Below are positions 1-33,723 of a stretch of 33,723 nucleotides of DNA, one piece after another; position 1 is the stretch's first letter, and every line of letters begins with the position of its first letter. Origin of the DNA: Halobacteriales archaeon QS_4_66_20 (GTDB taxonomy: Archaea > Halobacteriota > Halobacteria > Halobacteriales > Haloarculaceae). Made by a program: the position numbers and the translations under genes. The notes beneath the pieces are model-generated. The model saw only the letters and a program-made list of their open reading frames with translations. It was not told the DNA's origin and ran no database searches. The DNA lies in NCBI GenBank assembly GCA_003021015.1, contig PXRK01000068.1, positions 1 to 33,723 of the forward strand, read 5' to 3'.

Positions 1-288
1 AATTCTTCCTCACTTAGATGCCGAACAATCTCGATCCGCCGATTCCCACTCATTACCTTCCTGTCTCACGCCAGGCCCATAACTTCCGTCACTCATTACG
101 CTTCCCGGTGTCCGCTCGATCCAGCCTGGCCGCCGCAAGGACCGCAGCGGAGCGAGGACCGCAGCTAGGCCCGGCTGGTCGAGCGGGCGGGGGCTTTCAA
201 CAAGCAGATACCTGCGATAGCTCCCCCAACGACAAATCGCTCTCAACAGCGAGCAGAAGCTGTGAAAAGCCGTCCGCTGGAGACGGTT
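1..288. other. Non-coding stretch downstream of ndk
   Basis: No gene is convincing here. The open frames on both strands are arginine/serine-rich and unlike the acidic haloarchaeal proteins of the rest of the window. A short direct repeat (ccgcag, with flanking GA-rich bases) lies near 138-165, and the ten-base string cactcattac occurs twice near 47 and 91. In many haloarchaea infB follows ndk, but no sign of it is seen here; that comparison is from general knowledge of the gene order. Confidence 0.5.
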
Positions 289-753
289 CTACTCGTAGAG
301 CCAGCCTTCGTCGATCTGTTCCCAGCCGACGAGTTCGTCGTCGTCGAAAAACAGGTCGATCTCGCGCTCGTTCGCACCGGTGTCCTCGTGGTCGGAGCCG
401 TGAATGACGTTCCGCCCCAGATCCAGGCCGAGGTCGCCGCGGATGGTGCCGGGCTGGGCCTCCGCCGGGTCAGTCGCACCCATCATGCGCCGGACCTGCC
501 GGGTCGCGTCCTGGCCCTCCCAGACCATCGCCATCACCGGACCGGCGGTGATGAAGCTCACGAGGCCGTCGAAAAAGGGCTTGTCCTCGTGTTCGGCGTA
601 GTGATCGTGGGCGAGGTCCTCGTCGATCTGCATGAACTTCGCGCCGACGAGCGTCAGGCCGCGGTCCTCCAGCCGAGAGATGACCTCGCCGATCAGCCCC
701 CGCTGGACGCCGTCGGGCTTGACCATCACGAACGTCTGCTCGTACTTGCTCAT
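289..753 (-). CDS. ndk: Nucleoside diphosphate kinase
   Basis: Transfers the gamma phosphate of ATP to other nucleoside diphosphates through a phosphohistidine, balancing cytosolic NTP and dNTP pools. The 154-residue product has the usual family length. Lys12 lies in the N-terminal VKPDGVQRG segment, and the active-site signature NVIHGSD near residues 115-121 puts the catalytic histidine at position 118. The C-terminal third is strongly acidic, as usual for halophilic enzymes. The start codon overlaps the stop of rpl24e by four bases (ATGA), so this is the last gene of the rpl7ae-rps28e-rpl24e-ndk operon and is probably translationally coupled. The arrangement is well known in haloarchaea. 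Identification is very secure. Confidence 0.97.
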
Positions 754-1241
754 GCCTCAGCCTCCGTCTCCTCGCCGTCCTTGTCGTCCTGAGTCTCGTC
801 CTCAGCGGCGTCGGCCTCGACGTCCTCCGTCTCGTCGTCAGCCTCGTCGGCCTCCGTCTCCTCGGCGTCCCCGGCGTCCTCCGTTTCGGCGTCAGCTTCT
901 TCGGCCTCCTCCTCGGCGTCTTCCTCGTCAGCTTCCGCTTCTTCTTCAGCCGCTTCGGCCGTTTCCGCTTCGTCTACGCTCTCCACCACTTGTTCCGCTG
1001 CTTTCTCGGATTCAGCCGCTTCTTCCTCGTCAGCTTCTTCGTCCTCGCCCTCCTCTCCCTCGGGTGCCTCGACTTCCTGGCCGGCCCATTCGAGGTCGCG
1101 GCTCTCGCGGCCGAGGTTGGCGTTTTTCTCACACTTCGAGGAGCAGAAGTGGATCGTGGTCCCGTCGGTCCGGACGAACATCGTCCCGGTGCCGGGTTCG
1201 ATCTCGCTCTCGCAGAAATCACAGTGCCGTTCTCGGGGCAT
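750..1241 (-). CDS. rpl24e: 50S ribosomal protein L24e with long acidic tail
   Basis: Zinc-ribbon protein of the archaeal large ribosomal subunit. Residues 1-55 are typical L24e: Cys7 and Cys10 (CDFC) pair with Cys33 and Cys37 (CSSKC) to bind zinc, followed by the conserved [11 protein letters not shown] segment. The start was chosen at the ATG directly before PRERHCDFC; the frame stays open further upstream, but that extension is arginine-rich and lies over rps28e. The oddity is the C-terminus. Most haloarchaeal L24e proteins are about 60-70 residues, whereas this one has 163, with roughly 100 residues made almost only of Glu, Asp, Ala and Thr. The start overlaps the rps28e stop by one base (TAATG) and the stop overlaps ndk by four bases. 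Confidence 0.93.
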
Positions 1242-1474
1242 TATTGTCCTCCGATGGTGTCGGCTTCGCGTGCTGTCTCGCGGAGCTGAAGCACGTCGCC
1301 CTCGCGGACCGGGCCGAGCACGTTCCGGGTGATGATCCGGCCCTTGTTCGAGCCCTCGCGGATGCGGCACTTGACCTGCATGGCCTCGCCGTGCATCCCC
1401 GTCCGGCCCACGAGTTCGATGACTTCAGCGGGCGTGGAACCGCCGCCGCCGTCTTCGGACTCCTCTGCGCTCAC
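1241..1474 (-). CDS. rps28e: 30S ribosomal protein S28e
   Basis: Small OB-fold protein of the archaeal small ribosomal subunit. The C-terminal half carries the family signature [18 protein letters not shown], preceded by [10 protein letters not shown]. The chosen GTG start at 1474 gives a 77-residue protein beginning with the usual haloarchaeal SAEESE run; a GTG three codons upstream (1483) is the alternative. The gene lies between rpl7ae (100-base gap) and rpl24e (one-base overlap) and is transcribed with them. Confidence 0.93.
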
Positions 1475-1574
1475 GCGAACCACCCCTGGTGGTGAGCGTG
1501 AGGTGATAAGTCACAGCCCGCGCAGCATCGAAGACGCGAGCAGGAATGTCTTAGCGTGCTCATCCGTGCTCACC

Positions 1575-1937
1575 TCAGCGAAGCTCCTCGAGCTTCTCCG
1601 TGATGTCCTCGACGTCGTCCTCGGCGTCGCCGGTGTCGGTGATCGCCGCGGCGGCGCTGCCGACCTCCAGGCCCGCGGCGTGGCCGATGTCGTCCTGCGC
1701 GCCGACGAAGATGAACGACACGTTCTTCTCGTCAGACAGCTCGGGGAGGTGCATCACGACCTCCTCGGGCTGGACATCCTCGGCGATGTACACGAGGTCC
1801 GCGCTCCCTCGCTCGACTGCTTTTGTCGTCTCGTTCGTCCCTTTCTTTACCGATCCTGTGTCCCGCGCTACCTCGAGGGCGTCGAGCGCGTCGTCCTCGA
1901 GATCCGCCGGAACGTCGAAGTTAACGTACACTGGCAT
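1575..1937 (-). CDS. rpl7ae: 50S ribosomal protein L7Ae
   Basis: Kink-turn RNA-binding protein. In archaea it is a ribosomal protein and also a core subunit of box C/D and H/ACA guide RNPs and of RNase P. The 120-residue product matches family length and shows the conserved RNA-binding face [17 protein letters not shown], then [22 protein letters not shown] and [22 protein letters not shown]. The start is the ATG before PVYVNFDV; the upstream open extension is arginine-rich and rejected. It heads the leftward operon rpl7ae-rps28e-rpl24e-ndk and is divergent from rpl18a, with 240 bases between them holding both promoters. Confidence 0.96.
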
Positions 1938-2177
1938 GGTTGTATTCACCTCCTGTGCGCGGGCTCGCACTCCCCCGCCGTCGGTCGCCGAAAGCGCCGG
2001 CGACCGTCGAATCCTATAGTGGCTGGGAGCGTCATCAACCCCACACAGGCTGTACCCCAAAGTGGCCCATCTTCCCCTAAAGCGCTTTCGAAGCCGCTGT
2101 CGGGGTGGTACGCTGTGACGCGCCCTGCTGGAGTCTTAAGTAGGAAGATTCTTCCGGCTCGGAACCGCACCGATAGT

Positions 2178-2351
2178 ATGGACGAATACACGGTCACCGG
2201 CAAGTGGAAAGCCCGGGATGGCTGGCAGACGTTCGAGAAATCGGTCGAAGCGGAGAACGACGACGTCGCAGCCGAGTACGTCTACTCCGACTTCGGCTCC
2301 AAGCACGGCCTCCAGCGCACCCGGGTCGAGATCCAGGAGGTCTCGGCATGA
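2178..2351 (+). CDS. rpl18a: 50S ribosomal protein L18Ae (LX)
   Basis: A 57-residue archaeal large-subunit protein, also called LX or L20a. Family features are the N-terminal YTVTGKWKARDGWQTFEKSVEAEN, in which the first strand leads into a helix, and the closing segment GSKHGLQRTRVEI. The ATG gives the usual start (MDEYTV). A weak TATA-like cttaag lies about 40 bases upstream. The stop overlaps the prefoldin alpha start by four bases, giving the operon rpl18a-pfdA-ftsY that is common in haloarchaea. A tif6 (aIF6) gene, often upstream of rpl18a in relatives, is not seen; instead rpl7ae lies divergently upstream. Confidence 0.93.
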   Translation: MDEYTVTGKWKARDGWQTFEKSVEAENDDVAAEYVYSDFGSKHGLQRTRVEIQEVSA

Positions 2352-2830
2352 GTCTCGGTGGCGGTGGCGGTGGCGGCGGCCAGGCCCAGGAGATCGCCCA
2401 GCAGATCGAGGAGCTCGAACAGCACCAGGCCGCGCTGGAGGCGGAGATCGAACAGCTCCAGGAGCAGCAGCGCGACATCGACGACGCGATCGAGGCCGTC
2501 GAGAACCTCGACACCGGCTCGACCGTGCAGGTTCCGCTCGGTGGCGGCGCGTACGTCCGCGCGGAGGTCGCCGACATCGACGAAGTGATCGTCGACCTTG
2601 GCGCCGACTACTCCGCCGAGCGCGACCAGGAAGGGGCGGTCAGCACGCTCGAAGCCAAACAGGAGAAACTCGACGGGCGCATCGAGGACATCCGCTCGGA
2701 GATCAGCGAGATCGAAACGGAGACCGACCGGCTCCAGGACCGCGCCGAGGAGCTCCAGGCCCAGCAGATGCAGCAGATGCAGCAGATGCAACAGCAACAA
2801 CAGCAACAACAGCAGCAGGACGACAAGTAG
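2348..2830 (+). CDS. pfdA: Prefoldin subunit alpha with poly-glutamine tail
   Basis: Subunit of the hexameric prefoldin (GimC) chaperone, which captures unfolded proteins and passes them to the thermosome. The 160 residues follow the family layout: a short Gly-rich N-terminus (eight glycines), a first long coiled-coil helix (about 12-52), a beta-hairpin core (STVQVPLGGGAYVRAEV, then DEVIVDLGADYSAE), and a second coiled-coil helix (about 92-140). The C-terminus is unusual: three Gln-Gln-Met units are followed by ten consecutive glutamines and Asp-Asp-Lys. The ATG start overlaps the rpl18a stop (ATGA), and ftsY begins 10 bases after the stop. Confidence 0.95.
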   Translation: MSLGGGGGGGGQAQEIAQQIEELEQHQAALEAEIEQLQEQQRDIDDAIEAVENLDTGSTVQVPLGGGAYVRAEVADIDEVIVDLGADYSAERDQEGAVSTLEAKQEKLDGRIEDIRSEISEIETETDRLQDRAEELQAQQMQQMQQMQQQQQQQQQQDDK

Positions 2831-2840
2831 CGCTGGGGCC

Positions 2841-4190
2841 ATGTTCGACGGACTGAAAGAGAAACTCGACAGCTTCACCGACGAGGCCGAGGAGGACGTT
2901 GATGAGGAGGCACTCGAAGCGGCGGAGGCGGAGGCTGAAGAAGCCGCGGCGCCGGACGCCGAAGACATGCCGCCGGACGCCGAAGACGTGCCGGCCGAGA
3001 CCGACACGGCAGCGGCCGATTCCGACGGCGCGCAGGAAGCCGACGCCAACGCCGGCGACCCAGAGACTGTGCCCCCAGAGCAGGGTCACGCGCCAGCGGA
3101 CGACGAGCCAGTCGACCAGACGGCCGTCGACGAATGGGCCGACGACTCCGGGGCGGTTGCTGCCGAAGGCGCCGAGGACGCCCCAGCGCCGGCCACCGCG
3201 GAGCCTGCGGCGGACGACGCCGAGGAGCAGCCAGCGGAGGACGCCGAAACCGAGGCGGCCGACGAACCGTCGGAAGCGGACGCGGACGACGCCGAGGAGG
3301 GGCGCGGCCTGACCGAGCGGGCGAAGCTGTTCGCCACCGGGAAGACCGTCATCGACGAGGAGGACCTCCAGTCCCACCTCGATGATCTGGAGTTCGCGCT
3401 GCTGGGCAGCGACGTGGAACTCCAGGCCGCCCGGGAGATCCTCGACGGCGTCGAGGAGAACCTCGTCGGCGAGACCCGCCGGCGCCTGAAGAGCACCGGC
3501 AACCTCGTCCAGGACGCGCTCCGGGAGGCGCTGTACGACGTGATCAGCGTCGGCCAGTTCGACTTCGACGGGCGCGTCGAGGACGCGGAAAAGCCGTTCG
3601 TCATCATCTTCACCGGCGTCAACGGCGTCGGAAAGACGACGACAATCGCGAAGATGGCACAGTACTTCGAGGAGCGCGGGCTCTCGACGGTGCTCGCCAA
3701 CGGCGACACGTTCCGCGCCGGCGCGAACGAACAGCTCGAACAGCACGCCGAGAACCTTGACAAACGGGTCATCTCCCACGAGAAGGGCTCCGATCCGGCG
3801 GCGGTGATCTACGACGCCGTCGAGTACGCCGACGCCAACGACGTCGACGTGGTGCTGGGCGACACCGCGGGCCGGCTGCACACCAGCGACGGCCTGATGG
3901 ACCAGCTCGCGAAGATCGACCGCGTGATCGAACCCGACATGACGCTGTTCGTCGACGAGGCTGTCGCCGGCCAGGACGCCGTCACCCGCGCCCGCGAGTT
4001 CGACGACGCTTCCGACATTGACGGCACCGTCCTGACGAAAGCCGACGCCGACTCCCAGGGCGGCGCTGCCATCTCCATCGCGCACGTCACCGGCAAGCCG
4101 ATCCTCTTTCTGGGCACCGGCCAGGAGTACGACGACCTCGAACGGTTCGACCCCGAGCGCATCGTCGACCAGCTGCTCGGCGAGGAGTAG
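2841..4190 (+). CDS. ftsY: Signal recognition particle receptor FtsY
   Basis: GTPase that docks SRP-ribosome complexes at the membrane for co-translational insertion. The protein has 449 residues. Residues 1-155 form an acidic A domain dominated by Glu, Asp, Ala and Pro. The N domain helical bundle follows (about 160-245). The G domain carries G1 GVNGVGKTT at about 259-267, GDTFRAGANEQL, G3 DTAGR, TKADAD (guanine specificity) and the closing FLGTGQEYDDL. All SRP-GTPase motifs are intact. The ATG at 2841 begins the usual MFDGLKEKL amphipathic start. It is last in the rpl18a-pfdA-ftsY operon; in many relatives srp54 follows, but here a GNAT gene does. Confidence 0.96.
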   Translation: MFDGLKEKLDSFTDEAEEDVDEEALEAAEAEAEEAAAPDAEDMPPDAEDVPAETDTAAADSDGAQEADANAGDPETVPPEQGHAPADDEPVDQTAVDEWADDSGAVAAEGAEDAPAPATAEPAADDAEEQPAEDAETEAADEPSEADADDAEEGRGLTERAKLFATGKTVIDEEDLQSHLDDLEFALLGSDVELQAAREILDGVEENLVGETRRRLKSTGNLVQDALREALYDVISVGQFDFDGRVEDAEKPFVIIFTGVNGVGKTTTIAKMAQYFEERGLSTVLANGDTFRAGANEQLEQHAENLDKRVISHEKGSDPAAVIYDAVEYADANDVDVVLGDTAGRLHTSDGLMDQLAKIDRVIEPDMTLFVDEAVAGQDAVTRAREFDDASDIDGTVLTKADADSQGGAAISIAHVTGKPILFLGTGQEYDDLERFDPERIVDQLLGEE

Positions 4191-4228
4191 CCCCCACCGT
4201 TTTGTCCGTGCCGCTCGATGCCCGCGAC

Positions 4229-4666
4229 ATGAGCAACGCCACGATCCGGCTCGAACCGGCCGACGACCTGGACTACGTCGAGCGGCTGCTCTCTGAGTGC
4301 GATCTGCCTGCCGACGACGTGCGCTCGAAACCGGACTGTTTCTTCGTCGCGGTCCAGGAGGGCGAGCGCGTCGGCGTCGGCGGGCTGGAACAGTACGGGA
4401 CTGCAGGGCTGCTCCGGTCGCTCGCCGTCGAACAGTCCCGTCGGGGCGAGGGGTTCGGAACCGCGATCTGTGATCGACTGGAGAAAGAAGCGCGCGCCGA
4501 CGGGATCGAACAGCTCTGGCTGCTGACGACGACTGCCGCCGACTTCTTCGATGCTCGGGGGTACGAGGAGGCAGATCGAAGCGAGGCGCCCCCCGAGATC
4601 CAAAACACGACCGAGTTTTCCGACCTCTGTCCCGACACGGCGACGTGTCTGCGGGCGTCGCTGTAG
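4229..4666 (+). CDS. GNAT-family N-acetyltransferase, ArsN2-like
   Basis: Predicted acetyl-CoA-dependent N-acetyltransferase of 145 residues. Acetyl-CoA binding is indicated by LRSLAVEQSRRGEGFGTAI (about 62-80), which fits the GNAT motif A pattern with an R-x-x-G-x-G pyrophosphate loop. The later segment LWLLTTTAADFFDARGYE is the typical beta5-helix4 of the fold. The C-terminal CPDTATCLRASL resembles the CPSSAVCM tail of proteins named ArsN2 in arsenic operons, but no ars gene lies nearby, so the substrate is unknown. An upstream in-frame TTG (4202) is open, but the ATG at 4229 begins right at the fold. The last bases are copied 65 bases downstream (see the repeat entry). Confidence 0.8.
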   Translation: MSNATIRLEPADDLDYVERLLSECDLPADDVRSKPDCFFVAVQEGERVGVGGLEQYGTAGLLRSLAVEQSRRGEGFGTAICDRLEKEARADGIEQLWLLTTTAADFFDARGYEEADRSEAPPEIQNTTEFSDLCPDTATCLRASL

Positions 4667-4740
4667 CCGCGAGCCATGTGTACGACGTACGTCGCGGCGA
4701 TGCTGGCCGGCGTCTGCGGACATCGCTGTAGCCGCGAGCC
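4647..4740. repeat. Imperfect direct repeat of the GNAT gene 3' end
   Basis: A 29-base segment at 4647-4675, spanning the last codons and stop of the GNAT gene, recurs at 4712-4740 with 27 of 29 bases identical. The unit period is 65 bases. It looks like a local duplication of the gene's tail, perhaps left by slippage or by an earlier insertion, and it ends about 10 bases before the MITE at 4751. Confidence 0.75.
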
Positions 4741-4750
4741 GGGAAGCTAA

Positions 4751-4858
4751 TACTGTCGAACGTGAGTACGTGGAGAGTTCTACCCCGGAATCGTGCTGAA
4801 ACGCGTGAATACACCAGTTTGCGTGTCTTGCCATTCCACAGAGTCACGTCCGACAGTA
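4751..4858. mobile_element. MITE copy 1 (108 bp), upstream of the photolyase gene
   Basis: Non-coding miniature element. The left end tactgtcgaacgtga (4751-4765) and right end tcacgtccgacagta (4844-4858) are inverted repeats matching at 14 of 15 bases, and weaker similarity extends about 10 bases further inward on each side. A 3-base duplication TAA flanks it (4748-4750 and 4859-4861). The end sequence belongs to the same family as the four other complete elements in the window. It lies directly upstream of the photolyase gene and its right edge overlaps that gene's predicted TATA box. Confidence 0.82.
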
Positions 4859-4864
4859 TAAGTA
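4857..4864 (+). promoter_or_regulatory. TATA box of the photolyase gene, formed at a MITE edge
   Basis: The octamer tataagta lies 23-30 bases before the GTG start at 4887, the spacing expected for a leaderless haloarchaeal transcript. Its first two bases are the last two bases of MITE copy 1, and the next three are the TAA target duplication. The promoter placement is an inference from position and sequence. Confidence 0.55.
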
Positions 4865-4886
4865 GCCCCAGTCCTATCCATATCGC

Positions 4887-6512
4887 GTGACAGGTCCAGT
4901 CGTCGGGACCGTGGATAGCTACGACATCGACGGCGACGACCGCGTTCCGTGGGTGCTCGGGACGCAGTTACACCCCGAGGCTGGCCCGTTGGGTCGTGCG
5001 CCGGTGGGGAGCCGCGTGCTGATGATCGAGGCCCGCGAGTTCGCGGGACGGAAACCGTACCACCACCAGAAGCTCACGCTGCTGTTCAGCAGCATGCGCC
5101 ACTTCCGGGACGAACTCCGGGAGCGCGGCTACGAGGTCGAGTACGTCCAGGCGCCGACGTTCGGTGACGGGCTCGCCGCCTACTTCGAGCAGTATCCCAA
5201 CTCCACGCTCGTCGCGATGCGCTCGCCGAGCCAGGGGAGTGCCGAACGGCTCCAGGAACTATCCGAAGCAGCCGGCGGCTCGCTCGATGTCGTGGAGAAC
5301 GAGCTGTTCGTCAGCACGCGGCGGGCGTTCGACGAGTGGGCAAACGACGCGGACGTGGACCCGTTCACCCACGAGAACGTCTACCGGTGGCTGCGCCGGG
5401 AGACAGGGGTGCTGCTGGCCGACGGCGACCCGATCGGCGGGCAGTGGAACTTCGACGAGGACAACCGGGAGTTCCCGCCGGAGTGCTGGGAGCCGCCGGC
5501 GACGTACGACCCCGGTGTCGACGACCTGACGAGGTCCGTCAGCGAATGGGTCAGCGAGACGTTCGACCCGTGGGGAGAGCCCGGGATTGGAGAGGGATCC
5601 GACCCTGCAGACGGAGGGGACTCCGCCGACGACTTCGTCTGGCCGGTCACCCGCGAGAGTGCGCTCGCCCGCCTGGACCACTTCGTCGACGAGCGCCTGC
5701 CGGCGTTCGGCCCGTACCAGGACGCCATGCGGCGCGGCGACTGGGCGATGGCCCACTCGCTGCTCAGCCCGAGCGTAAATCTGGGGCACCTCCACCCGTG
5801 GGAGGTGGTCACCGCCATCGAGAGCGCCGCCGCGGAGGATCCGGGCCTACCCCTGAACTCCGTCGAAGGAATTATCAGACAGGTGCTCGGATGGCGTGAG
5901 TTCATGCGCCACGTCTACCGCCACGCGATGCCCGACCTGGCGGGCGCAAGCCAGCTCGACGCTACCCGCGCGTTGCCCGACTTCTACTGGACCGGCGACA
6001 CGGGGATGGAGTGTCTCTCGGCGTCGGTCGACGACGTCCGGGAACGGGGGTATTCCCACCACATCCAGCGGCTGATGGTGCTGGCGAACTTTGCGACGCT
6101 GTGGGGCGTCGAGCCCGCCGAACTCAACGAGTGGTTCCACGCCACGTACGTCGACGCCTACCACTGGGTGACGACGCCGAACGTGATCGAGATGGGGCAG
6201 TACGCCCACGGCATCTTCGCCACCAAGCCCTACGTCTCCTCGGCGAACTACATCGACCGCATGAGCGACTACTGCGACACCTGCGAGTACGATCCGGACC
6301 GCGATACCGGCAAAGGAGCCTGCCCGTTCAACGCGCTGTACTGGGACTTCCTCGCCAGGAACGAGGACGAGCTGCGGAGCAACCACCGGATGGGGCTGAT
6401 GTACGGCCACGTCGACGACAAGCGCGACAGCGGCACGGTATCGGAGATCCGGGATCGCGTCGCAACGCTCCGCGACCGGGCCAGCGACGGCGAGCTATAC
6501 AGCCAGACGTGA
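4887..6512 (+). CDS. Iron-sulfur cryptochrome/photolyase-related protein (FeS-BCP type)
   Basis: Flavoprotein of the deoxyribodipyrimidine-photolyase-related family (DPRP), expected to repair UV lesions, probably (6-4) photoproducts as shown for Agrobacterium PhrB, or to act as a light sensor. The 541 residues begin with the Rossmann-like antenna domain (WVLGTQLHP, LMIEAREFAGRKPYHHQKL), followed by an acidic linker at about 220-250 and the helical FAD domain (GWREFMRHVYRHAMPDL, WVTTPNVIEMGQYAHGIFATKPYVSSANYI). Cys376, Cys463, Cys466 and Cys479 match the spacing of the [4Fe-4S] ligands of PhrB. The GTG start at 4887 keeps the first strand and fits the TATA box. The stop codon TGA and the last five residues lie within a MITE-type end (6498-6512). 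Confidence 0.9.
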   Translation: MTGPVVGTVDSYDIDGDDRVPWVLGTQLHPEAGPLGRAPVGSRVLMIEAREFAGRKPYHHQKLTLLFSSMRHFRDELRERGYEVEYVQAPTFGDGLAAYFEQYPNSTLVAMRSPSQGSAERLQELSEAAGGSLDVVENELFVSTRRAFDEWANDADVDPFTHENVYRWLRRETGVLLADGDPIGGQWNFDEDNREFPPECWEPPATYDPGVDDLTRSVSEWVSETFDPWGEPGIGEGSDPADGGDSADDFVWPVTRESALARLDHFVDERLPAFGPYQDAMRRGDWAMAHSLLSPSVNLGHLHPWEVVTAIESAAAEDPGLPLNSVEGIIRQVLGWREFMRHVYRHAMPDLAGASQLDATRALPDFYWTGDTGMECLSASVDDVRERGYSHHIQRLMVLANFATLWGVEPAELNEWFHATYVDAYHWVTTPNVIEMGQYAHGIFATKPYVSSANYIDRMSDYCDTCEYDPDRDTGKGACPFNALYWDFLARNEDELRSNHRMGLMYGHVDDKRDSGTVSEIRDRVATLRDRASDGELYSQT

Positions 6513-6552
6513 CTCCGGACAGTGCCAGGACAGTTCATCGGCCGTGTCATGC
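6498..6552. mobile_element. Truncated MITE, left half, overlapping the photolyase stop codon
   Basis: The 15-base end tacagccagacgtga (6498-6512) and about 40 following bases are nearly identical to the left half of the complete element at 24656-24764. For example, actccggacagtgccaggac is shared exactly, followed by catcgg and gtgtcatgcc with single differences. Similarity stops near 6552 and no matching right end is found before lysS. The last three bases of the end (TGA) are the stop codon of the photolyase gene. Confidence 0.75.
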
Positions 6553-6622
6553 CCCGAAGAGTCCACTGAACTCCGAAAGCCGCGACACCTGCTCGCACTG
6601 CGGCGAGGACCGCTGGGGATAG

Positions 6623-8278
6623 CTACCCCTTGCGCCGGAGACGCTCGACGACGAACTGCTGGTCGAGTTTCCCGAGAAACGGGCCGAGCTTCGGCCCCTC
6701 GTCGTCGTCGAAAAACAGCTGGTAGCCGGCCGCGAAGAAGTCGGCGACCTCGATGTCGTGGCGCTTGGCAGTCTCGTAGATTTCGCCCTGGATCGCCTCG
6801 CCGTCGTGGCCCTCCGCGACGAACTCGGCGAGTTCGTCCAGCGCCTGCTCGGTTGCCTCGTCGAAGGAGACGTCAGGCATCGCCGACCGCTTGAGTTCGT
6901 AGTCGAACTCGTTGCCTGTGCGGCGCGCCCAGTTGCGCGCCCGCTCGACGCGGGCGAGCGCCTCCTCAACGGCCCACTCGGGGGCGTCGTCGGGAACGTG
7001 TCCCTCGCGGCGGGCGATCTCCTCGCGCAGGTCGGGGTCGTCGGTCATTCCGAGGACGGCGGCGAAGGTGTAGGGAATCCGCACCCGCTTCTCGCGGACC
7101 GCCTCGACCACCTTCGGGTAGGCGCGCTCGGCGCGTACACGTTCGCGCTCGGGGGCGTCGGTCTCACCGAAGTAGACCCGTTCGAACTCGTCGAACTCGT
7201 CGACGAGCTGGTCGATCCGCTCGATGCTGAAATCGCGCTGTTTCAGTGGCGCCTTGCTGAAGAAGTACCGCAGGACGGCGGGTTCGAGGATGTCGAGCAC
7301 CTCGTCGACCGTGACGACGTGGCCGCCCGACGAGGAGAGTGCCTCGCCCTCCAGGGTGAACCACTCGTACACCATCGGCACCGGCGGCACCACGTCCAGC
7401 ACGTTGCGGGCGATGTCGACGCCGCTGGGCCAGGAGCCCTCGGCGTGGTCCTTGCCGAACGGCTCGTGGTCCACGTCGAGGATCCCCCACTGGGCGGGCC
7501 ACTCGAACCGCCAGGGGAGCTTGCCGTTCCGGAGTGCGGTCGTCCCCTCGTGCCCGCAGCCCTCGATGGTGTCGCCGCCCGTCTCGACGTCCGTACACCG
7601 ATAGGAGACGGTGTCCGCCTCCAGGTCGACGGCGGTGATCGTCTCCGTCAGTTGCCCGCAGTCCTCGCAGATCGCAAAGAATGGGACGTACTCCTCGTCG
7701 ATCTGGTCCTGGTAGCGCGCGAGCACCTCGCGGGCCCGGTCCTGATTGGCGAGGACGTGGCGGATGACGTCGTCGAACGCGCCCACCTCGTACAGCGCGG
7801 TGTTCGAGCGAAAGTCGACCTCGACGCCGAGCCGTTCCATGTCCCGCCGGAGCAGTTCGGTGAAGTGGTCGCCGTAGGAGTCACAGCAGCCGAACGGGTC
7901 GGGGATGTCGGTGTACGGCCGGCCGAGGTTCCGCCCGAGTGCGCCGGCGTCGATCTCGCCCAGCCCCACGATCTCGCCGTCGAGGTTCGCGAGACGCCGC
8001 GGGAGCTTCCGCAGACGGTCCCGGTCGTCGGAGGTGAACACCTGCCGGACCTCGCGGCCGCGGTCCCGGAGCGCTTCGGCGACGAAGTAGCCCCGCAGAA
8101 TCTCGTTCGGGTGGCCGATGTGCGGGATCCCGGACGGCGAGACACCCCCCTTAATCACCATCGGCTCCTCCGGGTTCCGCGCCTCGACGGCGTCGGCGAC
8201 GGCGTCAGCCCAGAACGCGCTGTCGTTGTTTTTCAGGACAGCATAGGGGTCCGCTTCCGAAGGGTGCTCCTGGCTCAT
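6623..8278 (-). CDS. lysS: Lysyl-tRNA synthetase, class I
   Basis: Charges tRNA-Lys. This is the archaeal class I enzyme, unrelated to the bacterial class II LysRS. The 551-residue protein has the HIGH signature at about 53-56 (PHIGHPNE). Zinc-type cysteines occur in the insertion (CEDCGQ, then Cys in YRCTD and EGCGHEG). The KMSKS-equivalent loop is LSSSGGH, as usual for class I LysRS. The C-terminal helical anticodon-binding cage follows from about residue 380. Length is normal for the family. The ATG overlaps the pyrH stop by four bases (8275-8278), so the two form a pyrH-lysS operon, an arrangement common in haloarchaea. Confidence 0.97.
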   Translation of the reverse strand: MSQEHPSEADPYAVLKNNDSAFWADAVADAVEARNPEEPMVIKGGVSPSGIPHIGHPNEILRGYFVAEALRDRGREVRQVFTSDDRDRLRKLPRRLANLDGEIVGLGEIDAGALGRNLGRPYTDIPDPFGCCDSYGDHFTELLRRDMERLGVEVDFRSNTALYEVGAFDDVIRHVLANQDRAREVLARYQDQIDEEYVPFFAICEDCGQLTETITAVDLEADTVSYRCTDVETGGDTIEGCGHEGTTALRNGKLPWRFEWPAQWGILDVDHEPFGKDHAEGSWPSGVDIARNVLDVVPPVPMVYEWFTLEGEALSSSGGHVVTVDEVLDILEPAVLRYFFSKAPLKQRDFSIERIDQLVDEFDEFERVYFGETDAPERERVRAERAYPKVVEAVREKRVRIPYTFAAVLGMTDDPDLREEIARREGHVPDDAPEWAVEEALARVERARNWARRTGNEFDYELKRSAMPDVSFDEATEQALDELAEFVAEGHDGEAIQGEIYETAKRHDIEVADFFAAGYQLFFDDDEGPKLGPFLGKLDQQFVVERLRRKG

Positions 8279-8961
8279 GACTGCTCGGAGACAATGTCGG
8301 TCCCATCGTGCGTGCCGTCGACGGCGTCGACCAGCGCCGCCGGGTCAGTTCCGTCGAGGACCACCGCACGCAGGCCCGACCGCTGGAGCAGTTTCGTCGC
8401 CAGCAGATCCACCGGGGCGTTGCTGCCCGCCGCGAGTTCGATCGAGGAGACGACGTCGACCAGTTCGCCGGCCGTCATCGACTCGAACTTGCTGGCGTCG
8501 TCGTCCTGGCCTGGATCGGCGTCGAACACGCCGTTGACGCTCGTCGCGTAGATCAGCAGGTCCGCGTCGACGTGCTCTGCCAGGGTGGTCGCAACGGCGT
8601 CGGTCGTGTGGCCGGCGACAGTGCCGCCCATCACTGGAATGTTGCCGTGAGTGAACACTTCCTTCGCGCGGTTGTGGGTTTGCAGCGGCTCCGGTGCCGC
8701 CCGATCGCCGAGCGCGGCGACCAGCAGCCGGGCGTTGAGCCGCGTCGCCGCGACTCCGATCTGATCCAGTTCCACCTCGTTGCCGCCGAGTTCGCGTGCA
8801 GCGCCGATGTACTCGCGGGCTGTCGGCCCGCCACCGACGACGATCCCCAGGTCGTGCCCGGCATCGTCTAGCTGTTCGACGACGGACGCGTACACCTCGA
8901 CCCGTGCCGCGTCGACGGTCGGCACCAGTACACTCCCGCCGATAGAAACGATCACGTTCAT
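8275..8961 (-). CDS. pyrH: UMP kinase (archaeal type)
   Basis: Phosphorylates UMP to UDP in pyrimidine nucleotide synthesis; cytosolic, amino-acid-kinase fold. The 228 residues match archaeal PyrH. Motifs are the N-terminal phosphate loop VSIGGSVL, GIVVGGGPTAREYI, then VMGGTVAGHTTDAVATTLAEHVDADLLIYATSVNGVFDADP, which carries the UMP- and ATP-site residues, and the C-terminal SNAPVDLLATKLLQRSGL. A cttaag TATA-like box is centred 27-28 bases upstream of the ATG, which suggests a leaderless transcript covering pyrH and lysS. Confidence 0.96.
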   Translation of the reverse strand: MNVIVSIGGSVLVPTVDAARVEVYASVVEQLDDAGHDLGIVVGGGPTAREYIGAARELGGNEVELDQIGVAATRLNARLLVAALGDRAAPEPLQTHNRAKEVFTHGNIPVMGGTVAGHTTDAVATTLAEHVDADLLIYATSVNGVFDADPGQDDDASKFESMTAGELVDVVSSIELAAGSNAPVDLLATKLLQRSGLRAVVLDGTDPAALVDAVDGTHDGTDIVSEQS

Positions 8962-8986
8962 ATCCTCGGCGTAGCCGTGAGCCGGT

Positions 8987-8992
8987 CTTAAG
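8987..8992 (-). promoter_or_regulatory. TATA-like box of pyrH-lysS
   Basis: The palindromic hexamer cttaag lies 26-31 bases upstream of the pyrH ATG (first base 8961), the position of a haloarchaeal TATA element for a leaderless mRNA. It is the only A/T-rich hexamer near that distance. The assignment rests on position alone. Confidence 0.45.
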
Positions 8993-9300
8993 CGTTGTCA
9001 AGCCCACTGCACACCCGGCTTCCCCATGCAGCGGCAGTCTACGGGCGCGTCCGGACGACACTCGCGTGGCGCCACTACCTGCATGTCAACGTCCCTCAAT
9101 CGGCAACATGATCCTCGTTTTGGCAGTTGCGCCTGAAATTATTCGGTATCCCCCACGTCGAATCAATTGGGCGACCCTAACCACCTCTCGCTAGATTTGA
9201 GAGTGTTATAAAACTTCTAAGATTCAGTTAAACGATTATAAAACGTCGTTTCACGTGCATTCACACTGAAACTGAACAAAGCAGCGCAAAGGTTCCTTTC

Positions 9301-9308
9301 TTTATATA
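9301..9308 (+). promoter_or_regulatory. TATA box of the small winged-helix gene
   Basis: The string tttatata lies 35-42 bases before the ATG at 9343 and predicts a transcript with a leader of roughly 10-15 bases. It is the best TATA match in the intergenic region. Confidence 0.5.
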
Positions 9309-9342
9309 CCCTTACAGGGGATACGAGTGAGTGAGGCAAGAC

Positions 9343-9585
9343 ATGAGCGCGACACAGTCCTCCCAGGACAGCAGTTCGAAGGAAGAACGGCTTCGATCGT
9401 TCCTGAAGCAGAAGGCCCAGGACGGCGAGGTCTACTTCAAGAGCAAGTTCATCGCGGACGAGGTCGACCTCACCCCGAAAGAGATCGGCGCACTCATGGT
9501 GAAGCTCCGGGACTCCACGCCGGACCTCGAGATCGAGAAGTGGTCGTACACGAGCGCGACCACCTGGCGTGTCGAGCCCTCGTGA
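9343..9585 (+). CDS. Small conserved haloarchaeal protein, winged-helix-like (DUF7123-type)
   Basis: An 80-residue acidic protein. After a Ser-rich start, residues 15-80 read as one compact domain: a helix EERLRSFLKQKA, then YFKSKFIADEVDLTPKEIGALMVKLRD (a helix-turn-helix-like pair), and a strand pair EKWSYTSATTWRVEP at the end, which fits a winged helix. I recall this pattern from an uncharacterised protein family widespread in haloarchaea (DUF7123). A role in DNA or RNA binding is plausible but not shown. The ATG at 9343 was preferred to the GTG at 9331 because family members start just before the Ser/Thr run. Confidence 0.75.
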   Translation: MSATQSSQDSSSKEERLRSFLKQKAQDGEVYFKSKFIADEVDLTPKEIGALMVKLRDSTPDLEIEKWSYTSATTWRVEPS

Positions 9586-9830
9586 CCGCAGGCGGTGTCG
9601 CGCTGCGGATCCGCCCGGCTCCCCGCTACTGAACACAGAACCGCTTTCCCCTGTGGTTCTCCCTCCCCTTCTGACGACCAGTGATCGGATAGTCTCTTGT
9701 CCGAACGAGGAGTACGCGGTGTCCCGCCGTTCGTCGGAGGCTCCCGCCGGCTGAACAGTCATCACGTATCGTGGTTTTCGTCGGCCGTCGCTCCGGGGAT
9801 TTATGGAGACACAAGTCATAGCACGCGCCG

Positions 9831-10979
9831 ATGGGCAGTAGCCACGAGTCGAGTGAGCCACCCGACGTCGCCGAGATCGCGTCGCTGTTCGACGTCTACG
9901 AGATCAGGCAGGAAGGCGAGAAAGTGCTGTACATCGGCGAGCCGACCGTCTCCGGCACTCGCCTGGAGGAGGAACTCTGGCCGCTGTTTCGCGAGCACGG
10001 GTACGAGGTGTCCCTGCAGCGCGGCTACAACGGGGAGGGGGGAATCCCCCTGTCGCGCGGCGAGTACGTCCTCGTCGCCGAGCCGTGGTCGATCGGCGTC
10101 GAGGGCATTCCCTGGACGAACGTCGCCCTGTTCGTCGCGACGGTGTTCTCGACGCTATTTGCCGGCGCCTTCTTCTGGTACCAGGTGCCGCTCACGGAGG
10201 AGCCCTGGCGCGCGGTCGAGGCCTGGCCGTTCGTCCTGGCCATCATGGGCGTCCTCGGGATCCACGAACTCGGCCACTACGTGATGAGCCGCTACCACAA
10301 CGTCCAGGCGTCTCTTCCCTATTTTATCCCCTTGCCGACGTACATCGGCTCGATGGGCGCCCTCATCCGGATGAAAGGCCGCATCCCGAACCGGAAGGCG
10401 CTGTTCGACATCGGCGCCGCCGGGCCGCTCGCCGGCCTGGTCGCGACGGTCGTCGTGACGGCCATCGGGCTCCAGCTCGATCCGCTCACGGTCCAGCAGA
10501 CTGCCGTCGAGGGCGGCGGCGAGCAGGTCGTGTTCAACGAGCCGCCGCTTCTGGAGATCATCGCGTCGGTGACGGGGACGACCGAGCGCCTGGAGTCGGG
10601 CGCCGTCCACCCGGTGGTGTTCGGCGGCTGGGTCGGGATGCTCGTTACCCTGCTGAACATGCTGCCGGTCGGCCAGTTCGACGGCGGCCACATCCTGCGG
10701 GCGGTAGTCGGCGAGAAGCAGCGCGCGATCGCCGCCGCCGTCCCCGGCGTGCTGTTCGCACTCGCGGCCTACCTCCTGTTCATCCGCGACGGCGTCAACT
10801 CCGTCGGGATCTGGATCATGTGGGGGCTGCTCGCGCTCGCGCTCGCCTACGTCGGCCCGGCGACCCCGGTCGACGAGGAGTCGCTGGGCTGGCCCCGGGT
10901 CCTGCTCGCGATCCTCACGTTCGTCCTCGCGGCGCTCTGTTTCACCCCGGTCCCGATCGAGATCGTCCAGGCGAGCTAA
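9831..10979 (+). CDS. Site-2-protease-type membrane metalloprotease (M50)
   Basis: Intramembrane zinc protease of the S2P/M50 family, which cleaves substrates inside the membrane; natural substrates in haloarchaea are mostly unknown. The 382-residue protein has a soluble N-terminal domain (about 1-95) with a small alpha/beta look, then about six to eight membrane segments. The zinc site is HELGH at 145-149 in the second or third helix. The third ligand is in the later GQFDGGH motif (Asp284), the family's N/Q-x-D-G signature. GAAGPLAGL near 200 is also conserved. A TATA-like atttatg lies 26-32 bases before the ATG. In relatives this gene commonly neighbours thiL, as here (convergent). Confidence 0.93.
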   Translation: MGSSHESSEPPDVAEIASLFDVYEIRQEGEKVLYIGEPTVSGTRLEEELWPLFREHGYEVSLQRGYNGEGGIPLSRGEYVLVAEPWSIGVEGIPWTNVALFVATVFSTLFAGAFFWYQVPLTEEPWRAVEAWPFVLAIMGVLGIHELGHYVMSRYHNVQASLPYFIPLPTYIGSMGALIRMKGRIPNRKALFDIGAAGPLAGLVATVVVTAIGLQLDPLTVQQTAVEGGGEQVVFNEPPLLEIIASVTGTTERLESGAVHPVVFGGWVGMLVTLLNMLPVGQFDGGHILRAVVGEKQRAIAAAVPGVLFALAAYLLFIRDGVNSVGIWIMWGLLALALAYVGPATPVDEESLGWPRVLLAILTFVLAALCFTPVPIEIVQAS

Positions 10980-11001
10980 CTCCCGCGACCGACACCTCTC
11001 A

Positions 11002-11110
11002 TACGGTCGTTCGTGAGTATTTTCGGGACTGTCCCGTCATATCGGGCGTTTGACGGCCTCTGGCGCACGAGCTGTGACACCGTAGCGGTAACGAATCACG
11101 GACGACCGTA
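11002..11110. mobile_element. MITE copy 2 (109 bp), in the thiL 3' end
   Basis: Ends are tacggtcgttcgtga (11002-11016) and tcacggacgaccgta (11096-11110), inverted with 14 of 15 matches. A TCA duplication flanks it (10999-11001 and 11111-11113). Inside the left end the sequence gtgagtattttcgg, and near the right end cggtaacga-tcac, are shared with copy 5 at 26260, so these two belong to one subfamily. No protein of its own is encoded. Confidence 0.85.
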
Positions 11111-11113
11111 TCA

Positions 11114-11128
11114 TAGTGATTATTGCGA
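11114..11128. mobile_element. Isolated MITE-type end next to copy 2
   Basis: tagtgattattgcga follows directly after the TCA duplication of copy 2 and differs by one base from the left end of copy 3 (tagtgattattgtga at 14746). No matching right end is seen before thiL coding sequence resumes near 11211. It is probably the remnant of an older element into whose flank copy 2 inserted, and is a candidate for the event that removed the thiL C-terminus. Confidence 0.55.
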
Positions 11129-12047
11129 TTGTTTTCTGAGTCACATCGTCGTCCCGGGAATGTCACGGGCTGAAACCGGTGGCTGACGAATCGACGGCGG
11201 TAAAGAATCGTACAGACGAGTTCGAAGTCCTCGCCGAAAAAGCGGCTCAGCTCCCGCCGTTCGTCGTCGTCGACGACGGCTTCGAGTTCGGGGGCGACCG
11301 GCAGCGGGGACTCGACGGCGAACCCGCAGTCGCTGGCCTCCGCCAGCTGGTGGAGCGAGCGGGCCAGCCCGTCGCTGCTGTCCATCATTGCCGTCGCGTG
11401 GGTGGCCAACTGCTGGCCCGCCGCGACGCGAGGTTCGAACCGGAACAGCTCGTTCGCGCGTTCGTGCTCGCCGGCCTCGAACAGGCGCAGCGCCGCCGCG
11501 CTCCGGCCCAGTGTGCCAGTGACGCAGACGGCGTCGCCGGGCGTCGCGCCGGACCGCTGGACGGGCGACTCGGCCCGGCCGAGCGCCGTCGACGCGACCG
11601 TGAACTCCTCGTGACCGTCCAGGTCGCCGCCGACGTACTCGGCGCCGACGTTCGCAGAGACGTCGGTTGCACCCGCGACGAACGCCGCGAGTTCGTCCCA
11701 GTCGAAGGCGGGGGCGCCGTAGACGGCGACCGTCGCAACCGCCTCCCCGCCCATCCCGGCGACGTCCGACAGCGAGGCGGCGACGGCCCGCCAGCCCGCG
11801 GTGTACCTGGTCGTCCCGGCCGGGAAGTCGGTCGACTCGTGGAGCATGTCGGTCGTCAGCACCAGGCCGTCGACGACGGCCGCGTCGTCGCCAGCTTCCG
11901 GTACCTCCTCTGTGATCCGCGTCAGTGCCGACCGCTCGTCCATGGCTGCATTACTGCGCCTCGACGGAAATACCCTCCCGTCGAGTAATCGACCGCGTTC
12001 GTGCGTGCGATGCGTTCACAGGCAGCCTGCAGGCGCGGGGGCGGTGA

Positions 12048-12055
12048 TATAAATA
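12048..12055 (+). promoter_or_regulatory. TATA box of the orphan ABC ATPase gene
   Basis: tataaata lies 31-38 bases before the ATG at 12086, a strong match to an archaeal TATA element. It predicts a leader of under about 12 bases. The GGAGGA about 22-27 bases before the ATG is too far to act as a ribosome binding site. Confidence 0.6.
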
Positions 12056-12085
12056 ACTGGAGGAAGTACGGTCCGTCAGTCAATC

Positions 12086-13219
12086 ATGGCGCGTGTCGAA
12101 TGTGTCGATTTACAGCGGGTGTTCAGCCTCAGGGACGGTGGCGAGGAGGTCGCCGTTGACTCGATATCAGTGACGATCGAGGAGGGCGAGTTCACGACTG
12201 TCGTGGGCCCGAGCGGCTGTGGCAAGACGACGTTCCTCCGGATGATCGCGGGACTGGAGACGCCGACGAGCGGCGAGATCCGCTTCGACGGCGAGCCGGT
12301 GACAGACATCTCGCCGCAGGGCCGGGAGCTCTCGATGGTGTTCCAGAGCATCGCCCTGTTCCCGTTCAGAACGGTCCGGTCGAATATCGAGTACGGGCTG
12401 AAGTACGCCGACGTCCCGACCCAGGAGGTCAGAGAGCGGGTCGAGGAGATGGCTTCGATGGTCGGGATCGAGGAGCTTCTCGACAAGAAGCCGCCACAGC
12501 TGTCGGGCGGCCAGCAGCAGCGCGCCGCACTCGCGCGGGCCCTGATCCGTGACCCCGAAGTGTTCCTGCTCGACGAGCCGCTCAGCGATCTGGACGCGAA
12601 GCTGAAAACGGAGATGCGCACGGAGCTCAAGGAGCTCCACCAGCAGTTCCCGAAGACGACGATCTACGTCACGCACGATCAGCAGGAGGCGATGACCCTC
12701 TCCGACAGCGTCATCGTGCTAAACGACGGCCGGATCATGCAGAAGGCGCCGCCGGAGAAGGTCTACAGCGCCCCGGAGAACACGTTCGTCGCGCAGTTCA
12801 TCGGCTCCCCGACGATCAACATGTTCGAGGCGACACTCGAGAGTGGGGCGCTCGTGGCTGACGCACTGCAACGGGCGGTTCCCATCGCGGAGGAGCTACA
12901 GGCACGGATACGGGAGAAGGCAGATGGCGGCCTCCAGCTCGGGGTCCGGCCGAACGACCTTACGCGGACCGAGGACGGGGCAGAGGCGTTCCTCGAGGGC
13001 TCGGTCAAGGTGTTCGAGCAGATGGGTGACGAGACGATTCTCCACCTGATCCTCGAGGGAACCGACAGGGAGATCCGCGTGAGCGTCCCGCCGTCAGTCA
13101 TCCCCGAGCAGGGCGACCGGTTCCAGTTCACGTTCGATCACGGTGACGCACACCTGTTCGACCGCGAGACCGGCGAGGCGATCACGAACGGCCTCGACAC
13201 CCCGAAACCGCCCGCATGA
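12086..13219 (+). CDS. ABC transporter ATP-binding protein, CUT1/PotA-MalK type
   Basis: Nucleotide-binding subunit of a binding-protein-dependent importer (sugar, polyamine or similar). The 377-residue protein has Walker A GPSGCGKTT (about 43-51), a Q-loop VFQSIALFPFRTV, the ABC signature LSGGQQQRAALARAL, Walker B VFLLDEPLSDLD and the switch histidine in YVTHDQQEAM. After residue 240 a C-terminal TOBE/MOP-like regulatory domain follows (FIGSPTINMFEATL, LGVRPNDL, VKVFEQMGDETILHL), as in MalK, UgpC and PotA. No permease or binding-protein gene lies beside it, so the transported substrate cannot be named; the Liv-type genes downstream need a different ATPase type. aroA follows after 110 bases. 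Confidence 0.9.
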   Translation: MARVECVDLQRVFSLRDGGEEVAVDSISVTIEEGEFTTVVGPSGCGKTTFLRMIAGLETPTSGEIRFDGEPVTDISPQGRELSMVFQSIALFPFRTVRSNIEYGLKYADVPTQEVRERVEEMASMVGIEELLDKKPPQLSGGQQQRAALARALIRDPEVFLLDEPLSDLDAKLKTEMRTELKELHQQFPKTTIYVTHDQQEAMTLSDSVIVLNDGRIMQKAPPEKVYSAPENTFVAQFIGSPTINMFEATLESGALVADALQRAVPIAEELQARIREKADGGLQLGVRPNDLTRTEDGAEAFLEGSVKVFEQMGDETILHLILEGTDREIRVSVPPSVIPEQGDRFQFTFDHGDAHLFDRETGEAITNGLDTPKPPA

Positions 13220-13329
13220 ACCTGGAACGGACGGTGCCCTCGCAGGGACACGCGGGACGGCTCCGCCAGCCAACAGGTGCGGGTCGACGCCACGGACTGT
13301 ACCCGGCGCCGGAGCGGTGTCGCTGACGC

Positions 13330-14604
13330 ATGGAGGTTCGAATCACGCCGAGCGAGGTGCACGGTCGGGTTTCTGCCCCGCAATCGAAAAGCTACACACA
13401 CCGGGCCATACTCGCAGCAGGCCACGCCGGCGCCGGGACGGTCTGCAACCCGCTGGCGAGTGCCGATACGGCGGCAACGATCCGCGCCGCGGAGCTGTTT
13501 GGCGCCGACATAACCCGCGGGGACGGAGAGCTAACCGTCGAGGCCCCCGCGGAGTGGCCCCTGACGCCGCCGGATGTCGTCGACTGCGGGAACAGCGGGA
13601 CGACCTTCCGTCTGATGACGGCGACAGCCGCCCTCGCTGGCGGCACGACAGTGCTGACCGGCGACGGATCGCTGCGCACCCGCCCGCAGGGACAGCTCTT
13701 GCAGGCGATCACGGAGCTCGGGGGACGGGGCACGAGTACGCGCGGAAACGGGCAGGCCCCCGTCATCGTGTCGGGTCCGATACGGGGGGGCTCGGTCGGG
13801 ATGGTCGGTGAGACCTCCCAGTTCATCAGCGCCCTGCTGATGGCGGGGGCACGGACCGGCGCGGGGATCGACATGACCTTGCCGTCGCCGCCGAACGAGG
13901 AGCCGTACATCCATCTCACGATCGACCTCCTCGACGCGTTCGGCGTCGACGCGGCAAAAACCGACGCCGGGTTCGCCGTCGGCGGCGGGCAACAGTACGG
14001 CCGGGACAGCCCCTACGAGGTGCCGCCGGACTTCTCGTCGATGTCGTATCTGCTCGCCGCCGGCGCGGTCGCCGGCGAGGTGACTGTGACCGGGGTGCGG
14101 CCGAGTGTCCAGGGGGACCAACGGATCGTGGACCTCCTCGGCGAAATGGGGGCGGACGTGCGGTGGGACAGGGACGCAGGTGAGATAACAGTCGGGCGGC
14201 GGCCCCTGACGGGGATCGAGGTCGACATCGCCGACGTTCCGGACCTGCTGCCGACGATCGCCGCCCTCGGCGCGGTCGCTGACGGGACAACCCGGATCCG
14301 CAACTGTGGTCACGTCCGGCACAAGGAGACCGATCGGGTGGATCTAATGGGGGAGGCACTTTCGGAGATGGGGGCTGTCGTCTCCGACACGCCGGAGACG
14401 CTGGTCGTTCGCGGCGGGGAGTCGTCGCTCACCGGCGCGGACCTGCCAAATACCGCCGACCACCGCCTGATAATGGCGCTGTCAGTTGTGGCGCTCGCGG
14501 CGGACGGGGTCACGACGATTCCCGACGCGGAACACGTCGACATCTCGTTTCCTGGGTTCTTCGATTGCCTCGCACAGCTAGGTGCCAGGTTCATCCAGGA
14601 GTGA
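13330..14604 (+). CDS. aroA: 3-phosphoshikimate 1-carboxyvinyltransferase (EPSP synthase)
   Basis: Joins shikimate 3-phosphate and phosphoenolpyruvate in the shikimate pathway to aromatic amino acids. The 424 residues show the two-domain EPSPS signatures: SKSYTHR (about 19-25), GNSGTTFRLMTA (about 90-101), LRTRPQGQLL, GETSQFISALLMAG, DFSSMSYLLAAG, VPDLLPTIAALG, HVRHKETDR and DHRLIMAL. The substrate-binding Ser-Ser-Gln of classical enzymes is Thr-Ser-Gln here. Other aromatic-pathway genes are absent, and the gene stands alone beside an ABC ATPase, so this could be the only aroA or a paralogue; the sequence alone does not decide. The ATG start begins directly at the family's MEVRI-type strand. 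Confidence 0.92.
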   Translation: MEVRITPSEVHGRVSAPQSKSYTHRAILAAGHAGAGTVCNPLASADTAATIRAAELFGADITRGDGELTVEAPAEWPLTPPDVVDCGNSGTTFRLMTATAALAGGTTVLTGDGSLRTRPQGQLLQAITELGGRGTSTRGNGQAPVIVSGPIRGGSVGMVGETSQFISALLMAGARTGAGIDMTLPSPPNEEPYIHLTIDLLDAFGVDAAKTDAGFAVGGGQQYGRDSPYEVPPDFSSMSYLLAAGAVAGEVTVTGVRPSVQGDQRIVDLLGEMGADVRWDRDAGEITVGRRPLTGIEVDIADVPDLLPTIAALGAVADGTTRIRNCGHVRHKETDRVDLMGEALSEMGAVVSDTPETLVVRGGESSLTGADLPNTADHRLIMALSVVALAADGVTTIPDAEHVDISFPGFFDCLAQLGARFIQE

Positions 14605-14694
14605 TCTCCGACCGGCCCCTCCATCCACCCCCTTCCGGCCCCGGTCGCTACCGGCGTCCGGGCATCGGCAACCGCTCAAGCACGTCGGAACTCG

Positions 14695-14724
14695 TAGTGA
14701 TTGTTGTGATACTGTCGGACGTGA
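14695..14724. mobile_element. Two abutting MITE-type ends
   Basis: tagtgattgttgtga (14695-14709) is followed without a gap by tactgtcggacgtga (14710-14724). The second continues as gtacgtgg, as in the left end of MITE copy 1 (4751). The last three bases of the first end (TGA) fit a TNA target, so the second element probably inserted into the first. The right ends are lost; only a caatcact remnant just before copy 3 may remain. Confidence 0.6.
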
Positions 14725-14745
14725 GTACGTGGCCAATCACTCTCA

Positions 14746-14825
14746 TAGTGATTATTGTGACTGTTTACCGGGTCGACCGCACGCAGTCTCGCGGTCGATC
14801 CCGGAACGACTCACAAGAATCACTA
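14746..14825. mobile_element. MITE copy 3 (80 bp)
   Basis: Ends tagtgattattgtga (14746-14760) and tcacaagaatcacta (14811-14825) are inverted with 14 of 15 matches. The flanking triplet TCA is duplicated (14743-14745 and 14826-14828). The interior holds a further short palindrome around gaccgc/gcggtc. It is shorter than the other copies, so it may be an internal deletion form. Confidence 0.85.
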
Positions 14826-14950
14826 TCAGGGCAGGTAGCGGCTCACTCCACTACTGGACGGCGTCGATTTTCCCCGGCTCCGTAGTTACTGGCAAATCCG
14901 GCACTATCGGGGGGCGAAATCTCACGTTACCGCCGCCCTCCGGGGGAAAA

Positions 14951-14957
14951 TTTAATA
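14951..14957 (+). promoter_or_regulatory. TATA box of the substrate-binding protein operon
   Basis: tttaata, in the context aaatttaatac, lies 25-31 bases before the ATG at 14982, the usual distance for a leaderless transcript. It probably drives the whole binding protein-permease-permease-ATPase operon. Confidence 0.6.
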
Positions 14958-14981
14958 CTCGGGGATTGGCAGGTGGTATCT

Positions 14982-16466
14982 ATGGACAATGAAAGAGAGA
15001 ACGGACGTGGCACCGACAGACGGACGTTCCTGGCGCTCGCAGGCAGTGGCGCGCTGGCGGTCGGCCTCGCTGGCTGTGTCGGTACCGAGGATGACGGTGG
15101 CAACGGGAACGGAAACGGCAACGGGAATGGGAATGGGAACGGCAACGGCAATGGAAATGGGAATGGGAACGGCAACGGAAACGGGAATGGAAACGGAAAC
15201 GGGAATGGAAACGGAAACGGCAACGGAAACGGAAACGGCAACGGCAACGGAAACGGCAACGGCAACGGTGGGACGACGAATGGCGGGGAGTCCCAGGAGT
15301 TCCTGATCGGACAGCCGGCGTCGCTGACCGGCAAGTGGGACAACCTGCAGCCGGCCGTCTCGCAGTCGACGGACCTGGCGGCCCAGGAGATCAACGACGC
15401 CGGCGGGCCGCTGGGTGCGGAGTTCCAGGTCGAGCGCCGGGACACGGCGGTCGAACCACAGCAGGCCCGGGAGGTCGTCCGGCAGTTGATCAACAACGAC
15501 GGCGTCGACGCCATCAGCGGGCTGTTCTCCAGCGAGATCGTCCCGCTGTGGGACTTCATCCAGGAACAGCAGCTGCCGATCATCACCCCCTGGCCCGGGA
15601 CGACGTACCTCGACACCAGGGGCGGGGACAAGCGGACGGACGAGGTCGGCGACGACGAGTGGCTCTGGCGGACTGTCATCGGCGACACGGTCCACACGTC
15701 CGGTGCCGCAGAGGCGATGGTCGACGAGGCGGGCATCGAACGGATGGGCGTCCTCAGCGCGACGACCGCCGGTGAGGAGGGCTGGACGCGGCAGTTCGTC
15801 AACTGGTACGAGGAACTCGGCGGCACGGTCGTCGAGGTCGTCTCGGCACAGGAGGAGCAGTCCTCCTACCAGAGCCAGCTCAACCAGCTGTTCGAAAACG
15901 ACTTCGACGCGTGGGCGCTCTCGTTCGCGCTGGAGGACGCGACGACGATCATCCGCAACTGGGACGAGGGTGGCTACGGCGGGCAGCTCCTCATGGAGGA
16001 CGGCCTCCGGAGCGCGGACCTCATCAACCAGGTCGGCGAGGCTGCTGAGGGTGCCTGGATCGCGGCCGGCAGCACCCAGGGGCCCAACTACGACCAGTTC
16101 GAGCCGAAGTTCCAGGAGGCGGGCGACGCCGACCTCCACCCGTGGGGGGTCGCCGCCTACGACGCGACGAACGTGCTGGCGCTGGCCGTCCATCACGCCG
16201 GCGAAACCTCGGCCGAGGCGATCCAGCAGAGCATCGGCGACGTCACACGCGAGGGCGGCACGACTGTCACGACGTTCGCCGAGGGCAAGGAGGCGCTCGA
16301 CGCCGGCGAGGAGATCAACTACGATGGCGCCGTCACCAACTGTGACTTCACCGAACACGGCAACGTCTGGGGCGACGTCGCGGTCGAACGGATCACGCCG
16401 GACGGGTTCGAAAACGAGTTTACGATCCAGGCCGACCGGCTGCAGGAATCCATCGACGAGTACTGA
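14982..16466 (+). CDS. Tat-exported substrate-binding lipoprotein, Liv/Urt type, with Gly-Asn linker
   Basis: Captures a branched-chain amino acid, amide, urea or related ligand outside the cell and delivers it to the permeases encoded next. The 494-residue protein starts with a Tat signal (DRRTFLAL, then a hydrophobic stretch) ending in the lipobox LAGC; the lipid-anchored cysteine is residue 32. After an acidic GTEDDG follow 28 consecutive Gly-Asn dipeptides (about residues 40-95) as a spacer. The periplasmic-binding-protein type 1 fold (Peripla_BP_6) begins at about 103: IGQPASLTGKWDN, AAQEINDAGGPLGAEFQVERRDT, DAISGLFSSEIVP, GVAAYDATNVLALAV. The ATG at 14982 was preferred to the GTG at 14973 because of TATA spacing. 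It is first in the operon. Confidence 0.92.
   Translation: MDNERENGRGTDRRTFLALAGSGALAVGLAGCVGTEDDGGNGNGNGNGNGNGNGNGNGNGNGNGNGNGNGNGNGNGNGNGNGNGNGNGNGNGNGNGGTTNGGESQEFLIGQPASLTGKWDNLQPAVSQSTDLAAQEINDAGGPLGAEFQVERRDTAVEPQQAREVVRQLINNDGVDAISGLFSSEIVPLWDFIQEQQLPIITPWPGTTYLDTRGGDKRTDEVGDDEWLWRTVIGDTVHTSGAAEAMVDEAGIERMGVLSATTAGEEGWTRQFVNWYEELGGTVVEVVSAQEEQSSYQSQLNQLFENDFDAWALSFALEDATTIIRNWDEGGYGGQLLMEDGLRSADLINQVGEAAEGAWIAAGSTQGPNYDQFEPKFQEAGDADLHPWGVAAYDATNVLALAVHHAGETSAEAIQQSIGDVTREGGTTVTTFAEGKEALDAGEEINYDGAVTNCDFTEHGNVWGDVAVERITPDGFENEFTIQADRLQESIDEY
15099..15266 (+). repeat. 28 tandem Gly-Asn hexamer units in the binding-protein linker
   Basis: Units are GG(A/C/G)AA(C/T) repeated 28 times without a break and in frame. 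The varied third bases (three glycine and two asparagine codons, in no simple order) suggest either an old array or selection on the peptide rather than very recent slippage, though clusters of identical dodecamers remain. The array lies between the lipobox and the folded domain. Confidence 0.95.
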
Positions 16467-16497
16467 CGCCCCGCGACGGAGACTGTCGAACTCATCC

Positions 16498-17382
16498 ATG
16501 GAAATTCCACTCGCCCAGGAGGTGATATTCGGTCTCGTTATCGGCTCGTACATCGCGCTCGGCGCGATCGGCTTCACGCTCGTGTACGGGCTCGTCAACA
16601 TGATCAACTTCGCACACGGTGAGTTTATCACGATCGGGGCGTTCGTCGGCTACCTCGCTGTCGCCGAGGTCGGACTGCCGCTGCCGGTGGCTGTTTTCGT
16701 TGCGCTCGGCGGGACCGCGGTCGTCGGCTGGGGGATCGCCCGGATCACGTTCGAACCGATGAACGACGCCGGGGCGGTCCCGCTGTTGCTGATGTCCATC
16801 GGGCTGGGGCTGGTGCTCCGGAACGGGATCCGCGTTATCGCGGGCCCGGACCGCCGGAGCATCCGGACGGACGTCGCGACCTACCGCTTCGACGACCTGG
16901 GCTTTTTCGTGACGAGCCAGCAGCTGTTCATCATCGGGCTGACGCTCGCCTCGGTGCTCGTGTTGCACCTGTTTCTCAGCCGGACGATGCTCGGCGTCGC
17001 CATGCGGGCGACAGCCGATAACGAGGATCTGGCGCTGGTGTCGGGCGTCGACACCCGCCGGGTACGCAACGCCGTCTGGCTGGCGGCCTCGGGACTCGCG
17101 GGCGTGGCGGGCGTCATGCTCGGCACGGCCCAGGCCGCCAGCCCGACGGTCGGCTTCGGCCAGCTGCTGTTGATCATCACGGCCGCAATCCTCGGCGGCG
17201 CCGGCAGCCCGTACGGCGCGGTCGCGGGCTCGTACCTGTTGGGGATCGGTATCACGGTCTCCGTGGTCTTCCTGCCCGAGAGTCTCACGTCGCTCAACTC
17301 GACGATGGCGTTCGTCGTGCTGATCGTCGTGCTGTTGCTCCGCCCCGGCGGGCTCGTCAACAGGGAGGTGCGGACGTCGTGA
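16498..17382 (+). CDS. livH: Branched-chain amino-acid-type ABC permease, LivH family
   Basis: First membrane subunit of the uptake system. The 294-residue protein has about eight membrane helices and the family motifs GLVNMINFAHGEFITIGAF near the N-terminus, GVAMRATADNEDLALVSGVDTRRV in the cytoplasmic coupling loop, and AAILGGAGSPYGAVAGS later. The ATG at 16498 begins with the usual first helix; the frame upstream is only the shadow of the binding-protein gene. It starts 31 bases after the binding-protein stop, and its end overlaps livM by four bases (GTGA), so the operon is tightly coupled. Confidence 0.92.
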   Translation: MEIPLAQEVIFGLVIGSYIALGAIGFTLVYGLVNMINFAHGEFITIGAFVGYLAVAEVGLPLPVAVFVALGGTAVVGWGIARITFEPMNDAGAVPLLLMSIGLGLVLRNGIRVIAGPDRRSIRTDVATYRFDDLGFFVTSQQLFIIGLTLASVLVLHLFLSRTMLGVAMRATADNEDLALVSGVDTRRVRNAVWLAASGLAGVAGVMLGTAQAASPTVGFGQLLLIITAAILGGAGSPYGAVAGSYLLGIGITVSVVFLPESLTSLNSTMAFVVLIVVLLLRPGGLVNREVRTS

Positions 17383-18428
17383 GCGCGGAATCCGGCCGCC
17401 TCGAGGACCTCCCCGTCGACGCCGTCCACCTCGGAGCCGCGCTGTTCGTCCTCGCGGTGCTGTTGCTGTACAGCCCGCTGTTCGTCCAGCCCCCGGGTGG
17501 GACGTTCACCGTTCTGGAGGTCGTCGTCCTCTTTCTCCTCTATGCGATGATCCTCGTCGGGCTGAACCTCCAGTTCGGTCACGCCGGCCTCGTCAACTTC
17601 GGGCCCGTCGCCTTCTTCGCAGTCGGCGGGTACACGGCCGCAATGGTGACGGCCGAGAACCCGTTCGGGGCGGTCGGCCTGGGTCTCGCGTGGCCGGTCG
17701 GCATCGTCGCGGCGGTGCTCGCCGCTGCAGCACTCGGCGTCGTGCTCGGCGTCTCGACGCTCCGGCTCCGCGACGACTTCCTCGCTATCGTCACGCTGGC
17801 CGTCGCCGAGATCATCTATGACCTGATCATCGCCTTCAGGGACTACACCGGCGGGTCGCTGGGGCTCAATAACGTCCCGCGCCCGATCGCAGGCACGACC
17901 AGCGCGGGGGACGGTGCGGTGCTCGTTTCGACGATCATCGTCTTCGGCGCGCTCGCCGTCCTGTTCTACGGCGTGTTCCGCCGGCTCTCGGCATCGCCGT
18001 ACGGCCGCGTCCTCCGGGCGATCAGGGCCGACGAGCAGGTGACCGAGACGCTCGGCAAGCGCGTCTTCCGGTACAAGCTCGCAGTGTTCGTCTACGGCGC
18101 CGCCGTCGCCGGGCTGGCCGGCGCGCTGCTGGTGTTCTACAACGGCGCCGCCTCGGCGGGCTTTTTCACGATCAACGTCACCGTGATCGTCTGGATCGGG
18201 ATGTTGATCGGCGGCGCGGGCAACGACCGCGGCGTGATCGGCGGCCTCGCGATCATCATGGGTTTTCAGCTGTTCACCCGGTTTCTCAACGATCAGATCC
18301 CGTTCGTCACGCAGGACCAGTTCGCCTCGCTCCGGCTGGTGCTGGTCGGCCTCCTGCTGATGGTCATCATCAAGTACCGGCCGGAGGGCATCTGGGGGAA
18401 CGCCGACGAACTGGGGGTGGACTCGTGA
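17379..18428 (+). CDS. livM: Branched-chain amino-acid-type ABC permease, LivM family
   Basis: Second membrane subunit, 349 residues with roughly ten membrane helices. Motifs are NLQFGHAGLVNFGPVAFFAVGGYTAAM, STLRLRDDFLAIVTLAVAEI, the coupling loop SPYGRVLRAIRADEQVTETLGKRVFRYK, and MLIGGAGNDRGVIGGL. The GTG start overlaps the livH stop, and the end overlaps livG in the same four-base way. The last residues (YRPEGIWG) are the typical LivM closing motif. Which amino acid or amide is transported cannot be told from the sequence. Confidence 0.92.
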   Translation: MSAESGRLEDLPVDAVHLGAALFVLAVLLLYSPLFVQPPGGTFTVLEVVVLFLLYAMILVGLNLQFGHAGLVNFGPVAFFAVGGYTAAMVTAENPFGAVGLGLAWPVGIVAAVLAAAALGVVLGVSTLRLRDDFLAIVTLAVAEIIYDLIIAFRDYTGGSLGLNNVPRPIAGTTSAGDGAVLVSTIIVFGALAVLFYGVFRRLSASPYGRVLRAIRADEQVTETLGKRVFRYKLAVFVYGAAVAGLAGALLVFYNGAASAGFFTINVTVIVWIGMLIGGAGNDRGVIGGLAIIMGFQLFTRFLNDQIPFVTQDQFASLRLVLVGLLLMVIIKYRPEGIWGNADELGVDS

Positions 18429-19180
18429 CGCTGCTCGCCGTCGAGGGCGTCCGGCGCTCGTTCGGCAGCCTCGTCGCGGTCGAGGGCGTCAGCTTCGGGA
18501 TCGAGGCCGGCGAGATCGTCGGCATGATCGGGCCGAACGGCGCCGGCAAGACGACGACGTTCAACTGCATCTCGAGCGTCATCGACAGCGACGCCGGCAC
18601 CGTCCGGTTCGACGGCGCGGACGTCACCGGGGTCCCGCCGTACGCGCTCGCCCGCCGCGGCATGGTGCGGACCTTCCAGCAGACGCGGGAGCTGGAGACG
18701 GTGACCGTCGCGGACAACATGCTGCTTGCGGCGCCAGAGCACCCGGGCGAGCGCGCCTGGCACGCCATCGGCCGCACGTCAGCAAGCGCCCAGCGCGAGG
18801 CCGCGGCGCGCGAACGCGCGATGGAACTCCTGGAGGTGTTCGACATCGCGGGAATGGTCGAGGAGTACGCCGGCAACCTCTCGGGCGGCCAGCGAAAGCT
18901 GCTTGAGCTGGCGCGCTCGCTGATGCTGGACCCGAAGCTGCTGATGCTCGACGAGCCGTTCGCCGGCGTCAACCCGTCGCTGACAGACGAGATCGTCGGC
19001 CACATCGAGGCGCTCAACGACGAGGGGATGACGCTGCTGATCATCGAACACGAACTGGAGACGCTGACTGACCTGGTCGACCGGCTGATCGTCCTCGCCG
19101 ACGGCGAGGTACTCGCGACCGGTCCGCCGGCCGAAATCATGGACAACGAGGAGGTAATCGATGCGTATCTCGGCGGGTGA
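18425..19180 (+). CDS. livG: Branched-chain amino-acid-type ABC ATPase, LivG family
   Basis: ATPase of the Liv/Urt-type importer. The 251 residues show Walker A GPNGAGKTT (about 36-44), TGVPPYALARRGMVRTFQQTRELETVTVADNM with the LivG-type Q-loop, the signature LSGGQRKLLELARSL, Walker B LLMLDEPFAGVNP and the switch histidine IIEHELETL. LivG rather than LivF is favoured by RTFQQ and the FAGVNP segment. The GTG start overlaps livM. LivF, the usual second ATPase, is absent: the next gene is an MFS transporter 70 bases on. LivG might act as a homodimer or pair with a distant LivF. Confidence 0.92.
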   Translation: MTLLAVEGVRRSFGSLVAVEGVSFGIEAGEIVGMIGPNGAGKTTTFNCISSVIDSDAGTVRFDGADVTGVPPYALARRGMVRTFQQTRELETVTVADNMLLAAPEHPGERAWHAIGRTSASAQREAAARERAMELLEVFDIAGMVEEYAGNLSGGQRKLLELARSLMLDPKLLMLDEPFAGVNPSLTDEIVGHIEALNDEGMTLLIIEHELETLTDLVDRLIVLADGEVLATGPPAEIMDNEEVIDAYLGG

Positions 19181-19249
19181 CCGGCTCCCGAACGTGGCCC
19201 GTGTTCCGTGCGGCTAAGTACATCCACGAGTAATGGACGAGCACATCTG

Positions 19250-20518
19250 ATGGCCTGGGAATCGAACGACCGGAAGATCGCGGCGTTCACGATGCTCGGA
19301 CACGGACTGGTCCACTGGTTCGAGATGTCGATCCCGATCTTCCTGGTGGTCTGGCTGGACGCGTTCCCCCAGTCGGTCGCGCTGGTGGGCCTGATCGTCG
19401 CGCTCGGGTACGCCCCCTTCGGCATCGGCGCGCTGCCGGCGGGCGTGCTGGCGGACAGGTACGGGGCCAAGCGGCTCGTGCTGCTGTGTTTCGCCGGGAT
19501 GACGCTCTCCTTTCTGCTCCTCCCGTTTGCCCCCTCGATTTACGCCGTGGGCGCGGCGCTGGTCGTCTGGGGTGTCGCCGCGAGCATCTACCACCCGGCG
19601 GGGATGTCGCTGATCAGCACCGGCGCGCACGAACGCGGGACAGTGTTCGCCTGGCACGGCATCGCGGGCAACCTCGGCATCGCGTTGGGGCCGTTCACGA
19701 CCGCCACCCTGCTGATCTTCTTCGATTGGCAGGTCGTCGCTGCGCTGGTGGCGATTCCCGGCGTGATCGCCATCCTCTACGGGCTGCGCGCGGAGTTCGA
19801 TCCGACCGCTGCGGTCGAGGAGGACGTCGACGCCGGCGCGGGGACGGCGCTGACCCCCGCAACCGTCCTCTCGAACAGCAAGCACCTCTTTGCGAGTGCG
19901 TTCCTCGTCGTGTTCGTGCTCGTCATCTTCGAGGGGCTGTTCTACAGGGGCGTGCTCACCTACCTGCCGGAGATCCTGCAGGATCTGGACGCGATGGCCA
20001 CGATCACCCTGGATGTGGGACTCGCCGGGATCGAACCCTCGGACTACGTGTTCGTCGGCCTGCTCGTGGTCGGTATGGCCGGCCAGTACGCCGGCGGGAA
20101 GCTCAGCGACCGCGTGGCCGTCGAGCGTGGCCTGCTGGTCGCGTTCGGCATCCTGGCGCTGCTGGCGCTGCTGTTCGTCCCGGCGACGGAACTCGGGCTG
20201 GTGGGTATCCTCGCGGTCTGTGCGCTGCTCGGGTTTTTCCTGTTCGCGATCCAGCCGTTCTACCAGGTGGCGGTGGCGCTGTACACGCCGGCGGACACCC
20301 GCGGGCTCTCCTACGGGTTCACCTACCTCGGGGAGTTCGGGTTCGGCGCCGCGAGCATCGCCATCGGCGGGTTCGTGCTCGACGAGGCCACGCTGGCGGC
20401 GTTTTTCGCGACGCTAGCGGCGTTCGCGCTCGTCGGCGGGGCGCTTTCGCTTTTGTTGCTGGTCGGCCACGACCGGTTCGCGCTGCTCGAACGCGGCGAT
20501 CCGGAGGCCGCTGACTGA
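19250..20518 (+). CDS. Major facilitator superfamily transporter
   Basis: Secondary transporter of 422 residues with about twelve membrane helices in two halves joined by an acidic cytoplasmic loop (about 185-205, AAVEEDVDAGAGT). The loop between helices 2 and 3 has GVLADRYGAKR, the MFS signature form G-x-L-a-D-r-x-G-x-(k/r); helix 5 has GIAGNLGIALGP. The second-half repeat of the signature is GGKLSDRVAVERG. The substrate is not known. Its position after livG, on the same strand with a 70-base gap and no clear TATA box, allows cotranscription with the uptake operon. The ATG at 19250 precedes the first helix; the upstream in-frame extension is discarded. Confidence 0.9.
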   Translation: MAWESNDRKIAAFTMLGHGLVHWFEMSIPIFLVVWLDAFPQSVALVGLIVALGYAPFGIGALPAGVLADRYGAKRLVLLCFAGMTLSFLLLPFAPSIYAVGAALVVWGVAASIYHPAGMSLISTGAHERGTVFAWHGIAGNLGIALGPFTTATLLIFFDWQVVAALVAIPGVIAILYGLRAEFDPTAAVEEDVDAGAGTALTPATVLSNSKHLFASAFLVVFVLVIFEGLFYRGVLTYLPEILQDLDAMATITLDVGLAGIEPSDYVFVGLLVVGMAGQYAGGKLSDRVAVERGLLVAFGILALLALLFVPATELGLVGILAVCALLGFFLFAIQPFYQVAVALYTPADTRGLSYGFTYLGEFGFGAASIAIGGFVLDEATLAAFFATLAAFALVGGALSLLLLVGHDRFALLERGDPEAAD

Positions 20519-20548
20519 TACTGGTAAAAGAATTACAGCCACCAGTAT
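20519..20548. repeat. Short inverted repeat flanked by TGA triplets
   Basis: tactggt (20519-20525) and accagta (20542-20548) form seven-base arms around 16 bases. The triplet TGA lies on both sides; the left TGA is the stop codon of the MFS gene. It could be a stem-loop at the end of that transcript, or a much reduced relative of the window's MITEs, which also start with tact and sit in TNA duplications. The evidence does not separate the two. Confidence 0.4.
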
Positions 20549-20611
20549 GAGCCGTGTGGAGGATGCAATTTGGGCGATAGAATCAAATCACCGTCGCCAG
20601 TAGGAAGGCAC

Positions 20612-21820
20612 ATGGACTCGTTCGACGCCGACCCGAGCACGCAGACGGTCGAGTACAAGCCCGTCGGCGTCAAGGACCTCCTGATCGCGATGAAGGACAC
20701 CTCGGAGCTGATCGTGGACCTCTCGTACTCCGCGCTGCTGAACAACAGCGACGACCTGGCCGAGGAGGTGCTCCAGCTCGAATCCCGCATGGACGTCCTG
20801 CAGATGCAGGCGCGGATGAACATGCTGATGGCCGCCCGCAAGCCCGAGGAGGCGCGGCTGCTGGCGCCCGTGCTCGGTATCATCGGCGCCGCGGAGAAGA
20901 TCAGCGAGGCCGCCGGCGACGTCGCCAACGTCGTTCTGGAGGAGGAGGACCTCCCCGGCGCGATCAGGGCGGCACTCCCCGAGGCGATGGAGGTGCTCGC
21001 CCGCGCGCCGGTCGCCGCCGACTCCCGGTACGCCGGCCGGACGCTGGGGGGGATCGACCTCGAAACCGAGACCGGCGTCCGGGTGATCGCGCTGCGCCGC
21101 GACGACGACTGGGTGCTCACCCCCGACAACGAGACGACAGTCGAAGCGGGCGACGTGCTGCTGCTCCGGGGCGCCGAACCGAACGTCTCGGGCGTTTACG
21201 AGACCGTCACAGGCGACCCCTACCAGAGCCCCGACGAGGTCGACCACGAGATGTCGGATCTCACGCGGGCGGTCGATACGATCGTGCTGATGAAAAACGT
21301 CAGCGAACTCTCGGTGGATCTCGCGTACGCGAGCGTCCTCTTCGACGACGAGGCGCTCGCCGAGGAGGTCCACGCCCTGGAGATCGAGGTCGACGCCCTC
21401 CAGTCGCGCCTCGAAGCGTGGACGCTCCGGGCTGCGAGCGAGGTGAACGAGCCCGTCTCGCTGCGCGGCTTGTTGCACCTGGCAAACAGCACCGAACTGA
21501 TCAGCGACGCCGCCCTGGAGATCACCGAGGGGATCCTCCGGGACATCGACACCCACCCCGTCATCGCCGAGTCCGTCCGGGAGAGCGACGTCGCCGTCCG
21601 CCGGGTTCGGGTCGACCCCGAGAGCGGGTTCGACGACGAGCCGCTTTCGACGCTTCTGGACGCCCACCCCGGGATCGCCGTCATCGCGATCCATCGCCCC
21701 GACGACGAGTGGGTGTTCTACCCCGACGAGGAGACGACGCTCAGCCCCGCCGACGGCCTCATCGTCCGGGGCACCTGGGAAGCGACGGAGAAACTGCTCG
21801 CGGACTCGGCGATCAGCTGA
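20612..21820 (+). CDS. Tandem PhoU-like/TrkA-C domain protein
   Basis: Cytosolic, probably ligand-sensing regulator of an ion transporter. The 402-residue protein consists of two similar halves. Half one (about 15-195) has a PhoU-like helical bundle starting GVKDLLIAMKDTSELIVDLSYSALL and a TrkA-C (RCK_C) domain ending VRVIALRRDDDWVLTPDNETTVEAGDVLLLRG. Half two (about 215-395) repeats this as RAVDTIVLMKNVSELSVDLAYASVL and IAVIAIHRPDDEWVFYPDEETTLSPADGLIVRG. RCK_C domains bind small ligands such as cyclic dinucleotides or cations. The gene is convergent with two MgtE half-transporters, so it may control magnesium or other cation transport (inference). The ATG at 20612 was chosen over the TTG at 20570. 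Confidence 0.85.
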   Translation: MDSFDADPSTQTVEYKPVGVKDLLIAMKDTSELIVDLSYSALLNNSDDLAEEVLQLESRMDVLQMQARMNMLMAARKPEEARLLAPVLGIIGAAEKISEAAGDVANVVLEEEDLPGAIRAALPEAMEVLARAPVAADSRYAGRTLGGIDLETETGVRVIALRRDDDWVLTPDNETTVEAGDVLLLRGAEPNVSGVYETVTGDPYQSPDEVDHEMSDLTRAVDTIVLMKNVSELSVDLAYASVLFDDEALAEEVHALEIEVDALQSRLEAWTLRAASEVNEPVSLRGLLHLANSTELISDAALEITEGILRDIDTHPVIAESVRESDVAVRRVRVDPESGFDDEPLSTLLDAHPGIAVIAIHRPDDEWVFYPDEETTLSPADGLIVRGTWEATEKLLADSAIS

Positions 21821-21840
21821 GCGGCTGGCTGCCACACCGC

Positions 21841-22413
21841 TCACAGCAGCCACGTCGAGACGCCGACGAAGATGACCATCCCGAACACGTCGACGACGTT
21901 CGTGACGATGGGGATGGTGGTGTCGTCGGGGTCGATTCCCAGCTGGTAGGAGACGTACGTGGCGCCGAAGCTGAACACGACGGCGACCACGGCGAGCGAG
22001 AGCCCGCTGAGCAGCGAGATTGCGAGCAGCGTCGTAAGCGAGAGCGTCGATCCGGTCAGCGACCCCAGGAGGTACGCGCCGACGGCCAGCGCCGTGAAGA
22101 TCGTCGCCGCGAGCGCGATGATCGCGAGGATGTTCGCCCACAGCTCCGGCTCCCGGGGGTCCAGCTCCGTCCTCCCGAGGTGGAACCGCGTCGACAGCCG
22201 CGCGCTCAAGATTGCGCCGAGGTTGCCGCCCATGTCGACCATCGTCGGTACCATCACCGCGAGCACGCCGTACTCTTCGAGGAACGCGCGGGCGCCCTCC
22301 AGCCTGATGCCGGCGACGAGGACGACGATCGAGAGCCCGATCAGCAGCGGAAACATGTTCCCGACAATCGTCCGCCAGTTCCAACTTCCGAGGGAGCCGC
22401 CAGCCGTTACCAC
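21841..22413 (-). CDS. MgtE-type divalent cation transporter, membrane half 2
   Basis: A 190-residue membrane protein with five predicted helices. It matches the transmembrane domain of the MgtE magnesium channel and lacks the cytosolic N and CBS domains. Motifs are MVPTMVDMGGNLGAILSARLSTRFHLG, corresponding to the MgtE pore helix region, and DPDDTTIPIVTNVVDVFGM, with the conserved acidic residue of the ion path (DVFG). Its ATG overlaps the stop of the preceding half-gene by seven bases, so the two are co-translated and may form a heterodimer, as MgtE works as a dimer of such five-helix units. Confidence 0.88.
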   Translation of the reverse strand: MVTAGGSLGSWNWRTIVGNMFPLLIGLSIVVLVAGIRLEGARAFLEEYGVLAVMVPTMVDMGGNLGAILSARLSTRFHLGRTELDPREPELWANILAIIALAATIFTALAVGAYLLGSLTGSTLSLTTLLAISLLSGLSLAVVAVVFSFGATYVSYQLGIDPDDTTIPIVTNVVDVFGMVIFVGVSTWLL

Positions 22414-22982
22414 GTCGCGAGCACCTCCACGAGGCCGACAGAGAGCAGCAGAAAGAGCATGCCGAAGATGTCACCCAGCGTCGTGACGATCGGCCCCACG
22501 AGGTTGTCCGGGTCGAGCCCGTAGGTGAACCCCAGAAACAGCAGCCCAAGGAGGCCGATGATCATCACGACCGACGTCAGCACGCCCGCGATCAGCATGA
22601 TCGCGACGAACTCGACGAGTGCAGCGGACTCCCAACCCAGGATCAGCAGCGCGAGCCACGTGATGACGCCGATGACCGCGGAGATGCCGACGCCGTTGAC
22701 GAAGGAGGCGATCACGGCGTTGGCGAGGCGGTCGTCCCACTCGAAGCGTGGTTCGATCAGTCCCTGGTGGAGGCCACTGGCGATCCGACCACCCAGCGCG
22801 CCGTACACGTTCCCGCGCGTGGCGAGAAACACGGGAACCATAACGAGCAGGCCCGGAAACCGCGCGACCCGCTCCAGGACCCCTTCGAGAACGAGGCCGG
22901 CGAACAGGCCGCCACAGAGCGCGACGAGCAGCACGGGGAGCGCTTCCCTGTAGATTCCCCAGAACTCCTTCCGGACGCCCAT
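22407..22982 (-). CDS. MgtE-type divalent cation transporter, membrane half 1
   Basis: A 191-residue membrane protein of the same MgtE transmembrane family as its downstream neighbour. Five helices are predicted. Motifs are LVMVPVFLATRGNVYGALGGRIASGLHQG and DPDNLVGPIVTTLGDIFGM, the latter with the acidic ion-path residue. There is no CBS or MgtE-N domain, so magnesium sensing must come from another protein; the convergent PhoU/TrkA-C gene is a candidate. Both halves are the usual size for the haloarchaeal split MgtE pair. Confidence 0.88.
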   Translation of the reverse strand: MGVRKEFWGIYREALPVLLVALCGGLFAGLVLEGVLERVARFPGLLVMVPVFLATRGNVYGALGGRIASGLHQGLIEPRFEWDDRLANAVIASFVNGVGISAVIGVITWLALLILGWESAALVEFVAIMLIAGVLTSVVMIIGLLGLLFLGFTYGLDPDNLVGPIVTTLGDIFGMLFLLLSVGLVEVLATW

Positions 22983-23079
22983 GTCGGTGACTCGCCCACG
23001 GCGCTGTTAAACCTGACGAGAGATAGCCCGGTCGCTGTTTTCGTCTGTGCTGCCGGCACCAGTACAGGTCGCCGGCGTC

Positions 23080-23451
23080 TCAGATCCAGTTCTGGCGGTC
23101 GAACACGATGCTGGAGAGTCGCGAGGCCAGTTGCCGGGCGTCGTCCTCGGTGTCGGCGTGGAGGTCCCCCGACACCGGGCCGGCTTCGCCGCCGACCCCC
23201 TCGGTCTCGGAGACGGGGTCGGTCTTGGGCGGGTAGGCGCGCCACTCTCTGGTCCGGTCCCGGAGGTCCTGGACCGACTCCTGGCGGAGTTCCACGTCGA
23301 GGTGCTGGAGGTCGTAGCGGACGATGAACCCCCGGCGGGCGTCGCGGATGGCGACGACGGGCTGGCCGCGGTCCTCACACCGGTCCCAGAGGTCGTGGCG
23401 CTGGTCGCTGGTCTCGTAGACGGGGACGTGATGCGGCGCGAGCTGGTCCAT
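23080..23451 (-). CDS. Hypothetical protein
   Basis: A 123-residue acidic, soluble protein with no motif I recognise. The N-terminal half (MDQLAPHHVPVYETSDQRHDLW, AVVAIRDARRGFIVRYDLQHLDVEL-like strands) could be a small alpha/beta domain. Residues 68-100 are a low-complexity Asp/Glu/Gly stretch, and the C-terminus ends DARQLASRLSSIVFDRQNWI, probably a helix. I prefer this strand over the competing frame on the plus strand because its composition is typically haloarchaeal (acidic, few Cys) and it is colinear with its minus-strand neighbours. It lies 98 bases from the mgtE-type pair and 41 bases from the aminotransferase. Confidence 0.6.
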   Translation of the reverse strand: MDQLAPHHVPVYETSDQRHDLWDRCEDRGQPVVAIRDARRGFIVRYDLQHLDVELRQESVQDLRDRTREWRAYPPKTDPVSETEGVGGEAGPVSGDLHADTEDDARQLASRLSSIVFDRQNWI

Positions 23452-23492
23452 ACGCCGCCTTCGGCTGGAGGAATATGCGTCTGACGACTGCG

Positions 23493-24617
23493 CTACGACC
23501 GGACGGCCTCGGTCGCGGCTTCCATCACGTCCAGCGCCTCCTCGATCGTTTCGAGGCCGGCGGCGTAGGAGATGCGGGCGTAGCCCTCGCCGTGCTCGCC
23601 GAACGCCCCCCCGGGTACGACGACGACACCGCGGTCCAGCACCTCATCGACCCAGCCCTCGGGGACCTTCGGCATCGCGTAGAAGGCGCCCTCGGGGCGC
23701 GGGCAGTCAATTCCCATCTCGGCGAACCGTTCGACGAGGACGTCCCGGCGCTGTTCGAAGGCTCCGACCATCTCGTCGACGGGATCCTGCGGGCCCGTCA
23801 GGGCGGCCTCGGCGGCGTACTGGGCGGGCGCGCTGGCGCAGGCCTGGACGTACTGGTGGACGCGCAGCATGCGCTCGACGCGCTCGTGGGAGCCGGTCAC
23901 CCAGCCCAGCCGCCAGCCGGTCATCGAGTACGTCTTCGAGCAGGCGTTGACGACGACGACGTTGTCGCTGTCGGCGAACTCCATCGGGGATCGGTGCTCG
24001 CCCTCGAAGACGATGTGCTCGTACACCTCATCGGAGATGCACAGCACGTCGTGCTCGTCGGCGATTCGGGCGAACTCCCGCATGTCCGCTGCCGACTGCA
24101 CCGCGCCCGTCGGGTTGGCGGGGCTGTTGACCACGAACGCCGCGGTGTCGTCGGTGATGGCGTCCTCGATGGTGGCCGGATCCAGCGTGAGGTCGTCGCG
24201 GAGCGGGACCGGGTTCGGGTCGCCGCCCGCGAGATGCGTCAGCGCGTCGTAGGAGACGAAGCCGGGGTCGGGGAAAATCACCTCCTCGCCCTGGTCGACG
24301 TGTGCCTCCATCGCGATGTGCAGCGCCTCGCTGCCGCCCGCCGTGGCGATCACGTTCGCCGGGTCGACCTCGAGGTCGTTGTCGCGGGCGTGTTTCCCGG
24401 CGATGGCCTCCCGGAGGGACCCGGTACCTTTGTTGGAGGTGTAGGCGTCAGTCTTGTCGCCCTCGATGGCGTCGATGGCGCCCTGCCGGGCGTGGTCCGG
24501 CGTCGGGAAGTCCGGCTGACCGAGGCCGAGGTTGATCGCGTCCTCGCCCGCCGCCTCGAACACATCCCTGATGCCGCTGATCGACACCTGCTCGACGCGC
24601 CGTGAGAACTCCGTCAT
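23493..24617 (-). CDS. Aminotransferase, class I/II (PLP-dependent)
   Basis: Transfers amino groups between amino and keto acids, using pyridoxal phosphate. The 374-residue protein carries family hallmarks: INLGLGQPDFPTP near 28-40, YTSNKGTGSLREAI, NSPANPTG (about 164-171, with the conserved Asn), SDEVYEHIVFEG (Asp196) and the PLP lysine in SKTYSMTGWRLGW (Lys228). The C-terminal ARISYA has the substrate carboxylate-binding arginine. It resembles the aspartate/aromatic aminotransferase group of archaea; the exact substrate is not determined. A TATA-like gcataac (24641-24647) lies about 27 bases upstream, and MITE copy 4 begins nine bases further out. Confidence 0.93.
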   Translation of the reverse strand: MTEFSRRVEQVSISGIRDVFEAAGEDAINLGLGQPDFPTPDHARQGAIDAIEGDKTDAYTSNKGTGSLREAIAGKHARDNDLEVDPANVIATAGGSEALHIAMEAHVDQGEEVIFPDPGFVSYDALTHLAGGDPNPVPLRDDLTLDPATIEDAITDDTAAFVVNSPANPTGAVQSAADMREFARIADEHDVLCISDEVYEHIVFEGEHRSPMEFADSDNVVVVNACSKTYSMTGWRLGWVTGSHERVERMLRVHQYVQACASAPAQYAAEAALTGPQDPVDEMVGAFEQRRDVLVERFAEMGIDCPRPEGAFYAMPKVPEGWVDEVLDRGVVVVPGGAFGEHGEGYARISYAAGLETIEEALDVMEAATEAVRS

Positions 24618-24655
24618 ACCTACTGGCTCTCACCGGGCGCGCATAACTCTTGATA

Positions 24656-24764
24656 TACAGTCAGACGTGACTCCGGACAGTGCCAGGACAGTCCATCGGC
24701 TGTGTCATGCCGAGAACAACGGAAGTTGGGACGGCATGGCTTGAATAAATCACGTCTGGCTGTA
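24656..24764. mobile_element. MITE copy 4 (109 bp)
   Basis: Ends tacagtcagacgtga (24656-24670) and tcacgtctggctgta (24750-24764) are inverted with 14 of 15 matches; the outward tat/ata continues the repeat by two more bases on each side. The length equals that of copies 2 and 5. The flanking triplets ata and tag do not match, so no target duplication is visible. The left half is closely related to the truncated copy at 6498. It separates the aminotransferase promoter from the lipoprotein gene end. Confidence 0.82.
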
Positions 24765-24814
24765 TAGTTCGTCGCGGGGCACCGATCCGTTGCAGCCGTC
24801 ACGACCAGCTGCTC

Positions 24815-26134
24815 TCACCTCGTAGCTCCGGGATCTTCTTCCAGAGCTTCGGCGCGTTCGACCAGCGTATTGATCCGCTCGGCGTCCATCTCGAACTCAA
24901 CTCGCACACGGTCGTCCGTCGTGTCGATCGTGGTCGCCTTGAAAATCTCCTCGGCGATCGCTGCTTTCTCCGGGTCGTCGATCCACTGCGAGCCGGCCAG
25001 CGCGATCGACAGTATCGAGCCCATCTGGCGAGCTTCTTCCGTTCCGACGGCGACGAAGGTGGCGTTGAGACGGACCGTCTCGCCCTCGGGGGCGTACTCG
25101 ACGACGGTCGTCTCGACATCGGCCCCCAGCTTCGTGGCTGTGCTGCCGTCAGTGGTCCCGCTCCGGTCAGTGGACGTATTGACTACCGCGGTCACGAGAC
25201 CCTCGGCGGCCGCTGCTTCCTCGCGCAGGGCCCCACTCACTGCTGCTGACTCGCCCTGGCGCGTGTCGATAACTGTCTCGACCTGCTCCTGTGGTCCGAC
25301 GGCGAACACGCCGTTTCCGAAGTCAGCCACCCAGATTTCCTGCGTGTGGGTCCCGTTGTAGGCACTCCCGTTTTTCGGGACCTGATACAGCTGGACACCG
25401 CCGTGGGAACCCTCGGTGAACTCCCCTTCGATCCGGTCGCTCTGGGCGAGCGCGTCCCGGACCGTCGCCCACGTCAGATCAGTGTCGACTATCGCGACGC
25501 CGTCGTGGTGTTTGGATTCGCGGCTCCCGTCGCGCTGCTCCGTGAAGTACGTTACCGAGTGGACCTCGGAGACGTTGATCCCGAGCTGTGCCTCGTACAG
25601 GTCGATCACCTCCAGATAGGACGACACGCCGGCGGTCTCCGCCGTCGAATCGAACAGGCTGTGGTTCTCGGCGTCGAGATCCGAGTAGTTCCACTCGTCG
25701 GTCGATTCGGAGCCGTTCGCGAGTGTGATCGTACTCTCCTGGGTCAGGATGCTGGGATCGACCGTCACGATCAACTCTGCCGATGCGGGGACGTAGCTGA
25801 GCAGTGGCTCGGCGTCGGACCCCGAGTCGGTAGCGGCGCCGTTGCCTGCACTGTTCTCCGACCCATCGCTGGTGTCTGTCCCGTCGTCACCGCTGTCACT
25901 CGGTGTCTCCTCGTCCGCTGCCTGTGTCTCGACATTCGCCCCGTCGTCAGTGTCGCTCTGTTCTGGGGTTTCAGTTGCGGATTGGTCTGGCTGGGGGGTC
26001 TCGGGCGTTTCTGCTGGTGACTCGTCGGGATCGTTGAGCAGGCCCACACAACCGCTCGTGACGACGAGCGCCGTCACGAGGAGCAGCAGGGCTGCCTGTA
26101 CCCGATTGCGACCTGTCAGTGGAGGACTGTCCAT
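24815..26134 (-). CDS. Haloarchaeal lipoprotein of unknown function
   Basis: A 439-residue secreted protein. Residues 1-28 form a signal (RNRV, then a hydrophobic ALLLLVTALVV) with a lipobox VTSGC; the twin-arginine pair is absent, so Sec export is likely. Residues 30-105 are a Pro/Glu/Thr/Asp-rich spacer. The rest (about 110-439) is a beta-rich acidic domain: SYVPASAELIVTVDPSIL, YLEVIDLYEAQLGINVSEVHSVTYF, LYQVPKNGSAYN, WVADFGNGVFAVGPQEQVETVIDTRQGESAAVSGAL. I do not know the family's function. The ATG at 26134 was chosen over 26161 because it begins just before the signal and because cttaaaag lies 27-34 bases upstream. Confidence 0.75.
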   Translation of the reverse strand: MDSPPLTGRNRVQAALLLLVTALVVTSGCVGLLNDPDESPAETPETPQPDQSATETPEQSDTDDGANVETQAADEETPSDSGDDGTDTSDGSENSAGNGAATDSGSDAEPLLSYVPASAELIVTVDPSILTQESTITLANGSESTDEWNYSDLDAENHSLFDSTAETAGVSSYLEVIDLYEAQLGINVSEVHSVTYFTEQRDGSRESKHHDGVAIVDTDLTWATVRDALAQSDRIEGEFTEGSHGGVQLYQVPKNGSAYNGTHTQEIWVADFGNGVFAVGPQEQVETVIDTRQGESAAVSGALREEAAAAEGLVTAVVNTSTDRSGTTDGSTATKLGADVETTVVEYAPEGETVRLNATFVAVGTEEARQMGSILSIALAGSQWIDDPEKAAIAEEIFKATTIDTTDDRVRVEFEMDAERINTLVERAEALEEDPGATR

Positions 26135-26160
26135 CGTACCGTAGTACCGGCTTACAAACA

Positions 26161-26168
26161 CTTAAAAG
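26161..26168 (-). promoter_or_regulatory. TATA-like box of the lipoprotein gene
   Basis: cttaaaag on the plus strand (ctttt-aag read toward the gene) lies 27-34 bases upstream of the ATG at 26134, fitting a leaderless transcript. Confidence 0.45.
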
Positions 26169-26259
26169 TGAACTTGTCCACGTACTCGGATCCCCGTCCA
26201 CTTCCCCCGACTTCTCTTGATGGGATCCCCTCCACTCGGTCAAGAGCGGTTCTGTTTGA

Positions 26260-26368
26260 TACTGATTGTTGTGAGTATTTTCGGCACCACATCGCAGTAG
26301 CGGCGGTTTCATGGCCCGAGACTGGCGTCTGGCGAATACCCGGCGGTAACGAGTCACAACACTCAGTA
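26260..26368. mobile_element. MITE copy 5 (109 bp)
   Basis: Ends tactgattgttgtga (26260-26274) and tcacaacactcagta (26354-26368) are inverted with 14 of 15 matches, and TGA is duplicated at the flanks (26257-26259 and 26369-26371). The left end differs by two bases in the last eight from the end of the insertion sequence at 33614 (tactgattattgtgc). It shares inner blocks with copy 2. It sits between the lipoprotein and dioxygenase genes. Confidence 0.85.
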
Positions 26369-26515
26369 TGAAACTGCACAGTAGTCTCGACTTGTGACCA
26401 TTCCTGACAATATCTGCCCACTCTGCTGCAGGTGGTGTCGCCGGTGTAATGTTATGTTCTCTGATGTGTTCGAGACACAATAACTTTGATTACATCTCGA
26501 CCCGTACTCCGCGTG

Positions 26516-27679
26516 ATGACCCGGACGAGCGGAGCCGCACTACAACGACACGGCATCACGGAGAGCCGGGGATTCCTGCCGAACGAGGACCCGCTGGTGC
26601 GGTTCGACACGTCCGGATACGGCTCGGCGATTGCGGAGTATCTGGCGTCGCTCGACGCTCTCGGAGGTCGCCTCCCGGAACTGCTCGACGCCGGCGAGTC
26701 CCGACCGGTGATGGACGACCTGACGCTGCCCCCGGATGGGCTGGTCGATGGGCTCTCCCAACGGGCAGTTCAGCGGTTGTGTCTGCTCACCGGGTTTTTC
26801 GCGAGCGGCTACGTCAACGAAATCGGCTCCGGCCCGGTCGACAGCCTCCCGGCGGGGGTGGCCGTGCCGCTGTACCGGTCCTCGCAACGACTCGGGCGGA
26901 AGCCGATCCTTTCGTACGACACGATCAGCCTCCACAACTTCCGTCGCCTGGATCCGGCGGGTGAGCTGACTCTCGACAACCTCGACACTGTCCAGCAGTT
27001 CACGGCGCTGTCGGACGAGCAGTGGTTCGTCATCATCCACGTGGCGATCGAGGCAGCGGCGGGGCCGGGGCTTGTCGCGGCCGCGGACGCCCAGCGCGCT
27101 GTCCGGCGGGACGAACCTGACAAACTGCGCACACACCTTCGGACGATCGCGTCGTCGATGGAGACCCAGACAGCGGTCATGGGTCGCATGTCGGAGCACA
27201 ACGAACCGGAGGTGTTCGCGAGGTCGTTCCGGCCGTACTACAACGGGTTCGACGACGTAGTCTACGAAGGTGTCGAGGCGCTCGACGGCGAACCACAGAC
27301 GCTCCGTGGCGGCTCGGGGGCCCAGAGCTGCGTGTTGCCGTCACTCGATGGGGCACTCGGGATCGAACACAAGTCGACTGTGCTGCTGGAGAAACTGCTG
27401 GACATGCGGACGTACATGCCCGAGTCCCACCGCGCAGTCGTCACCGCCTTCGAGGAGGATGTCGACGTCAGACCGTACGTGTGCGAGCAGTCGGACCAGC
27501 CGCTCCGGGAGGCGTTCAACCGGTGTGTGGACAGCCTCCGCGAGTTCAGGAAAGTCCACTTCGGACAGGTCATGCAGTACATCCGCGCACAGACGGGGGA
27601 GACGACCGGAACGGGGGGGACCGACTACGAGAAGTTCCTCGGGAACCTTACCGACGAGACCGCCAACCACCGGGTCTGA
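26516..27679 (+). CDS. Indoleamine/tryptophan 2,3-dioxygenase (IDO type)
   Basis: Heme enzyme that opens the indole ring of tryptophan to N-formylkynurenine, the first step of the kynurenine route. The 387-residue length fits IDO rather than the shorter TDO family. Recognisable features are SLHNFRRLDPAGELTLDNLD, RSFRPYYNGFDDVVYEG (Arg239, matching the substrate-site arginine of IDO), GGSGAQSCVLPSLDGALGIEH (Ser267 in the heme-side loop), MRTYMPESHRAVV (His305) and FRKVHFGQVMQYI, whose His348 is the predicted proximal heme ligand. Start: ATG 26516 (GTG 26513 and TTG 26486 are alternatives). It is followed 153 bases later by a 2-aminobenzoate-CoA-ligase-type gene, which suggests tryptophan is degraded through anthranilate. 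Kynureninase and formamidase are not in the window. Confidence 0.87.
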   Translation: MTRTSGAALQRHGITESRGFLPNEDPLVRFDTSGYGSAIAEYLASLDALGGRLPELLDAGESRPVMDDLTLPPDGLVDGLSQRAVQRLCLLTGFFASGYVNEIGSGPVDSLPAGVAVPLYRSSQRLGRKPILSYDTISLHNFRRLDPAGELTLDNLDTVQQFTALSDEQWFVIIHVAIEAAAGPGLVAAADAQRAVRRDEPDKLRTHLRTIASSMETQTAVMGRMSEHNEPEVFARSFRPYYNGFDDVVYEGVEALDGEPQTLRGGSGAQSCVLPSLDGALGIEHKSTVLLEKLLDMRTYMPESHRAVVTAFEEDVDVRPYVCEQSDQPLREAFNRCVDSLREFRKVHFGQVMQYIRAQTGETTGTGGTDYEKFLGNLTDETANHRV

Positions 27680-27743
27680 TGCACAGTATCATTTAATAGT
27701 GGTTATTTCTATGCATTAGCAGCCATATCTATTCATTTTTGGG

Positions 27744-27758
27744 CACCGTAATTCGGTG
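27744..27758. promoter_or_regulatory. Palindrome, candidate operator upstream of the CoA ligase
   Basis: caccg-taatt-cggtg is a perfect five-base inverted repeat around a five-base A/T centre, about 75-90 bases before the ligase start. The region from 27680 to 27810 is A/T-rich. It could bind a regulator of the ligase, or be a stem-loop behind the dioxygenase gene. Confidence 0.35.
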
Positions 27759-27792
27759 TTCGTCGTTTGTCTCTCCGGTCAGGCTGTACTTT

Positions 27793-27822
27793 GTACGGTA
27801 ATATTATACTCGTGTACCGTGC
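27793..27822 (+). promoter_or_regulatory. TATA box of the CoA ligase inside an inverted repeat
   Basis: attata (27803-27808) lies 25-30 bases before the ATG at 27833. It is enclosed by gtacggta (27793-27800) and taccgtgc (27815-27822), which are inverted copies matching at 7 of 8 bases. A repressor bound there would cover the TATA box; this is an inference from position. Confidence 0.5.
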
Positions 27823-27832
27823 AACTGTGGCT

Positions 27833-29479
27833 ATGCAGCACGGAGTGCCCAACGAGAATTTACCGGACGAAAGCGTCCAGACGGAGTGTTTCCACGCGGT
27901 CCCGGAGGTTCACTACCCCGAGGAGCTGAACGCGGCATACGAGATGGTCGACCGGAACGTCGAGGCAGAGCGGGGGAGCGAGCCGGCGATCTACTTCGAG
28001 GAGGAGACGATCACCTACGAGGAGCTCCGGCGTCGCGTCGACAGCATGGCCAACGCGCTGGAGGGGCTGGGTGTCGGGCCCGGGGACCGGGTCTTCGTCC
28101 GGTTCCCGAACCGACCAGAGTACGTCGTTAGCTGCCTCGCCTCTCAGAAGATCGGCGCGATCACGGTCCCGTCGATGAAACTGCTCCGCGCGCAGGAGAT
28201 CAGCTACATCGTCGACGACTCGGCGGCGACAGTCGCCGTCGTCTACGACGACCTGCTGGACGAACTCGAGAAGGCGATCGATCAACACGGCCTCGACTCT
28301 CTCGAAGAAATCGTGGTCGTGGAGGACACCGGCGTCGATCACGACTACCACTCCTACGACGAACTGAAGGCAGAAGTGAGCAGCGAGTACCCGAAACCCC
28401 AAACGAGCCGGGACGACCTGATCATGCTCGCGTACACGAGCGGGACGACGGGGAAACCGAAGGGGACGGTTCACACACACCGGCAGATGCTGGCCATCGC
28501 GGACACGTACGCCCGCTACTGTCTCGAACCCGACCCGTCCGACGTGTTCACGACGAACGCGCCGATCGCCTTCACGTTCGGGTACGGGATGCTTGTCGCG
28601 TTCCCGTTCCGGTTCGGCGCCGCGACCCACATCGTTCAGGCGCCGGAGCCGGAGGACCTCCTCGACGTCATCGACGACGGGAACGTCACGGTGCTCGCGT
28701 CGATCCCGACGGCGTTCAACCAGATGCTCAACGAACACCAGGAGATGCTCGAGAACTGCGACTTCTCCGCCCTGCGCCGGATCGTCAGTGCCGGCGAACC
28801 GCTTCCACCGAGTACCTTCGAAGGAATTAAAGAGCACATGGGCGTCGAGGCGATGGACGGCATCGGCTCGACCGAGATGCTGCACATCTTCATTAGCCAC
28901 CGACACGACGACGATATCGACCCGACGGCGACCGGCTATCCGGTGCCGGGATACGAGTGTAAGGTGGTCGATCCCGAGACGTTCGAGGTGGTCGACAGGG
29001 GCGAACCTGGGCTGTTGCTCGTCCGCGGTCCCACGGGCGTCACGTACTGGGATCGCCCCCAGAAGCAGCGGGACAACACCCACGACGGCTGGTCGATCCC
29101 TGGTGACATCTTCGTCCACAGGGAGGACGGGCGCCTCGAGCACAAGTCCCGCCGCGACGACCTCATCATCACCGGCGGCAACAACGTCCCTGCGCCGGAA
29201 GTCGAGGACGTCCTGCTGGAGCGCGAGGAGGTGTTCCAGACCGCCGTCGTCGGGGCTCCCGACGAGGAACGCGGCCAGATCGTCAGGGCGTTCGTCGTCC
29301 CCGAAGACGGCGCCGACCCGGGTGACCAACTCACTGAGACGCTGCAGAACTACGTCAAAGAGCGCATCGCCCCCTACAAGTACCCCCGCGAAATCGAGTT
29401 CGTCGACGATCTTCCTACGACGGAAACGGGGAAGATCCAGCGAGCAAAGCTCCGGGAACGCGAGCAGAAGACGGCGTAG
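27833..29479 (+). CDS. Aryl-CoA ligase, 2-aminobenzoate (anthranilate)/benzoate type
   Basis: AMP-forming acid:CoA ligase of 548 residues, converting an aromatic acid, probably anthranilate or benzoate, to its CoA thioester for ring breakdown. The opening FHAVPEVHYPEELNAAYEMVDRNV resembles 2-aminobenzoate-CoA ligases more than general acyl-CoA synthetases. ANL motifs: A3 YTSGTTGKPKG (from Tyr201), A5 DGIGSTEMLHIF, A7 WSIPGDIFV, A8 SRRDDLIITGGNNV with Pro-x-Glu-Val-Glu, and A10 ETGKIQRAKLR with the catalytic lysine near 534. The ATG at 27833 fits the TATA box at 27803. Same strand as the IDO gene but with its own promoter. The substrate assignment is inference supported by the neighbour. Confidence 0.85.
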   Translation: MQHGVPNENLPDESVQTECFHAVPEVHYPEELNAAYEMVDRNVEAERGSEPAIYFEEETITYEELRRRVDSMANALEGLGVGPGDRVFVRFPNRPEYVVSCLASQKIGAITVPSMKLLRAQEISYIVDDSAATVAVVYDDLLDELEKAIDQHGLDSLEEIVVVEDTGVDHDYHSYDELKAEVSSEYPKPQTSRDDLIMLAYTSGTTGKPKGTVHTHRQMLAIADTYARYCLEPDPSDVFTTNAPIAFTFGYGMLVAFPFRFGAATHIVQAPEPEDLLDVIDDGNVTVLASIPTAFNQMLNEHQEMLENCDFSALRRIVSAGEPLPPSTFEGIKEHMGVEAMDGIGSTEMLHIFISHRHDDDIDPTATGYPVPGYECKVVDPETFEVVDRGEPGLLLVRGPTGVTYWDRPQKQRDNTHDGWSIPGDIFVHREDGRLEHKSRRDDLIITGGNNVPAPEVEDVLLEREEVFQTAVVGAPDEERGQIVRAFVVPEDGADPGDQLTETLQNYVKERIAPYKYPREIEFVDDLPTTETGKIQRAKLREREQKTA

Positions 29480-29500
29480 TCGTTTACCGGACAGGCCTTG

Positions 29501-29517
29501 TACAGCCAGAAACGTGA
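29501..29517. mobile_element. Isolated MITE-type end between the ligase and nurA
   Basis: tacagccagaaacgtga is the end of the truncated element at 6498 with two extra bases in the middle. It is followed by gatcagta and then the nurA stop, so only a few bases of any element remain. It lies between two convergent gene ends. Confidence 0.5.
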
Positions 29518-29525
29518 GATCAGTA

Positions 29526-30788
29526 TCAGACGAGGTCGAACCCCTCGGCGGCGCCCCAGCGCCTGTCGTTGTAGCTCTCCTGCTGGCTCGTGTCGAACTC
29601 CCGCTCGATGCGCCGGCGGAGGGTCTGTTTGCCCTCCCTGTCGATCCGCGCGAGTTCGTCGGCTTTCCCGACTGCCAGGGGCGGCCCGCGTTCGGCCGCA
29701 ATCTCAGACAGGAGCTGTGTCATCACCTTCTCGCGGACGTCGGGATTCCGAGTGACGGCGTAGGGGGCTTCGACGCGGTAGACGAGGTCGTCGCGGGGGT
29801 CGTAGACGACGAAGAACGTCACCTCGTAGTCCTCGTCGTCCAGGTGTACGTCCCGGTCGAGGTCGATCGTTCCGTCGGCGAGCATCCCGTCGGTACCCAC
29901 GCGCGAGCGGAACCACCCCGTGAACGTCAGCGCGTCGGTGCGGGGCTCGCCGTGTTCGTCCGGCCGTTCGAGCACCCGCCGGAAGAACGCCTCGTCGTCG
30001 ACCCAGGGGGCGCCAGCTTTCTCCCGGAGTTCGCGCGTGATAGCCTTCGAGGCACTGTTCTTGACGAAGCCGACCAGCGGGACGTCGCGCTCGGCGAACG
30101 ACTCGACGAGTTTCAGGTAGTTGTGGATCACCTCGACGAACTCGGCTTCCTCGATGATGAGCTGTTTGAGCTGTGGGTCCCGCTCCACCCACTTCAGGAG
30201 GCCCGTCGGGTAGATTGGGCCGTCCAGCACGAGCAGGTCGTCGATGAGGTCAGCCTGGTCGAGGGCGTGCTCGCTCTCGGCGCGGTACAGCGCGAGCGCG
30301 TGGACGACCGCCTGCTCGTGTCTGTCGACCCGCGGGGCGTGGAGGATCCGACGGCGGGCGTACCCGTGGTCGTCCATCTGCCAGTCGGCGTCCTGAACGT
30401 CCAGTGTCTCGTCGTTCGTGTGGACCGTCATCACGATAGTCCGGCCGCGGTGGAGGTCGACGCTCGACGGAACAGCCGCCATTGCGGCCTGCGAGACATC
30501 GATGACGAGGCCGTTCTTGAACGTCGTGGGGTTGATCGTCCCCGCGTCGAGCCCGTGCTGGGTCGGGAACGGGCGCGATTCCAGCGCCACGTCGTCGATT
30601 GGGACTTTCCGGCGTCGGTGTTCGCCCAGCGGCTCCAGAATCACATCGCCCGAGTCGTCGTACAGCGGATCCAGCAGCTCCGACCACGCCTGTTCGGCGA
30701 GTTCCGTGTGGTCGCTGTCGTCGACCTGTCTGGTCACCCGGCCGGCCAGCTCGGCAATGCCGTCGACGTGTACCGGGTCCAGTGTCAT
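29526..30788 (-). CDS. nurA: NurA-domain nuclease
   Basis: Haloarchaeal NurA-type protein; NurA acts with the HerA helicase and Mre11-Rad50 in 5'-end resection of double-strand breaks. The 420-residue length is typical of the haloarchaeal form. Motifs: FPTQHGLDAGTINPTTFKNGLVIDVSQAAM (about 80-110, with the first metal-binding Asp), DLLVLDGPIYPTGLLKW (second Asp), and GFVKNSASKAITRELR, then TFTGWFR and VTFFVVYDPRDDLVYRVEAPYAV in the later part. HerA, Mre11 and Rad50 are not adjacent. The ATG at 30788 (MTLDPVHVDG) is preferred to the upstream ATG at 30815. Divergent from the TbsP-like regulator, with 149 bases between. Confidence 0.88.
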   Translation of the reverse strand: MTLDPVHVDGIAELAGRVTRQVDDSDHTELAEQAWSELLDPLYDDSGDVILEPLGEHRRRKVPIDDVALESRPFPTQHGLDAGTINPTTFKNGLVIDVSQAAMAAVPSSVDLHRGRTIVMTVHTNDETLDVQDADWQMDDHGYARRRILHAPRVDRHEQAVVHALALYRAESEHALDQADLIDDLLVLDGPIYPTGLLKWVERDPQLKQLIIEEAEFVEVIHNYLKLVESFAERDVPLVGFVKNSASKAITRELREKAGAPWVDDEAFFRRVLERPDEHGEPRTDALTFTGWFRSRVGTDGMLADGTIDLDRDVHLDDEDYEVTFFVVYDPRDDLVYRVEAPYAVTRNPDVREKVMTQLLSEIAAERGPPLAVGKADELARIDREGKQTLRRRIEREFDTSQQESYNDRRWGAAEGFDLV

Positions 30789-30829
30789 GGCGAGCCGTTC
30801 TATCCCAGCCATCAAAACAGTAGGGGAAA

Positions 30830-30919
30830 ATCACTAGCAAAGTGATAGTAACTACCTGACGACAGAGTTTTTTGGGCCAGATTTATTTTCCCAGCCGGCA
30901 GCATTAAATACTATAAATA
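30830..30919. promoter_or_regulatory. Divergent control region of nurA and the TbsP-like gene
   Basis: atcact (30830-30835) and agtgat (30841-30846) form a six-base inverted repeat with a five-base loop. Toward the regulator gene lie ttaaata (30904-30910) and tataaata (30912-30919), 28-34 and 19-26 bases before its ATG. The first is at the better distance for a leaderless start. The duplicated A/T blocks could also be a regulator site overlapping the promoter, for instance for autoregulation. Confidence 0.45.
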
Positions 30920-30937
30920 ACCATATTGTTTCATACG

Positions 30938-31756
30938 ATGCTCGACTCAGATTTGCACGCGGGTACGCGGGGTGAGGTGCTAGAACGGGGGCTTTCGGAA
31001 GCGACGTCGGATCTAATTCTCGTTAATCCGACCCGGGCGACGATGCGGGAGTTCGTCGACGCATACCAGACGGTACCTGACCCACCCTCGGTATCGCTGT
31101 TCGCGGACGAGGCACCGCTGAAACAGCTGGTCGAGGATTTCCTGATCGCGAGCGCGCTCGCGGACATGGTGGCCGCGGACGCCGTCACCGTCCGGACGCT
31201 GGGCACGGTGCCGCGCCATTCGATCATGCTGTCAGAGGAGTTCCTGGTGTCGCTGGTGGAGAGCGGCGGACGGATCTGCGGGCTGACGACCGTCGAGAAG
31301 TCGTTCGTGGCCGGGACTTACGACGAGTACCAGACGCGCTGGGCGGACGCGTCGTCGTTCTCGCTGCGAACGCCACCGCTGTCACACATCCGCGAGACGC
31401 TTGCCGACGACATCGGGCAGGACGTTGCCGACGATTTCGACACTGTGCTCGGGATGCTGGAGACGGCGCGGGGGAACGGCGACGGGCTCGACGAGGTGAC
31501 CATCGCGATCCTGGCGGCGGCGAACAACAGCCAGTTGCTGTACGACATCAGCCACTGGGGCGAGGATATCCGGCTGGCCAGCAAGGCGACGTTCTCCCGG
31601 AGCAAAAACCAGCTCGAGGACGCGGGTCTGATCGACACCGCGAAAGTGCCGATCGAAGTCGGCCGACCCCGCCTCCGCCTCGAGTTAGGCGACGACGAAC
31701 TCCGCGAGGCGGGCATCGAGAAAGTGGCACGTCGCACGCTGCAGCTGATGGACTAG
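30938..31756 (+). CDS. Predicted transcription regulator, TbsP-like
   Basis: A 272-residue acidic protein resembling the haloarchaeal regulator group named TbsP (DUF5821), which works with TrmB on sugar metabolism genes in Haloferax. The N-terminal part (about 1-140) is an alpha/beta sensor-like domain: SDLILVNPTRATMREFVDAYQTVPDPPSVSLFA and SIMLSEEFLVSLVESGGRICGLTTVEKSFV. The C-terminal part (about 185-265) reads as a winged helix: EVTIAILAAANNSQLLYDISHWGEDIRLASKATFSRSKNQLEDAGLIDTAKVPIEVGRPRLRL, with the recognition helix near SKATFSRSKNQLEDAG. The family name is from memory and less sure than the DNA-binding prediction. The ATG at 30938 was chosen for its TATA distance. Confidence 0.65.
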   Translation: MLDSDLHAGTRGEVLERGLSEATSDLILVNPTRATMREFVDAYQTVPDPPSVSLFADEAPLKQLVEDFLIASALADMVAADAVTVRTLGTVPRHSIMLSEEFLVSLVESGGRICGLTTVEKSFVAGTYDEYQTRWADASSFSLRTPPLSHIRETLADDIGQDVADDFDTVLGMLETARGNGDGLDEVTIAILAAANNSQLLYDISHWGEDIRLASKATFSRSKNQLEDAGLIDTAKVPIEVGRPRLRLELGDDELREAGIEKVARRTLQLMD

Positions 31757-31796
31757 TCCCCGACGCTTTTTCTCCCCTCCCGCCCTCCCTGCGTGT

Positions 31797-33500
31797 ATGT
31801 CAGTCGGTATCATCGGCTCGGGCCCCGCTATCGGGGCAGTCAAAGCGGCGCTCGCGGACGTCGACGTGGACGCGAACTGGATCGACACCGCAGCGCTGGA
31901 GGAGGTCAACGTCGCCGTGGTCGCAGGCCAGGCCGGTGACGCAGTGTTCGAGCGCGTCAACGAGCGCGCGCTGGCGGCTGGCGTCCGGTGGCTCGCGATC
32001 GAACTCGGCGGCGTCGGCGGGATACCGATCGTGGACGCTGCAGTGGCGGGCTTCGGCCCGGAGACGGGCTGCTACGAGTGTCTTGCCGGTCGCGTGAACG
32101 CGAATCTGGATCCGGACACGGAGCCGACGGCGGCGGCGCCACCCGCCCACACCGGCCGCTTCGCCGGTGCTGTCGCCGGACGCGAACTCGCCCGCCACCT
32201 GCGGGACGGGGCCGACGTCTTCGGGCGCGTCGTCGAAGTGCCCTACACCGAGCGGGAGTTCCTGCCGCTGCCGAACTGCGCCTGCGACCCCGGACAAGAG
32301 AGGGCGCTCTCCCGCGAGCACGTCGACCGGACGCTGGAGGAGTCGCTGGGACGGGCCGAGCGCGCGCTTGACGAGTTGCTGGGGATCGTCCAGGAAGTGG
32401 GGGAGGCCGAATCGTTCCCCGTCCCGTACTACCTGGCACACGGCTGTGACACCGCCGGGTTCAGCGACGCCAGTGCTGCCCGAAACGCCGCGGGCGTCGC
32501 CGCCGGCTGGGACGCCGCGTTCATGAAGGCGCTCGGCGAGGCACTCGAACGGTACTGCGCGGGCGTCTACCGGACGGGGGAGATGGAGACCGGGCCGCCC
32601 GCGACGACCGAGGACGTGGTCGAGCCGTCGGCGTTCGTCTGCGAGACCGACCCCGACCCGGAGACGGAGATCCACTGGATCGAGGGCAAGAACCTCGCGA
32701 CGACGGGACGAGTGAAGCTCCCCGCCGAGTTCGTCCACTATCCCCCACCGAACGAGCGGTACCGGTCGCCGATCACCACCGGGCTCGGCCTCGGGAATTC
32801 GAGCGTCGAGGCGCTGCTGGCGGGGCTGTACGAGGTGATCGAACGGGACGCGCTGATGCTGTCGTGGTTCTCGACGTTCGAGCCGCTCGGGCTGGCTATC
32901 GACAAGGAGGCCTTCGAGACGCTGGCCGCACGTGCGGGGTCCGAAGGGCTCGACGTAACGCCGTTGCTCGTGACACAGGACGTCGACATCCCCGTTGTGG
33001 CGGTGGCGGTCCACGGCGACGAGTGGCCCCAGTTCGCACTCGGCTCCGACGCGGACCTCGACGTCACCAATGCAGCGACGAGCGCGCTCGCGGAGGCGCT
33101 GCAGAACTGGATGGAGCTCCGGGGGATGGGCCAGGAGGGAGCAACAGAGGCGATGGGCGCCATCGGTCGGTACGCATCGTTCCCGGACTCGGTCAGGGCG
33201 TTCGTCGAACCCGAGACGGTGATCCCCAGCGACTCAGCCGGCCCCCAGGAGGTCGGCGTCGGGACCGCCGAACTCCAGACCGTTCTCGACCGAGTCGACG
33301 ACGCTGGCCTTGACGCGTACGCGGCCAGGACGACGACCCGCGACGTCGCCAGTCTCGGGTTCGAGGCCGTCCGCGTGCTCGTACCCGAAGCACAGCCGCT
33401 TTGCTTTGGCTCGATGTACTTCGGGGAGCGCGCGAGGGAGGTGCCCGCGGACCTCGGCTTCAAACCCGACTTCGACCGGGATCACCACCCCTTCCCTTGA
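31797..33500 (+). CDS. YcaO-type cyclodehydratase with E1/ThiF-like N-terminal part
   Basis: YcaO proteins use ATP to activate peptide-backbone amides, making azoline rings or thioamides on ribosomal peptides or proteins. The 567-residue protein has an N-terminal alpha/beta part (SVGIIGSGPAIGAVKAAL) followed by paired cysteines Cys92-x-x-Cys95 (GCYECLAGR) and Cys161-x-Cys163 (NCAC), a pattern seen in the E1-like leader-binding partner of YcaO. The YcaO domain runs from about 200: ALGEALERYCAG (Glu248, Glu251, Arg252), EVIERDALMLSW (Glu346, Glu349) and ALAEALQNWMELRG (Glu433, Gln436) fit its ATP/Mg site. The C-terminus is HHPFP, compatible with the proline-rich tail of azoline-forming YcaO. 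No precursor peptide, TfuA or dehydrogenase gene is near, so the target is unknown. Confidence 0.88.
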   Translation: MSVGIIGSGPAIGAVKAALADVDVDANWIDTAALEEVNVAVVAGQAGDAVFERVNERALAAGVRWLAIELGGVGGIPIVDAAVAGFGPETGCYECLAGRVNANLDPDTEPTAAAPPAHTGRFAGAVAGRELARHLRDGADVFGRVVEVPYTEREFLPLPNCACDPGQERALSREHVDRTLEESLGRAERALDELLGIVQEVGEAESFPVPYYLAHGCDTAGFSDASAARNAAGVAAGWDAAFMKALGEALERYCAGVYRTGEMETGPPATTEDVVEPSAFVCETDPDPETEIHWIEGKNLATTGRVKLPAEFVHYPPPNERYRSPITTGLGLGNSSVEALLAGLYEVIERDALMLSWFSTFEPLGLAIDKEAFETLAARAGSEGLDVTPLLVTQDVDIPVVAVAVHGDEWPQFALGSDADLDVTNAATSALAEALQNWMELRGMGQEGATEAMGAIGRYASFPDSVRAFVEPETVIPSDSAGPQEVGVGTAELQTVLDRVDDAGLDAYAARTTTRDVASLGFEAVRVLVPEAQPLCFGSMYFGERAREVPADLGFKPDFDRDHHPFP

Positions 33501-33501
33501 C

Positions 33502-33598
33502 TTCCTCCCCGCGCTGAAGCGCGAGACTTTCGCCTTGCTTTTCCGTATGCAGGACGCCGGACCTGATGACATCCTCCCCGTCGTGAACGACGCGATTC
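33502..33598. repeat. Two related TGAA-loop hairpins, IS200/IS605-like end
   Basis: Two stem-loops share the layout tcctcccc, a five-base stem, TGAA loop, the other stem arm and cg-gattct-like bases: cgcgc-TGAA-gcgcg (33510-33523) and cgtcg-TGAA-cgacg (33579-33592). They start just behind the ycaO stop. Sequences of this type occur at the right ends of haloarchaeal IS200/IS605 elements after tnpB, so this may be a relic; no tnpA or tnpB coding sequence is present. The hairpins could also end ycaO transcription. Confidence 0.5.
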
Positions 33599-33613
33599 TC
33601 TCGCTGTATTAGA

Positions 33614-33723
33614 TACTGATTATTGTGCTGTGTTGAATAGGGGTACGGCGCGGCTATCATAATCGTTCACAGAGCTGTTCGATGTTGTGGATGGCGAACA
33701 TCAGGATGATCTCACGGAACTCT
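33614..33723 (-). mobile_element. Partial insertion sequence, cut by the window edge
   Basis: The element's end tactgattattgtgc begins at 33614 and matches the ends of the window's MITEs (13 of 15 bases with copy 5). Forty-odd bases inside it, a transposase reading frame ends on the minus strand. The other end lies outside the window, so family and target duplication cannot be settled. Confidence 0.7.
33657..33723 (-). CDS. DDE-type transposase, C-terminal fragment (cut by window edge)
   Basis: Only the last 21 codons are visible: EFREIILMFAIHN followed by IEQLCERL and a TGA stop. This resembles the C-terminal helix of IS5/IS4-type haloarchaeal transposases, where a FRE-x-(I/V)-(L/I) helix with a following HN-I segment carries the last catalytic-domain residues. 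The family is a guess from this short piece. The stop lies about 43 bases from the presumed element end, normal for such insertion sequences. Confidence 0.6.
   Translation of the reverse strand, partial: EFREIILMFAIHNIEQLCERL

Follow-up and report, generated by a model that had tools for sequence, protein, structure and literature searches.

Small inverted-ended elements of two main lengths in a halobacterial genome and the enzyme that may move them

A stretch of 33,723 nucleotides from Halobacteriales archaeon QS_4_66_20 (contig PXRK01000068.1), referred to here as the window, carries short segments with inverted 15-base ends of the form TA-N9-GTGA. The original prediction took five of them for miniature inverted-repeat elements (MITEs) with several end variants, one transposition mechanism, a shared length and a three-base TNA target duplication, and named the IS1031 group of the IS5 family as a lead. 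This raises the questions of whether the segments are genuine insertions, how widely they occur, and what kind of enzyme would move them.

Elements and relics in the window

A search of the window for TA-N9-GTGA inverted pairs (span 60-140, at most 3 mismatches) returned the five predicted elements, with lengths of 108, 109, 80, 109 and 109 bp, and one overlapping alternative pair at 14695-14825, whereas no pair appeared when the window was shuffled 200 times with its dinucleotides preserved. In every one of the five, all on the forward strand, the two 15-base ends agree at 14 of 15 positions, and the three-base duplication claimed for four of them was seen in each. The element at 4751..4858 (108 bp; ends TACTGTCG(A/G)ACGTGA, duplication TAA) is 96% identical to the consensus of cluster 7. 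That at 11002..11110 (109 bp; ends TACGGTCGT(T/C)CGTGA) is flanked by TCA, the left copy of which is the stop codon of a minus-strand thiL-like (AIR synthase-related) frame that currently reads through the element. The 80-bp element at 14746..14825 (ends TAGTGATT(A/C)TTGTGA, duplication TCA) forms a hairpin over nearly its whole length. For the 109-bp element at 26260..26368 (ends TACTGA(T/G)TGTTGTGA, duplication TGA), at least 39 further long matches at 87% identity or more were found in the genome among the 40 of 184 candidates that were scored. The remaining element, at 24656..24764 (109 bp; ends TACAG(T/C)CAGACGTGA), lies in the context ...GATA|...|TAG... and has a two-base TA duplication; it lacks a three-base duplication because elements with TACAG or TACAC ends duplicate TA.

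Several relics in the window were absent from the original prediction. The forward-strand segment 6498..6558 consists of the initial 61 bases of a TACAGCCAGACGTGA element, and a photolyase-related gene (4887-6512) takes its final codons and its TGA stop from the element end. A degenerate 109-type element of cluster 0 (11114..11209, forward strand; 73% over 96 bases) sits in tandem with the element at 11002..11110, the two having a TCA in common. At 14695..14732 (forward strand), the 15-base end TAGTGATTGTTGTGA abuts the first 23 bases of a TACTGTCGGACGTGA element. On the reverse strand, a 29-base deletion relic of a TACTGGTGGCTGTAA element (20519..20547) is flanked by TGA on both sides, the left one being the stop codon of an MFS transporter gene (19208-20518), and a weak, possible fragment of the TACAG family (25364..25391; 28 bases, 86%) lies within a predicted gene.

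Insertion sites, lengths and end pairing

Among 26 listed comparisons of flanks between genomes, five gave gap-free empty sites; the others were upset by further elements or by divergence, and some repeat one place. A further clean empty site, in the sister genome SW_7_65_23 (G106:C63), corresponds to the element at 24656-24764 and confirms its TA duplication. Because these sites are clean in relatives, the elements are real insertions. Across 273 pairs the duplications were TCA (111), TGA (95), TA (18), TAA (7), TTA (2) and AGT (1), with none in 39. The target is palindromic, most often GWC-TSA-GWC with TSA duplicated, and for the TACAG/TACAC end class TA is duplicated (15 of 16 elements). 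There are thus two duplication modes, TNA (almost always TGA or TCA) and TA, each tied to end type.

In 434 kb sampled from the same genome, we counted 48 copies that have a duplication and one of the two main sizes; the stretches sampled hold roughly one element per 8-9 kb, and the genome as a whole perhaps some 300 copies. Five shuffled sets contained no duplicated pair. Exact ends of one class occur 232 times in this genome and those of another 321 times, while the reversed patterns do not occur. Simple duplicated copies in the 434 kb measure 50-57 (3), 80 (7) or 106-111 bases (41), and 247 of the 273 pairs fall at 78-80 or 106-111 bases. Of the 26 off-size pairs, 18 span 95-198 bp and are nested, overlap or were not dissected, and 8 span 50-59 bp; deletion products are also among the 26. 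Helical phasing alone was discarded as an explanation for the constant length, lengths one turn off 109 being absent among the simple duplicated copies; descent from one ancestor could account for part of the constraint.

Elements with unrelated middles have in common an end motif of about 25 bases, inside which the 15-base inverted end lies; such an extended motif fits a single recombinase family. The predicted co-variation of ends within an element was borne out, with 184 of the 273 pairs identical, 65 differing at one position and 24 at two (the limit of the search), so that copies usually carry the same variant at both ends. Counter-evidence comes from Halovenus salina, where the two ends of any one element nearly always differ at position 15. 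Being short, present in many copies and bounded by inverted ends, with no transposase inside, the elements have the properties of MITEs. In sum, the original reading stood as regards MITEs, several end variants, shared lengths and target duplications, but a single TNA mode and a single length did not hold, there being two of each.

Relatives with the 108-109 length occur in H. salina and in other haloarchaeal families. An order-wide search with one family led to 13 loci, 10 of which carry complete members (108-109 bp, TSA duplicated). Two of these come from G097, another genome in the genus of the window, and the other eight from six genomes that represent five further genera; across the order, ends and length are conserved and the middle has diverged. 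Sixteen H. salina copies, with a median difference of 6 of 109 bases and some of them identical, record recent movement. In 660 kb of H. salina, for which the chromosome stretches were partly chosen around known copies, there are 15 elements, and a 507-bp item in H. salina is a 109-bp element interrupted by another insertion. Elements with CAGTAGTTGC ends (G107, G184, G337) were dropped, since their ends differ and they have no TNA duplication. A viral or plasmid origin was rejected on the following results. Of five plasmid queries, one matched (an H. salina plasmid) and four did not, and one phage query found no match. Two end patterns matched 71 and 53 viral stretches, in none of which a partner end was present at up to 2 mismatches, and three longer end patterns had no match to viral sequences.

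Candidate enzymes and competing explanations

We consider it probable that the elements are non-autonomous MITEs on which a DDE transposase acts in trans, one that has been lost or is not itself carried between such ends. The enzyme would bind both 25-base ends, cut the target with a three-base (or two-base) stagger and paste the element in. Different transposase variants would read the variable end bases, so that both ends would have to match, and the fixed length may reflect a geometric need of the end-pairing complex. The enzyme would act from a gene outside such elements, unless it has been lost. Since a TGA stop codon hit by an insertion would still read TGA, copies may survive at the ends of genes.

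No transposase for these elements was found in the sampled sequence among three Pfam families (DDE_Tnp_1, DDE_3 and DDE_Tnp_4), and the enzyme class is consequently deduced from the duplication pattern by itself. The search for TA-type end pairs flanked by a TNA or TA duplication covered spacings of 300-5000 and 200-6000 bp in stretches of the same genome (about a fifth of it) and its sister genomes, and of 55-3515 bp in the 660 kb of H. salina. Among the pairs wider than 700 bp, the 13 distinct ones that were checked were all rejected as transposons, both ends in each starting like known small elements; the frames read between the ends of five of them are host genes such as an ABC transporter, a PCNA-like and a PurD-like gene, named from their sequence without a database search. 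Unpaired ends were likewise rejected as transposon ends. Of 577 distinct exact ends, 401 were paired within the size limits, 22 were too close to the edge of a locus and 154 were single. The first bases of 104 single ends are those of a known small element, whereas the remaining 50 have no interior in common (three weak or same-place matches), and no transposon was found in stretches surrounding unpaired ends. Small elements were seen near some transposase genes, with no pair of such ends flanking a gene.

The best-placed competing account, to which we give somewhat less than even chances, is that an ordinary IS5-family transposon drives the MITEs and that its autonomous copy simply lies outside the sequence that was assembled or sampled. 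The IS1031 group of this family duplicates TNA and the IS427 group TA, which matches both modes seen here, and transposons present in many copies tend to drop out of metagenome-derived assemblies. In H. salina, DDE_Tnp_1 gave 39 matches, part of which were examined. Against this account, no IS5-type transposon with these ends occurred among the loci examined. The single short DDE_Tnp_1 frame of the window's own genome (216 aa from the start codon) has no such end pair around it. At DDE_Tnp_1 loci in other carriers (30 of 116 matches from 7 genomes, and 20 H. salina stretches, some representing the same place), ends were of other kinds or not recognisable, and, among the best pairs of ends listed at 50 loci, not one starts with TA; the real-looking ends were GGCTCTGTTGAA, GAGGGTGTCATAG, CGGTACTTCACG and similar. 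DDE_Tnp_4 gave nothing over the cut-off in 10 genomes (two weak matches, E 0.05-0.06), and the 660 kb of H. salina contained no transposon-sized relative. The IS5/IS1031 lead is hence unproven, being neither established nor eliminated by these results.

The matching of ends might also be due to conversion of one end by the other through hairpin or cruciform repair, rather than to selection for a cognate enzyme, which we regard as unlikely. In 117 copies of one family, end position 3 is C/C in 32, G/G in 80 and mixed in 5, and the tree of interiors requires at least four switches at this position, as conversion would predict. However, the resolution of that tree is poor (79 columns, with 66 of its 109 inner branches open), and conversion of interiors between copies would give a similar picture; moreover, the left/right difference at position 15 in H. 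salina is regular, and single-end variants are mostly singletons that resemble decay.

Mobilisation by an IS630/Tc1-mariner enzyme appears quite improbable. RUP (about 107 bp) and Correia elements (about 104-108 bp) have inverted ends and TA duplications, and they resemble the present elements in size and, for the TACAG/TACAC class, in duplication; most of our elements, in contrast, have a three-base TSA duplication, and DDE_3 had no match in any of six carrier genomes, a set that does not include H. salina. As for the view that these are conserved hairpins serving the host (as terminator, RNA or binding site) and spread by recombination like REP/BIME, the 78-80 bp clusters do form long hairpins (z of -3.61, -2.80, -1.40 and -4.34 relative to shuffled interiors) and TGA stop codons are over-represented among the insertion sites, an enrichment that at a stricter cut (5/21 vs 1/20) is not significant; yet such an origin is largely refuted, and we give it hardly any credence, in view of the target duplications and empty sites, of an order-wide alignment that pairs the ends and three further base pairs and nothing else, and of the lack of an Rfam match in the window at curators' thresholds. 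A regulatory RNA was dropped on the last two grounds and an integron attC site on the target duplications; a host role for single copies is possible. REP/REPIN sequences, unlike the present elements, are not known to make target duplications and are mobilised by RAYT, a single-copy Y1 enzyme.

Known systems and significance

The closest known system, compared by description and not by sequence, is that of the small mobile repeats of Haloquadratum walsbyi. In the cited sections of that study, SMR-A and SMR-B are transposase-free, have prominent inverted ends and measure about 110 and 80 bp; their ends are unrelated to known transposons, their mobilisation is termed enigmatic, they are reported without target duplication, and SMR-A targets near-terminal palindromes of IS605-type elements and PATEs (PMC3119063). 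The present elements are similarly haloarchaeal, transposase-free, of about 110 and 80 bp and divided into several unrelated families, but their insertion takes place at a target resembling GWCTSAGWC and duplicates TSA or TA. Plasmid PL47 contains no inverted pair of 60-134 bp whatsoever. Prokaryotic MITEs, in the portion of the review cited, are multicopy and shorter than 500 bp, with terminal sequences of some 4-30 bp and direct repeats on either side, and can lie inside one another; the examples range widely in length (39-400 bp, 178-235 bp) (PMC10969869). Our elements are likewise below 500 bp, multicopy, flanked by repeats and found inside one another, but, unlike those examples, hold two main lengths over unrelated interiors.

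A bolder possibility, on which we would place only a small wager, is a haloarchaea-wide class of small mobile elements kept by a host-resident, domesticated transposase without such ends of its own, which would read matched end codes and accept two lengths about 30 bp apart and no others. If true, this would be the DDE counterpart of the RAYT/REPIN arrangement and would answer how the Haloquadratum repeats move. The published puzzle of how haloarchaeal repeats of 110 and 80 bp move is now made testable, with a target, a stagger and an end code in hand and, in H. salina JCM 30072, a closed genome that carries recent copies. Strict length over unrelated middles would be new with regard to how a transposase pairs ends in very short DNA, and the density of about one element per 8-9 kb indicates how heavily an archaeal chromosome can be loaded with such elements, often at stop codons.

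Elements of the window and their copies in the genome

All five elements lay where the original prediction had placed them (4751-4858, 11002-11110, 14746-14825, 24656-24764 and 26260-26368), with lengths of 108, 109, 80, 109 and 109 bp, and the inverted ends of each agreed at 14 of 15 positions. A search of the window for TA-N9-GTGA inverted pairs (span 60-140, up to three mismatches) returned these five pairs and one overlapping alternative pair; as for pairs arising at chance frequency, 200 dinucleotide-preserving shuffles of the window gave none. Directly abutting 15-base ends of different classes, with no duplication between them, were seen at 14695-14724 and in two other genome stretches (L489, 2462-2491; L492, 1848-1877). 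A predicted haloarchaeal protein of the indoleamine 2,3-dioxygenase family (Pfam IDO, E 6e-71) is encoded at 26486-27679 of the window.

The source assembly comprises 2.89 Mb in 86 contigs, the window being contig 68. With 40 of 184 candidates scored, the 26260 element had 39 further long matches in this genome at 87% identity or more. Exact ends occurred 232 times for TASTGATTRTTGTGA and 321 times for TACWSYCRGACGTRA, and the reversed patterns of both did not occur in it. We sampled 433,675 bases, namely the window and 20 stretches of contigs 67, 23, 38 and 40; this sample is not random because it consists of large contigs with copies already seen in searches. Duplications flanked 57 of its 67 pairs (51 simple, six enclosing another pair), and five shuffled sets of the sample gave 0-2 pairs each, none with a duplication. 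With spans of 50 to 514 bp allowed, simple copies with a duplication measured 50-57 bp (3), 80 bp (7) or 106-111 bp (41), and the pairs without duplication included one of 131 bp and one of 176 bp. The 48 simple duplicated copies of the two main sizes amount to 0.11 per kb and 1.2% of bases, which by simple extrapolation from this non-random sample suggests about 320 copies in the genome, plus relics.

Lengths, ends and target sites

Pairs with up to two end mismatches were surveyed in 1.60 Mb of sequence, minus viral loci. Of 273 pairs, 247 measured 78-80 or 106-111 bp; the other 26 comprised eight of 50-59 bp and 18 of 95-198 bp, some of them nested or overlapping. Two mini-elements with TGA duplications (L498, 152-208, 57 bp; L499, 89-141, 53 bp) arose from elements of the TACTGCC family by internal deletion. 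Clustering of 152 elements with up to four end mismatches by their interiors yielded 13 clusters (81, 21, 15, 8, 6, 6, 5, 4, 2, 1, 1, 1 and 1), among which cluster 9, a singleton with four end mismatches, probably reflects chance and was excluded. The motif common to the 24 ends of the remaining 12 clusters extends to about base 25 and consists of TA (positions 1-2), G (5), GT (12-13), A (15), T (17), K-T (20-21) and G (25), separated by variable bases. The 78-80 bp clusters fold over their entire length (z relative to shuffled interiors -3.61, -2.80, -1.40 and -4.34), while z for the longer clusters ranged from 0.31 to -2.24.

The duplications among the 273 pairs were TCA (111), TGA (95), TA (18), TAA (7), TTA (2) and AGT (1), with none in 39. 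The predicted TNA duplication holds for GATT-type ends, where 147 of 167 had T-N-A, but not for the TACAG/TACAC end class, where 15 of 16 had TA (both among the 247 main-size pairs). The target consensus over 198 sites was the palindromic G-W-C-T-S-A-G-W-C. Insertion was borne out for the element at 24656-24764, whose orthologous place in Halobacteriales archaeon SW_7_65_23 is empty and retains one TA; in SW_10_66_29 (L343, 1598-1753) the element is present, with its first 39 bases and GATA flank tandemly repeated. Five of 26 cross-genome comparisons of joined flanks showed a gap-free empty site; in the other 21, some of which repeat one place, additional elements, gaps or sequence divergence interfered. 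For three of the other four window elements there was no orthologous flank pair in the sequence compared, and for the 26260 element the SW_10_66_29 contig stops inside the element.

Of 190 insertion sites reading TGA on the correct strand, 92 closed an open frame of at least 100 codons; CTGAG control sites did so in 120 of 554. These counts are of open frames rather than of proven genes. Among sites not spanned by a 200-codon frame, 15 of 37 did so, a higher share than in CTGAG controls (4 of 39, p 0.003) or at TGA in general (140 of 997, p 0.0001); at a stricter 150-codon cut the enrichment was not significant (5 of 21 sites; CTGAG controls 1 of 20, p 0.18; TGA in general 55 of 454, p 0.17). 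In the window, a 29-base relic lies exactly at the TGA stop of an MFS transporter gene, and a photolyase-related gene takes its stop from the end of the relic at 6498. The thiL-like, AIR synthase-related frame at 10999-11943 (minus strand) matches its C-terminal domain only over positions 2-100 of 156; its C terminus is probably altered, because its 3′ end traverses one element and one relic. Among the 247 elements there were 21 end-like neighbours, a count that includes six complete tandem pairs with one TSA (TCA or TGA) in common.

The two ends of an element tend to match. At end position 3, one family of 117 copies had G/G in 80, C/C in 32 and mixed bases in five, where about 48 mixed copies would be expected from independent pairing; the weakly resolved interior tree required at least four switches at this position, and 11 over four end classes. 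Matched ends fit an enzyme that requires both ends alike, or a repair process that copies one end onto the other. End identity is not absolute, since left and right ends in Halovenus salina differ regularly at base 15.

Distribution and the search for a transposase

The exact TASTGATTRTTGTGA end was found in eight of 146 genomes of the window's family, and beyond a handful of times only in the window's genome, SW_10_66_29 (186) and SW_7_65_23 (119). A pattern scan of 84,980 species returned at least 75 stretches; among the matches listed, all came from SW_7_65_23, SW_10_66_29, QS_1_68_17 and QS_9_68_17. The window's genus is Halovenus, or the set of genomes placed with Halovenus in the collection used, and H. 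salina JCM 30072, of the same genus, carries the element on its 117,008-bp plasmid. An order-wide consensus search matched at least 10 of 392 genomes at E 0.001, a lower bound because two candidates per genome were scored. Complete same-family members of 108-109 bp with a TSA duplication stood at 10 of its 13 loci. Two of them lie in another genome of the window's genus; the remaining eight are spread over six genomes from five different genera, which belong to the window's family and to three more families. An additional locus held a TACACCC element (109 bp, TA duplication) and a broken copy, and two held partial matches only. Aligned with the H. salina copies, the order-wide members retained the 15-base end, the length and about ten bases inside the end (TATTTTC; GCGGTAAAGA), the middle having diverged.

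All 21 elements found in H. salina measured 108 or 109 bp, 20 with a perfect duplication, and the median difference among 16 copies was just 6 of 109 bases; the elements are recently active there. Scanning 660,000 bases of this genome with 4-kb overlap returned 15 pairs, all of 108-109 bp (two in one duplicated plasmid segment), and no transposon-sized end pair. Elsewhere, 13 long end pairs were rejected as transposons, since both ends of each pair start in the manner of small elements. Three transposase families were searched. DDE_Tnp_1 had one match in the window's genome, a 216-aa frame with no pair of such ends around it, and 116 matches in eight other carriers, from seven genomes; no best end pair listed for 30 DDE_Tnp_1 loci or for 20 stretches of H. 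salina, some covering the same place, starts with TA. DDE_3 matched none of six carriers (H. salina not among them), and DDE_Tnp_4 none of 10 genomes over the cut-off, with two weak matches (E 0.05-0.06). On the H. salina plasmid, a 109-bp element (L464, 1957-2065) has a DDE_Tnp_1 frame on one side and, on the other, a same-strand frame that may be the other part of the DDE_Tnp_1 frame. At another H. salina locus (L405, 1501-2007), a 109-bp element is split by a second insertion, about 0.4 kb long and bounded by inverted ends (TGTTCAGATAAG...).

Relation to known mobile repeats

A study of Haloquadratum (PMC3119063) describes small mobile repeats. Three families, unrelated to one another, are about 110 bp long and a fourth is 80 bp long; the repeats lack a target duplication, and their mobilisation is called enigmatic. 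Their described sizes are strikingly like those of the present elements, whereas the present elements duplicate their target. A de novo scan of plasmid PL47 gave no such inverted pair. A literature search, with most subscription papers and all supplements outside its reach, did not find the present elements described. According to a 2024 review, prokaryotic MITEs are very variable in size (PMC10969869). The near-fixed length across unrelated interiors is unusual, as is a duplication length that depends on the type of end. It is also unusual that the stretches scanned have so far yielded no transposon bearing such ends. There is a small chance that the elements are something newer than a MITE variant. 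They are real, mobile MITEs, widespread in haloarchaea.
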